DNA from: Apium graveolens
Taxonomy: Eukaryota; Streptophyta; Magnoliopsida; Apiales; Apiaceae
Length of the DNA stretch: 64,000 nt
Assembly (NCBI RefSeq): GCF_009905375.1
Contig: NW_027420594.1
Span: forward strand, 1-64,000
Direction: 5' to 3'
The notes under the pieces were generated by a model. That model saw only the letters and a program-made list of their open reading frames with translations. It did not search any database and was not told where the DNA came from. A program made the translations under genes and the position numbers. Positions within the stretch are counted from its first letter, which is position 1; each line of letters starts with the position of its first letter. Below are positions 1-64,000 of the stretch, piece after piece.

Positions 1-236
1 AGGAAACCCAGTATTATGATTAGTGTGTAAAGAGCACATTTCTTTGTCGATAACCTAGTGGTGAGGAAGTTAGCAATTTCCATGTCTGCTATGCAAGGAA
101 AACTTCAGGCAATTGGAGAGACCCTTACTTTGTAGCAGAAGTCATAAGGCCGGGAACGTATAAGCTAAAGACTATTGGAATGCGAACCTATTAAAAACAC
201 TTGGTACACTTCCAGATTCCGCAAATTTTTCTAGTA
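1..236 (+). pseudogene. Ty3/gypsy (Tat-type) integrase C-terminal fragment, INT-b
   Basis: Broken 3' end of a gypsy integrase, cut on the left by the window edge. Recognisable pieces are the C-terminal module with 'MQGKL', 'RDPYFVAEVIRPGTYKL' and 'NTWYTSRFRKF', which match the Tat-lineage pattern of a GKL...W.GPY.V.EVI.PG.Y.L stretch followed by TWN...LR.YY. Single-base indels (for example the missing base in 'cttcaggcaattgg' and the extra base in 'gactattggaatg') break the frame. The rest of this block in its unit context is seen at 19420, 30357 and 44660. No activity is possible. Confidence 0.8.
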
Positions 237-606
237 CACCTCTCTAAAGCCTTCCTGTTTATTTATTTTGGATTATTAAATTTAGTCATTTACTTAGTAA
301 TGTTATTTGAATCTCCTAATGGCGAGCATGTAGGACATTATATGAATTTCCAATTTTAATGAAATTTATATTTTTTCCCTTTTTATTCTCAATTTATGAT
401 TATATCCCAAAGTCCATGAATGGTATATATAGGGGTAAGTACATTTGAAGGAAGATGGAGATTCTGGAGGGATATAGGGAGCCCCGAAGAGGTGACCATA
501 ACCGGCTGTCAAGCCACTACGAACTACTCCCGAAATGAATTAAATGTTTAATGATAAGAAGGAAACGGATTGAGGCTTGGAAAGGCGAAGAGTTAGATAA
601 TTGACT
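237..606. other. Non-coding gypsy-derived spacer between INT-b and gag
   Basis: Conserved in all four units (also about 20039-20370, 30933-31309 and 45236-45612). No convincing coding sequence is seen on the plus strand. A minus-strand open stretch is open in U2 and U3 only and runs antisense into gag, so it is not called. Integrase C-terminus and gag C-terminus lie only about 375 bp apart, too short for an LTR plus full gag, so the segment probably marks an internal deletion of a gypsy element or of a tandem gypsy pair. Confidence 0.45.
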
Positions 607-1609
607 GGGTTTACACCACTTAATGCGCTGATTTCCAAATTTTCCACTAATAAAAGGCAACCCAGTTTTCTTCCGACCAGCTAAAATTAAGATGGCCAAC
701 CACATACGAATTCCGATATGTATTGTTACTACCAAGAATATAATGAGCAAAATAGTGATGAATATTTTCACTTGAAGAAGCTGATTAAAAAATGATCAAG
801 GCTGAAGAACTCAATGAATTTCTAAGAGACTCGAGGGATGAGTTGGGGCCGAATGAGACAAGGAACACAGAGCCAAAAATGAGATATCAGGGAGAGGTGA
901 AGAACAAATTCGGGAAGCAATACCCTTGAGTTGACAGTAAAAATTTCAAGAAAAGGTACGCTCATCGAGTTTATAATTTATACTAGTTCAGGCCTTCTAG
1001 ATAGACTATGTCGCTCTCCTTCAAGAAAGAGGACTACAAGGATGTCATATAACCTTATGAAGATCCGCTGATAATCCACCATGTCATCGGGGAAATAATA
1101 TATGGAAAGTGTTAGTAGATGAAGGGAGTTCGTCTAATATCTTATTTCATCGGACGTATAGCAAAAAGAACCTAGCTGGACTACAGGTGGAGCCATGCCA
1201 TGAGGTACCTCTTGAGGCCTTCGACGGACTGCATATACCTTGTGAATGTACAATTACTTTACATATTAGTACCAATAAAATGTCATATAGGTAAAATTCT
1301 ACATTGTAAAATAAGTAAAATTCTACATCGTAAGATTCTAAAATCCCCTATAACGCACTCCTAGGAGAACCATTATTTTTGGCCTTCCAAGCTATTGGGT
1401 CAATCCCCAATCTCAAGATGTAGTACCCAACTGAGAAGGGTGTCGGGGAAATGAGAGAAGACCAGGGGACAACAAGAATTATCATGCTTAAAAATCTCGA
1501 CAAAGATCAAGATTATGAAGAGAATGACACCGGTGGTAAAAGCAAGCATTCGGAGGCCAAACCCAATGGAAATAAACAATTGTTAAACATTGAACTAGAA
1601 AAACTCTAG
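607..1609 (+). pseudogene. Ty3/gypsy gag C-terminus and protease remnant (U1)
   Basis: Degenerate gypsy segment. It begins with an FTPLNA-like gag motif. Next comes the gag tail with a 'MYCYYQEYNEQNSDEYFHLKKLI' pattern, which resembles the Tat-type YCxFHxDHGHxTEECxxLK block with Cys/His residues lost. Then comes a retropepsin-like region 'VLVDEGSSSNILF' (family pattern VLIDGGSSADILF). After it an 'LLGEPLFLAFQAIGSIPNLKM' stretch and 'EKGVGEMREDQG' match the segment following protease in Tat polyproteins (FPTE.G.G.V.GDQ). Several stops and indels interrupt it, including a short deletion in 'accacatacgaattcc'. Confidence 0.72.
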
Positions 1610-1659
1610 GCTGACCTATCTTGCACAATTGTGGAGCCCACCACCGAACGGGAAGTAAG

Positions 1660-1960
1660 TTAAAGTATATGTTAGATATTCCACTAATGATTTTCCAATA
1701 TTGCTTGGCAAGCATAATTGTATGGAAGTTCCTCAAACTCCTAACTCATAGACCACCACTATATTGACATTTCAAGATATTTTCATGGTTTATCAATTCA
1801 ATTTCTTCAACCCCCGGGATATGACATATGAGTGTTCAATTATCAGCACAAGTATTAAGACTAAAGAACACAGTAGACTTAACATAATGGACTACTTGTC
1901 AAGACAACGCTCACACCTCTATAAAATACACTTCATATTCCTTCCGTCTACACTCGTTGC
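1660..1960 (+). other. Unrecognised open stretch after gypsy protease (U1)
   Basis: In U2 (21468-21692) and U4 (46710-46934) this stretch is open for 74 codons and contains 'LTFQDIFVVYQFNFFNPRD'-like peptide. In U1 and U3 a C-to-T change makes a TAG ('ctcatagacc'). It sits between the gypsy protease remnant and the inverted L1 LINE. I do not recognise it. It may be gypsy-derived or flanking DNA. Confidence 0.3.
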
Positions 1961-2800
1961 TTGAAAAAGAAAAAATAATCATCACCAAATAACACATGGG
2001 AGATACTTGGAGCTCCTCTAGCAACCTTAACTCCATGAAGCAAACATGTTTCTTCTAACTTTCTAATGATAGATTTAAACCTTCCGCGCATAGAATATAC
2101 AAGTAGGGAGAGATTGGATCTCCATGTCGAAGTCACCGTTGCGGATGCATATCAACAAAAATTCCACTACTGTGTATAAAACTATATGAGAATTTCAGAA
2201 CAATATCATAATATTAGAAATCCAGGCTTAGTGCAAACCAAATTTATGCAACATTTGTTTAATAAATCTTTATTCCAACCTATCTTATGCCTTAAAAATA
2301 TCAATTTTTAAACCAACCACATCCTTTTTTCCCTATGACTTCAAATGCAATCATTTCATTATAAGTTAATAGCATCCGTTCATTAAAAGCACTTTATTTG
2401 TTAAACATTATCGAGTTTAAACATCATTTAAATTTATTCTCCAGCACCTTAGATAATATACACATCAGAACATTATCAAGAGAGATAGGTCGAATATCTA
2501 AATAAGATGTATAAGCATAAGATTTAGTTCCCTTGGCCCATGTTCTCATGTTCTGTATCAAAGAAAGTCCCACAAAATTGAACAACATATCTTCTAACAA
2601 TATTCCAATAAGTTTGAAAAATTCCGGCTTCAACCCATGTGGACCCGGTGACTTATCTTGATGCATGACAAAGTCTATAATTTTTGGATCTCAACCTCCA
2701 GTATATTTCTTGCCATCTACAAACCCATGTTCTATGTTAAATGCAGTAAAAATAATATTTCTTCCATTAATTGTCATTTGCCTAATATTTTCTAACACTT
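1955..2800 (-). pseudogene. L1-type LINE reverse transcriptase fragment (U1)
   Basis: Minus-strand remnant of a plant L1 LINE RT. Reading the minus strand, 'MHQDKSPGPHGLKPEFFK' and 'SYLDIRPISLDNVLMCILSKVL' match RT boxes (DKSPGPDG..P.FF; RPISLCNV..KI.SK.L). A different frame then gives 'DPISPYLYILCAEG', and 'HGVKVARGAPSISHVLFGDDYFFF' is the catalytic-box region. The normal plant L1 motif is FADD; here it reads FGDD. Frame changes between the pieces and missing endonuclease, ORF1 and poly(A) show a truncated dead copy. Confidence 0.78.
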
Positions 2801-3590
2801 AAAAACTTTTAAGCATTCACTACTATTTAGAGGTTTAGTATTTTTACTTCTTATATAATTTGTTTGTCTTATATATTTTATAATTCTTTCTATCTCTATT
2901 GTTATATGCTTTAATTTTTATGTTCTATATTTTTATAAATTGTATAATGTTCTGTATTTTTAATAAATTAAATTTCTATAAATATATGATTTAATTTTGT
3001 TTAACATCATTTTTTGGTTCCTATATATTATTTTGTGTTCTCTAATAGTATTTTTTGTAACTTATTTATATTTTGTAATGAAATTAAAAATGTTTAGTGT
3101 ATGTTTAATATTACATATCACTATTGAAATTTAATGTGTAAGGTAAATTTTGTGGAGTTTGAATTTTCAATATTTTTTAATACTTTAAATAACTTTTAAA
3201 CATTTTATATTTTTTCACATTTTCTATATTTTGATATGTGTTGTAATTCTTTGAATTATGTGCTTCCTTCCATTTTTCTATTTATTATATGTTCTATTTT
3301 TCATGTTCTATATTTTATACATTGTATTTTATGTAATGTATTTGAAATAAAGTAAAATATAAATAAATATATGATTTAAGTTTGTAAGCATTCATTTTAG
3401 CGTTTATATATTATTTTATGTTCTATAGTTGTTTTTTGTATAAATATTTATATATGTGTTCAATATAATTTTAATACAATTATTAAAGTTTAATGTGTTA
3501 GGTAAAATTTTAGATCTAAGGAATGCACAATAAGAACAAAACATAATATAAATAACGAATGAATTAAACAAAGAAATGATGAGTTAGAGA
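2801..3590. other. Very AT-rich spacer (U1)
   Basis: No gene seen. Long T and A tracts and repeated variants of 'tgttctatattttt' and 'ttatatattattttatgttct' recur throughout. The same block follows the L1 fragment in all units. Its composition is like a matrix-attachment or relic-LTR region, but no ends could be defined. Confidence 0.6.
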
Positions 3591-4010
3591 ACAAACCTTC
3601 ATGATTGTGGGTGAGTTACTAGGTTACCATTAAAATTGGGTTATGGTTAAACCTTCATCAATCATTTAGATGAACGTTCATAGAACCCAATAACTTTATT
3701 AATAACCACTTGTTATTTTGAATAAATTAATAACCACTTGTTAATAATAAATTTTAGAGGAAGGTTCATACAAACTAGTAACTTAAGCTATGAACTAATT
3801 GTACTTTTTTGTTCTTTTTCTTAAGGAACTCATTTCTCTATTTTTTATCAATTTATTGTTTTTTAAATTTTGAAAAATTATTCCTTTATAGGCATGATGA
3901 AAACATATCTAAAATATATATTATATTTTTAAAATGATTTACAATTTGTATGGTACAATTTTATAAGAGCTGAGACATCTTGAAAATCATATAAAGAGCC
4001 TAAGGTTTAT
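3591..4010. repeat. Left part of module R-A (U1)
   Basis: Contains 'aacttttattaataaccacttgtta', 'gaggaaggttcat' and 'ttgttctttttcttaaggaactca'. The same elements in the same order occur, diverged, at the left of R-C in U2 (29190-29460), U3 and U4. This is one of the similarities showing that R-A and R-C derive from one ancestral repeat. No gene is seen in it. Confidence 0.6.
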
Positions 4011-4301
4011 CAACTATTTGGAGAACCCGAAATTCTTGGAGAACGTGAGCTGTTTTTTGGAAGTACATCTCCTCCAAGTCACAAATCCTATTGTGAACAT
4101 GGGTTCATCCTCTGTAAAATTGATAGTAGCGTTGGGAGTAGCAAAAGAAACAAAATTAGGAAATAGCCACATGAGGAACTCCAAGGAATTATTAGGATAA
4201 TGTTGAATAGCACTACCACCAATGCCACCACTATCAAGGTTTTCACCACTAGCGATCCTAATAGGCCAATGGAACCGGGACCAACACCATAACTAAAACC
4301 A

Positions 4302-4926
4302 CTACCTCCGAATATTACCGAACATACAACCAGTGCTACCACTAAAGCTACCAGCAATGCCACCACCAATGCTTCCACTTAAGCTACCACGAATGCTACC
4401 ACCCTTCCCACAATTAAGACAATATACCACCAATGTTGAAACTATATATACCACCAATGGTGAAAGTATGACAACTAGCCATGCCACTACTAAAGCTACC
4501 AGCAATGTTACCACCAATGCCACCACCAATTGTACCACCTGTAATACCATAATTAATGTGGCCACCAATGGAAATGCTTAAACTACCACGAACTTTAACA
4601 CCAACACCAATAATACCACCACCAATTATCCGACCAAAAATATCACTTCCAATACCGCCAATTGCACTAACAAGAGCACTACAACCAATGTCATCATCAA
4701 TGCCACCAAATCCACTACTAATGTTATCGTCTCTAGTACCACCAATGTAACCACTAAAGATGCTAGTCATGCTACCCCCAATGTCACTACTAAGACTACC
4801 TAATATACCACCAATGCTACCACCGTTGATGCCATAATTAAAGTTACCACCAATGACACTACTTAAGTTAGCACGAACTTCACCACCAACAATACCACCA
4901 CAAATTCCACTACTAAGACTATGAGG
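4302..4926 (-). pseudogene. Glycine-rich protein exon, broken copy (U1)
   Basis: Minus-strand Gly/Ser/Ile-rich sequence built of short 'GGxIxxS'-like units. Compared with the open U3 and U4 copies, U1 has an 8-base loss in 'ttaagacaatataccacc' that shifts the frame after about 170 codons. The base change at 4927 turns the putative acceptor TTTTCAG into TTTTCAT. The plus-strand Pro/Thr-rich open frames over this block are antisense shadows. Function unknown; Gly-rich repeats of this type occur in plant cell-wall proteins, but there is no diagnostic domain. Confidence 0.55.
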
Positions 4927-5330
4927 ATGAAAATGGTGAGCGTACGAAATATAAGTTTACCCACCTGTTCAAGTATTGAAATATAAGTTTTTACAAAACT
5001 ATAATTTGTCCCAGATAGAGCCTACATCTTTACCAAGTAAGAAATCTCATTTTCAACTATATATCCGGTAATGTAAAGTTAAATAGTGATTACTACTGGA
5101 TTCAAGAAAAATCATAACTATATACTTTTTGAATAGTTACTGATCTATTACATCAATAGAAGGTTCTAGTGAGGCTGAAAATGGTGAGCCTACGTGTTCT
5201 TGTATTGTTATATAAGTTTTTACAGCACTATAATTTGTCATAAACAGAGCCTAAATCTTTATAAGTAAGAAATCTCATTTTCAACCATGTGTCAGGTAAT
5301 ATAAAGGTAAATAGTGATGAGGGCTTCACT
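4918..5330. repeat. Imperfect tandem duplication in R-A intron-like segment (U1)
   Basis: Two diverged direct copies about 250 bp apart. The first begins 'gaggatgaaaatggtgag' (4921) and the second 'gaggctgaaaatggtgag' (5171). Each continues through 'ataagtttttaca', 'ctataatttgtc', 'agagcct' and 'gtaagaaatctcattttcaac'. On the minus strand both carry a potential splice acceptor 'caccattttcag' (mutated in the first copy of U1). The same pair is in U3 (35631, 35881) and U4 (50046, 50266). Confidence 0.7.
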
Positions 5331-5402
5331 TGTACTATGTGCATATATATTTATTTTATATATTTGCATAGTAAAGTTTAAAGAAGAACAAATAAAGCTT
5401 AC

Positions 5403-5512
5403 ACTAGTAGTTTGATGAAGAGGAGAAACATAAGGGACTTGGAGCATTTTCTTCATTATTTGTGGAACTTGTTGCAAATAGCAAGAAAAATAAAATTCCT
5501 CTACATATGTCT
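5403..5512 (-). pseudogene. R-A exon-like block (U1)
   Basis: On the minus strand a 110-nt block lies between an acceptor 'ttttttcag' and a donor 'gtaagc'. One frame is open across it and reads '...YLQQVPQIMKKMLQVPYVS...'. It ends in phase 0, which is compatible with the glycine-rich exon further left starting at 'CCT CAT AGT'. A paralogous block lies in each R-B. Other frames are also nearly open, so the true frame is uncertain. Confidence 0.35.
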
Positions 5513-5644
5513 CTGAAAAAAGGTCACACATAAACATAAAATAAATTTAACAGTATAATTAAACAAATATGAAGATAAAATATAAATAATATATGGGCTT
5601 CTTAGCTATAAATTTTCATTTTTTAGTATATCATGTATTTGATT

Positions 5645-7351
5645 ATAATTGCTAAAATCCTGTGCATCTCCCTTATTTTTATAGATCGGCACTACCATGC
5701 TAAGCCTCCATTCCTGCGGTATGACACTATTCCAAAGTATATTGTGGAATAACCTCGTTAGCCATTTCTCTCCCTCTTCACCCAAACACAACCATACATC
5801 TATATGTATTTGATCTGGCCCTATAGCTTTACCTCTCCCCATCTTAGGTAATGCTCCCTTAACTTCGGCTCTGCTCATAGAAGGCTGAACACCAAAGTCA
5901 AAGTCAGATGCACTATCTGATCCTATCACCCTAACACCAATTCTCTCCTCATTAAATAACTCCTTGAAATAGTTATGCCATCTATTCCGAATATCCTTAT
6001 CCTTCACTAGCACGTATCCATTAACATCCTTTATACACTTAACAAAACCTAAATCTCTCCTCCTCCTTTCTCTAACCTTTGTCAATCTATAAATACCATT
6101 TTGACCCTCTTTTGTACCAAGGTGATTATACATAGCCTCGTACGCTTTTGATTTTGCCTCTGCTACTGTCTTCTTAGCCATACGTCTAGCTTCCTTATGT
6201 AAAATTCTTCTCATATCAACTTGTTCATTATCTTGGCAACACAAAAGTTCCCTAAAACGATCATGTTTAATTTTTACTCGCTCCTGCACCTCTTGGTCCC
6301 ACAACCAAGCTTTCTTCTGCACCTGAACCTTTCTTCAGGTAACCCCTAACATACCTGTAGCTACATTTTTGATTGTACAGGGCAATCGATTCCACATTCT
6401 ATTAACATCCTCATCATAAAATCTGTCTTTTGCCAACCCAATCCTTTCTTTAAAAATACCTACTTTGTCTCCCTTTGGATTTTTCCATAAAATGTTCGGT
6501 GTCACCTCTCTATTATCTTGTACTACTCTTTTCCTTATACATATATCCATTACCAATAAACGATGTTGAGTAGTACATGCCTCACTCAGGAATACTTTAC
6601 AATCTTTACAATCCATGTTGCCTTTTCTCATAAGAAGATAATGGATTTATGAGTTACAACCTCCACTCCTAAAAGTAATCAGATGATCATCCCTTTTTTT
6701 AAAACAAGAATTAGTAATCATTAATTCATGTGCCAAAGCACACTCCAAAAGATCCCACCCACTCTTGTTCCTCAACCCAAAACTAAAACCCCCATGAATA
6801 CCTACATAACCATCTGATTGTTCGCCAATATGACCATTAAAATCACCTCCTATATATAAATTCTGGTCCCTAGGTATCAACCTAACTATTTCATCCAAAT
6901 AATCTCAAAAAATCTTTCTCGCTAACTCACTCAAACCAACATGGGGTGCATACACACTTACAAAATTAACGATCTCTTCATTAACTACGAGTTTAATCTT
7001 CATAATCCTATCACTGACTCTACTCACTTCTACTATATTCTCCTTCAAGAGAGAACTTATCAAAATACCCACACCATTCCTTGTATTACCAACCCCTGAA
7101 TACCACAATTTAAACCCGTTAGCTTCCTTAGTACTACTACCCTTCCACTTAGTTTCCTGAATGCAAATCACATCTACCTTTTTTTTCTTTAACATATCCA
7201 CAAGTTCTAAAAATTTCCCGGTCAGAGAACCTACATTCAGCGTACCTACTCGAAAATAGACATTAGTTGACCTTTGCCCCTCCCGAGAAACTCTTCTCCC
7301 TAAATTACTACCACTATCACCACCACCATCCCTACTTCTTACCAAATCCAT
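5645..7351 (-). pseudogene. RTE LINE endonuclease and RT N-terminal part, inverted (U1)
   Basis: Minus strand. ATG at 7351, peptide 'MDLVRSRDGGGDSG'. The AP-endonuclease follows with 'GTLNVGSLTGK', 'ICIQETKWKG', 'VYAPHVG', 'GGDFNGHIGEQ', 'GLRNKSGWDLLE' and the C-terminal 'TTQHRLLVMDI', which hold the metal-binding and catalytic residues (E, D/N, H). Next comes RT linker sequence ending 'PQEWRLSMVVPIYKNKGD'. Defects are a Trp-to-stop at about 6902, a Gln-to-stop within the expected SQIDY motif near 6645 (shared by all copies) and a stop near 6333. U1 retains the uninterrupted start (T8 run at about 7179). Confidence 0.8.
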
Positions 7352-7945
7352 CAATTAAAGATAACTCTATTACACGAAAACACACAACTTATAAATGAAA
7401 AACACACACTATATAACAAGAAACTATAAAATGCAAATAAATTATAAATAAATAAATAACAAGGAAATATATCTAATGACAACTCCTATAGATACCCTAA
7501 TTATCAAACCTGATGACAAGGCTTTCATCTCCCTGTATTTCTTTTAATATTGGCCCTTTTATTTTGGTACTATCGGAGAATCTAGTCCATTTAGAGGCAA
7601 TTTCTACACCAGTTGAAGTATATTTATATGTGGTTGTGTTTGTTTGGTGGCGGATCAAGTAAGGAGTTATTTTCCAAACCCGGAGAACTGGGGGAGAAAA
7701 ACAACAAAGTAATTACGAGTAAACCGGGATGGCAACATGTTTGTATATTGCTTTGGATGAATAAACCACAGTTTTCTTGGATAAAGGAAGGACGTTTGTA
7801 TTATTTAATATAAAAGATCATATCTCTTCTTTCGCATTTATTTTTCATAAATGAAATAATAACACAGAAAGAAATTCAGAAATTGTGTATGTTAGAGAGT
7901 AGAGGGGGTAGATAAGATTAGAGATGGCCGGAAATGAATGGATAA
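7352..7945 (-). other. RTE LINE 5' UTR, inverted (U1)
   Basis: Lies between the endonuclease start codon and the inversion junction, so on the minus strand it is best read as the element's 5' untranslated region. A plus-strand frame at 7613-7813 ('MKYIYMWLCLFGGGSS') is antisense and differs in length between copies, so it is not called as a gene. Confidence 0.55.
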
Positions 7946-8943
7946 ATGGTTATTTGGGAAAGTTTGGTGGCTAAAGGGGTGCCATGGATATATTTGAGGG
8001 TGATACAAGAAATGTATTTTCAGGTAAGGACGTGTGTTCGAACACCGGTTGGGGATGCTCATTACTTTCCGGTAGGAATAGGACTTCACCAAGGATCCTC
8101 GCTAAGCCCATTTCTTTTCACAGTTATAATGGATGTTCTAACTAGGGGATTCAGGATAGTGTACCTTGGTGTATGCTATTCGCGGATGATATAGTCATAA
8201 TTAAGGAGACAAGGGTTGCAGTTAATGTAACATTAGAGCGATGGAGGTATATATTGGAGTCTAATGGATTACGGATTAGTCGATCTATGACGGAATTTTT
8301 GTGGTGTAACTTTAGTAATCTACCGAATGGTGAGGGGGTGGATGTTCTGATGGCCGATCAAGTATTGCCCCCCAAAGATAATTTCAGGTATCTGGGTTCC
8401 GTTTTGCATAAGGAAGGGGGGATAGATGCGGATGTTAAACATCGTATCAAATCAGGATGGCTAAAATGGAGGGCTGCTACAGGAATATTGTGTCATAGGA
8501 GGGTTCCTTTCAGAGTAAAAGGAAAACTTTATAGGGTAGCGATCAGACCGGCCTTGTTATACGGGTCGGAGTGCTGGGCATTGAAAAAGGCTCAAGAGTG
8601 TAGGTTAGAGGTGGCGGAAATGAGAATGTTAAAGTGGATTTATGGACGTACCATGTTGGATAGATTGTCAAATGGTTTTTTCAGGAATAAATTACGAGTT
8701 GCGCCTAGTGCAGAAAAAGTGAGGGAAGGTCGATTGTGTTAGTTTGGGCATATTAGGCGAAGAAGGATAGCTACTCCAGTGCGCAGGGTGGAGGATTTAG
8801 TGGTTTCAGGATCAAGAAGGAGAGGGAGGCCAAGGAGGACTTGGGTTGATCTACTCACGCTGGACTTAAGGGCCCTAAACCTCAGTGCTGACATGACCTC
8901 AGATAGGAGATCTTGGCGTAGGAGGATAAGGGTGGCAGATTAG
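7946..8943 (+). pseudogene. RTE LINE RT C-terminal part (U1)
   Basis: 3' half of the RTE reverse transcriptase. Features in order: 'GVPWIYLRVIQEMY', 'GLHQGSSLSPFLF', the catalytic box 'CMLFADDIV', 'FRYLGSVLHKEGGIDADV', 'RPALLYGSECWALKK', 'VAEMRMLKWIYGRT' and the C-terminal 'RLRWFGHIRRRR / GRPRRTW' module. U1 has a one-base loss near 8146 ('aggggattcagg'; U4 'aggggtattcagg') and a TAG at 8740-8742 where U3 and U4 read Trp. Dead copy. Confidence 0.82.
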
Positions 8944-9606
8944 TTTGGACTTTCGTAGTTTGTATGTGTAGTTTGTAATTTAGTGCACTTTTTGGTAGTT
9001 GGTAATAATTTTATTTGTCTAGTACTTATACTTCATAAGTTTGGTAGTTTATTCTCATAGTTATTAATAGTCTTAGTTGCTCGTGTAGGTGCTACAGTGT
9101 CGTTTTTTAATGCCATATGACTAATTACATGATATGGTAGATGGATTGTGTGCTGTTTTAGTTTTTTTGATAGGTTTGTGGTACTTCAAATATTTAGTTT
9201 AGAGAGTGATCTCCAAGGGAAATATGGCGTTTGAGGCATCAAAAGGAGTGCAGTAGGAGAAATAGAAGAGGCTTACAACAATGAACCAATGAACGAAGCT
9301 TTTTACGGTAAGTCCAATGTGAAGAAGGACATGGGCTGAGATATTGTATCATTGTTTATCTTTGCCTCGCTTTCCGTACTTATGTTTATGGATCATTGCT
9401 TACCTAGGACACACATATTTGTGCATACACACAAGTCGTTGGTCTTTTAAGGAAACAACCTCTTGATTCTTTAGAATGAGGGTAAGGCTGCGTACGATAC
9501 ACCATCCCCAGACACTGCCCTAGGTGGTATTATTATGTACGATTGATTGATTGATTGAAAAAAGTTATTATAAATGTAACTCAATTCTTTTTCTTAACAT
9601 TGACAT

Positions 9607-9820
9607 TTAATTCTGAAAGGGATAATTCTTGTTATGGAGGTCATGTACAAACAAATACAAGTGGCATTCCATGTCAATCTATATACATATATAGAAGAAA
9701 AATGGGATACTTATTGTACGGTTTTAAGTTTTAACAAAAGTTTGTTCAAAAAACATATAAGAAATAAAAATGAAGAAACAAGGAAATACAAATTATTACC
9801 TTAACCTTGTTAAACAACAT
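9607..9820 (-). pseudogene. R-A exons 1 and 2, broken (U1)
   Basis: Minus-strand remnants of two small exons downstream of a promoter-like region. Exon 1 (9800-9820) starts ATG and ends 'AAGGTTAAG' before a 'gtaata' donor. Exon 2 (9607-9678) follows a 'tatatag' acceptor and reads 'IDMECHLYLFVHDLH...' to a TAA. 'LYLFVHDLHNKNYPF' weakly recalls the FYxHD...KNPT strand of dirigent proteins; this is too short to rely on. The R-B paralogues have better-preserved splice signals. Confidence 0.3.
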
Positions 9821-9938
9821 CAATTCATGAAAACCTCCAAATCTTATCTACTTAATCCTCCACCAATTCATTTGGAGATGTGTTTAACCTTAGAACACCA
9901 AAACACTTTTTTATAGAAAATATAAAAAACACCAAAAT

Positions 9939-10076
9939 ACTATTTTATAGCCATGTAAAAGTTTATTTTGTTTGTAAGGCTGCGCCCACTTGTGCTTGTA
10001 TTAGGGTTTTACCTACCTTTTTTATAAACTCCATTTTGCAGGCCTAGTTGTATATCATGGGTTTCAATGGGCCCAA
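9939..10076 (-). promoter_or_regulatory. Housekeeping-type plant promoter motifs in R-A (U1)
   Basis: On the minus strand, in transcription order: site II-like TGGGCC context within 'caatgggcccaata' (about 10066-10076), telo-box AAACCCTAA (10001-10009) and a TATA-like 'CTATAAAATA' (about 9940-9949), then the R-A exon remnants. Telo-box plus site II is the known combination of many plant ribosomal-protein and replication gene promoters. Activity is not shown. Confidence 0.5.
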
Positions 10077-11039
10077 TATAGTTCAAATTTTTAATTCAAT
10101 ATACTTTGCTCCATGTATTATGTAAATTAATTGGATGTGGATGTAGAAGCCTAAAGAAGTATTACTCTAATTTATTTTGTGTTGTAAATAAAATGACATT
10201 CTAAAAATCAATTGCTAAGCAGTGTATAAAAAACATAACTTCAAAATGACATTTTTTCGAAAATTCTATATTTTATATAGTGAGATTATATATAAACCAC
10301 CTATTCACCTCAATTAACAATAATATATGTACTAATCCAACCCTAACTAACAATAATAAATTATATGTCATGCACAAAATAATATTTACATAACCACATT
10401 TAATCAAATTAAATTTCTATAGGTATAAGATAGGATAAAAAAAATTTGACAAAAATTTATACGTATGAGAAAAATGATACGGTTTATAAAAATATTTACT
10501 AATTGCTTTGTTTATTTAAACATAAGAATTAAAATGAATGATAATATGACTGTTGATTTTTATTTAATTATTAATCAATTTTATTTTGAAATTATAATGG
10601 TCTGACTTGACCATATGTACTTTGACGTAATTATAATGAATATTTTTAATACTTTCAACTGTAATAAAAATTTATTATTGAAAACCATGCTTATATTTTT
10701 TTAACTCAAAATTTTCAATAGAAAAGTTTTCTAATAAATTTTGGGTCTTTCCACAAAGTAGGAAATGCAAACAGGCAAAGTCAGCCCACTTTGTATTTTT
10801 TTGCTAGCATTCACAAAAAGGTACACAAAGACATTATTTTGTCTAATATGTACCAAAATATAATTCCATTATGATTTTAAGATGAATAAGGAGGATAGGT
10901 TCATATATTAGTTCTCGAATTTCTTTTTTGAATAAAATTATAAATATTAAACTTTAATTCAAAAAAATATATTTTAAAAAGATATGTAAAATTATGAATT
11001 TTAGATGAAAAAGTAAAAAAAATATGTGTTATGGGACGG
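10077..11039. other. AT-rich right flank of R-A (U1)
   Basis: Contains 'gagaaaaatgatac', 'tttactaattgctttgtt' and 'aattaaaatgaatgataa' (about 10465-10550), the same flank that precedes integrase in R-B and R-C. Here the integrase is absent. The remainder to 11039 shows no gene. The matching U4 interval is about 55173-56142. Confidence 0.5.
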
Positions 11040-12223
11040 TGATTATGGCTAACTAAGATCAGTTTTAAATTTTACCGGATAATCCCTTACTGAGATTTTA
11101 TAAACACTTCAATAATCTGACAATGATGATAAGCTAAGATGACTAAATGCGGTGCAAAAAATAGTATGCAGAAAAGTAATAAGAACAGACAAGAATTTTA
11201 GCCGGCTTCGACCCGTAATCCCCTATGGTCTACGACCTGGTCCCTTACCAACTTGGTAAGACAGTATATTATTGAATAACAGTAGGTTTACAACTTGGTA
11301 AGATAATATACAATAATATATCTCCCTTTATCCCAGCTGTTGATAATGGCCTGCTAAAACCCTATTTCTAAACCTGCCTTCTAAGTACTACATTAGCCAG
11401 TAGTACAAACTTCTCTAGCACTAGTTCACCAAACCCTTATTTCTCTTAGCCAACTATGCAGCAACTAATCAATACAAATTGAACAATACAAATGGAATGA
11501 TAAAGTAATTTATACTCAAACTATAGACTCTCTAAGATAAAACACGTGTATATAATTAAAAGCTGGAGAGTATTTTAGAACCAATAAAAATCAGTGAGTT
11601 GTGAGTGTTCTTGCTGCAATACATCAGTCATAAAAACTGCAAGAAAACTCGTATATAAATATACACTAACGTTTAAAACAATCTCAACAACTTACAATAG
11701 TTAGAATCCAACTCTAACATTTAAATTAGTTGGGATGATTTCCAATATTCATATATACGTTTAATAGAAGAGATAAAGAAAGAAAAATGATCAGAAAAAG
11801 TCTCTTCTATTTTGTATGAGTATAAAATATTTTTTATCAGATTTCTAGGAGATAGAGTTTGAAAAAAAAACAAACTCCTACAAATTAGGAACTGTTTTAA
11901 AGTTAGAAATTTTTTTATAACTGAGCTCTAATATATATAAACCACGTATAATATAATAGAGAAGTCCTTATAATTCGTTAAAAGAAATTCCTGAAATATC
12001 TCCTTGAAAATATATTTCCTTGTTGAGTCTGGACTGTCCATCTTGGCTTGCTATTGTTCTGAATAATGTGATCATAGCTTGACGAAATAGATTACTGTCT
12101 TATGACAACTTGCTGTCATGATGCTTAAACAACAATGTCATTAAGATGATATATCCTACAAATAGTCTTAAATAACAACATAATGGCTTGTTGTGTTGTG
12201 ATCATCAAAACTAAGGAGTTACA
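11040..12223 (-). repeat. Copia 3' LTR (U1)
   Basis: Runs from 'tgattatggctaactaag' to '...ctaaggagttaca' on the plus strand, and matches 14508-15665 along its length with many substitutions and small indels. On the minus strand it begins TGTAAC and ends near CCATAATCA, which fits TG...CA ends. Confidence 0.8.
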
Positions 12224-12799
12224 ATCTCCCCCTTTTTGATGATTACACACATTTAGGAGAATTATAAAATTCCCCCTAAATCTATGCATATCTCAAAATT
12301 AAGAAATACTTTATAACACACTACTGCAAATAATTATACTGTAAATAACAACAAATGCATATCCAACACAACCAACATAGCAACATATCATTACCTCACC
12401 AATTTTTAACATAACCAAAGCAAATCAAGTATTAAGCAAAAATAACTATCATAAATCAAGTTCATAAACCAAGTAGCAAACCACACCAGATTAACCTCGA
12501 CAGATGAAACAAGTCTTAAATAAACCTTAAATAAACATAAATCTCCTAAATTTCATCACCTTAAAGCATTAAAAAGATCTAGGTTGAGGGCTGATCAGAA
12601 GTGTTGAGAGCATCCTCTTTTGGAGAAAAGAAAGCATTAAAACACACAAACAAGTAAGCACCAATAAACAGATAATGGCATGTCAAAATTAATAAATCAA
12701 ATCAAACACAAATTATGACATTTAATAAACAATCATACTAAGCTAATATGAAAATTAATAGTAAGTTAACATTACCAAATTTCTAAAGATAGCTTGCCA
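12224..12799. other. Copia 3' non-coding region with polypurine tract (U1)
   Basis: Between the RNase H stop and the 3' LTR. The polypurine tract lies directly at the LTR edge. The rest is A-rich, with no open frame seen. The equivalent U4 interval is 57306-57886. Confidence 0.6.
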
Positions 12800-14425
12800 T
12801 TATACACTGCACATGACAAGTTCTCTTCGAATGGTAGAAAATCTTTCTTCGCCAAGGGGTTTTGTAAGGATATCTGCCAATTGATATTCAGTAGGCATAA
12901 AAACTAATTTAATCTTACCTTTGGCAGCATTATCTCTCAAGAAATGGTGATAAAAATCAATATGCTTTGTTCTTGAGTAATTCACAGGATTCTTTGATAT
13001 GTTGATGGTACTAGTATTGTCATAATAGATTGGAACTTTGCCATACTTGATTCCAAAATCTCGTAGAGTGTGAAGCATCCACAAAATTTCAGAGCAACAA
13101 CTACCCCATACTAAATACTCATCTTCTGCTGTGGATAATGTAACTGAAGTTTGTTTCTTACTTTGCCAAGATAGAAGAGTTTGTCCTAAGTATGTACAAA
13201 CACCACTTGTGCTCTTTCTATCAGTTTGACATCCTGCATAATCTGCACCACTATACCCCACAACATCAAATGTTCTTGTAATAGGATAAAATAACCCAAG
13301 ATTAATAGTCCTACTTAAATATCGAAATATTCATTTAACTACATTTAAGTGTGATTCCTTAGGTTTAGCTTAAAAACGAGCACATACACAAATACTATAC
13401 ATAATATCCAGTCGGGAAGTAGTAAAATATAAAAGACTACCAATCATGCCTCTATATTTTTTGATATCAACTGCCTTACCATTCTGAAGTCAGCCCTGCT
13501 GTTTTGATTCATTGGTGTAGATTTTGACTTGACATGCTCAAATCCAAATCTAGTCAGCAAGTTCTCCACATACTTTGACTGATGAACATAGATGCCATCC
13601 TTAGATTGCTTGATTTAGAGTCCCAAAAATAGTTCAGCTCACCCATCATGCTCATGTCAAATTCACTGCTCATACACTTAGAAAACCACTGACACATAGA
13701 ATCATTAGTGGATCCAAAAATTATATCATCTACATATATCTCGACAATCAAAATATCATTACCATTTTGCCTAGTAAATAAAGTAGGATCGATTTTACCT
13801 CGAATGAAGTCATTTTTGGCCAAAACTTACTAAGCCTCTTGTACCAAGCCCTTGATGCTTACATTAAGCCATATAATGCCTTCTTGAGCTTGCAAACATA
13901 GTCTGGATGTTGTTCATGTTCAAAACCAGGGGGTTGCTTGACATAAACTTCTTATTCCATAAATCCAATAAGAAAAGCACTTTTGACGTCCATTTGATGT
14001 AGCTTGATCTTCTTGTAGCATGCATAAACAAGAAGCATCCTAATTGATTCCAATCTAGCTACTGGAGCATAAGTTTGATCAAAGTCAATGCCTTCTTGTT
14101 GATTGTACCCTTGTGTCACAAGCCTTGCTTTATTTCTAGTAACAGTACCAAATTCATTCTCTTTATTCCTGAAAATCCATTTTATACCAATTACTGAAGT
14201 ATTCTTTAGTGGCTTGACAAATTCCCAAACATCACATTGTTCGAATTGATTGAGTTCTTCTTGCATAGCGAAGATCCTATTTTCATCTTCGAGTGCTTCT
14301 TTAACATTCTTAGGTTCCTCTTGAGCTAGAAATGCAGCATAAGCACAAAAAATTGCATTGCCTTTCCTTGTCTTGAGTCCATAAGTAATATTACCAATAA
14401 CCTGTTCTAGAGGGTGATTCTTCAC
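12800..14425 (-). pseudogene. Copia RT and RNase H remnant (U1)
   Basis: Minus strand. It opens 'MKNHPLEQVIGNITYGLKTR' and 'EPKNVKEALEDE', then the RT core 'VIGIKWIFRNK...GTVTRNKARLVTQGY', 'DFDQTYAPVARLESIRMLL' and 'KLHQMDVKSAFL', the catalytic 'YVDDIIFG' (around 13720), and RNase H with 'SGADYAGCQTDRKSTSGVC', 'STAEDEY', 'YYDNTSTINISKNPV..RTKHIDFYHHFLRD' and 'QLADILTKPL'. Stops interrupt it: Glu to TAA at about 13950, TAG near 13617, and several between 13262 and 13553. SIRE-type by motif similarity. Confidence 0.85.
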
Positions 14426-14507
14426 TGTCCGTGTAGATTTTAGAAATGAATGCTTTGAGATATGTTCATGAGAGGTCTTCCTTATCTTTGAGATTCTTCA
14501 CTGTCCA
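14426..14507. other. Short leader next to copia 5' LTR, with direct repeat (U1)
   Basis: Holds a direct repeat: 'gattcttcactgtccgtgtagatt' at about 14418 and 'gattcttcactgtccatgtagatt' at about 14492, the second running into the LTR. A normal primer-binding site complementary to initiator tRNA-Met is not seen. The repeat may record the event that removed gag-protease-integrase. The same arrangement is present in U4 (about 59505 and 59579). Confidence 0.5.
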
Positions 14508-15665
14508 TGTAGATTATGGTAAACTAAGATTAGTTTTAAATTTTACCCGATAATCGCTTACTGAGATTTTATAAACAGTTCAATAATCTAAAAATGATAG
14601 TAAGCTAAGATGACTAAATGCAGAAAAGTGATAAGAACACACAAGAATTTTAGCCAGGTTCGACCCTTAATCCCCTATGGTCTACATCCGGGTCCCTTAC
14701 CAACTTGGTAAGAGAATATATTATTGAATCACAATAAGTTTATAACTACAAGATATAATAATGTATCTCCCTTTATCCCAACAGCTGATAATGGCTTGCT
14801 GAAACCCTATTTTTGAACCTGCCCTCTAAGTACTATACTACCCCGCAGTACAAACTTCTCTCGCACTAGTCCACCAAACCCTTGTTTCCCTTAGGCAACT
14901 ATCCAGCAACTAATCAATATAAATTGAACAATACAAATCGAATGATAAAGTAATTATAACTCAAACTATAGACTCTCTAAGATAAAACAGGTGTATATAA
15001 TTAAGAGCTTGAGAGTATTTTAGAATTAATAAAGATCAGTGAGTTGTGAGTGTTCTTGGTGCAATACGTCTGTCATAAAAACTGTAAGAAAACTCATATA
15101 GAAATATACACTAACGTTCAAAACAACCTCAACAACTTAAAATGGTTAGAATCCAATTCTAACATTTAAATTAGTTGGGATGATTTCGAACGTTCATGTA
15201 TACGTTTGATAGAAGAGAGAAAGAAAGAAAAACGATCAGAAAAAGTCTCTATTTTGTATGAGTATAAAACATTTTTCAATCAGATTTGTAGGAGATAGAG
15301 TTTGAAAAGAAAACAAACTCCTACAAATTAGGAACTATTTTAAAGTTAGAAAACATTTTATAACTGAGCTCTAATATATATAAACCACATATAATATAAT
15401 AGAGACTCCTTACAATTTATTAAAAGAAATTCCTAAAATTTCTCCTTAAAAATTTGTTTCCTTGTTGAATCTGAACTGTCCATCTTGGCTTGCTATTATT
15501 TTGAATAACGTGATCATAGCTTGCTAAAATAAATTACTGTCTTATGAGAGCTTGCTGTCATGATGCTTAAATAGCAATGTCATTAAGCTCATATATCGTG
15601 CAAACAATCTTAAATAATAACATGATGGCTTGTTGTGTTGTGATCATCAAAACTAAGGAGTTACA
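14508..15665 (-). repeat. Copia 5' LTR (U1)
   Basis: Direct repeat of 11040-12223. Both contain 'ttcgaccc', 'cccttaccaacttggtaag', 'ctccctttatccca', 'gtgagttgtgagtgttctt' and end 'gatcatcaaaactaaggagttaca'. Many differences between the pair show an old insertion. Confidence 0.8.
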
Positions 15666-16176
15666 CTACTAAGCTTGGTCTAAGCTTGGTCTAAGGTTTT
15701 AAGTAGTTCATCATAATTTTATTGAGTTTGGTAAGAAATGACTATTATGTGGCCCACTAAGCTTTTTTTTTCTAACTAACAAATGGTAGAAAATGACAAG
15801 TTAAATTTTATACCAACTTTGTAATTTTTAGTTATAATTTGAATCTACCAGTTATATTAGAGTTAGACAATATAATTTTTCTGAAAAAATATTTTAATAA
15901 TTATACAAAGTAATCATTTATGGAAAGAATTATAAGTTTGTAACTTTATTTTATAATGAGAATATATTTTCAACAAATAATTAATGCTCACAAAAATATA
16001 TTAAAATTATTTAAATATCATTTATATTACTTTTATATGGTACTCATAATTTTTTATAGTCCTTTGAGTTATTTTAATCCAAATGATTGATTGGAATAAA
16101 TAATTCTTTAATCATTTCAATATGTTAAAAAAATACAAACAAATAATAAGATCTCCAAACTCTTAACGTACCTATG
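15666..16176. other. Spacer right of copia (U1)
   Basis: AT-rich, no gene seen. It begins with a doubled 'aagcttggtct' (15671-15693). Present only in U1 and U4 (60753-61262), because U2 and U3 deletions removed it. Confidence 0.5.
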
Positions 16177-16506
16177 CTCTAGAAATATGTTGTAAATTTT
16201 GAAAAAAATTCAAAGTGTAGTGAGTCCAGAAACCTAACTCAATTTTTGTCCAACCCCACAACCTACCCCATATGGGTCTAAATTGAGCTATTTCTTGAAT
16301 ATTCAAAAATGGATAACAAAGACAAAACTCCAAAAAAATTCATGTCTGAAGAAATTGATGTATTAGTATATAACTAATAGAAGCTCTCAAGGATAGTTCC
16401 ACATCCTCTGAGAGAGCCTAAATTGTTCTTCATTATTGAGTACCTAATTTGATAAAATAATCATTAATGGAAGATAATGAAACTCAAGAAAATCTTCCAC
16501 CACCAC
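16177..16506 (+). pseudogene. Copia gag leader with 12-codon gag stub (U1)
   Basis: The leader upstream of copia gag ('ccccacaacctaccccatatgggtctaaattgagc', and so on) is followed at 16467 by an ATG reading 'MEDNETQENLPPPLA'. The sequence then switches directly into R-B at 'actagcttacacgcc'. The U2 (24124) and U4 (61608) copies continue into gag, so U1 carries a deletion. The parental sequences share 'agc' at the joint. Confidence 0.65.
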
Positions 16507-17821
16507 TAGCTTACACGCCTAGATTGATGAAGAGGAGAAAGAGAAGGGACTTGGAGCATTGATAAAGAGGACAAAGATAATGAACTTAAGAATTTTCATC
16601 ATTTTTTGTGGAACTTGTTGCAAATAACAAGAAAAAAATAATTTATGTCCAAATGTCTCCTAAGTAAGGTCACACACAAATATAAAATAAATTTAATAAG
16701 ATAATTAAACAAATATGAACATAAATATAAATAATATGTGGGCTTCCTATCTATAATTTTTTGTTTTTTAATGTATCATGCATATTATTTATGAGGAACA
16801 AAAAATATAATATAAATATAACTAAATTTGTTTTTCTTACCTTCACATATAATGTTGAAAAGGATAATTTTTGAAATGGAGGTCATGTAAAAACAAATAC
16901 AAGTAACATTTCATGTCAACCTATATACATATGTACAAGAAAAATAGGATACTTATTGTAGTGTTTTAATATTTATATATAATTTGTGGAAAAAACGCAT
17001 AACAAAGGAAAATGAAGAAATTCAAATTATTACCTTAACCTTGGTAAACAACATCAATTCATGATAACCACCAAATGTTGTTAACCAAAATACTCTTTCA
17101 GAGAAAATAAAAATAACACCAATTTATTATTTTAGAGCCATGTACTAGTTGCTTATATTAGGGTTTTACCTACCTTTTTCATATCCTCTATTTTGTAGGG
17201 CCCAATTATGTAACACTGATTTTAATGGGCCTGATATAGTTTAAATTGTTTTTTGTTATAGTATCCTATTTTTATTACAAATTTCGAATTTTTTTACTTT
17301 TTATAAAAATATGATCTAACAAAGTGTGCTCGGTATTATATAAATTAATTGGATGTACATGTACAAGCCTTTAGGTAAACAAGTATTAATCTAATTTATT
17401 TTGTATTATGAATTAAATGAGATTCTAAAAATCAAGTGCTAAGCATTGTATAAAAAAATTAACTTAAAAATGATATTTTCTCCAAAATTTTAAATTTTAT
17501 TAAGTGAGATTATATATAAATTCCCCACTTACCTCTACTAACAATAATATAAGTACTACTACAACCCTAACTAATAATAATAGAAGTACTATTACAATAT
17601 ATTTAAGTCTAAAATACCTCTCACTATAACCCACAAATTTATTGTCACATAAAATTAATATTTACATAACAACATTTAATAAAATTAAATTTTTAGAGGT
17701 ATAAGATACAATACTAAATGTTTGACAAACAAGTTATACGTATGAGAAAAATGATACAATTTTTAAAAAAATTTACTAATTGCTTTGTTAATTTAACATA
17801 GAAATTAAAATGAATGATAAA
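16507..17821. repeat. Module R-B (U1)
   Basis: Paralogue of R-A and R-C. Left to right it has an exon-3-like block, intron, exon 2, intron, exon 1, promoter motifs (about 17125-17232), and the AT flank ending 'aattaaaatgaatgataaaatga' that abuts integrase. In U1 exon 2 has a TCA-to-TGA stop next to its donor ('cttaccttcacat' on plus). U1 and U4 share variants such as 'gattgatgaag', 'attgtagtg' and 'gctcggtatt' against U2 and U3. Confidence 0.6.
17125..17232 (-). promoter_or_regulatory. Telo-box and site II motifs in R-B (U1)
   Basis: Minus strand telo-box AAACCCTAA at about 17157-17165 and two GGGCC motifs ('tagggcccaa', 'aatgggcctg') at about 17197-17231, upstream of R-B exon 1. Confidence 0.45.
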
Positions 17822-18300
17822 ATGAATTTCTTGTACCAATTCGAGATCCTACAAAAATTCAGCTATGTCCCTTATTATAAGGAAATGGGGAGATTGAAGC
17901 CACAACTAAGATTATTTTCAATGGAATCAAAAAGAGGTTAGGAGAAGCGAACCATTTATGGGCCGAAAATTTGTGATGGGTCTTTTGGACTTATCTAAAA
18001 ATGCCAAGATCATCCATGAGCGAAACGCCTTTCAGATTGGCTAGTGAAACTGATGCTCTTCTCATGGTTGAAATGGGTCGAGACACTTTCCCCACCGAAG
18101 TGTTTGATTTGGAAAACAATAAAGTTGGCCTAAGAGCTAATGTAGACCTTCTTGAAGAAGAAAGTGAAGTAGTCCACGAGAAAAACCTAAAATACCAACT
18201 TCAGGGAGCCCATTAATATGATTCACCTGTAAAAGAGCACAATTTCTTTTTCAGTTACCTAGTGGGAGGAAGTTAGCAATTGCCCGTTAAACAAGGAAAA
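17822..18300 (+). pseudogene. Ty3/gypsy integrase fragment INT-a (U1)
   Basis: Second, diverged integrase copy. 'MNFLYQFEILQKFSY' starts it. A frame-shifted catalytic-Glu region follows ('GNGEIEATTKIIF' pattern), then the open stretch from 18001: 'MPRSSMSETPFRLA', 'VEMGRDTFPTEVFDLENNKVGLRANVDLLEEESE', 'NLKYQLQGAHY'. These correspond to the Tat-type TPRSSTGETPFSL...VEIG...LRANLDLLEE pattern. It ends after 'VKQGKLHPN', where homology to INT-b stops. Confidence 0.75.
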
Positions 18301-18840
18301 CTTCATCCAAATACAAACCAATATTAGATTACAAATTACAAACCAATAAGAGCTACATGTTTAGTCTCTTTCTCTCTCATCCATGTGCATTATGTATTCA
18401 TGTATATATTTTCCGAATAGCTTTTAATTTGATTTTTCCCATTAATTGTTAACTTAATATATAAAAATAATTTTACCATATTTTTCTCCATCTCCGGCTC
18501 AACAATTTGCATAGCATATTTGCTATATTTTGACGAGAAATCATTATTTAAGCTTACCTGAATCACTAAGCTGAAATCAATACTATTTCAGGAACCGGTA
18601 GATTTTAGTGATTGTCGTACGCATAATTACTGATTTATTGCCGAAATATATCAAATATGGTATTCATACTAATTATTGGAGGATGTAAAAAGAGTTCACC
18701 AGTTAACGGGAAAAATTTAATTAAAAATAGAGCGAATAAGGTGGAGTTGTGTGTTGGTGGTGAAGTTTGTATTTTAAGATAGTATATTTTGGATTAAGAC
18801 TATATATATATATATATTAGTTTGTATTGGATTAAGACTA
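18301..18840. other. Spacer after INT-a (U1)
   Basis: No recognised gene. Contains 'tttagtctctttctctctcatccatgtgcatta', 'aagcttacctgaatcactaagctgaaatcaatactatttcagg' and a TA run near 18803. Conserved in U2 (28626-29170) and U3 (42963-43470), absent from U4. Origin unknown; possibly gypsy non-coding DNA. Confidence 0.4.
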
Positions 18841-19419
18841 TATAGAAATTTCTTATTACAAATTTCGAATTCTTTTCCTTCTATAAAAATAAGATCTAAC
18901 AAAGTGTGATCCATGTATTATATAAATTAATTCGATGTATATTTACAAGCCAATAGGTAAAGAAGTATTACTCTAATTTATTTTGTATTGTAAAAAAAAT
19001 GAGATTCTTAAAATCAAGTGGTAGCATTGTGTAAAAATTTAACTTAAAAACGATATTTTCTCGAAAATTTTAATTTTTTTAGTGATGTTATTTATAAAAA
19101 ACCTAACTAACACTAATATAAGTACTAATATAAGCACTAATATAAGTACTACTACAACCCTAACTAACAATAATATAAGCACTACTACAATAGATTCAAG
19201 TCTAAAAAACCTCTCACTATAATGCACATATTTATTGTCATATAAAAATTAATATTTATTTTATAACAACATTAAATTAAATTAAATTTTTAGAGGTATA
19301 AGATACAATACAAAATTTTTGACAGACAAGTTATACATTTGAGAAAAATGATAAAGCTTTTAAAAAAATTTACTAATTGCTTTATTTATTTAATCAATGG
19401 AATTAAAAGGAATGATAAA
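18841..19419. repeat. Module R-C, left-truncated (U1)
   Basis: Begins at 'aaatttcttattacaaatttcgaattcttttcc', the homologue of U2 position about 29803, so about 640 bp (R-C left part, exons and promoter) are missing. It carries an imperfect 12-bp repeat 'actaatataagt' / 'actaatataagc', expanded only here (about 19112-19155). It ends with the AT flank preceding INT-b. Confidence 0.6.
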
Positions 19420-20038
19420 ATGATTTTCTTGCACCAATTCGAGATCCAACAAAAATTCAGCTCTTTGGGTCATCCTCAAGGCAATGGGCTGATTAAGAAA
19501 CAAATAAGATTATTTTAGATGGAATCAAAGAGAGGTTGGGCGAAGCCAAAGATTTATTGGGTGAAGAATTGTGATGGGTCTTGTGGGCTTATCGCATAAC
19601 CCGAAGACCATCCACGATCGAAATGCTTTTTAGATTATCAACTTACCGCACCAAAGTGTTTAATTTGTAAAGCAACGAAGTTGGCTTAAGAACCAATATA
19701 GACCTTCTTGAAGAAGAAAGCGAAGTAGCTCGCCATAGAAACCTCAAATACCAACTTCAGGAAACCCAGTATTATGATTAGTGTGTAAAGGAGCACACTT
19801 TCTTTGTCGATTACCTAGTGATGAGGAAGTAGCAATTTCAATGTCCGCTATGCAAGGAAAACTTCAGGCAAATTGGAGAGACCCTTACTTTGTAGTTGAA
19901 ATCATAAGGCCGGGAACGTATAAGCTAAAGACTTTGGAATGCGAACCTATTAAAAACACTTGGTACACTTCCATATTCCGGAAATTTTTCCAGTACAACT
20001 CTCTAAAGCCTTCCTGTTTATTTATTTTAGATTATTAA
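19420..20038 (+). pseudogene. Ty3/gypsy integrase C-terminal half INT-b (U1/U2 joint)
   Basis: ATG at 19420, 'HQFEIQQKFSSLGHPQGNG' (the HPQGNG motif before the catalytic Glu). A one-base loss shifts the frame, and then TGA and TAA stops and 'LLEEESEVARHRNLKYQLQE' follow. A second indel near 19830 precedes 'MQGKLQANWRDPYFVVEIIRPGTYKLKTLECEPIKNTWYTSIFRKFF'-type sequence. The usual stop after RKFF is CAG here, so the frame runs to 20038. Most diverged of the four INT-b copies. Confidence 0.78.
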
Positions 20039-20370
20039 ATTCAGTCATTTACTTTAGTAATGCAATTTGAATCTCCTAATGGTGAAGCATGTAGGACATT
20101 ATATGAATTTCCAATTTCAATGAAATTTATATGTTTTTCCCTTTTTATTCTCAATTTATGATTATATCCCAAAGTCCATGAATGGTATATATATGAGGTG
20201 TAAGAATATTTGAAGGAAGATGGAGAGTCTGGAGGGATATAGGGAGCCCCGAAGAGGTGACCGTAACCGGCTGTCAAGCCACTACGAATACTCCCGAAAT
20301 GAATCAAATGGTTAATGATAAGAAGGAAACGGATTGAGGCTTGGAAAGACGAAGAGTTAGATAATTGATT

Positions 20371-21377
20371 GCGTTTACACCACTTAATGCGCTGATTTCC
20401 AAAATTTTCCACTAAATGAAAGGCACCCCAGTTTTCTTCCGACCAGCTAAAATTAAGATGGCCAACCACAAGAAGAATTTCGATATGTATTGTTACTACC
20501 AACAACATAATGAGCAAAATAGTGATAAATGTTTTCACTTGAAGAAGCTGATTGAAAAAATGATCAAGGCTGAAGAACTCAATGAATTTCTAAGAGACCC
20601 GAGGGATGAGTTGAGCCGAATGAGACAAGGAACACAGAGCCCAAAATGAGATATCAGGGAGAGGTGAAGACAAATTCAGGAAGCAATAACCTTTGAGTTG
20701 ACAGTGAAAATTTGAAGAAAAGGTACGCTCGTTAAGTTTATAATTTATACCAGTTCAGCCCTTCTAGATAGACTATGTCGCTCTCCTTCAATAAAGAGGA
20801 CTACAAGGATGTCATATAACCTTATGGAGATCCGCTGATAATCCACCATGTCATCGGGGAAATAATATATGGAAAGTGTTAGTAGAGGAAGGGAGTTCGT
20901 CTAATATCTTATTTTATCGGACGTATAGCAAAATCAACCTAGCTGGACTACAGGTGGAGCCATGTCATTAGGTACCTCTTGAGGCCTTTGACGTACTGCA
21001 TATACCATGTGAATGTACGATTACTTTACATATTAGTACCAATAAAATATCATATAGGTAAAATTCTACATTGTAAAATAAGTAAAATTCTACATCGTAA
21101 TATTTTAAAAATACCCTACAACGCACTCCTAGGACAACCATTCTTTTTGGCCTTCCAAGCTATTGGGTCAATCCCCAATCTCAAGATGTAGTACCCAACT
21201 GAGAAGGGAGTCGGGGAAATGAGAGAAGGCCAGGGGACAACAAGAATCATCATGCTTAAAAATCTCGACAAAGATCAAGATTATGAAGAGAATGACACGG
21301 GTGGTGAAAGCAAGCATTCGGAGGCCAAACCCAATGAAAATAAGCAATTGTTAAACATTGAACTAGAAAAACTCTAG
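20371..21377 (+). pseudogene. Ty3/gypsy gag C-terminus and protease remnant (U2)
   Basis: Same block as 607-1609 and more diverged. The gag tail 'MYCYYQQHNEQNSDKCFHLKKLIEKMIKAEELNEFLRD' keeps the ECFxLK cysteine that the other copies have lost, closer to the family pattern, which supports U2 as an early branch. The protease region reads 'VLVEEGSSSNILF', with the catalytic Asp changed to Glu. Stops and indels are present. Confidence 0.72.
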
Positions 21378-21467
21378 GCTGACCTATCTTGCACAATTGT
21401 GGAGCCCACCACCGAAGGGGAGTAAGTTAAAGTATATGTTAGATGTTCCACTAATGATTCTCCAATA

Positions 21468-21692
21468 TTGCTTGGCAAGCATAATTGTATGGAAGTTCCT
21501 CAAACTCCTAACTCTCAGACCACCACTATATTGACATTTCAAGATATTTTCGTGGTTTATCAATTCAATTTCTTCAACCCCCGGGATGTGACATACGAGT
21601 GTTCAATTATCAGCACAAGTATTAGGACTAAAGAACACAGTAGACTTAATATAATTGACTACTTGTCCAGACAAACGCTCACACCTCTATAA
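21468..21692 (+). other. Unrecognised 74-codon open stretch (U2)
   Basis: Open here and in U4 at 46710-46934; broken by TAG in U1 and U3. 'MLGKHNCMEVPQTPNSQ...' then 'FQDIFVVYQFNFFNPRD'. No family recognised. It lies directly after gypsy protease-like sequence and may be a gypsy continuation. Confidence 0.3.
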
Positions 21693-21722
21693 AATACACT
21701 TCATATTCCTTGCGTCTACACA

Positions 21723-22560
21723 CGTTGCTTGAAAAAGAAAAAATAATCATCACCAAATAACACATGGGAGTTACTTGGAGCTCCTCTAGAAACCTTAACT
21801 CCATGAAGCATACATGTTTCTTCTAACTTTCTAATGCTAGATTTAAACCTTCCGCGCATAGAATATACAAGTAGGGAGAGATTGGATCTCCATGTCGAAG
21901 TCACCGTTGTGGATGCACATCAACAAAAATTCCACTATTGTGTACAAAACTATACGAGAATTTTAGAACACATATCATAATCCTAGAAATCTACGCTCAG
22001 TGCAAACCAAATTTATGCAATATTTGTTTAATAAATCTTTATTTCAACCTATCTTATACCTTAAAAATATCAATTTTTAAACCAACCACGTCCTTTTTTC
22101 CCTATGACTTCAAATGCAATCATTTCATTATAAGTTAATAGCCTCCCTTCATTAAAAGCACTTTGTTTGTTAAACATTATCGAGTTTAAACATCATTTAA
22201 ACTTATTCTCCAGCACCTTAGATAATATACGCATCAGAACATTATCAAGAGAGATAGGTTGAATATCTAAATAAGATGTATAAGAGTAAGATTTAGTTCC
22301 CTTGGCCCATGTTCTCATGTTCTGTATCAAAGAAAGTCCCACAAAATTGAACAACATATCTTCTAACAATATTCCAATAAGTTTGAAAAATTGCGGCTTC
22401 AACCCATGTGGACCCGGTGACTTATCTTGATGCATGACAAAGTCTATAATTTTTGGATCTCAACCTCCAATATATTTCTTGCCATCTACAAACCCATGTT
22501 CTATGTTAAATGCAATAAAAATAGATATTTCTTCCATTAATTGTCATTTGCCAAATATTT
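21723..22560 (-). pseudogene. L1-type LINE RT fragment (U2)
   Basis: Minus strand, same landmarks as the U1 copy: 'MHQDKSPGPHGLKPQFFK', 'RPISL'-like segment reading 'QPISLDNVLMRILSK', and catalytic box 'FGDD'. Because FGDD is present in all four copies, the change predates the tandem duplication. Confidence 0.77.
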
Positions 22561-23340
22561 TCTAACACTTAAAAAACTTTTAAGCATTCAGTACTTTTTT
22601 ACAGGTTTAGTATTTTTACTTCTTATGTAATTTGTTTGTCTTATATATTTTATAATTCTTTCTATCTCTATTGTTATATACTTTAATTTTTATGTTCTAT
22701 ATTTTTATTACTTGTATAATGTTCTGTATTTTTAATAAATTAAATTTCTTTAAATATATGATTTAATTTTGTTTAACATCATTTTTGGGTTCTATATATT
22801 ATTTTTTGTTCTCTAATTGTGTTTTTTGCAACTTATTTATATTTTGTAATGAAATTAAAAATGTTAAGTGTATGTTTAATATTACATATCACTATTGAAA
22901 TTTAATGTGTAAGGTAAATTTCTTGGAGTTTGAATTTTCAATATTTTTTAATACTTTAAATAACTTTTAAACATTTTATATTTTTTCACATTTTCTATAT
23001 TTTGATATGTGTTGTAATTCTTTGAAATATGTACTTCCTTTCGTTTTTCTATTTATTATATGCTCTATTTTTCATGTTCTATATTTTATACATTGTATTT
23101 TATGTAATGTATTTGAAATAAAGTAAAATATAAAAAAATATATGATTTAAGTTTGTAAGCATTCATTTTAGGGTTTATATATTATTTTATGTTGTATAGT
23201 TGTTTTTTGTGTAAAATATTTATATATGTGTTCAATATAATTTTAATACAATTATTAAAGTTTAATGTGTTAGGTAAAATTTTAAATCTATGGAATGCAC
23301 AATAAGAACAAAACAGAATATAAATAGAGAATGAATTAAA
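22561..23340. other. Very AT-rich spacer (U2)
   Basis: Homologue of 2801-3590, with substitutions and short indels. No gene seen. Confidence 0.6.
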
Positions 23341-23780
23341 GAAAGAAATGATGAGTTAGAGAACAAACCTTCATGATTGTGGGTGAGTTACTAGGTTACC
23401 ATTAAAATTGGGTTATGGTTAAACCTTCATCAATCATCTAGATGAAGGTTCATAGAACCCAATAACTTTTATTAATAACCACTTGTTATTTTGAATAAAT
23501 TAATAACCACATGTTAATAACAAATTTTAGAGGAAGGTTCATACAAACTAGTAACATTTAATATTAACCACACGCTATGAACTAATTGTACTTTTTTGTT
23601 TTTTTTCTTAAGGAACTCATTTCTCTATTTTTTATCTTTTTATTGTTTTTTAAATTTTGAAAAATTATTCCTTTATAAGCATGATGAAAACATATCTAAA
23701 ATAAAATTCTTGGTGAGCTGCTTTTGGGAAGTACATCTCCTGCAAGTGACAAATCCTATTGTGAACATGGGTTCATCCTC
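23341..23780. repeat. Left part of R-A, truncated (U2)
   Basis: Matches 3570-4110. An internal loss of about 125 bp at 23705 ('ctaaaataaaattcttgg') precedes the large deletion. At 'catcctctagaaatatg' the sequence leaves R-A and enters the copia-gag leader. Both parents carry 'ctct', so the joint has microhomology. Confidence 0.65.
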
Positions 23781-24123
23781 TAGAAATATGTTGTAAATTT
23801 TTAAAAAATAATAATAAAAAAGGAGACCAAAATCTAAATTCAAAGTGTAGTCCAGTCCAGAAACCTACCTCAATTTTTGTCCAACCCCACAACCTACCCC
23901 ATATGGGTCTAAATTGAGCTATTTCATGAATATTCAAAAATGGATAACAAAGACAAAACTTCAAAAAAATTCATGTCAGAAGAAATTGATGTATTAGTAT
24001 ATAACTAATAGAAGCTTTCAAGGATAGTTGCACATCCTCTGAGAGAGCCTTAATCAACTTTTATCCATTAATATAAAAATTGTTCTTCATTATTCAGTAC
24101 CTAATTCGATATAATAATCATTA
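23781..24123 (+). other. Copia gag leader (U2)
   Basis: Same leader as 16177-16466 and 61263-61607, with 'ccaaccccacaacctaccccatatgggtctaaattgagc' and 'atcattaatggaag' before the gag ATG. Probably the untranslated region of a second copia element in plus orientation. No LTR is recognisable. Confidence 0.45.
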
Positions 24124-25408
24124 ATGGAAGATAAAAAAAACTCAAGAAAATCTTCCACCACCACTAGCAACAAACCAAATCAACCATAATATGAACATAT
24201 ATGAATCCATCAAATTTCTAATCTTGAAGATTAATGAATATCCTTTCTTGAAAGTCAAGATGGCCATATGTTTGGAGGCAACAAATCCTGAATACTTAAA
24301 CATGATGTATGATGGACCTCATAGGCCCATGAAACTAGTTGTTGTTATTCTTGACGAAGAAAAAAATTTGGTTAAAAAGGATAAAAAGGATTACTATCGT
24401 GGTGATCTTTAATCTATTATGAAAAATATAAAACTTGGACATCTTTTGCATAACAGTCTAGACAGTATGATATCCAATGGGGTGATTGGATGCAAAAAAG
24501 CCAAGGAAATTTGAGACACTTTAGAGGTTAAGTGTCAAGGCACAACTGCTATCAAGAAGAATGGAAGGACAATACTCACTCACGAGTATGATCATTTTGA
24601 CTCAAAAGTTGATGAGTCTTTGACTGAAATCTATGATATATTTCGGAAATTGTTGAATGATTTATCACTTGTTGATAAAAAGTATGATCCAAAAGATTCG
24701 AACTTGAAGTTTCTTGTTGTACTCCCTGAAAAGTGGGACTTGAAAGTTATATCAATAAGGGATAACTATGTTCTTGAAGATACATCTCTAGATGAGATAT
24801 ATATAGAATGTTGAAAACTCGTGAACTGAAGATCGAGCAGGAAAACAAGTGAAAAGGGCGAAGGACAAGACATGCTACTCCCACGTTTAAAGAAAATCCA
24901 AGTGAGAAATCTGTAAGAAAGAACCATTTCGAAATGAAAGGCCATGATTGCAAAGTCTGATACCGAGTCATCAAATACTGATGATGACTCAAACTCTAAT
25001 AATTATTCAGACACTAAAAGGGATCATGATAATGATGAAAATATCCTACAGATGGCTGCTCTCTTAGTTAAAAGCTTTATAAATCTGGGCTATAAGGATT
25101 TCAAGAAAGAAAAGAGTTTTTCAGAAAAGGCTATAGTTCCTCAGACTCTGATAATAGGAATTAGAGAAAAATTATGGGAAGAAGTCAAGGACTGGGAAAA
25201 TTACGAAGTCAAAGATCAAGTTTTGTAATGAAGATGGAGTTGGAGACTTTGCAGCATATTATAGAAAACTAAAAGATAAGAAGAAGCAAGCCTTGATCAT
25301 CAGGAATAAGAATTGGGATGATATATTAGAATATGTACAAAATATGTTATCAAGGAAATTGCTGATAGTAAACTTGATGCTACCGAGATGAAGGAACCTC
25401 AAACTACT
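24124..25408 (+). pseudogene. Ty1/copia gag remnant (U2)
   Basis: Longest copia gag piece. An A8 run at about 24131 breaks the start. From 24191, 'MNIYESIKFLILKINEYPFLKVKM' and 'NPEYLNMMYDGPHRPMKL' match the SIRE-type gag N-terminus. Next comes the UBN2-type core 'LLHNSLDSMISNGVIGCKKAKEI.DTLEVKCQGTTAIKKN.RTILTHEYDHFDSKVDESLTEIYD' with in-frame stops, then 'LNDLSLVDKKYD..DSNLKFLVVLPEKWDLK'. The zinc knuckle near 25215-25260 reads 'KFCNEDGVGDFAAYYRKLK', with most Cys/His residues lost. It ends at the CACTA terminus. Confidence 0.8.
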
Positions 25409-26273
25409 CACTACTAAAAATAGTAGATACAACATTGATGCTTAAACATCGGCATGTAATGCACCCGATATTAAAAGTCTGTTTGACATCCATTTATAAA
25501 TAAGCGATGTTGAATAGAAATGCTGATATCGATTTCCCATACTAGCCGTTTTCTATGATCAAAAATGAAAAAGGCCAAATATATGCTTCGAACTTTGACA
25601 TCGGCTGATTTTTTTAACCCTTTTAATGGCTACTTTTAAAAAAATAAAAAATGACTTATCCTTTTTACCCTCAGTTTCAGTACACTTTCCCCCTTTAATT
25701 TTAACAAATTATTTCCCCTTTTTATTCCCCCTTTTCCAAAATATCTCTCACCTATTTCCCCTCTTTCTCTCTGCTAGCCTCATCTTTCTCACCGTCTCTT
25801 TCTCGTCTTTCTCACCTTTCATCTCTCTTTCATCACTCATATCTCTCTCATCTCTCCCCTCTTTCTCTCATATCTTAAAAATCTCAGTCATGTCTCATCT
25901 TTTTCTCTCCTTTCTCATAAACCTTAATTTAATCCCCGATTCAAATTCAAACTTTGGAGCTTCAAATTGAGCTTCAACCTAGTAAGATATACTTAAGTAG
26001 AATTTTTGGAGCTTGAAATGAGCTTTGGAACTTTAAGGTTTTGGAGCTTGGAGCTTTTCTGGAGGTATATACTCATTTTTATATATTTTCTTTTTATGCA
26101 TGTATATAAGAAATGTTATGCTTATTTTTTTGGGGGTTTTGGAGAAACTCGGAATATAAGTAAACTTCGTGTGTTATTACGTTAATACATAGTACTTTCG
26201 AGTGGGTTGTCATGTATACACTAAAAATAAAAATCACACCTCACAATAGACCCACTTATAGTATATACTTTTG
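25409..26273 (+). mobile_element. CACTA transposon 5' end, truncated (U2)
   Basis: 'CACTACTAAAAATAGTAG' at 25409 has the CACTA-superfamily terminal sequence, preceded by 'act' that could be half of a 3-bp target duplication. Subterminal motifs 'acatcgg' and its inverse 'cgatgt' recur (25448, 25505, 25598). A CT-rich stretch ('ctctctcatctctc') follows. No transposase is seen. The opposite end is not present: sequence passes into R-B by about 26274. The right-hand limit is uncertain because the R-B left edge is defined only by the U4 deletion joint. Confidence 0.6.
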
Positions 26274-26412
26274 CATTTATGTTAAATGTTTGCATAAGAA
26301 AAGTTAAAAAATTACAAAGAAAGCTTACACGCCTAGATTGCTGAAGAGGAGAAAGAGAAGGGACTTGGAGCATTGATAAAGAGGACAAAGATAACGAACT
26401 TCAGAATTTTCA

Positions 26413-26869
26413 TCATTTTTTGTGGAACTTGTTGCAAATAACAAGAAAAAAATAATTCATGTCCAAATGTCTCCTAAGTAAGGTCACACATAAATATAAA
26501 ATAAATTTAACAAGATAATTAAACAAATATGAACATAAATATAAATAATATGTGGGCTTCCTATCTATAATTTTTTGTTTTTTTAATGTATCATGCATAT
26601 TATTTATGAGGAACAAAAAATATAATATAAATATAACTGAATTTGTTTTTCTTACCTTGACATATAATGTTGAAAAGGATAATTCTTGAAATGGAGGTCA
26701 TGTAAAAACAAATACAAGTGACATTTCATGTCAACCTACATACATATGTACAAGAAAAATAGGATACTTATTCTAGTGTTTTAATATTTATATATAATTT
26801 GTGGAAAAAACGCATAAGAAAGGAAATTGAAGAAATTCAAATTATTACCTTAACCTTGGTAAACAACAT
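26413..26869 (-). CDS. Candidate small three-exon gene in R-B (hypothetical)
   Basis: Minus strand: exon 1 26849-26869 (ATG...AAG then gtaata), exon 2 26656-26735 (acceptor gtatgtag, donor AAG-gtaaga), exon 3 26413-26473 (acceptor ttacttag, stop TGA). The three pieces splice in phase to 53 codons: 'MLFTKVKVDMKCHLYLFLHD...' ending '...VICNKFHKK'. Splice sites match plant consensus. R-B copies in U3 and U4 keep the same frame, while U1 has a stop. Other frames of exon 3 are also open, and the first ATG is arbitrary, since the frame continues upstream ('FGGYHEL'-like in the other R-B copies). It may be a relic of a larger gene. Confidence 0.3.
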
Positions 26870-27240
26870 CAATTCTTGATAACCACCAAATGTTGTTAAC
26901 CAAAATACTTTTTCATAGAAAATACAAATAACACCAATTTATTATTTTAGAGCGATGTACTAGTTGCTTATATTAGGGTTTTACCTACCTTTTTTATATC
27001 CTCTATTTTGTAGGGCCCAATTATGTATCACTGATTTTAATGGGCCTCATATAGTTTAAATTGTTTTTTGTTATAGTATCCTATTCATATTACAAATTTC
27101 GAATTTTTTTACTTTTTATAAAAATATGATCTAACAAAGTGTGCTCAGTATTATATAAATTAATTGGATGTACATTTACAAGCCTATAGGTATACAAGTA
27201 TTAATCTAATTTATTTTATATTATGAATAAAATGAGATTC
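26736..27240. repeat. 505-bp tandem duplication, copy 1
   Basis: From 'ctacatacatatgtacaag' to 'aataaaatgagattc', repeated at once at 27241. No difference was found by eye between the two. Covers R-B intron, exon 1 and promoter. Confidence 0.9.
26935..27048 (-). promoter_or_regulatory. Telo-box and site II motifs in R-B (U2)
   Basis: Minus strand AAACCCTAA at 26973-26981 and GGGCC motifs at about 27012-27018 and 27041-27046, upstream of the candidate exon 1. A second identical set lies at about 27440-27553 because of the 505-bp duplication. Confidence 0.48.
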
Positions 27241-27745
27241 CTACATACATATGTACAAGAAAAATAGGATACTTATTCTAGTGTTTTAATATTTATATAT
27301 AATTTGTGGAAAAAACGCATAAGAAAGGAAATTGAAGAAATTCAAATTATTACCTTAACCTTGGTAAACAACATCAATTCTTGATAACCACCAAATGTTG
27401 TTAACCAAAATACTTTTTCATAGAAAATACAAATAACACCAATTTATTATTTTAGAGCGATGTACTAGTTGCTTATATTAGGGTTTTACCTACCTTTTTT
27501 ATATCCTCTATTTTGTAGGGCCCAATTATGTATCACTGATTTTAATGGGCCTCATATAGTTTAAATTGTTTTTTGTTATAGTATCCTATTCATATTACAA
27601 ATTTCGAATTTTTTTACTTTTTATAAAAATATGATCTAACAAAGTGTGCTCAGTATTATATAAATTAATTGGATGTACATTTACAAGCCTATAGGTATAC
27701 AAGTATTAATCTAATTTATTTTATATTATGAATAAAATGAGATTC
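27241..27745. repeat. 505-bp tandem duplication, copy 2
   Basis: Exact second copy by eye. Its right edge continues as in other units ('gattctaaaaatcaagtgg'), so copy 2 holds the original right flank and copy 1 the original left flank. Confidence 0.9.
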
Positions 27746-28141
27746 TAAAAATCAAGTGGTAAGCATTATATACAAAATTTAACTTAAAAATGATATTTTC
27801 TCCAAAATTTTAAATTTTATTAAGTGAGATTATATATAAATTCCCCACTTACCTCAACTAACAATAATATAAGTACTACTACAATCCTAACTAATAATAA
27901 TAGAAGTACTATTACAATAGATTTAAGTCTAAAATACCTCTCACTATAACGCACAAATTTATTGTCACATAAAATTAATATTTACATAAAAACATTTAAT
28001 AAAATTAAATTTTTAGAGGTATAAGATAGGATACTAAATGTTTGACAAACAAGTTATATGTATGAGAAAAATAATACAATTTTTAAAAATATTTACTAAT
28101 TGCTTTGTTAATTTAACATAGAAATTAAAATGAATGATAAA

Positions 28142-28625
28142 ATGAATTTTTTGCACCAATTCGAGATCCTACAAAAATTCAGCTATGTCGGTCATCGTAA
28201 GGAAATGGGGAGATTGAAGCCACAACTATGATTTTTTTCGATGGAATCAAAAAGTGGTTGGGAGAAGCCAAAGATTTATGTGCCGAAAATTTATGATGGG
28301 TCTTTTGGACTTATCTAAAAATGCCAAGATCATCCACGAGCGAAACGCCTTTCAGATTAGCTTGTCGAACTCATGCTCTTCTCGTGGTTGAAATGGGTCT
28401 AGACACTTTCCCCACCGAAGTGTTTGATTTGGAAAGCAATAAAGTTGGCCTAAGAGCTAATGTAGACCTTCTTGAAGAAGAAAGTGAAGTAGTCCACCAG
28501 AAAAACCTAAAATACCAACTTCGGGGAGCCCATTATTATGATTGAGGTGTAAAAAAGCACAATTTCTTTTTCAGTTACCCAGTGGGAGGAAGTTAGCAAT
28601 GTTAATGCCCGTTAAACAAGGAAAA
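28142..28625 (+). pseudogene. Ty3/gypsy integrase fragment INT-a (U2)
   Basis: Begins 'MNFLHQFEILQKFSY' and passes through a shifted middle. From 28321 it is open for 74 codons: 'MPRSSTSETPFRLACRTHALLVVEMGLDTFPTEVFDLESNKVGLRANVDLLEEES...', ending 'RGAHYYD' and a TGA. Closer to the U3 copy than to U1. Confidence 0.75.
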
Positions 28626-29170
28626 CTTCATCCAAATACAAACCAATATTAGAATACAAACTACTAACCAATAAGAGCTACATGTTTAGTCTCTTTCTCT
28701 CTCATCCATGTGCATTATGTGTTCATGTATATATTTTCTGAATCATTTTTAATTTGATTTTTCCCATTAATCGTTAACTTAATATATAAAAATAATTTTA
28801 CCATATTTTTCTCCATCTCCCGCTCAATAATTTGCATAGCATATTTGCTATATTTTGAAGAGAAATCATTATTTAAGCTTACCTGAATCACTAAGCTGAA
28901 ATCAATACTATTTCAGGAACCGGTAGATTTTGGTGATTCTCGTAAGTATAATTAATGATTTATTGCCGAAATATATCAAATATGGTATTCATACTGATTA
29001 TTGGAGGATGTAAAAAGAGTTCACCGGTAACGGGAAAAATTCAATTAAAAATAGAGCGAATAAGGTGGAGTTGTGTGTTGGGTGGTGAAGTTTGTATTTT
29101 AATATAGTATATTTTGGATTAAGACTATATATATATATATATTAGTTTGTATTAGATTAAGACTATATAG
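28626..29170. other. Spacer after INT-a (U2)
   Basis: Homologue of 18301-18840. It includes a TA dinucleotide run at about 29127-29143 that is shorter or absent in U3. No gene seen. Confidence 0.4.
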
Positions 29171-30356
29171 ATATATATGTATATAAAGATGGAGGTTCAT
29201 AAAACCTATTAACTTTTAATAACAACCACGTGTTAGTAACTAATTCTAGAGGAAGTTTCATAAAACCTAGTAACTTCTAATAATAACCAGTGGTTTGGTT
29301 GTACTTTTTTTGTTCTTTTTCTTACAGAACTCTTACTCATATCTCTATTTTTATCCTTTTATTATATTTTAAATATCGCAAAACTTTTCTTTTACAAAGA
29401 TTAGGAACACATATTAAAATATATTTTATATTTTTAAAATGATTTACCGCCTTTACACTTTTTTACATAACAATACCTTTTTAAAGGACAATAGTATTTC
29501 TTAGCCAACATGAAGAAATAATGAAATTCAAATTATTACCTTAATCTTGTTAAATAACATCAATTCATGATAACCTCAAAATCTTGTTGGAGAACGAAAA
29601 TACTCTTTCATACCAAAATACTCTTTCATAGAAAATAAAAATAATGCCAAATTATTATTTTCTAACCATGTATAAGTTCATTTCTCATATTAGGGTTTTA
29701 CCTACCTTTTTTATATCCTATATTTTATAAGACCCAATTGTGTATGATGGGTTTTAATGTGCGGAATACACTTTAAATTGTTTCTCCATTTTAGTATCAA
29801 TTTCTTATTATAAATTTCGAATTCTTTTCCTTCTATAAAAATAAGATCTAACAAAGTGTGCTCCATGTATTATATAAATTAATTCGATGTATATTTACAA
29901 GCGAATAGGTAAAGAAGTTTTACTCTAATTTATTTTGTATTGTAAACAAAATGAGATTCTAAAAATCAAGTGGTAGCATTGTATAAAAATTTAACTTAAA
30001 AATGATATTTTCTTGAAAATTTTAATTTTTTTAGTGATATTATTTATAAAATTCCCACTAACCTCAACTACCACTAATATAAGTACTACTACAACCCTAA
30101 CTAACAATAATATAAGCACTACTACAATAGATTCAAGTCTAAAAAACCTCTCACTATAATGCACATATTTATTGTCATATACAAATTAATATTTATTTTA
30201 TAACAACATTTAATCAAATTAAATTTTTAGAGGTATAAGATACAATACAAAAATTTTGACAGACAAGTTATACATTTGAGAAAAATGATACAGCTTTTAA
30301 AAAACTTTACTAATTGCTTTATTTATTTAATCATTGGAATTAAAAGGAATGATAAA
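29171..30356. repeat. Module R-C (U2)
   Basis: Starts 'gatggaggttcataaaacctattaac' and parallels R-A and R-B order: r1 segment, exon-like block, promoter-like region, AT flank, integrase. The exon-1 homologue carries a stop in the frame open in R-A and R-B ('gattttgaggtt' on minus), and the site II element is degraded ('aatgtgcggaat') although the telo-box (about 29690) remains. An 18-bp tandem repeat 'ccaaaatactctttcata' lies near 29605-29640. The most decayed of the three modules. Confidence 0.6.
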
Positions 30357-30932
30357 ATGAATTTTTTGGACCAATTCGAGATCCAACAAAAATTCAGCTC
30401 TCTAGGTCATCCTCAAGGCAATGGGGTGAATGAAGAAACAAATAAGATTATTTTTGATGGAATCAAAGAGAGGTTGGGCGAAGCCAAAGATTTATCGGGT
30501 GAAGAATTGTGATGGGTCTTGTAGGCTTATCGGATAACCCCAAGACCATCCACGATCGAAATACTTTTTAGATTATCAACTTACCGAACCGAAGTGTTTA
30601 ATTTGTAAAGCAACGAAGTTGGCCTAATAGCCAATATAGACCTTCTTGAAGAAGAAAGCGAAGTAGCTCGCCATAGAAACCTCAAATACCAACTTCAGGA
30701 AACCCAGTATTATGATTAGTGTGTAAAGGAGCACACTTTCTTTGTCGATTACCTAGTGGTGAGGAAGTTAGCAATTTCAATGTCTGCTATGCAAGGAAAA
30801 CTTCAGGCAAATTGGAGAGACCCTTACTTTGTAGCAGAAGTCATAAGGCCGGGAACGTATAAGCTAAACATTTTGGAATGCGAACCTATTAAAAACACTT
30901 GGTACACTTCCAGATTCCGCAAATTTTTCTAG
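30357..30932 (+). pseudogene. Ty3/gypsy integrase C-terminal half INT-b (U2/U3 joint)
   Basis: A single frame runs 192 codons without indels, interrupted by only a few stops (TGA 30510, then TAG, TAA and TAG). It starts 'MNFLDQFEIQQKFSSLGHPQGNGVNEETNK', keeping the third catalytic Glu of the DDE triad. It then reads 'LWWVL.AYRITPRPSTIEILFRL', 'LLEEESEVARHRNLKYQLQETQYYD', and ends 'GKLQANWRDPYFVAEVIRPGTYKL...NTWYTSRFRKFF' and TAG. A two-base change ('aacatt') distinguishes it from U1 and U4. The catalytic core N-terminal half is absent. Confidence 0.8.
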
Positions 30933-31309
30933 TACACCTCTCTAAAGCCTTCCTGTTTATTTATTTTGGATTATTAAATTTAGTCATTTACTTTAGTAAT
31001 GCTATTTGAATCTCCTAATGGCGAAGCATGTAGGACATTATATGAATTTCCAATTTTAATGAAATTTATATGTTTTTCCCTTTTTATTCTCAATTTATGA
31101 TTATATCCCAAAGTCCATGAATGGTATATATATGAGGGGTAAGTACATTTGAAGGAAGATGGAGATTCTGGAGGGATATAGGGAGCCCCGAAGAGGTGAC
31201 CATAACCGGCTGTCAAGCCACTACGAATACTCCCGAAATGAATTAAATGGTTAATGATAAGAAGGAAACGGATTGAGGCTTGGAAAGGCGAAGAGTTAGA
31301 TAATTGACT

Positions 31310-32316
31310 GGGTTTACACCACTTAATGCGCTGATTTCCAAAATTTTCCACTAAATAAAAGGCAACCCAGTTTTCTTCCGACCAGCTAAAATTAAGATGG
31401 CCAACCACAAGAAGAATTCCGATATGTATTGTTACTACCAAGAATATAATGAGCAAAATAGTGATGAATATTTTCACTTGAAGAAGCTGATTAAAAAAAT
31501 GATCAAGGCTGAAGAACTCAATGAATTTCTAAGAGACTCGAGGGATGAGTTGGGGCCGAATGAGACAAGGAACACAGAGCCAAAAATGAGATATCAGGGA
31601 GAGGTGAAGACAAATTCGGGAAGCAATACCCTTTGAGTTGACAGTAAAAATTTCAAGAAAAGGTACGCTCATCAAGTTTATAATTTATACTAGTTCAGGC
31701 CTTCTAGATAGACTATGTCGCTCTCCTTCAAGAAAGAGGACTACAAGGATGTCATATAACCTTATGAAGATCCGCTGATAATCCACCATGTCATCGGGGA
31801 AATAATATATGGAAAGTGTTATTAGATGAAGGGAGTTTGTCTAATATCTTATTTCATCGGACGTATAGCAAAAAGAACCTAGCTGGACTACAGGTGGAGC
31901 CATGCCATGAGGTACCTCTTGAGGCCTTCGACGGACTGCATATACCTTGTGAATGTACGATTACTTTACATATTAGTACCAATAAAATGACATATAGGTA
32001 AAATTCTACATCGTAAAATAAGTAAAATTCTACATCGTAAGATTCTAAAATCCCCTATAACGCACTCCTAGGAGAACCATTATTTTTGGCCTTCCAAGCT
32101 ATTGGGTCAATCCCCAATCTCAAGATGTAGTACCCAACTGAGAAGGGTGTCGGGGAAATGAGAGAAGACCAGGGGACAACAAGAATTATCATGCTTAAAA
32201 ATCTCGACAAAGATCAAGATTATAAAGAGAATGACACCGGTGGTAAAAGCAAGCATTCGGAGGCCAAACCCAATGGAAATAAACAATTGTTAAACATTGA
32301 ACTGGAAAAACTCTAG
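31310..32316 (+). pseudogene. Ty3/gypsy gag C-terminus and protease remnant (U3)
   Basis: Cleaner copy of this block: 'GFTPLNALISKIFH', one stop, 'FFRPAKIKMANHKKNSDMYCYYQEYNEQ', 'FHLKKLIKKMIKAEELNEFLRD', protease-like 'LLDEGSLSNILFHRTYSKKNLAGLQVEP' (31816-32001), then 'SIPNLKM', 'EKGVGEMREDQGTTRIIMLKN' to TAG at 32314. The Val-to-Leu change ('gttattagatg') is shared with U4 only. Confidence 0.73.
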
Positions 32317-32661
32317 GCTGACCTATCTTGCACAATTGTGGAGCCCACCACCGAAGGGGAGTAAGTTAAAGTATATGTTAGATATTCCACTAATGATTTT
32401 CCAATATTGCTTGGCAAGCATAATTGTATGGAAGTTCCTCAAACTCCTAACTCATAGACCACCACTATATTGATATTTCAAGATATTTTCATGGTTTATC
32501 AATTCAATTTCTTCAACCCCCGGGATATGACATATGAGTGTTCAATTATCGGCACAAGTATTAAGACTAAAGAACACAGTAGACTTAACATAATGGACTA
32601 CTTGTCAAGACAAACGCTCACACCTCTATAAAATACACTTCATATTCCTTCCGTCTACACT

Positions 32662-33480
32662 CGTTGCTTGTAAAAGAAAAAATAATCATCACCAAATAAC
32701 ACATGGGAGATACTTGGAGCTCCTCTAGCAACCTTAACTCCATGAAGCAAACATGTTTCTTCTAACTTTCTAATGATAGATTTAAACCTTCCGCGCATAG
32801 AATATACAAGTAGGGAGAGATTGGATCTCCATGTCGAAGTCACCGTTGCGGATGCATATCAACAAAAATTCCACTACTGTGTATAAAACTATATGAGAAT
32901 TTCAGAACACATATCATAATATTAGAAATCCAGGCTCAGTGCAAACCAAATTTATGCAACATTTGTTTAATAAATCTTTATTCCAACCTATCTTATGCCT
33001 TAAAAATATCAATTTTTAAACCAACCACATCCTTTTGTCCCTATGACTTCAAATGCAATCATTTCATTATAAGTTAATAGCATCCGTTCATTAAAAGCAC
33101 TTTGTTTGTTAAACATTATCGAGTTTAAACATCATTTAAATTTATTCTCCAGCACCTTAGATAATATACGCATCAGAACATTATCAAGAGAGATAGGTTG
33201 AATATCTAAATAAGATGTATAAGCATAAGATTTAGTTCCCTTGGCCCATGTTCTCATGTTCTGTATCAAAGAAAGTCCCACAAAATTGAACAACATATCT
33301 TCTAACAATATTCCAATAAGTTTGAAAAATTCCAATAACTTATCTTGATGCATGACAAAGTCTATAATTTTTGGATCTCAACCTCCAATATATTTCTTGC
33401 CATCTACAAACCCATGTTCTATGTTAAATGCAGTAAAAATAGATATTTCTTCCATTAATTGTCATTTGCCAAATATTTTC
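32662..33480 (-). pseudogene. L1-type LINE RT fragment (U3)
   Basis: As in the other units, but a short deletion removes the 'SPGPHGLKP' motif: 'MHQDKLLEFFKLIGILLEDML' replaces it (near 33331). The catalytic box is FGDD. Confidence 0.76.
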
Positions 33481-34261
33481 TAACACTTAAAAAATTTTTA
33501 AGCATTCACTACTTTTTTAGAGGTTTAGTATTTTTACTTCTTATGTAATTTGTTTGTCTTATATATTTTATAATTCTTTCTATCTCTATTGTTATATGCT
33601 TTAATTTTTATGTTCTATATTTTTATAAATTGTATAATGTTCTGTATATTTAATAAATTAAATTTCTATAAATATATGATTTAATTTTGTTTAACATCAT
33701 TTTTTGGTCCTATATATTATTTTGTGTTCTCTAATAGTATTTTTTATAACTTATTTATATTTTGTAATGAAATTAAAAATGTTTAGTGTATGTTTAATAT
33801 TACATATCACTATTGAAATTTAATGTGTAAGGTAAATTTTTTGGAGTTTGAATTTTCAATATTTTTTAATACTTTAAATAACTTTTAAACATTTTATATT
33901 TTTTCACATTTTCTATATTTTGATATGTGTTGTAATTCTTTGAATTATGTACTTCCTTCCATTTTTCTATTTATTATATGTTCTATTTTTCATGTTCTAT
34001 ATTTTATACATTGTATTTTATGTAATGTATCTGAAATAAAGTAAAATATAAATAAATATATGATTTAAGTTTGTAAGCATTCATTTTAGCGTTTATATAT
34101 TATTTTATGTTCTATAGTTGTTTTTTGTATAAAATATTTATATATGTGTTCAATATAATTTTAATACAATTATTAAAGTTTAATGTGTTAGGTAAAATTT
34201 TAGATCTAAGGAATGCACAATAAGAACAAAACATAATATAAATAAAGAATGAATTAAACAA
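33481..34261. other. Very AT-rich spacer (U3)
   Basis: Homologue of 2801-3590, no gene seen; nearly identical to U1 and U4. Confidence 0.6.
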
Positions 34262-34904
34262 AGAAATGATGAGTTAGAGAACAAACCTTCATGATTGTGG
34301 GTGAGTTACTAGGTTACCATTAAAATTGGGTTATGGTTAAACTTTCATCAATCATTTAGATGAACGTTCATAGAACCCAATAACTTTTATTAATAACCAC
34401 TTGTTATTTTGAATAAATTAATAACCACTTGTTAATAATAAATTTTAGAGGAAGGTTCATACAAACTAGTAACTTTTAATATTAACCATAAGCTATGAAC
34501 TAATTGTACTTTTTTGTTCTTTTTCTTAAGGAACTCATTTCTCTATTTTTTATCTATTTATTGTTTTTTAAATTTTGAAAAATTATTCCTTTATAGGCAT
34601 GATGAAAACATATCTAAAATATATATTATATTTTTAAAATGATTTACAATTTGTATGGTACAATTTTATAAGAGCTGAGACATCTTGAAAATCATATAAA
34701 GAGCCTAAGGTTTATCAACTATTTGGAGAACCCGAAATTCTTGGAGAACGGGAGCTGCTTTTTGGAAGTACATCTCCTCCAAGTCACAAATCCTATTGTG
34801 AACATGGGTTCATCCTCTGTAAAAGTGATAGTAGCGTTGGGAGTAGCAAAAGAAACAAAATTAGGAAATAGCCACATGAGGAACTCCAAGGAATTATTAG
34901 GATA
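34262..34904. repeat. Left part of R-A (U3)
   Basis: Matches 3570-4200. A plus-strand open frame (34723-34905) is present in U1, U3 and U4 but has no known similarity, and on the minus strand the same DNA is the region after the glycine-rich exon. Not called as a gene. Confidence 0.5.
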
Positions 34905-35006
34905 ATGTTGAATAGCACTACCACCAATGCCACCACTATCAAGGTTTTCACCACTAGCGATCCTAATAGGCCAATGGAACCGGGACCAACACCATAACTA
35001 AAACCA

Positions 35007-35636
35007 CTACCTCCGAATATTACCGAACATACAACCAGTGCTACCACTAAAGCTACCAGCAATGCCACCACCAATGCTTCCACTTAAGCTACCACGAATG
35101 CTACCACCCTTCCCACAATTAAGACTAACAAATATACCACCAATGTTGAAACTATATATACCACCAATGGTGAAAGTATGACAACTAGCCATGCCACTAC
35201 TAAAGCTACCAGCAATGTTACCACCAATGCCACCATCAATTGTACCACCTGTAATACCATAATTAATATGGCCACCAATGAAAATGCTTAAACTACCACG
35301 AACTTTAACACCAACACCAATAATGCCACCACCAATTATCCGACCAAAAATACCACTTCCAATACCGCCAATTGCACTAACAAGAGCACTACAACCAATG
35401 TCATCATCAATGCCACCAAATCCACTACTAATGTTATCGTCTCTAGTACCACCAATGTAACCACTAAAGATGCTAGTCATGCTACCCCCAATGTCACTAC
35501 TAAGACTACCTAATATACCACCAATGCTACCACCGTTGATGCCATAATTAAAGTTACCACCAATGACACTACTTAAGTTAGCACGAACTTCACCACCAAC
35601 AATACCACCACAAATTCCACTACTAAGACTATGAGG
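35007..35636 (-). CDS. Glycine-rich exon, open (U3)
   Basis: Minus-strand exon of up to 209 codons. It begins after a strong acceptor (CACCATTTTCAG, intron at 35637 and above) with 'PHSLSSGICGGIVGGEV', continues 'GGNFNYGINGGSIGGILGS', 'SGYIGGTRDDNISSGFGG', 'GIFGRIIGGGIIGVG' and 'GGHINYGITGG', and ends '...GSTGCMFGNIRR' and stop. Roughly 10-14-residue units with GG at the start and I, S or N elsewhere. No signal peptide in this exon. The preceding exon-like block at 36113-36222 ends in phase 0, compatible with splicing across a 476-nt intron. Resembles plant glycine-rich wall proteins in composition only; function unknown. Confidence 0.42.
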   Translation of the reverse strand, partial: PHSLSSGICGGIVGGEVRANLSSVIGGNFNYGINGGSIGGILGSLSSDIGGSMTSIFSGYIGGTRDDNISSGFGGIDDDIGCSALVSAIGGIGSGIFGRIIGGGIIGVGVKVRGSLSIFIGGHINYGITGGTIDGGIGGNIAGSFSSGMASCHTFTIGGIYSFNIGGIFVSLNCGKGGSIRGSLSGSIGGGIAGSFSGSTGCMFGNIRR

Positions 35637-36112
35637 CTGAAAATGGTGAGCGTACGAAATATAAGTTTACCCACCTGTTCAAGTATTGAAATATAAGTTT
35701 TTACAAAACTATAATTTGTCCCAGATAGAGCCTACATCTTTACCAAGTAAAAAATCTCATTTTCAACTATGTATCCGGTAATGTAAAGTTAAATAGTGAT
35801 TACTACTGGATTCAAGAAAAATCATAACTATATACTTTTTGAATAGTTACTGATCTATTACATCAATAGAAGGTTCTAGTGAGGCTGAAAATGGTGAGCC
35901 TACGTGTTCTTGTATTGTTATATAAGTTTTTACAGCACTATAATTTGTCATAAACAGAGCCTAAATCTTTATAAGTAAGAAATCTCATTTTCAACCATGT
36001 GTCAGGTAATATAAAGGTAAATAGTGATGAGGGCTTCACTTGTACTATGTGCATATATATTTATTTTATATATTTGCATAGTAAAGTTTAAAGAAGAACA
36101 AATAAAGCTTAC

Positions 36113-36222
36113 ACTAGTAGTTTGATGAAGACGAGAAACATAAGGGACTTGGAGCATTTTCTTCATTATTTGTGGAACTTGTTGCAAATAGCAAGAAAAA
36201 TAAAATTCCTCTACATATGTCT
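36113..36222 (-). CDS. R-A exon-like block (U3)
   Basis: Between acceptor 'ttttttcag' and donor 'gtaagc' on the minus strand. Open frame '...VEEFYFSCYLQQVPQIMKKMLQ...HQTTS'. Paired with the glycine-rich exon it keeps a single open frame. The RTE LINE sits immediately upstream (right), so any upstream exons would be more than 4 kb away. U3 has lost the promoter-like region of R-A by deletion, so this copy is unlikely to be expressed. Confidence 0.33.
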
Positions 36223-36354
36223 CTGAAAAAAGGTCACACATAAACATAAAATAAATTTAACAGTATAATTAAACAAATATGAAGATAAAATATAAATAAT
36301 ATATGGGCTTCTTAGCTATAAATTTTCATTTTTTAGTATATCATGTATTTGATT

Positions 36355-38060
36355 ATAATTGCTAAAATCCTGTGCATCTCTCTTATTTTTATAGATCGGC
36401 ACTACCATGCTAAGCCTTCATTCCTGCGGTATGACACTATTCCAAAGTATATTGTGGAATAACCTCGTTAGCCATTTCTCTCCCTCTTCACCCAAACACA
36501 ACCATACATCTATATGTATTTGATCTGGCCCTATAGCTTTACCTCTCCCCATCTTAGGTAATGCTCCCTTAACTTCGGCGCTGCTCATAGAAGGCTGAAC
36601 ACCAAAGTCAAAGTCAGATGCACTATCTGATCCTATCACCCTAACACCAATTCTCTCCTCATTAAATAACTCCTTGAAATAGTTATGCCATCTATTCCGA
36701 ATATCCTTATCCTTCACTAGCACGTATCCATTAACATCCTTTATACACTTAACAAAACCTAAATCTCTCCTCCTCCTTTCTCTAACCTTTGTCAATCTAT
36801 AAATACCATTTTGACCCTCTTTTGTACCAAGGTGATTATACATAGCCTCGTACGCTTTTGATTTTGCCTCTGCTACTGTCTTCTTAGCCATACGTCTAGC
36901 TTCCTTATGTAAAATTCTTCTCATATCAACTTGTTCATTATCTTGGCAACACAAAAGTTCCCTAAAACGATCATGTTTAATTTTTACTCGCTCCTGCACC
37001 TCCTGGTCCCACCACCAAGCTTTCTTCTGCACCTGAACCTTTCTTCAGGTAACCCCTAACATACCTGTAGCTACATTTTTGATTGTACAGGACAATCGAT
37101 TCCACATTCTATTAACATCCTCATCATAAAATCTGTCTTTTGCCAACCCAATCCTTTCTTTAAAAATACCTACTTTGTCTCCCTTTGGATTTTTCCATAA
37201 AATGTTCGGTGTCACCTCTCTATTATCTTGTACTACTCTTTTCCTTATACATATATCCATTACCAATAAACGATGTTGAGTAGTACATGCCTCACTCAGG
37301 AATACTTTACAATCTTTACAATCCATGTTGCCTTTTCTCATAAGAAGATAATTGATTTATGAGTTACAACCTCCACTCCTAAAAGTAATCAGATGATCAT
37401 CCCTTTTTTTAAAACAAGAATTAACAATCATTAATTCATGTGCCAAAGCAAACTCCAAAAGATCCCACCCACTCTTGTTCCTCAACCCAAAACTAAAACC
37501 CCCATGAATGCCTACATAACCATCTGATTGTTCGCCAATATGACCATTAAAATCACCTCCTATATATAAATTCTGGTCCCTAGGTATCAACCTAACTATT
37601 TCATCCAAAAAATCCCAAAAAATCTTTCTCGCTAACTCACTCAAACCAACATGGGGTGCATACACACTTACAAAATTAACGATCTCTTCAATAACTACGA
37701 GTTTAATCTTCATAATCCTATCACTGACTCTACTCACTTCTACTATATTCTCCTTCAAGAGAGAACTTATCAAAATACCCACCCCATTCCTTGTATTACC
37801 AACCCCTGAATACCACAATTTAAACCCGTTAGCTTCCTTAGTACTACTACCCTTCCACTTAGTTTCCTGAATGCAAATCACATCTACCTTTTTTTCTTTA
37901 ACATATCCACAAGTTCTAAAAATTTCCCGGTCAGAGAACCTACATTCAGCGTACCTACTCGAAAATAGACATTAGTTGACCTTTGCCCCTCCCGAGAAAC
38001 TCTTCTCCCTAAATTACTACCACTATCACCACCACCACCCCTACTTCTTACCAAATCCAT
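36355..38060 (-). pseudogene. RTE LINE endonuclease and RT N-terminal part, inverted (U3)
   Basis: Endonuclease open from 37881 down to 37357 (174 codons with 'ICIQETKWKG', 'VYAPHVG', 'GGDFNGHIG' and 'SGWDLLEFALAHELMI'), then the shared stop and the segment 37341-37045. RT linker 37032-36418 ends 'LWNSVIPQE' at a Trp-to-stop ('ccttcattcctgcgg'). The T run after the start is T7 (T8 in U1), putting the first about 55 codons out of frame. Confidence 0.8.
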
Positions 38061-38654
38061 CAATTAAAGATAACTCCTTTGCACGAAAACACACAACTTA
38101 TAAATGAAAAACACACACTATATAACAAGAAACTATAAAATGCAAATAAACTATAAATAAATAAATAACAAGGAAATATATCTAATGACAACTCCTATAG
38201 ATACCCTAATTATCAAACCTGATGACAAGGCTTTCATCTCCCTGTATTTCTTTTAATATTGGCCCTTTTATTTTGGTACTATCGGAGAATCTAGTCCATT
38301 CAGAGGCAATTTGTACACCAGTTGAAGTATATTTATATGTGGTTGTGTTTGTTTGGTGGCGGATCAAGTAAGGAGTTGTTTGCCAAACCCGGAGAACTGG
38401 GGGAGAAAAACAACAAAGTAATTACGAGTAAACCAGGATGGGAACATGTTTGTATATTGCTTTGGATGAATAAACCACAGTTTTCTTGGATAAAGGAAGG
38501 ACGTTTGTATTATTTAATAAAAAAGATCATATCTCTTCTCTCACATTTATTTTTCATAAATGAAATAATAACACAGAAAGAAATTCAGAAATTGTATATG
38601 TTAGAGAGTAGAGGGGGTAGAAAAGATTAGAAATGGCCGGAAATGAATGGATAA
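38061..38654 (-). other. RTE LINE 5' UTR, inverted (U3)
   Basis: Homologue of 7352-7945. The antisense open frame on the plus strand is 102 codons here because of a TAT-to-AAA-type difference at its end; not a gene. Confidence 0.5.
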
Positions 38655-39667
38655 ATGGTTATTTGGGAAAGTTTGGTGGCTAAAGGGGTGCCATGGATAT
38701 ATTTGAGGGTGATACAAGAAATGTATTTTCAGGTAAGGACGTGTGTTCGAACACCGGTTGGGGTTGTTCATTACTTTCCGGTAGGAATAGAACTTCACCA
38801 AGGATCCTCGCTAAGCCCATTTCTTTTCGCAGTTATAATGGATGTTCTAACTAGGGGTATTCAGGATAGTGTACCTTGGTGTATGCTATTCGTGGATGAT
38901 ATAGTCATAATTAAGAGACAAGGGTTGCAGTTAATGTAACATTAGAGCGATGGAGTTATATATTAGAGTCTAATGGATTGCGGGTTAGTCGGTCTAAGAC
39001 GGAATATTCGTGGTGTAACTTTAGTAATCTACCGAATGGTGAGGGGGTGGATGTTCTGATGGCCGATCAAGTATTGCTCCCCAAAGATAATTTCAGGTAT
39101 CTGGGTTCCGTTTTGCATAAGGAAGGGGGGATAGATGCGGATGTTACACATCATATCAAATCAGGATGGCTAAAATGGAGGGCTGCTACAGGAATATTGT
39201 GTCATAGGAGGGTTCCTTTCAGAGTAAAAGGAAAACTTTATAGGGTAGCGATCAGACCGGCCTTGTTATACGGGTCGGAGTGCTGGGCATTGAAAAAGGC
39301 TCAAGAGTGTAGGTTAGAGGTGGCGGAAATGAGAATGTTAAAGTGGATTTATGTACGTACCATGTTGGATAGATTGTCAAATGGTTTTTTCAGGAATAAA
39401 TTACGAGTTGCGCCTATTGCAGAAAAAGTGAGGGAAGGTCGATTGCGTTGGTTTGGGCATATTAGGCGAAGAAGGATAGCTACTCCAGTGCGCAGGGTGG
39501 AGGATTTAGTGGTATCAGGATCAAGAAGGAGAGGGAGGCCAAGGAGGACTTGGGATGATCTACTCACGCTGGACTTAAGGGCCCTAAACCTCAATGCTGA
39601 CATGACCTCATATAGGAGATCTTGGCGCAGGAAGATAAGGGTGGCAGATTATTTTGGACTTTCGTAG
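38655..39667 (+). pseudogene. RTE LINE RT C-terminal part (U3)
   Basis: As in U1, but the catalytic box reads 'CMLFVDDIV' (Ala to Val), and one G is lost near 38914 ('ttaagagacaagg'), shifting the frame. From 38978 it is open for 229 codons to 'RRKIRVADYFGLS': the normal TAG after RVAD is TAT here and the stop is taken 4 codons later. Confidence 0.82.
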
Positions 39668-40266
39668 TTTGCATGTGTAGTTTGTAATTTAGTGCACTTT
39701 TTGGTAGTTGGTAATAATTTTATTTTTCTAGTACTTATACTTCATAAGTTTGGTAGTTTATTCTCATAGTTATTAATAGTCTTAGTTGCTCGTGTAGGTG
39801 TTACAGTGTCGTTTTTTAATGCCATATGACTAATTATATGATATGGTAGATGGATTGTGTGTTGTTTTAGTTTTTTTGACAGGTTTGTGGTACTTCAAAT
39901 ATTTAGTTTGGAGAGTGATCTCCAAGGGAAATATGGCGTTTGAGGCATCAAAAGGAGTGCAGTAGGAGAAATAGAAGAGGCTTACAACAATGAACCAATG
40001 AACGAAGCTTTTAACGGTAAGTCCCATGTGAAGAAGGACATGGGCTGAGATATTATATCATTGTTTATCGTTGCCTCGCTTTCTGTACTTATGTTTATGG
40101 ATCATTGCTTACCTAGGACACACATATTTGTGCATACACACAAGTCATTGGTCTTTTAAGGAAACAACCTCTTCATTCTTTGGAATGAGGGTAAGGCTGC
40201 GTACGATACACCCTCCCCAGACACTGCCCTAGGTGGTATTATTAGGGACGATTGATTGATTTATTG

Positions 40267-40676
40267 AAAAAAGTTATTATAAATGTAACTCAATTCTTTT
40301 TCTTAACATTGACATTTAATTCTGAAAGGGATAATTCTTGTTATGGAGGTCATGTAAAAACAAATACAAGTGGCATTCCATGTCAATCTATATACATATA
40401 TAGAAGAAAAATGGGATACTTATTATACGGTTTTAAGTTTTAACAAAAGTTTGTTCAAAAAACATATAAGAAATAAAAATGAAGAAACAGGGAAATAAAA
40501 ATTATTACCTTAACCTTGTTAAACAACATCAATTCATGAAAACCTCCGAATCTTATCTACTTAATCCTCCACCAATTCATTTGGAGATGTGTTTAACCTT
40601 AGAACACCAAAACACTTTTTTATAGAAAATACAAATAACACCAAAATACTATTTTATAGCCATGTACAAGTTTATT
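40267..40676. repeat. Right part of R-A, truncated (U3)
   Basis: Holds R-A exon 1 and 2 remnants on the minus strand and the TATA-like 'ctattttatagccatg' at about 40650. It stops at 'agtttattttggagc', before the telo-box and site II elements present in U1 and U4. The sequence then enters CACTA-derived DNA. Confidence 0.6.
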
Positions 40677-41116
40677 TTGGAGCTTAATTTAAGCCATATC
40701 TTAAAAATCTCATATCTTAAAAATCTCAGTCATGTCTCATCTTTTTCTCTCCTTTCTCATAAACCTAAATTTAAGCCCCGATTCAAATTCAAACTTTGGA
40801 GCTTCAAATTGAGCTTCAACCTAGTAAGATATACTTAAGTAGAATTTTTGGAGCTTGAAATGAGCTTTGGAACTTTAAGGTTTTGGAGCTTGGAGCTTTT
40901 CTGGAGGTATATACTCATTTTTATATATTTTCTTTTTATGCATGTATATAAGAAATGTTATGCTTATTTTTTTGGGGGTTTTGGAGAAACTCGGAATATA
41001 AGTAAACTTCGTGTGTTATTACGTTAATACATAGTACTTTCGAGTGGGTTGTCATGTCTACACTAAAAAATAAAAATCACACCTCACAATAGACCCACTT
41101 ATACTATATACTTTTG
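40677..41116 (+). mobile_element. CACTA-derived fragment (U3)
   Basis: From 'ggagcttaatttaagcc' it matches U2 from about 25855 ('catatcttaaaaatctcagtcatgtctc') through 'ggagcttggagcttttctggagg' to the R-B edge. A doubled 'catatcttaaaaatct' marks the joint. The CACTA terminal repeat itself is absent. Confidence 0.55.
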
Positions 41117-42479
41117 CATTTATGTTAAATGTTTGCATAAGAAAAGTTAAAAAATTACAAAGAAAGCTTACACGCCTAGATTGCTGAAGAGGAGAAAGAG
41201 AAGGGGCTTCGAGCATTGATAAAGAGGACAAAGATAACGAACTTCAGAATTTTCATCATTTTTTGTGGAACTTGTTGCAAATAACAAGAAAAAAATAATT
41301 CATGTCCAAATGTCTCCTAAGTAAGGTCACACATAAATATAAAATAAATTTAACAAGATAATTAAACAAATATGAACATAAATATAAATAATATGTGGGC
41401 TTCCTATCTATAATTTTTTGTTTTTTTAATGTATCATGCATATTATTTATGAGGAACAAAAAATATAATATAAATATAACTGAATTTGTTTTTCTTACCT
41501 TGACATATAATGTTGAAAAGGATAATTCTTGAAATGGAGGTCATGTAAAAACAAATACAAGTGACATTTCATGTCAACCTACATACATATGTACAAGAAA
41601 AATAGGATACTTATTCTAGTGTTTTAATATTTATATATAATTTGTGGAAAAAACGCATAAGAAAGGAAATTGAAGAAATTCAAATTATTACCTTAACCTT
41701 GGTAAACAACATCAATTTATGATAACCACCAAATGTTGATAACCAAAATACTCTTTCATAGAAAATACAAATAACACCAATTTATTATTTTAGAGCGATG
41801 TACTAGTTGCTTATATTAGGGTTTTAGGTACCTTTTTCATATCCTCTATTTTGTAGGGCCCAATTATGTATCACTGATTTTAATGGGCCTGATATAGTTT
41901 AAATTGTTTTTTGTTATAGTATCCTATTCATATTACAAATTTCGAATTTTTTTACTTTTTATAAAAATATGATCTAACAAAGTGTGCTCAGTATTATATA
42001 AATTAATTGGATGTACATTTACAAGCCTATAGGTATACAAGTATTAATCTAATTTATTTTGTATTATGAATAAAATGAGATTCTAAAAATCAAGTGGTAA
42101 GCATTGTATAAAAAATTTAACTTAAAAATGATATTTTCTCCAAAATTTTAAATTTTATTAAGTGAGATTATATATAAATTCCCCACTTACCTCAACTAAC
42201 AATAATATAAGTACTACTACAATCCTAACTAATAATAATAGAAGTACTATTACAATAGATTTAAGTCTAAAATACCTCTCACTATAACGCACAAATTTAT
42301 TGTCACATAAAATTAATATTTACATAAAAACATTTAATAAAATTAAATTTTTAGAGGTATAAGATAGGATACTAAATGTTTGACAAACAAGTTATACGTA
42401 TGAGAAAAATGATACAATTTTTAAAAATATTTACTAATTGCTTTGTTAATTTAACATAAAAATTAAAATGGATGATAAA
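41117..42479. repeat. Module R-B (U3)
   Basis: Single-copy version without the 505-bp duplication. Minus-strand exon 3 (about 41256-41316), exon 2 and exon 1 keep the frame of the U2 candidate. Promoter motifs are at 41780-41892; next to the telo-box 'cctacc' is changed to 'ggtacc'. Variants side with U2. Confidence 0.62.
41780..41892 (-). promoter_or_regulatory. Telo-box and site II motifs in R-B (U3)
   Basis: Minus-strand AAACCCTAA at about 41815-41823, and GGGCC at about 41856 and 41885. Confidence 0.45.
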
Positions 42480-42962
42480 ATGAATTTCTTGCACCAATTC
42501 CAGATCCTACAAAAATTCAGCTATGTCGGTCATCATAAGGAAATGGGGAGATTGAAGCCACAACTATGATTTTTTTCGATGGAATCAAAAAGTGGTTGGG
42601 AGAAGCCAAAGATTTATGTGCCGAAAATTTATGATGGGTCTTTTGGACTTATCTAAAAATGCCAAGATCATCCACGAGCGAAACGTCTTTCAGATTAGCT
42701 TGTCGAACTCATGTTCTTCTCGTGGTTGAAATGGGTCTAGACACTTTCCCCACCGAAGTGTTTGATTTGGAAAGCAATAAAGTTGGCCTAAGAGCTAATG
42801 TAGACCTTCTTGAAGAAGAAAGTGCAGTAGTCCACCAGAAAAACCTAAAATTCCAACTTCCGCGAGCCCATTATTATGATTGAGGTGTAAAAAACCACAA
42901 TTTCTTTTTACCCAGTGGGAGGAAGTTAGCAATGTCAATGCCCGTTAAACAAGGAAAACTTC
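42480..42962 (+). pseudogene. Ty3/gypsy integrase fragment INT-a (U3)
   Basis: Same layout as at 28142. The open piece from 42659 reads 'MPRSSTSETSFRLACRTHVLLVVEMGLDTFPTEVFDLESNK...', ending 'LPRAHYYD'. It lacks about 10 bases near 42907 compared with U2 ('tttctttttacccagtggg'). Confidence 0.75.
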
Positions 42963-43493
42963 ATCCAAATACAAACCAATATTAGAATACAAACTACTAA
43001 CCAATAAGAGCTACATGTTTAGTCTCTTTCTCTCTCATCCATGTGCATTATGTGTTCATGTATATATTTTCTGAATCGTTTTTAATTTGATTTTTCCCAT
43101 TAATCGTTAACTTAATATATAAAAATAATTTTACCATATTTTTCTCCATCTCCCGCTCAACAATTTGCATAGCATATTTGCTATATTTTGAAGAGAAATC
43201 ATTATTTAAGCTTACCTGAATCACTAAGCTGAAATCAATACTATTTCAGGAACCGGTAAATTTTGGTGATTCTCGTAAGTATAATTAATGATTTATTACC
43301 AAAATATATCAAATATGGTATTCATACTGATTATTGGAGGATGTAAAAAGAGTTCAGCGGTTAACGGGAAAAATTCAATTAAAAATAGAGCTAATAAGGT
43401 GGAGTTGTGTGTTGGGTGGTGAAGTTTGTATTTTAATATATATATTAGTTTGGATTAGATTAAGACTATATAGATATATATGTATATAAAGAT
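42963..43493. other. Spacer after INT-a (U3)
   Basis: Homologue of 28626-29190 with the TA run largely lost near 43440. No gene seen. Confidence 0.4.
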
Positions 43494-44659
43494 GAAGGTT
43501 CATAAAACCTATTAACTTTTAATAACAACCACGTGTTAGTAACTAATTCTAGAGGAAGCTTCATAAAACCTAGTAACTTCTAATAATAACCAGTGGTTTG
43601 GTTGTACTTTTTTTGTTCTTTTTCTTACAGAACTCTTACTCATATCTCTATTTTTATCCTTTTATTATATTTTAAATATCGCAAAACTTTTCTTTTACAA
43701 AGATTAGGAACACATATTAAAATATATTTTATATTTTTAAAATGATTTACCGCCTTTTCACTTTTTTACATAACAATACCTTTTTAAAGGACAATAGTAT
43801 TTCTTAGCCAACATGAAGAAACAATGAAATTCAAATTATTACCTTAATCTTGTTAAATAACATCAATTCATGATAACCTCAAAATCTTGTTGGAGAACCA
43901 AAATACTCTTTCATACCAAAATACTCTTTCATAGAAAATAAAAATAACGCCAAATTATTATTTTCTAACCATGTATAAGTTCATTTCTCATATTAGGGTT
44001 TTACCTACCTTTTTTATATCCTATATTTTATAGGACCCAATTGTGTATGATGGGTTTTAATGTGCGGAATACAGTTTAAATTGTTTCTCTATTTTAGTAT
44101 CAATTTCTTATTACAAATTTCGAATTCTTTTCCTTCTATAAAAATAAGATCTAACAAAGTGTGCTCCATGTATTATATAAATTAATTCGATGTATATTTA
44201 CAAGTGAATAGGTAAAGAAGTATTACTCTAATTTATTTTGTATTGTAAACAAAATGAGATTCTAAAAATCAAGTGGTAGCATTGTATAAAAATTTAACTG
44301 AAAAATGATATTTTCTCGAAAATTTTAATTTTTTTAGTGATATTATTTATAAAATCCCCACTAACCTCAACTAGCACTAATATAAGTACTACTACAACCC
44401 TAACTAACAATAATATAAGCACTACTACAATAGATTCAAGTCTAAAAAACCTCTCACTATAATGCACATATTTATTGTCATATACAAATTAATATTTATT
44501 TTATAACAACATTTAATCAAATTAAATTTTTAGAGGTATAAGATACAAAACAAAAATTTTGACAGACAAGTTATACATTTGAGAAAAATGATACAGCTTT
44601 TAAAAAACTTTACTAATTGCTTTATTTATTTAATCATTGGAATTAAAAGGAATGATAAA
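43494..44659. repeat. Module R-C (U3)
   Basis: Same structure as 29171-30356. Telo-box near 43990, the 18-bp tandem repeat near 43905, degraded site II. Variants such as 'gagaaccaaaatac' and 'atacagtttaaattg' group it with U4 rather than U2, the opposite of R-B. Confidence 0.6.
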
Positions 44660-45235
44660 ATGAATTTCTTGGACCAATTCAAGATCCAACAAAAATTCAG
44701 CTCTCTGGGTCATCCTCAAGGCAATGGGGTGAATGAAGAAACAAATAAGATTATTTTTGATGGAATCAAAGAGAGGTTGGGCGAAGCCAAAGATTTATCG
44801 GGTGAAGAATTGTGATGGGTCTTGTGGGCTTATCGGATAACCCCAAGACCATCCACGATCGAAATACTTTTTAGATTATCAACTTACCGAACCGAAGTGT
44901 TTAATTTGTAAAGCAACGAAGTTGGCCTAATAGCCAATATAGACCTTCTTGAAGAAGAAAGCGAAGTAGCTCGCCATAGAAACCTCAAATACCAACTTCA
45001 GGAAACCCAGTATTATGATTAGTGTGTAAAGAAGCACACTTTCTTTGTCGATTACCTAGTGGTGAGGAAGTTAGCAATTTCAATGTCTGCTATGCAAGGA
45101 AAACTTCAGGCAAATTGGAGAGACCCTTACTTTGTAGCAGAAGTCATAAGGCCGGGAACGTATAAGCTAAAGACTTTGGAATGCGAACCTATTAAAAACA
45201 CTTGGTACACTTCCAGATTCCGCAAATTTTTCTAG
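44660..45235 (+). pseudogene. Ty3/gypsy integrase C-terminal half INT-b (U3/U4 joint)
   Basis: 192-codon frame as at 30357, with the same internal stops in the same places, so the stops predate duplication. Reads 'MNFLDQFKIQQKFSSLGHPQGNG' (Glu to Lys) and ends RKFF-TAG at 45233-45235. Confidence 0.8.
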
Positions 45236-45612
45236 TACACCTCTCTAAAGCCTTCCTGTTTATTTATTTTGGATTATTAAATTTAGTCATTTACTTTAGT
45301 AATGCTATTTGAATCTCCTAATGGCGAAGCATGTAGGACATTATATGAATTTCCAATTTTAATGAAATTTATATGTTTTTCCCTTTTTATTCTCAATTTA
45401 TGATTATATCCCAAAGTCCATGAATGGTATATATATGAGGGGTAAGTACATTTGAAGGAAGATGGAGATTCTGGAGGGATATAGGGAGCCCCGAAGAGGT
45501 GACCGTAACCGGCTGTCAAGCCACTACGAATACTCCCGAAATGAATTAAATGGTTAAGGATAAGAAGGAAACGGATTGAGGCTTGGAAAGGCGAAGAGTT
45601 AGATAATTGACT

Positions 45613-46619
45613 GGGTTTATATCACTTAATGCGCTGATTTCCAAAATTTTCCACTAAATAAAAGGCAACCCAGTTTTCTTCCGACCAGCTAAAATTAAGA
45701 CGGCCAACCACAAGAAGAATTCCGATATGTATTGTTACTACCAAGAATATAATGAGCAAAATAGTGATGAATATTTTCACTTGAAGAAGCTGATTAAAAA
45801 AATGATCAAGGCTGAAGAACTCAATGAATTTCTAAGAGACTCGAGGGATGAGTTGGGGCCGAATGAGACATGGAACACAGAGCCAAAAATGAGATATCAG
45901 GGAGAGGTGAAGACAAATTCGGGAAGCAATACCCTTTGAGTTGACAGTAAAAATTTCAAGAAAAGGTACGCTCGTCAAGTTTATAATTTATACTAGTTCA
46001 TGCCTTCTAGATAGACTATGTCGCTCTCCTTCAAGAAAGAGGACTACAAGGATGTCATATAACCTTATGAAGATCCGCTGATAATCCACCATGTCATCGG
46101 GGAAATAATATATGGAAAGTGTTATTAGATGAAGGGAGTTCGTCTAATATCTTATTTCATCGGACGTATAGCAAAATGAACCTAGCTGGACTACAGGTGG
46201 AGCCATGCCATGAGGTACCTCTTGAGGCCTTCGACGGACTGCATATACCTTGTGAATGTACGATTACTTTATATATTAGTACCAATAAAATGTCATATAG
46301 GTAAAATTCTACATCGTAAAATAAGTAAAATTCTACATCGTAAGATTCTAAAATCCCCTATAACGCACTCCTAGGAGAACCATTATTTTTGGCCTTCCAA
46401 GCTATTGGGTCAATCCCCAATCTCAAGATGTAGTACCCAACTAAGAAGGGTGTCGGGGAAATGAGAGAAGACCAGGGGACAACAAGAATTATCATGCTTA
46501 AAAATCTCGACAAAGATCAAGATTAAGAAGAGAATGACACCGGTGGTAAAAGCAAGCATTCGGAGGCCAAACCCAATGGATATAAACAATTGTTAAACAT
46601 TGAACTAGAAAAACTCTAG
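45613..46619 (+). pseudogene. Ty3/gypsy gag C-terminus and protease remnant (U4)
   Basis: As U3. Start changes 'acacc' to 'atatc'. Protease-like 'LLDEGSSSNILFHRTYSKMNLAG' at 46119. An additional TAA arises in 'gatcaagattaagaag' (about 46525). Stop at 46617. Confidence 0.73.
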
Positions 46620-46709
46620 GCTGACCTATCTTGCACAATTGTGGAGCCCACCACCGAAGGGGAGTAAGTTAAAGTATATGTTAGATATTCCACTAATGAT
46701 TTTCCAATA

Positions 46710-46934
46710 TTGCTTGGCAAGCATAATTGTATGGAAGTTCCTCAAACTCCTAACTCACAGACCACCACTATATTGACATTTCAAGATATTTGCGTGGTTT
46801 ATCAATTCAATTTCTTTAACCCCCGGGATATGACATATGAGTGTTCAATTATCAGCACAAGTATTAAAACTAAAGAACACAGTAGACTTAACATAATGGA
46901 CTACTTGTCAAGACAAACGCCCACACCTCTATAA
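46710..46934 (+). other. Unrecognised 74-codon open stretch (U4)
   Basis: Counterpart of 21468-21692. Open here because 'ctcacagacc' lacks the TAG of U1 and U3. Not recognised. Confidence 0.3.
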
Positions 46935-46964
46935 AATACACTTCATATTCCTTCCGTCTACACT

Positions 46965-47820
46965 CGTTGCTTGAAAAAGAAAAAATAATCATCACCAAAT
47001 AACACATGGGAGATACTTAGAGCTCCTCTAGCAACCTTAACTCCATGAAGCAAACATGTTTCTTCTAACTTTCTAATGATAGATTTAAAACTACCGCACA
47101 TAGAATATACAAGTAGGGAGAGATTGGATCTCCTTGTCGAAGTCATCGTTGCGGATGCATATCAACAAAAATTCCACTACTGTGTACAAAACTATATGAG
47201 AATTTCAGAACACATATCATAATCCTAGAAATCCAGGCTCAGTGCAAACCAAATTTATGCAACATTTGTTTAATAAATCTTTATTCCAACCTATCTTATG
47301 CCTTAAAAATATCAAGTTTTAAACCAACCACATCCTTTTTTCCCTATGACTTCAAATGCAATCATTTCATTATAAGTTAATAGCATCCGTTCATTAAAAG
47401 CACTTTGTTTGTTAAACATTATCGAGTTTAAACATCATTTAAATTTATTCTCCAGCACCTTAGATAATAGCACCTTAGATAATATACGCATCAGAACATT
47501 ATCAAGAGAGATAGGTCGAATATCTAAATAAGATGTATAAGCGTAAGATTTAGTTCCCTTGGCCCATGTTCTCATGTTCTGTATCAAAGAAAGTCCCACA
47601 AAATTGAACAACATATCTTCTAACAATATTCCAATAAGTTTGAAAAATTCCGGCTTCAACCCATGTGGACCCGGTGACTTATCTTGATGCATGACAAAGT
47701 CTATAATTTTTGGATCTCAACCTCCAATATATTTCTTGCCATCTACAAACCCATATTCTATGTTAAATGGAGTAAAAATAGATATTTCTTCCATTAATTG
47801 TCATTTGCCAAATATTTTCT
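46965..47820 (-). pseudogene. L1-type LINE RT fragment (U4)
   Basis: As in U1, with 'MHQDKSPGPHGLKPEFFK'. A 15-bp tandem duplication ('gcaccttagataata' twice, about 47455-47485) adds 'LSKVL' to the end of the reading frame ('ILSKVLLSKVLENKFK'). Confidence 0.77.
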
Positions 47821-48604
47821 AACACTTAAAAAACTTTTAAGCATTCACTACTTTTTTAGAGGTTTAGTATTTTTACTTCTTATGTAATTTGTTTGTCTTA
47901 TATATTTTGTAATTCTTTCTATCTCTATTGTTATATGCTTTAATTTTTATGTTCTATATTTTTATAAATTGTATAATGTTCTGTATTTTTAATAAATTAA
48001 ATTTCTATAAATATATGATTTAATTTTGTTTAACATCATTTTTTGGTCCTATATATTATTTTGTGTTCTTTAATAGTGTTTTTTGTAACTTATTTATATT
48101 TTGTAATGAAATTAAAAATGTTTAGTGTATGTTTAATATTACATATCACTATTGAAATTTAATGTGTAAGGTAAATTTCTTGGAGTTTGAATTTTCAATA
48201 TTTTTTAATACTTTAAATAACTTTTAAACATTTTATATTTTTTCACATTTTCTATATTTTGATATGTGTTGTAATTCTTTGAATTATGTACTTCCTTCCA
48301 TTTTTCTATTTATTATATGTTCTATTTTTCATGTTCTATATTTTATACATTGTATTTTATGTAATGTATTTGAAATAAAGTAAAATATATATAAATATAT
48401 GATTTAAGTTTGTAAGCATTCATTTTAGCGTTTATATATTATTTTATGTTCTACAGTTGTTTTTTGTATAAAATATTTATATATGTGTTCAATATAATTT
48501 TAATACAATTATTAAAGTTTAATGTGTTAGGTAAAATTTTAGATCTAAGGAATGCACAATAAGAACAAAACATAATATAAATAAAGAATGAATTAAACAA
48601 AGAA
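47821..48604. other. Very AT-rich spacer (U4)
   Basis: Homologue of 2801-3590; no gene seen. Confidence 0.6.
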
Positions 48605-49330
48605 ATGATGAGTTAGAGAACAAACCTTCATGATTGTGGGTGAGTTACTAGGTTACCATTAAAATTGGGTTATGGTTAAACCTTCATCAATCATTTAGAT
48701 GAACGTTCATAGAACCCAATAACTTTTATTAATAACCACTTGTTATTTTGAATAAATTAAGAACCACTTGTTAATTATAAATTTTAGAGGAAGGTTCATA
48801 CAAACTAGTAACTTTTAATATTAACCATACGCTATGAACTAATTGTACTTTTTTGTTCTTTTTCTTAAGGAACTCATTTCTCTATTTTTTATCTATTTAT
48901 TGTTTTTTAAATTTTGAAAAATTATTCCTTTATAGGCATGATGAAAACATATCTAAAATATATATTATATTTTTAAAATGATTTACAATTTTTATGGTAC
49001 AATTTTATAAGAGCTGAGACATCTTTAAAATCATATAAAGAGCCTAAGGTTTATCAACTATTTGGAGAACCCGAAATTCTTGGAGAACGTGAGCTGCTTT
49101 TTGGAAGTACATCTCCTCCAAGTCACAAATCCTATTGTGAACATGGGTTCATCCTCTGTAAAAGTGATAGTAGCGTTGGGAGTAGCAAAAGAAACAAAAT
49201 TAGGAAATAGCCACATGAGGAACTCCAAGGAATTATTAGGATAATGTTGATGTTGATGTCCATGCGAAAGGTAGTTGGTCAACACTGTAAGGTGGGTTAA
49301 TGTAATGAGCACCACCACTCATATTAATAG
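48605..49330. repeat. Left part of R-A (U4), with 76-bp segment missing elsewhere
   Basis: As 3591-4200, but includes about 76 bp at 49251-49326 ('tgttgatgtccatgcgaaagg...ccaccactcat') lacking in U1 and U3. On the minus strand the extra DNA reads 'SAINMSGGAHYINPPY' followed by 'AWTSTSTLS' and a stop in one frame, which may be the original C-terminal end of the glycine-rich protein. Confidence 0.5.
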
Positions 49331-49421
49331 CACTACCACCAATGCCACCACTATCAAGGTTTTCACCACTAGCGATCCTAATACGCCAATGGCACCGGGA
49401 CCAACACCATAACTAAAACCA

Positions 49422-50051
49422 CTACCTCCGAATATTACCGAACATACAACCAGTGCTACCACTAAAGCTACCAGCAATGCCACCACCAATGCTTTCACTT
49501 AAGCTACCACGAATGCTACCACCCTTGCCACAATTAAGACTAACAAATATACCACCAATGTTGAAACTATATATACCACCAATGCTGAAACTATGACAAC
49601 TAGCCATGCCACTACTAAAGCTATCAGCAATGTTACCACCAATGCCACCACCAATTGTACCACCTGTAATACCATAATTAATGTGGCCACCAATGGAAAT
49701 GCTTAAACTACCACGAACTTTAACACCAACACCAACAATACCACCACCAATTATCCGACCAAAAATACCACTTCCAATACCGCCAATTGCACTAACAAGA
49801 GCACTACAACCAATGTCATCATCAATGCCACCAAATCCACTACTAATGTTATCGTCTCTAGTACCACCAATGTAACCACTAAAGATGCTAGTCATGCTAC
49901 CCCCAATGTCACTACTAAGACTACCTAATATACCACCAATGCTACCACCGTTGATGTCATAATTAAAGTTACCACCAATGACACTACTTAAGTTAGCACG
50001 AACTTCACCACCAACAATACCACCACAAATTCCACTACTAAGACTATGAGG
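49422..50051 (-). CDS. Glycine-rich exon, open (U4)
   Basis: 209-codon open exon as in U3, with the acceptor TTTTCAG intact. Differences are 'GRIIGGGIVGVG', 'GGNIADSFSSGM', 'SCHSFSIGG' and 'SLSESIGG'. Differences between U3 and U4 are mostly in-frame substitutions. U4 also keeps the promoter-like region of R-A (55035-55172), but the RTE insertion lies between the two. Confidence 0.42.
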   Translation of the reverse strand, partial: PHSLSSGICGGIVGGEVRANLSSVIGGNFNYDINGGSIGGILGSLSSDIGGSMTSIFSGYIGGTRDDNISSGFGGIDDDIGCSALVSAIGGIGSGIFGRIIGGGIVGVGVKVRGSLSISIGGHINYGITGGTIGGGIGGNIADSFSSGMASCHSFSIGGIYSFNIGGIFVSLNCGKGGSIRGSLSESIGGGIAGSFSGSTGCMFGNIRR

Positions 50052-50495
50052 CTGAAAATGGTGAGCGTACGAAATATAAGTTTTTACAAAACTATAATTT
50101 GTCCCAGACAGAGCCTACATCTTTATCAAGTAAGAAATCTCGTTTTCAACTATGTATCCGGTAATGTAAAGTTAAATAGTGATTACTACTGGATTCAAGA
50201 AAAATCATAACTATATACCTTTTGAATAGTTACTGATCTATTACATCAATAGAAGGTTCTAGTGAGGCTGAAAATGGTGAGCCTACGTGTTCTTGTATTG
50301 TTATATAAGTTTTTACAGCACTATAATTTGTCATAAACAGAGCCTAAATCTTTATAAGTAAGAAATCTCATTTTCAACCATGTGTCAGGTAATATAAAGG
50401 TAAATAGTGATGAGGGCTTCACTTGTACTATGTGCATATATATTTATTTTATATATTTGCATAGTAAAGTTTAAAGAAGAACAAATAAAGCTTAC

Positions 50496-50606
50496 ACTAG
50501 TAGTTTGATGAAGAGGAGAAACATAAGGGATTTGGAGCATTTTCTTCATTATTTGTGGAACTTGTTGCAAATAGCAAAAAAAAATAAAATTCCTCTACAT
50601 ATGTCT
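50496..50606 (-). pseudogene. R-A exon-like block (U4)
   Basis: As 36113-36222 but with one extra A in 'gcaaaaaaaaataaa', which shifts the frame near the 5' end; 'QQVPQIMKKMLQIPYVS' is still readable. Confidence 0.3.
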
Positions 50607-50738
50607 CTGAAAAAAGGTCACACATAAACATAAAATAAATTTAACAGTATAATTAAACAAATATGAAGATAAAATATAAATAATATATGGGCTTCTTAGC
50701 TATAAATTTTCATTTTTTAGTATATCATGTATTTGATT

Positions 50739-52446
50739 ATAATTGCTAAAATCCTGTGCATCTCCCTTATTTTTATAGATCGGCACTACCATGCTAAGCC
50801 TCCATTCCTGCAGTATGACACTAGTCCAAAGTATATTGTGGAATAACCTCGTTAGCCATTTCTCTCCCTCTTCACCCAAACACAACCATACATCTATAGG
50901 TATTTGATCTGGCCCTATAGCTTTACCTCTCCCCATCTTAGGTAATGCTCCCTTAACTTCGGCTCTGCTCATAGAAGGCTGAACACCAAAGTCAAAGTCA
51001 GACGCACTATCTGATCCTATCACTCTAACACCAATTCTCTCCTCATTAAATAACTCCTTGAAATAGTTATGCCATCTATTCCGAATATCCTTATCCTTCA
51101 CTAGCACATATCCATTAACATCCTTTATACACTTAACAAAACCTAAATCTCTCCTCCTCCTTTCTCTAACCTTTGTTAATCTATAAATACCATTTTGACC
51201 CTCTTTTGTACCAAGGTGATTATACATAGCCTCGTACGCCTTTGATTTTGCCTCCGCTACTGTCTTCTTAGCCATACGTCTAGCTTCCTTATATAAAATT
51301 CTTCTCATATCAACTTGTTCATTATCTTGGCAACACAAAAGTTCCCTAAAATGATCATGTTTAATTTTTACTCGCTCCTACACCTCCTGGTCCCACCACC
51401 AAGCTTCCTTCTGCACCTGAACCTTTCTTCAGGTAACCCCTAACATACCTGTAGCTATATTTTTGATTGTACAGGCCAATCGATTCCACATTCTATTAAC
51501 ATCCTCATCATAAAATCTGTCTTTTGCCAACCCAATCCTTTCTTTAAAAATACCTACTTTGTCTCCCTTTAGATTTTTCCATAAAATGTTCGGTGTCACC
51601 TCTCTATTATCTTGTACTACTCTTTTCTTTATACATATATCCATTACCAATAAACGATGTTGAGTAGTACATGCCTCACTCGGGAATACTTTACAATCTT
51701 TATAATCCATGTTGCCTTTTCTCATAAGAAGATAATTGATTTATGAGTTACAACCTCCACTCCTAAAAGTAATCAGATGATCATCCCTTTTTTTAAAACA
51801 AGAATTAACAATCATTAATTCATGTGCCAAAGCAAACTCCAAAAGATCCCACCCACTCTTGTTCCTCAACCCAAAACTAAAACCCCCAGGAATGCCTACA
51901 TAACCATCTGATTGTTCGCCAATATGACCATTAAAATCACCTCCTATATATAAATTCTGGTCCTTAAGTATCAACCTAACTATTTCATCCAAACAATCCC
52001 AAAAAATCTTTCTCGCTAACTCACTCAAACCAACATGGGGTGCATACACACTTACAAAATTAATGATCTCTTCATTAACTACGAGTTTAATCTTCATAAT
52101 CCTATCACTGACTCTACTCACTTCTACTATATTCTCCTTCAAGAGAGAACTTATCAAAATACCCACCCCATTCCTTGTATTACCAACCCCTGAATACCAC
52201 AATTTAAACCCGTTAGCTTCCTTAGTACTACTACTACCCTTCCACTTAGTTTCCTGAATGCAAATCACATCTACCTTTTTTCTTTAACATATCCACAAGT
52301 TCTAAAAATTTCCCGGTCAGAGAACCTACATTCAGCGTACCGACTCGAAAATAGACATTAGTTGACCTTTGCCCCTCCCGAGAAACTCTTCTCCCTAAAT
52401 TACTACCACTATCACCACCACCACCCCTACTTCTTACCAAATCCAT
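50739..52446 (-). pseudogene. RTE LINE endonuclease and RT N-terminal part, inverted (U4)
   Basis: Start ATG at 52446 'MDLVRSRGGGGDSG'. The T run is T6, so the start is out of frame with the endonuclease body (52268-51741, which has one extra Ser in 'KGSSSTKEANG'). Then the shared stop, the segment 51725-51429, and the RT linker 51338-50700, ending '...MVVPIYKNKGDAQDFSNY' at the element edge. A stop at about 51377 ('ctcctacacc') interrupts the start of the linker. Confidence 0.8.
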
Positions 52447-53040
52447 CAATTAAAGATAACTCTATTGCACGAAAACATACAACTTATAAATGAAAAACAC
52501 ACACTATATAACAAGAAACTATAAAATGCAAATAAACTATAAATAAATAAATAACAAGGAAATATATCTAATGACAACTCCTATAGATACCCTAATTATC
52601 AAACCTGATGACAAGGCTTTCATCTCCCTGTATTTCTTTTAATATTGGCCCTTTTATTTTGGTACTATCGGAGAATCTAGTCCATTCAGAGGCAATTTGT
52701 ACACCAGTTGAAGTATATTTATATGTGGTTGTGTTTGTTTGGTGGCGGATCAAGTAAGGAGTTGTTTGCCAAACCCGGAGAACTGGGGGAGAAAAACAAC
52801 AAAGTAATTACGAGTAAACCAGGATGGGAACATGTTTGTATATTGCTTTGGATGAATAAACCACAGTTTTCTTGGATAAAGGAAGGACGTTTGTATTATT
52901 TAATAAAAAAGATCATATCTCTTCTCTCGCATTTATTTTTCATAAATGAAATAATAACACAGAAAGAAATTCAGAAATTGTGTATGTTAAAGAGTAGAAG
53001 GGGTAGATAAGATTAGAGATGGCCGGAAATGAATGGATAA
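52447..53040 (-). other. RTE LINE 5' UTR, inverted (U4)
   Basis: Homologue of 7352-7945, no gene called. Confidence 0.5.
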
Positions 53041-54039
53041 ATGGTTATTTGGGAAAGTTTGGTGGCTAAAGGGGTGCCATGGATATATTTGAGGGTGATA
53101 CAAGAAATGTATTTTCAGGTAAAGACGTGTGTTCGAACACCGGTTGGGGTTGCTCATTACTTTCCGGTAGGAATAGGACTTCACCAAGGATCCTCGCTAA
53201 GCCCATTTCTTTTCGCAGTTATAATGGATATTCTAACTAGGGGTATTCAGGATAGTGTACCTTGGTGTATGCTATTCGCGGATGATATAGTAAAAATTAA
53301 GGAGACAAGGGTTGCAGTTAATGTAACATTAGAGCGATGGAGTTATATATTGGAGTCTAATGGATTGCGGGTTAGTCGGTCTAAGACGGAATATTCGTGG
53401 TGTAACTTTAGTAATCTACCGAATGGTGAGGGGGTGGATGTTCTGATGGCCGATCAAGTATTGCTCCCCAAAGATAATTTCAGGTATCTGGGTTCCGTTT
53501 TGCATAAGGAAGGGGGGATAGATGCGGATGTTACACATCATATCAAATCAGGATGGCTAAAATGGAGGGCTGCTACAGGAATATTGTGTGATAGGAGGGT
53601 TCCTTTCAGAGTAAAAGGAAAACTTTATAGGGTAGCGATCAGACCGGCCTTGTTATACGGGTCGGAGTACTGGGCATTGAAAAAGGCTCAAGAGTGTAGG
53701 TTAGAGGTGGCGGAAATGAGAATGTTAAAGTGGATTTATGGACGTACCATGTTGGATAGATTGTCAAATGGTTTTTTCAGGAATAAATTACGAGTTGCGC
53801 CTATTGCAGAAAAAGTGAGGGAAGGTCGATTGCGTTGGTTTGGGCATATTAGGCGAAGAAGGATAGCTACTCCAGTGCACAGGATGGAGGATTTAGTGGT
53901 ATCAGGATCAAGAAGGAGAGGGAGGCCAAGGAGGACTTGGGATGATCTACTCACGCTGGACTTAAGGGCCCTAAACCTCAATGCTGACATGACCTCAGAT
54001 AGGAGATCTTGGCGCAGGAAGATAAGGGTGGCAGATTAG
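53041..54039 (+). pseudogene. RTE LINE RT C-terminal part, open 332 codons (U4)
   Basis: Uninterrupted frame from 'MVIWESLVAKGVPWIYLRV' to 'RRKIRVAD' and TAG, holding 'GLHQGSSLSPFLF', 'CMLFADDIVKI', 'RYLGSVLHKEGG', 'RPALLYGSEYWALKK', 'MRMLKWIYGRTMLDRL', 'RLRWFGHIRRRR' and 'GRPRRTWDDLLTLDLRALNL'. It is only the C-terminal half of an RTE RT, cut off from its endonuclease by the inversion, so it is called a fragment despite being open. The initiating Met is a chance codon at the inversion joint. Confidence 0.83.
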
Positions 54040-54653
54040 TTTGGACTTTCATAGTTTGCATGTGTAGTTTGTAATTTAGTGCACTTTTTGGTAGTTGGTA
54101 ATAATTTTATTTGGCTAGTACTTATACTTCATAAGTTTGGTAGTTTATTCTCATAGTTATTAATAGTCTTAGTTGCTCGTGTAGGTGTTACAGTGTCATT
54201 TTTTAATGCCATATGACTAATTACATGATATGGTAGATGGATTGTGTGCTGTTTTAGTTTTTTTGACAGGTTTGTTGTACTTCAAATATTTAGTTTGGAG
54301 AGTGATCTCCAAGGGAAATATGGCGTTTGAGGCATCAAAAGGAGTGCAGTAGGAGAAATAGAAGAGGCTTACAACAATGAACCAATGAACGAAGCTTTTT
54401 ACGGTAAGTCCCATGTGAAGAAGGACATGGGCTGAGATATTATATCATTGTTTATCGTTGCCTCGCTTTCCGTACTTATGTTTATGGATCATTGCTTACC
54501 TAGGACACACATATTTGTGCATACACACAAGTCGTTGGTCTTTTAAGGAAACAACCTCTTCATTCTTTGGAATGAGGGTAAGGCTGCATATGATACACCC
54601 TCCCCAGACACTGCCCTAGGTGGTATTATTAGGGACGATTGATTGATTGATTG

Positions 54654-56142
54654 AAAAAAGTTATTATAAATGTAACTCAATTCTTTTTCTTAACATTGAC
54701 ATTTAATTCTGAAAGGGATAATTCTTGTTATGGAGGTCATGTAAAAACAAATACAAGTGGTATTCCATGTCAATCTATATACATATATAGAAGAAAAATG
54801 GGATACTTATTATACGGTTTTAAGTTTTAACAAAAGTTTGTTCAAAAAACATATAAGAAATAAAAATGAAGAAACAGGGAAATACAAATTATTACCTTAA
54901 CCTTGTTAAACAACATCAATTCATGAAAACCTCCAAATCTTATCTACTTAATCCTCCACCAATTCATTTGGAGATGTGTTTAACCTTAGAATACCAAAAC
55001 ACTTTTTTATAGAAAATACAAATAACACCAAAATACTATTTTATAGCCATGTACAAGTTTATTTTGTTTGTAAGGCTGCGCCCACTTGTGCATGTATTAG
55101 GGTTTTACCTACCTTTTTTGTAAACTCCATTTTGCAGGCCGAGTTGTATATCATGGGTTTCAATGGGCCCAATATAGTTCAAATTTTTGATTCAATATAC
55201 TTTGCTCCATGTATTATGTAAATTAATTGGATGTGGATGTAGAAGCCTAAAGAAGTATTACTCTAATTTATTTTGTATTGTAAATAAAATGACATTCTAA
55301 AAATCAAGTGGTAAGCAGTGTATAAAAAACATAACTTCAAAATGACATTTTTTCAAAAATTCTATATTTTATATAGTGAGATTATATATAAACCACCTAT
55401 TGACCTTAATTAACAATAATATATGTACTAATCCAACCCTAACTAACAATAATAAATTATTTGTCATGCACAAAATAATATTTACATAACCACATTTAAT
55501 CAAATTAAATTTCTACAAGTATAAGATAGGAAAAAAAAATTTGACAAAAATTTATACGTATGAGAAAAATGATACGGTTTATAAAAATATTTACTAATTG
55601 TTTTGTTTATTTAAACATAAGAATTAAAATGAATGATAATATTACTGTTGATTTTTATTTAATTATTAATCAATTTTATTTTGAAATTATAATGGTCTGA
55701 CTTGACCATATGTACTTTGACGTAATTATAATGAATATTTTTAATATTTTCAACTGTAATAAAAATTTATTATTGAAAACCATGCTTATATTTTTTGAAC
55801 TCAAAATTTTCAATAGACAAGTTTTCTAATAAATTTTGGGTCTTTCCACAAAGTAGGAAATGCAAAGGGGCAAAGTCAGCCCACTTTGTATTTTTTTGCT
55901 AGCATTCACAAAAAGGTTGACCAGTACACAAAGACATTATTTTGTCTAATATGTACCAAAATATAATTCCATTATAATTTTAAGATGAATAAGGAGGATA
56001 GGTTCATATATTAGTTCTCGAATTTCTTTTTTGAATAAAATTATAAATATTAAACTTTAATTCAAAAAAATATATTTTAAAAAGATATGTAAAATTATGA
56101 ATTTTAGATAAAAAAGTAAAAAAAATATGTGTTATGGGACGG
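54654..56142. repeat. Right part of R-A and AT-rich flank (U4)
   Basis: Homologue of 9558-11039: exon 1 and 2 remnants on the minus strand, promoter motifs, then AT-rich DNA including the 'gagaaaaatgatacgg...aattaaaatgaatgataa' flank at about 55561-55640. An 8-base difference ('aaaggttgaccagtacac') distinguishes it from U1. No gene in the last 500 bp. Confidence 0.55.
55035..55172 (-). promoter_or_regulatory. Housekeeping-type promoter motifs in R-A (U4)
   Basis: Minus strand: site II in 'caatgggccc' (55161-55170), AAACCCTAA at about 55097-55105, and TATA-like CTATAAAATA at about 55036-55046. Conserved with U1. Confidence 0.5.
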
Positions 56143-57305
56143 TGATTATGGCTAACTAAGATTAGTTTTAAATTTTACCGGATAATCCTTACTGAGATTT
56201 TATAAACACTTCAATAATCTGAGAATGATGGTAAGCTAAGATGACTAAATGCAGTGCAGAAAATAGTATGCAGAAAAGTAATAAGAACTGACAAGAATTT
56301 TAGCCGCGTTCGACCCGTAATCCCCTATGATCTACCACCTGGTCCCTTACCAACTTGGTAAGACAATATATTATTGAATAACAGTAAGTTAAAACTTAGT
56401 AAGATAATATACAATAATATATCTCCCTTTATCCCAGCTTATAATGGCTTGCTAAAACCCTGTTTCTAAACCTGCCCACTAAGTACTAATTAGCCATAGC
56501 ACTAGTTCACCAAACCCTTATTTCTCTTAGCCAACTATCCAGCAACTAATCAATATAAATTGAACAATACAAATGGAATGATAAAGTAATCACAACTTAA
56601 ACTATAGACTCTCTAAGATAAAACACGTGTATATAATTAAAAGCTGGAGAGTATTTTAGAACCAATAAAGATCAGTGAGTTGTGAGTGTTCTTGCTGCAA
56701 TACATCAGTCATAAAAACTGCAAGAAAACTCATATATAAATATACACTAACGTTTAAGACAATCTCAGCAACTTACAACAGTTAGAATCCAATTCTAACA
56801 TTTAAGTTAGTTGGGATGATTTCCAACATTCATATATACGTTTAATATAAGAGATAAAGAAAGAAAAATGATCAGAAAAAGTCTCTTCTATTTTGTATGA
56901 GTATAAAACGTTTCTTATCAGATTTCTAGGAGATACAGTTTGAAAAGAAAACAAACTCCTACAAATTAGGAACTGTTTTAAAGTTAGAAATTTTTTTATA
57001 GCACAAGCTCTAATATATATAAACCATGTATAATATAATAGAGAAGTCCTTATAATTCGTTAAAAGAAATTCCTGAAATATCTCCTTGAAAATATATTTC
57101 CTTGCTGAGTCTAGACTGTCCATCTTGGCTTGCTATTGTTCTGAATAATGTGATCATAGCTTGCCGAAATAGATTACTGTCTTATGACAGCTTGCTGTCA
57201 TGATCCTTAAACAACAATGTCATTAAGATGATATATCCTACAAACAGTCTTAAATAACAACATAATGGCTTGCTGTGTTGTGATCATCAAAACTAAGGAG
57301 TTACA
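56143..57305 (-). repeat. Copia 3' LTR (U4)
   Basis: Near-identical to 11040-12223 apart from small losses (for example around 56430 and 56490). Minus-strand start TGTAACTCC. Confidence 0.8.
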
Positions 57306-57886
57306 ATCTCCCCCTTTTTGATGATTACACACATTTAGGAGAATTATAAAATTCCCCCTAAATCTATGCATATCTCAAAATTAAGAAATACTTTATAACA
57401 CACTACTACAAATAATTAAACTATAAATAACAACAAATGCATATCCAATACAACCAACATAGCAGCATATCATTACCTCACCAATTTTTAACATAACCAA
57501 AGCAAATCAAGTATTAAGCAAAAATAACTATCATAAACCAAGTTCATAAACCAAGTAGCAAACCACACCAGATTAACCATAAACCAACAGATGAAACAAG
57601 TCTTAAATAAACCTTAAATAAACATAAATCTCCTAAATTTCGTCACCTTAAAGCATCAAAAAGATCTAGGTTGAGGGTTGATCAGAAGTGTTGAGAGCAT
57701 CCTCTTTTGGAGAAAAGAAAGCATCAAAATACACAAACAAGTGAGCACCAATAAACAGATAATGGCATGTCAAAATTAATAAATCAAATCAAACACAAAT
57801 TATGACATTTAATAAACAATCATACTAAGCTAATATGAAAATTAATAGTAAGTTAACATTACCAAATTTCTAAAGATAGCTTGCCA
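57306..57886. other. Copia 3' non-coding region with polypurine tract (U4)
   Basis: Polypurine tract on the minus strand adjoining the LTR; otherwise A-rich, no gene seen. Confidence 0.6.
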
Positions 57887-59512
57887 TTATACACTGTACA
57901 TGACAAGTTCTCTTCGAATGGTAGAAAATCTTGCTTCACCAAGGGGTTTTGTAAAGATATCTGCCAATTGATATTCAGTAGGCATAAAAACTAATTTAAT
58001 CTTACCTTTGGCAGCATTATCTCTTAAGAAATGGTGATAAAAATCAATATGCTTTGTTCTTGAGTAATTCACAGGATTCTTTGATATGTTGATGGTGCTA
58101 GTATTGTCATAATAGATTGGAACTTTGCCACACTTGATTCCAAAATCTCGTAGAGTGTGAAGCATCCACAAAATTTGAGAGCAACAACTACCCCTACCAA
58201 ATACTCATCTTCTGCTGTGGATAATGCAACTGAAGTTTGTTTCTTACTTTGCCAAGATAGAAGAGTTTGTCCTAAGTATGTACAAACACCACTTGTGCTC
58301 TTTCTACGAGTTTGACATCCTGCATAATCTGTACCACTATACCCCACAACATCAAATGTTCTTGTAATAGGATAAAATAACCCAAGATTAATAGTCCTAC
58401 TTAAATATCGAAATATTCATTTAACTACATTTAAGTGTGATTCCTTAGGTTTAGCTTGAAAACGAGCACATACACAAATACTATACATAATATCCGGCCG
58501 GGAAGCAGTAAAATATAAAAGACTACCAATCATGCCTCTATATTTTTTGATATCAACTGCCTTACCTTTCTGAAGTCAGCCCTGCTGTTTTGATTCATTG
58601 GTGTAGATTTTGACTTGACATGCTCAAATCCAAATCTAGTCAGCAAGTTCTTCACATACTTTGACTGATGAACATAGATGCCATCCTTAGATTGCTTGAT
58701 TTAGGAGTCCCAAAAATAGTTCAGCTCACCCATCATGCTCATGTCAAATTCACTGCTCATACACTTAGAAAACCACTGACACATAGAATCATTAGTGGAT
58801 CCAAAAATTATATCATCTACATATATCCCGACAATCAAAATATCATTACCATTTTGCCTAGTAAATAGAGTAGGATCGATTTTACCTCGAATGAAGTCAT
58901 TTTTGGCCAAAACTTACTAAGCCTCTTGTACCAAGCCCTTGATGCTTACATTAAGCCATATAATGCCTTCTTGAGCTTGCAAACATAGTCTAGATGTTGT
59001 TCATGTTCAAAACCAGGGGGTTGCTTGACATAAACTTCTTCTTCCATAAATCCAATAAGAAAAGCACTTTTGACATCCATTTGATGTAGCTTGATCTTCT
59101 TGTAGCATGCATAAGCAAGAAGCATCCTAATTGATTCCAATCTAGCTACTGGAGCATAAGTTTGATCAAAGTCAATGCCTTCTTGTTGATTGTACCCTTG
59201 TGTCATAAGCCTTGCTTTATTTCGAGTAACAGTACCAAATTCATCCTCTTTATTCTTGAAAATCCATTTTATACCAATTACTGAAGTATTCTTTAGTGGC
59301 TTGACAAGTTCCCAAACATCACATTGTTCGAATTGATTGAGTTCTTCTTTCATAGCCAAGATCCAATTTTCATCTTCGAGTGCTTCTTTAACATTCTTAG
59401 GTTCCTCTTGAGCTAGAAATGCAGCATAAGCACAAAAAATTGTGTTGCCTTTCCTTGTCTTGAGTCCATAAGTAATATTACCAATAACCTGTTCTGGAGG
59501 GTGATTCTTCAC
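57887..59512 (-). pseudogene. Copia RT and RNase H remnant (U4)
   Basis: Better kept than U1: the first RT segment is open for 188 codons (59512-58946) through '[23 protein letters not shown]' and '[11 protein letters not shown]'. The catalytic 'YVDDIIFGSTND' lies near 58810. RNase H is split by a one-base loss near 58194 into two frames ('SGTDYAGCQTRRKSTSGVC' and 'MWMLHTLRDFG...QLADIFTKPLGEARF'). Stops remain between the pieces. Confidence 0.85.
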
Positions 59513-59594
59513 TGTCCGTGTAGATTTTGGAAATGAATGCTTTGAGATATGTTCATGAGAGGTCTTCCTTATCTTTGAGATTCTTCACTGTCCA

Positions 59595-60752
59595 TGTAGA
59601 TTATGGTAAACTAAGATTAGTTTTAAATTTTACCCGATAATCGCTTACTGAGATTTTATAAACAGCTCAATAATCGGAAAATGATGGTAAGCTAAGATGA
59701 CTAAATGCAGAAAAGTAATAAGAACACACAAGAATTTTAGCCAGGTTCGACCCTTAATCCCCTATGGTCTACGTTCGGGTCCCTTACCAACTTGGTAAGA
59801 GAATATATTATTGAATCACAATAAGTTTACAAGTACAAGATATAATAATGTATCTCTCTTTATCCCAACTGCTGATAATGGCTTGGTGAAACCATATTTT
59901 TGAACCTGCCCTCTAAGTACTATACTACCCCGCAGTACAAACTTCTCTAGCACTAGTTCACCAAACCCTTGTTTCCCTTAGGCAACTATCCAGCAACTAA
60001 TCAATATAAATTGAACAATATAAATCGAATGATAAAGTAATTATAACTCAAACTATAGACTCTCTAAGATAAAACAGGTGTATATAATTAAGAGCTTGAG
60101 AGTATTTTAGAACCAATAAAGATCAGTGAGTTGTGAGTGTTCTTGGTGTAATACGTCAGTCATAAAAACTGTAAGAAAACTCATATAGAAATATACACTA
60201 ACGTTCAAAACAACCTCAACAACTTAAAATGGTTAGAATCCAATCTTAACATTTAAATTAGTTGGGATGATTTCCAACGTTCATGTATACGTTTGATAGA
60301 AGAGAGAAAGAAAGAAAAACGATCAGAAAAAGTCTTTATTTTGTATGAGTATAAAACATTTTCCAATCAGATTTGTAGGAGATAGAGTTTGAAAAGGAAA
60401 CAAACTCCTACAAATTAGGAACTATTTTAAAGTTAGAAAACATTTTATAACTGAGCTCTAATATATATAAACCACATATAATATAATAGAGACTCCTTAC
60501 AATTTATTAAAAGAAATTCCTAAAATTTCTCCTTGAAAATTTGTTTCCTTGTTGAATCTGGACTGTCCATCTTGGCTTGCTATTATTTTGAATAACGTGA
60601 TCATAGCTTGCTAAAATAAATTACTGTCTTATGAGAGCTTGCTGTCATGATGCTTAAACAGCAATGTCATTAAGCTCATATATCGTGCAAACAATCTTAC
60701 ATAACAACATGATGGCTTGTTGTGTTGTGATCATCAAAACTAAGGAGTTACA
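59595..60752 (-). repeat. Copia 5' LTR (U4)
   Basis: Near-identical to 14508-15665. The direct repeat 'gattcttcactgtccNtgtagatt' at about 59505 and 59579 adjoins it, as in U1. Confidence 0.8.
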
Positions 60753-61262
60753 TTACTAAGCTTGGTCTAAGCTTGGTCTAAGGTTTTAAGTAGTTCATCA
60801 TAATTTTATTGAGTTTGGTAAGAAATGACTATTATGTGGCCCACTAAGCTTTTTTTTTCTAACTAACAAATGGTAGAAAATGACAAGTTAAATTTTATAC
60901 CAACTTTGTAATTTTTAGTTATAATTTGAATCTACCAGTTATATTAGAGTTAGACAATATAATTTTTTTGAAAAAATATTTTAATAATTATACAAAGTAA
61001 TCATTTATGGAAAGAATTATAAGTTTGTAACTTTATTTTATAATGAGAATATATTTTCAACAAATAATTAATGCTCACAAAAATATATTAAAATTATTTA
61101 AATATCATTTATATTACTTATATATGGTACTCACCATTTTTTATAGTCCTTTGAATTATTTTAATCCAAATGATTGATTGGAATAAATAATTCTTTAATC
61201 ATTTCAATATGTTAAAAAAATACAAACAAATAATAAGATCTCCAAACTCTTAAGGTACCTAT
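60753..61262. other. Spacer right of copia (U4)
   Basis: Homologue of 15666-16176; no gene seen. Confidence 0.5.
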
Positions 61263-62031
61263 GCTCTAGAAATATGTTGTAAATTTTAAAAAAATATAAT
61301 AAAAAGGAGACCAAAATCTAAATTCAAAGTGTAGTCCAGTCCAGAAACCTAACTCAATTTTTGTCCAACCCCAAAACCTACCCCGTATGGGTCTAAATTG
61401 AGCTATTTAGCGAATATTCAAAAATGGATAACAAAGACAAAACTTCAAAAAAATTCATGTCTCAAGAAATTGATGTATTAGTATATAACTAATAGAAGCT
61501 CTCAAGGATAGTTGCACATCCTCTGAGAGAGCCTTAATCAACTTTTATCCATTAATATAAAAATTGTTCTTCATTATTGAGTACCTAATTCGATAAAATA
61601 ATCATTAATGGAAGATAAAGAAACTCAAGAAAATCTTCCACCACCAATAGCAACAAACCAAATCAACCATAATATGAACATATATGAATCCATCAAATTT
61701 CTAATCTTGAAGATTAATGAATATCCTTTCTCGAAAGTCAAGATGGCCATATGTTTGGAGGTAACACATCCTGAATACTTGAACATGATGTATGATGGTC
61801 CTCATAGGCCCATGAAACTAGTTGTTGTTATTCTTGATGAAGAAAAAAATATGGTTGAAAAGGATAAAAAGGATTACTATCGTGGGGATCTTTAATCTAT
61901 TATCAAAAATATAAAACTTGGACATCTTTTGCATAACAGTCTAGACAGTATGATATCCAATAGGGTGATTGGATGCAAAAAAGCCAAGGAAATTTGAGAC
62001 ACTCTAGAGGTTAAGTGTCAAGGCACAACTG
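61263..62031 (+). pseudogene. Copia gag, N-terminal part (U4)
   Basis: Leader, then ATG 61608 'MEDKETQENLPPPIATNQIN', 'MNIYESIKFLILKINEYPFSKVKMAICLE', 'YLNMMYDGPHRPMKLVVV' to a TAA at about 61893, then 'NIKLGHLLHNSLDSMISNRVIGCKKAKEI' with a further stop. It is cut at 'aaggcacaactg', where R-B begins. Unlike U2 the start is in frame with the body, so the A-run expansion is private to U2. Confidence 0.78.
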
Positions 62032-62956
62032 CATTTATGTTAAATGTTTGCATAAGAAAAGTTAAAAAATTACAAAGAAAGCTTACACGCCTAGATTGAT
62101 GAAGAGGAGAAAGAGAAGGGACTTGGAGCATTGATAAAGAGGACAAAGATAATGAACTTAAGAATTTTCATCATTTTTTGTGGAACTTGTTGCAAATAAC
62201 AAGAAAAAAATAATTCATGTCCAAATGTCTCCTAAGTAAGGTCACACACAAATATAAAATAAATTTAATAAGATAATTAAACAAATATGAACATAAATAT
62301 AAATAATATGTGGGCTTCCTATCTATAATTTTTTGTTTTTTAATGTATCATGCATATTATTTATGAGGAACCAAAAATATAATATAAATATAACTAAATT
62401 TGTTTTTCTTACCTTGACATATAATGTTGAAAAGGATAATTCTTGAAATGGAGGTCATGTAAAAATAAATACAAGTAACATTTCATGTCAACCTATATAC
62501 ATATGTACAAGAAAAATAGGATACTTATTGTAGTGTTTTAATATTTATATATAATTTGTGGAAAAAATGCATAAGAAAGGAAAATGAAGAAATTCAAATT
62601 ATTACCTTAACCTTGGTAAACAACATCAATTCATGATACCCACCAAATGTTGTTAACCAAAATACTCTTTCATAGAAAATACAAATAACCCCAATTTATT
62701 ATTTTAGAGCCATGTACTAGTTGCTTATATTAGGGTTTTACCTACCTTTTTCATATCCTCTATTTTGTAGGGCCCAATTATGTATCACTGATTTTAATGG
62801 GCCTGATATAGTTTAAATTGTTTTTTGTTATAGTATCCTATTTTTATTACAAATTTCGAATTTTTTTACTTGTTATAAAAATATGATCTAACAAAGTGTG
62901 CTCGGTATTATATAAATTAATTGGATGTACATGTACAAGCCTATAGGTAAACAAGT
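62032..62956. repeat. Module R-B, right-truncated (U4)
   Basis: Left edge at 'catttatgttaaatgtttgcataag'. Exon 3, exon 2 and exon 1 blocks on the minus strand keep the frame of the U2 candidate; promoter motifs at 62700-62805. It ends at 'aacaagtattaa', where R-C starts; the AT flank and INT-a are deleted. Confidence 0.62.
62700..62805 (-). promoter_or_regulatory. Telo-box and site II motifs in R-B (U4)
   Basis: Minus-strand AAACCCTAA at about 62729-62738 and GGGCC motifs near 62770 and 62800. Confidence 0.45.
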
Positions 62957-64000
62957 ATTAACTTTTAATAACAACCACGTGTTAGTACCTAATTCTAGAG
63001 GAAGCTTGATAAAACCTAGTAACTTCTAATAATAACGAGTGGTTTGATTGTACTTTTTATCCTTTTATTATATTTTAAATATCGCAAAATTATTCTTTTA
63101 CATAGATTAGGAACACATATTAAAATATATTTTATATTTTTAAAATGATTTACAGCCTTTTCACTTTTTTACACATAACAATACCCTTTTATAGAACAAT
63201 AGTATTTCTTAGCCAACATGAAGAAACAATGAAATTCAAATTATTACCTTAATCTTGTTAAACAACATCAATTCATGATAACCTCAAAATCTTGTTGGAG
63301 AACCAAAATACTCTTTCATATCAAAATACTCTTTCATAGAAAATAAAAATAATGCCAAATTATTATTTTCTAACCATGTATAAGTTCATTTCTCATATCA
63401 GGGTTTTACCTACCTTTTTTATATCCTATCTTTTATAGGGCCCAATTGTATATGATGGGTTTTAATGTGGGGAATACAGTTTAAATTGTTTCTCTATTTT
63501 AGTATCAATTTCTTATTACAAATTTCGAATTCTTTTCCTTCTATAAAAATAAGATCTAACAAAGTGTGCTCCATGTATTATATAAATTAATTCGATGTAT
63601 ATTTACAAGCTAATAGGTAAAGAAGTATTACTCTAATTTATTTTGTATTGTAAACAAAATGACATTCTAAATATCAAGTGGTAGCATTGTATAAAAATTC
63701 AACTTAAAAATGATATTTTCTCAAAAATTTTAATTTTTTAGTGATATTATTTATAAAATCCCCACTAACCTCAACTAGCACTAATATAAGTACTACTACA
63801 ACCCTAACTAACAATAATATAAGCACTACTACAATAGATTCAAGTCTAAAAAACCGTCTCACTATAATGCACATATTTATTGTCATATACAAATTAATAT
63901 TTATTTTATAACAACATTAAATCAAATTAAATTTTTAGAGGTATAAGATACAATACAAAATTTTTGACACACAAGTTATACATTTGAGAAAAATGATACA
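62957..64000. repeat. Module R-C (U4, cut by window end)
   Basis: Begins at 'cttttaataacaaccacgtgttag', lacking the first few dozen bases of R-C. Lacks 'ttgttctttttcttacagaactc' (deleted near 63055). Telo-box near 63400 is altered to 'atcagggtttt'. Continues to 'gagaaaaatgataca', just short of the expected INT-b start. Confidence 0.6.

Follow-up and report, generated by a model that had tools for sequence, protein, structure and literature searches.

How did a locus in the Apiaceae come to carry the same assemblage of dead elements four times over, and is it a satellite or a duplicated block? We analyzed one stretch of Apium graveolens DNA of 64,000 nucleotides, referred to as the window; protein comparisons likewise indicate a source in the Apiaceae close to celery. 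Taking its contiguity as assembled, we read the window as very probably one nested-transposon block in tandem segmental duplication. The composite unit, ~22 kb long, combines fragments of gypsy, L1, a 5'-inverted RTE and copia with a dead glycine-rich-protein (GRP) gene.

Layout of the four units

Self-BLAST resolved the window (1..64000) into four head-to-tail units, all on the + strand and with their blocks in the same orientation, starting at 1, 19759, 30697 and 45000 (offsets 19758, 30696 and 44999). The start-to-start spacing of 19758, 10938 and 14303 bp is exactly that of the four-unit array described in an earlier note on this DNA. Between units, blocks of more than 3.9 kb have identities of 94.9-97.9% by self-BLAST, and no non-self match appeared at the same E-value limit when the window was resampled five times at order 1.

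1..19758, + strand: unit 1 (U1), which lacks, relative to the other units, 0.43 kb at 16508-16510 and 0.6 kb near 18815-18849 (self-BLAST, junctions)
19759..30696, + strand: unit 2 (U2), which lacks ~12 kb (GRP exon, RTE, R-A, copia) at 23703-23786
30697..44999, + strand: unit 3 (U3), recombinant, which lacks copia and the copia-gag piece
45000..64000, + strand: unit 4 (U4), truncated where the window ends, which alone has lost 1.7 kb at 62030-62032 and 1.4 kb at 62956-62961

The same note held that one order of elements recurs four times. This is true of spacing and orientation, but the full order does not recur in all four units. Gypsy-L1-AT, R-B (the U4 copy cut at 62961) and R-C (the U4 copy leaving the window at 64000) are present in 4/4 units. 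RTE is present in three and missing from U2, as is R-A, which is whole in U1 and U4 and cut at 40679 in U3. The integrase piece within R-B is likewise present in three units and missing from U4, and copia with two LTRs occurs in two of the four (U1 and U4). By our reading of the frames, R-C and segment S1 form one continuous gypsy integrase stretch; the boundary at 1/19759 is therefore arbitrary and marks no duplication junction. Divergence between units is a mosaic rather than uniform, with several classes (about 1, 1.5, 2-2.6 and 3-6%).

Elements and repeats within the block

The components of the block are listed by their positions in U1, except for the copia gag fragment, which is given for U2.

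1..1291, + strand: S1, the end of a gypsy pol reading and gypsy gag/protease-like pieces (six-frame reading)
2427..2690, - strand: L1-type reverse-transcriptase remnant, weak (six-frame reading)
4207..4956, - strand: GRP pseudogene exon (tblastn of Apium LOC141701211, P0241)
5327..5644, + strand: left part of R-A, left of the RTE insertion (74.5% to U2 26253-26604)
5645..9557, + strand: RTE-type LINE with its 5' part inverted, common to U1, U3 and U4 (left edge approximate)
9558..10549, + strand: right part of R-A (70.8% to 16800-17825)
11041..15665, - strand: copia element, coding region in pieces, with LTRs at 11041-12223 and 14512-15665
16508..18312, + strand: R-B, its gypsy integrase piece starting at about 17826
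18850..19873, + strand: R-C, continuing via gypsy integrase into U2
24125..25225, + strand: copia gag fragment (PF14223 on 24515-24811, the remainder by six-frame reading)

Pfam matched none of the gypsy protease, integrase and L1 pieces, so their names rest on motifs, which we take to identify gypsy gag/protease, integrase and L1. The window had no Rfam match at gathering score and no tRNA by ARAGORN. Further copies of the GRP exon lie at 34912-35666 and 49239-50114, and the exon carries stops and frame breaks. The GRP reading had no Pfam match at E 0.01 or E 5. Among 5553 candidates (proteins 0.55-1.75 times the query length that share exact words with it), just two proteins, both from Apium graveolens, were related at E<=1. 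A 76-bp stretch that matches the C-terminus of P0241 is kept in U4 and missing from U1 and U3.

The RTE element has its endonuclease and the start of its reverse transcriptase on the - strand and the end of the reverse transcriptase on the + strand. Pfam assigned PF03372 to 6908-7354 and PF00078 to the U4 copy, with support from tblastn. All four reference proteins (4/4) map down to 5636 on the - strand and then from 7949 on the + strand, with 75 residues missing between. As in a twin-primed (5'-inverted) LINE, an inverted 5' part lies beside a direct 3' part, and the break falls inside the element. A narrow literature search returned no plant report of twin priming in RTE elements, its sole match concerning human elements by its title. 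The element sits within R-A, and R-B shows the matching empty site. No target-site duplication was found, the longest word common to both sides being 9 bp and lying away from the left edge. By eye, ~10 bp of the target appears to have been lost relative to R-B. A second copia copy occupies 56144-60752, and it was on this U4 copy that PF07727 was tested; no 5-bp target-site duplication of copia was seen by eye. The copia gag fragment is represented in U4 by its left part only.

R-B starts correspondingly at 26322 (U2), 41165 (U3) and 62080 (U4), and the other R-C copies lie at 29516-30812, at 43826-45115 and from 63231. The R copies appear to derive from duplication of a dead gene's 5' region, and R-B and R-C have a gypsy integrase piece joined to them; R-A is probably the 5' region of the GRP gene, cut by RTE. 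We compared the nine copies of the shared R core, a set that excludes R-A of U3 and R-B of U4 (both cut before the core) and R-A of U2 (missing). Divergence was 1.4-5.8% within a type and 10.6-17.7% between types, and the types separated in a tree with bootstrap values of 96-100. The claim that R-A, R-B and R-C are homologous and more diverged within a unit than between units is thereby borne out.

That blocks of different units are more alike than subunits within one unit is a property of higher-order repeats, and the earlier note had seen such logic here. The two-level hierarchy and the exchange between units described below agree with it; the R copies, which are not contiguous monomers, and the presence of only four irregular units do not. 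The R pieces are 1-1.5 kb long with other sequence between them, including kilobases of transposon DNA from R-A to R-B. We found neither contiguous tandem monomers nor a regular unit repeated many times. It is thus highly improbable that the window belongs to a true centromeric or pericentromeric higher-order-repeat satellite with a unit of ~22 kb that reaches far past the window. Such a satellite would fit the two-level divergence, the inter-unit exchange and an array that is open on at least the right-hand side of the window, but not four units in 64 kb that each have different gaps, nor a longest TRF row of 93 bp in the window. Higher-order repeat is an apt analogy here rather than a matter of membership.

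Private losses and exchange between units

The window contains six large losses, each private to one unit. We infer from the presence of the sequence in other units that these six gaps are losses rather than gains elsewhere. Microhomology of 3-6 bp occurs at 3/6 of the junctions, and filler occurs at one. The site of the U2 deletion (23703-23786) retains a remnant of ~80 bp that matches U1 4030-4118. The junction with filler lies in U3, where R-A is joined to sequence left of R-B and TRF reports a row at 40695-40728.

40680..40710, + strand: junction J1 (U3), with a 15-bp filler and an additional 16-bp copy

U3 is a recombinant unit, for which a conversion tract and a crossover are alike possible. 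It switches partner at about 6.6 kb into the unit (~37.3 kb of the window), from U1-like on the left to U4-like on the right. Left of this point, 76 sites unite U1 and U3 vs 29 that unite U3 and U4; to the right, the counts are 24 vs 56. The max-chi value was reached in 0/5000 permutations, with the 52 sites private to U3 kept out of the test. U1 and U4 also differ unevenly, by 1.6% in left R-B (14/882) and 4.9% in part of R-C (24/488; Fisher p=0.0005). The S4 comparison with U1, in which gaps took up 108-114 of about 390 bases, was weak and was kept out of the argument.

The ~8 kb that U3 lacks may instead reflect a single 14.8-kb tandem duplication, in which 25866-40679 was copied as 40708-55066 with a join at 40679/40708, and no deletion. 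This would modify a single step of the main explanation and is not a rival account of the whole array. The two stretches differ at 216/14240 aligned columns (1.5%; 0.6-2.5% per window, with one copy of a 505-bp repeat left out), and the filler and extra 16-bp copy at the join are also consistent with such an event. However, U3 is nearer to U1 than to U4 over its left 6.6 kb, which would require a second event, and each of the other three units also carries a private large loss, so a deletion in U3 is unsurprising. We regard the single duplication as a serious but tentative possibility.

Two local features may be assembly or polishing faults: a perfect 505-bp tandem copy in U2 at 26735-27745, and an excess of private 1-bp indels in U1 (23 in 1-3916 vs about 1 in the next 6 kb). 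Both would suit a structure that is partly an assembly artefact of wrongly joined or expanded repeats; while the 505-bp copies are perfect, U2 and U3 are 1.1% apart in left R-B. Yet the units differ by 1-6% and have private losses with clean junctions, unlike artificial copies, and the 505-bp copies are mutually identical, pointing to one locus. We give such an artefact very little credence.

Origin of the array

Segmental duplications are defined by a length of >1 kb and an identity of >90%. The copies in the window exceed both values, are adjacent and lie in the same orientation. They also have old insertions in common at identical junctions, namely the RTE inversion in 3/4 units and the copia LTR pair in 2/4, indicating that whole blocks were copied and that the elements were not inserted independently. 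Within a unit, the copia LTR pair differs by a K2P distance of 0.108 or 0.111, vs 0.046 and 0.027 for the same LTR between U1 and U4, which places the insertion before the block duplication. Together with these observations, the private losses and the recombinant U3 argue that the locus grew by repeated tandem duplication plus exchange between units.

The order of events would be as follows. An R sequence, probably the 5' region of the GRP gene and fused to a gypsy integrase piece in two copies, would have been duplicated to give R-A, R-B and R-C. RTE and copia insertions would then have broken the block, and at least two rounds of head-to-tail duplication would subsequently have yielded at least four units of it. 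Misaligned homologous recombination between units, whether crossing-over or conversion, could account for duplication and exchange, and error-prone end joining may have started or trimmed these events. The founding duplication junction was not found within the window. We considered founding by recombination between R copies but set it aside, since the seven core-bearing copies of R-B and R-C fall into separate clades by type. The array behaves as neutral heterochromatin turnover, with no need for a function.

It is improbable, if slightly less so than the satellite reading above, that the window samples a much longer array in which the ~22-kb block is the unit of a homogenizing macrosatellite in Apiaceae heterochromatin. 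If it does, the macrosatellite would have been caught early, with older phases at 3-6%, younger ones at 1-1.5% and a recombinant unit still readable. A long array would provide a natural test of how satellite-like repeats originate from ordinary heterochromatin, and its unit-specific deletions would be ready markers for distinguishing crossing-over from conversion. As a tandem segmental duplication, the locus is a good example of a known mode of plant-genome growth and no new kind of system. At the resolution of single bases, it documents the growth of transposon-rich plant DNA through block duplication and its remodeling by deletion and inter-copy exchange.

Among the cases compared, the nearest is maize CEN10, where nested CR elements underwent an adjacent segmental duplication of 22.7 kb, dated to about 121,000 years (PMC4806543). 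The two loci are alike in length, in nested or partial retrotransposons, in adjacent copies with short identity at the join, and in chimeric or deleted elements in the region. The maize duplication as described there has two copies and lies within centromere 10, whereas here four copies are in view, with inter-unit exchange and greater divergence. Higher-order repeats of alpha-satellite and CentC (PMC8122249, PMC4806543) similarly embed older, diverged subunits in younger, near-identical blocks homogenized by exchange, but their monomers are short and contiguous, in contrast to separated R pieces of 1-1.5 kb in few irregular copies. Centromeres of Solanum verrucosum contain kilobase-sized tandem repeats, some derived from transposons (PMC13232507), and in this resemble the locus here; their units are in the kilobase range and their arrays mostly uniform, compared with an irregular unit of ~22 kb here. 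Finally, Lathyrus satellites (PMC7004042) and Cassandra arrays (PMC7215508) consist of transposon DNA that expanded in tandem, as here, but with a unit drawn from within one element or from one small element, whereas the celery unit takes in an entire block, several elements and a dead gene included.

Layout and contents of the array

Comparison of the 64-kb window with itself revealed long plus-strand blocks at offsets of 19758, 30696 and 44999. The four head-to-tail units (U1 to U4) start at 1, 19759, 30697 and 45000, in exact agreement with the spacings proposed in the earlier note. Blocks longer than 3.9 kb were 94.9-97.9% identical, and five order-1 resamplings of the window yielded no non-self matches at the same limit. 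The left end of the window opens within a gypsy reading; base 64000 is still within R-C of U4, the third of three diverged copies (R-A, R-B and R-C) of a smaller repeat, R, and the array therefore continues rightward. The array is real, well resolved and informative. The composite unit of about 22 kb suggested earlier holds as the size if all segments are kept, but no single unit contains the complete set.

Segments of the unit, in order, and annotated features
First part: gypsy pieces; L1-like piece (minus strand, weak); AT-rich spacer; glycine-rich protein (GRP) exon (minus strand)
Middle: R-A with RTE inside; copia element with two LTRs; copia gag fragment
End: R-B with gypsy integrase piece; R-C, continuing via gypsy integrase into the next unit
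5636-9557, also in U3 and U4: RTE-type LINE, 5' part inverted
4207-4956, 34912-35666, 49239-50114, minus strand: GRP pseudogene copies
RTE endonuclease: Pfam PF03372
RTE reverse transcriptase (RT), U4 copy: Pfam PF00078
copia RT, U4 copy: Pfam PF07727
copia gag: Pfam PF14223

Pfam matches were obtained for 4 of the 10 readings submitted. No Pfam match was obtained for the other six, which include the readings of the gypsy, L1 and GRP pieces, and the gypsy and L1 names are therefore based on motifs. The top two matches of the RTE protein were from Apium graveolens (86-87% identity). The copia RT was 87-90% identical to two Apium proteins over 63% of the query, and its top four matches by E-value were from Tanacetum (56-66%); this search scored the 7996 candidates with the most words in common. 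Together with the GRP matches given below, these results point to a genome of the Apiaceae close to celery.

The plant RTE at 5636-9557 is an insertion of twin-priming-like form. It is a single insertion with an inverted 5' part: the first part of the RT is on the minus strand and extends down to 5636, and its end lies on the plus strand from 7949. According to all four reference proteins, 75 residues are absent between the two halves. R-B provides the empty site; compared with it, about 10 bp of target were, by eye, apparently lost at the insertion, and no target-site duplication was found.

Two-level hierarchy and the origin of R

Among nine copies of the R core, divergence was 1.4-5.8% within a type and 10.6-17.7% between types, and the three types were resolved with bootstrap values of 96-100. 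The two-level hierarchy described earlier is thus borne out, and from these divergences the R copies are clearly older than the unit copies. R-A is split by the RTE, with 5327-5644 resembling the left of R-B and 9558-10549 resembling the remainder. A gypsy integrase piece common to R-B and R-C starts where the similarity of R-A stops.

The GRP reading lies on the minus strand to the left of R-A and is 71-85% identical to Apium LOC141701211 by tblastn, with a second, weaker piece in U1 (56%). These matches are confined to U1, U3 and U4, and all three copies are interrupted by stops or frame breaks. At E<=1, a protein search gave only two relatives, both from Apium graveolens, the better one 81% identical; a lineage-restricted gene is possible. 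R-A would be the 5' region of the GRP gene, read on the minus strand. The motifs GGGCCCATT and AAACCCTAAT, both common plant promoter elements, occur near each other in R-A. R-B and R-C are without the GRP exon. We infer that R originated as the 5' region of this gene.

Exchange and loss between units

Relationships among units differ by segment. In the first segment (1-1291 in U1), U2 differs by 4.1% from the other units, which are 1.05-1.64% from one another; when the comparison is rooted on U2, 12 sites support a grouping of U1 and U3, compared with 2 and 1 for the alternative groupings. A 76-bp stretch that matches the C-terminus of the LOC141701211 protein is kept in U4 and missing from U1 and U3. 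In left R-B, U1-U4 (1.6%) and U2-U3 (1.1%) are the close pairs, with cross pairs at 3.0-3.4%, and R-C of U1 is about 5% from R-C of the other units. U1 and U4 differ at 14 of 882 positions in left R-B versus 24 of 488 in part of R-C (Fisher p=0.0005). Such shifts in divergence indicate that units have exchanged sequence, through crossing-over or conversion.

To the left of about 6.6 kb within the unit, U3 groups with U1 at 76 sites versus 29 with U4; to the right, the counts are 24 and 56. This switch, computed with 52 further U3-private sites excluded, was equalled in 0 of 5000 permutations. Because U3 joins U1 on the left and U4 on the right, it is a recombinant between two unit lineages.

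Six large loss junctions were inspected base by base.

Losses and junctions
U1 16508-16510: 3-bp AGC
U4 62030-62032: 3-bp TGC
U4 62956-62961: 6-bp TATTAA
U1 near 18815-18849: 0-2 bp
U2 from 23703: two-step loss of about 12 kb; between the steps, about 80 bp like U1 4030-4118 remain
U3 40679/40708: 15-bp filler and additional 16-bp copy

Alternatively, the U3 junction may mark the join of a single 14.8-kb tandem duplication; this stretch differs from its copy at 216 of 14240 columns. As loss junctions, these sites resemble products of error-prone end joining.

Two features concern sequence quality. Positions 1-3916 of U1 contain 23 private 1-bp indels (11 in runs of three or more), versus about one in the next 6 kb, which suggests weak consensus or poor polishing, perhaps near a contig edge; some U1-private substitutions there may also be errors. 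A stretch of 505 bp is perfectly duplicated in tandem in U2 (26735-27745), in contrast to the roughly 1% separating U2 from U3 in left R-B, and this is either a very recent event or an unmerged assembly overlap. Neither affects the conclusion.

Comparison and age

Of the cases compared, the nearest is maize CEN10 (PMC4806543). There, an adjacent 22.7-kb duplication of nested CR elements has a 5-nt match at the join and was ascribed to alternative end joining; the surrounding region also contains elements that are chimeric or carry deletions. The celery genome is reported to be 92.91% repetitive, with LTR elements at 85.75% (PMC8051603), so a transposon-rich block is expected background if this DNA is close to celery. 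The array is a further case of an already known kind of tandem duplication. Keyword searches of open-licence papers showed no description of the locus. For a possible centromere, sex- or B-chromosome location, the analogy with higher-order repeats is the one point in favour.

Copia LTR pairs within one unit differ by K2P 0.108-0.111, and block copies by about 0.01-0.05. With an assumed 1.3e-8 substitutions per site per year, copia would be about 4 million years old and the block copies about 0.4-2 million years old.

Copia LTRs compared
U1: 11041-12223 and 14512-15665
U4: 56144-57305 and 59599-60752

Between U1 and U4, K2P was higher in the 5' LTR (0.046) than in the 3' LTR (0.027).
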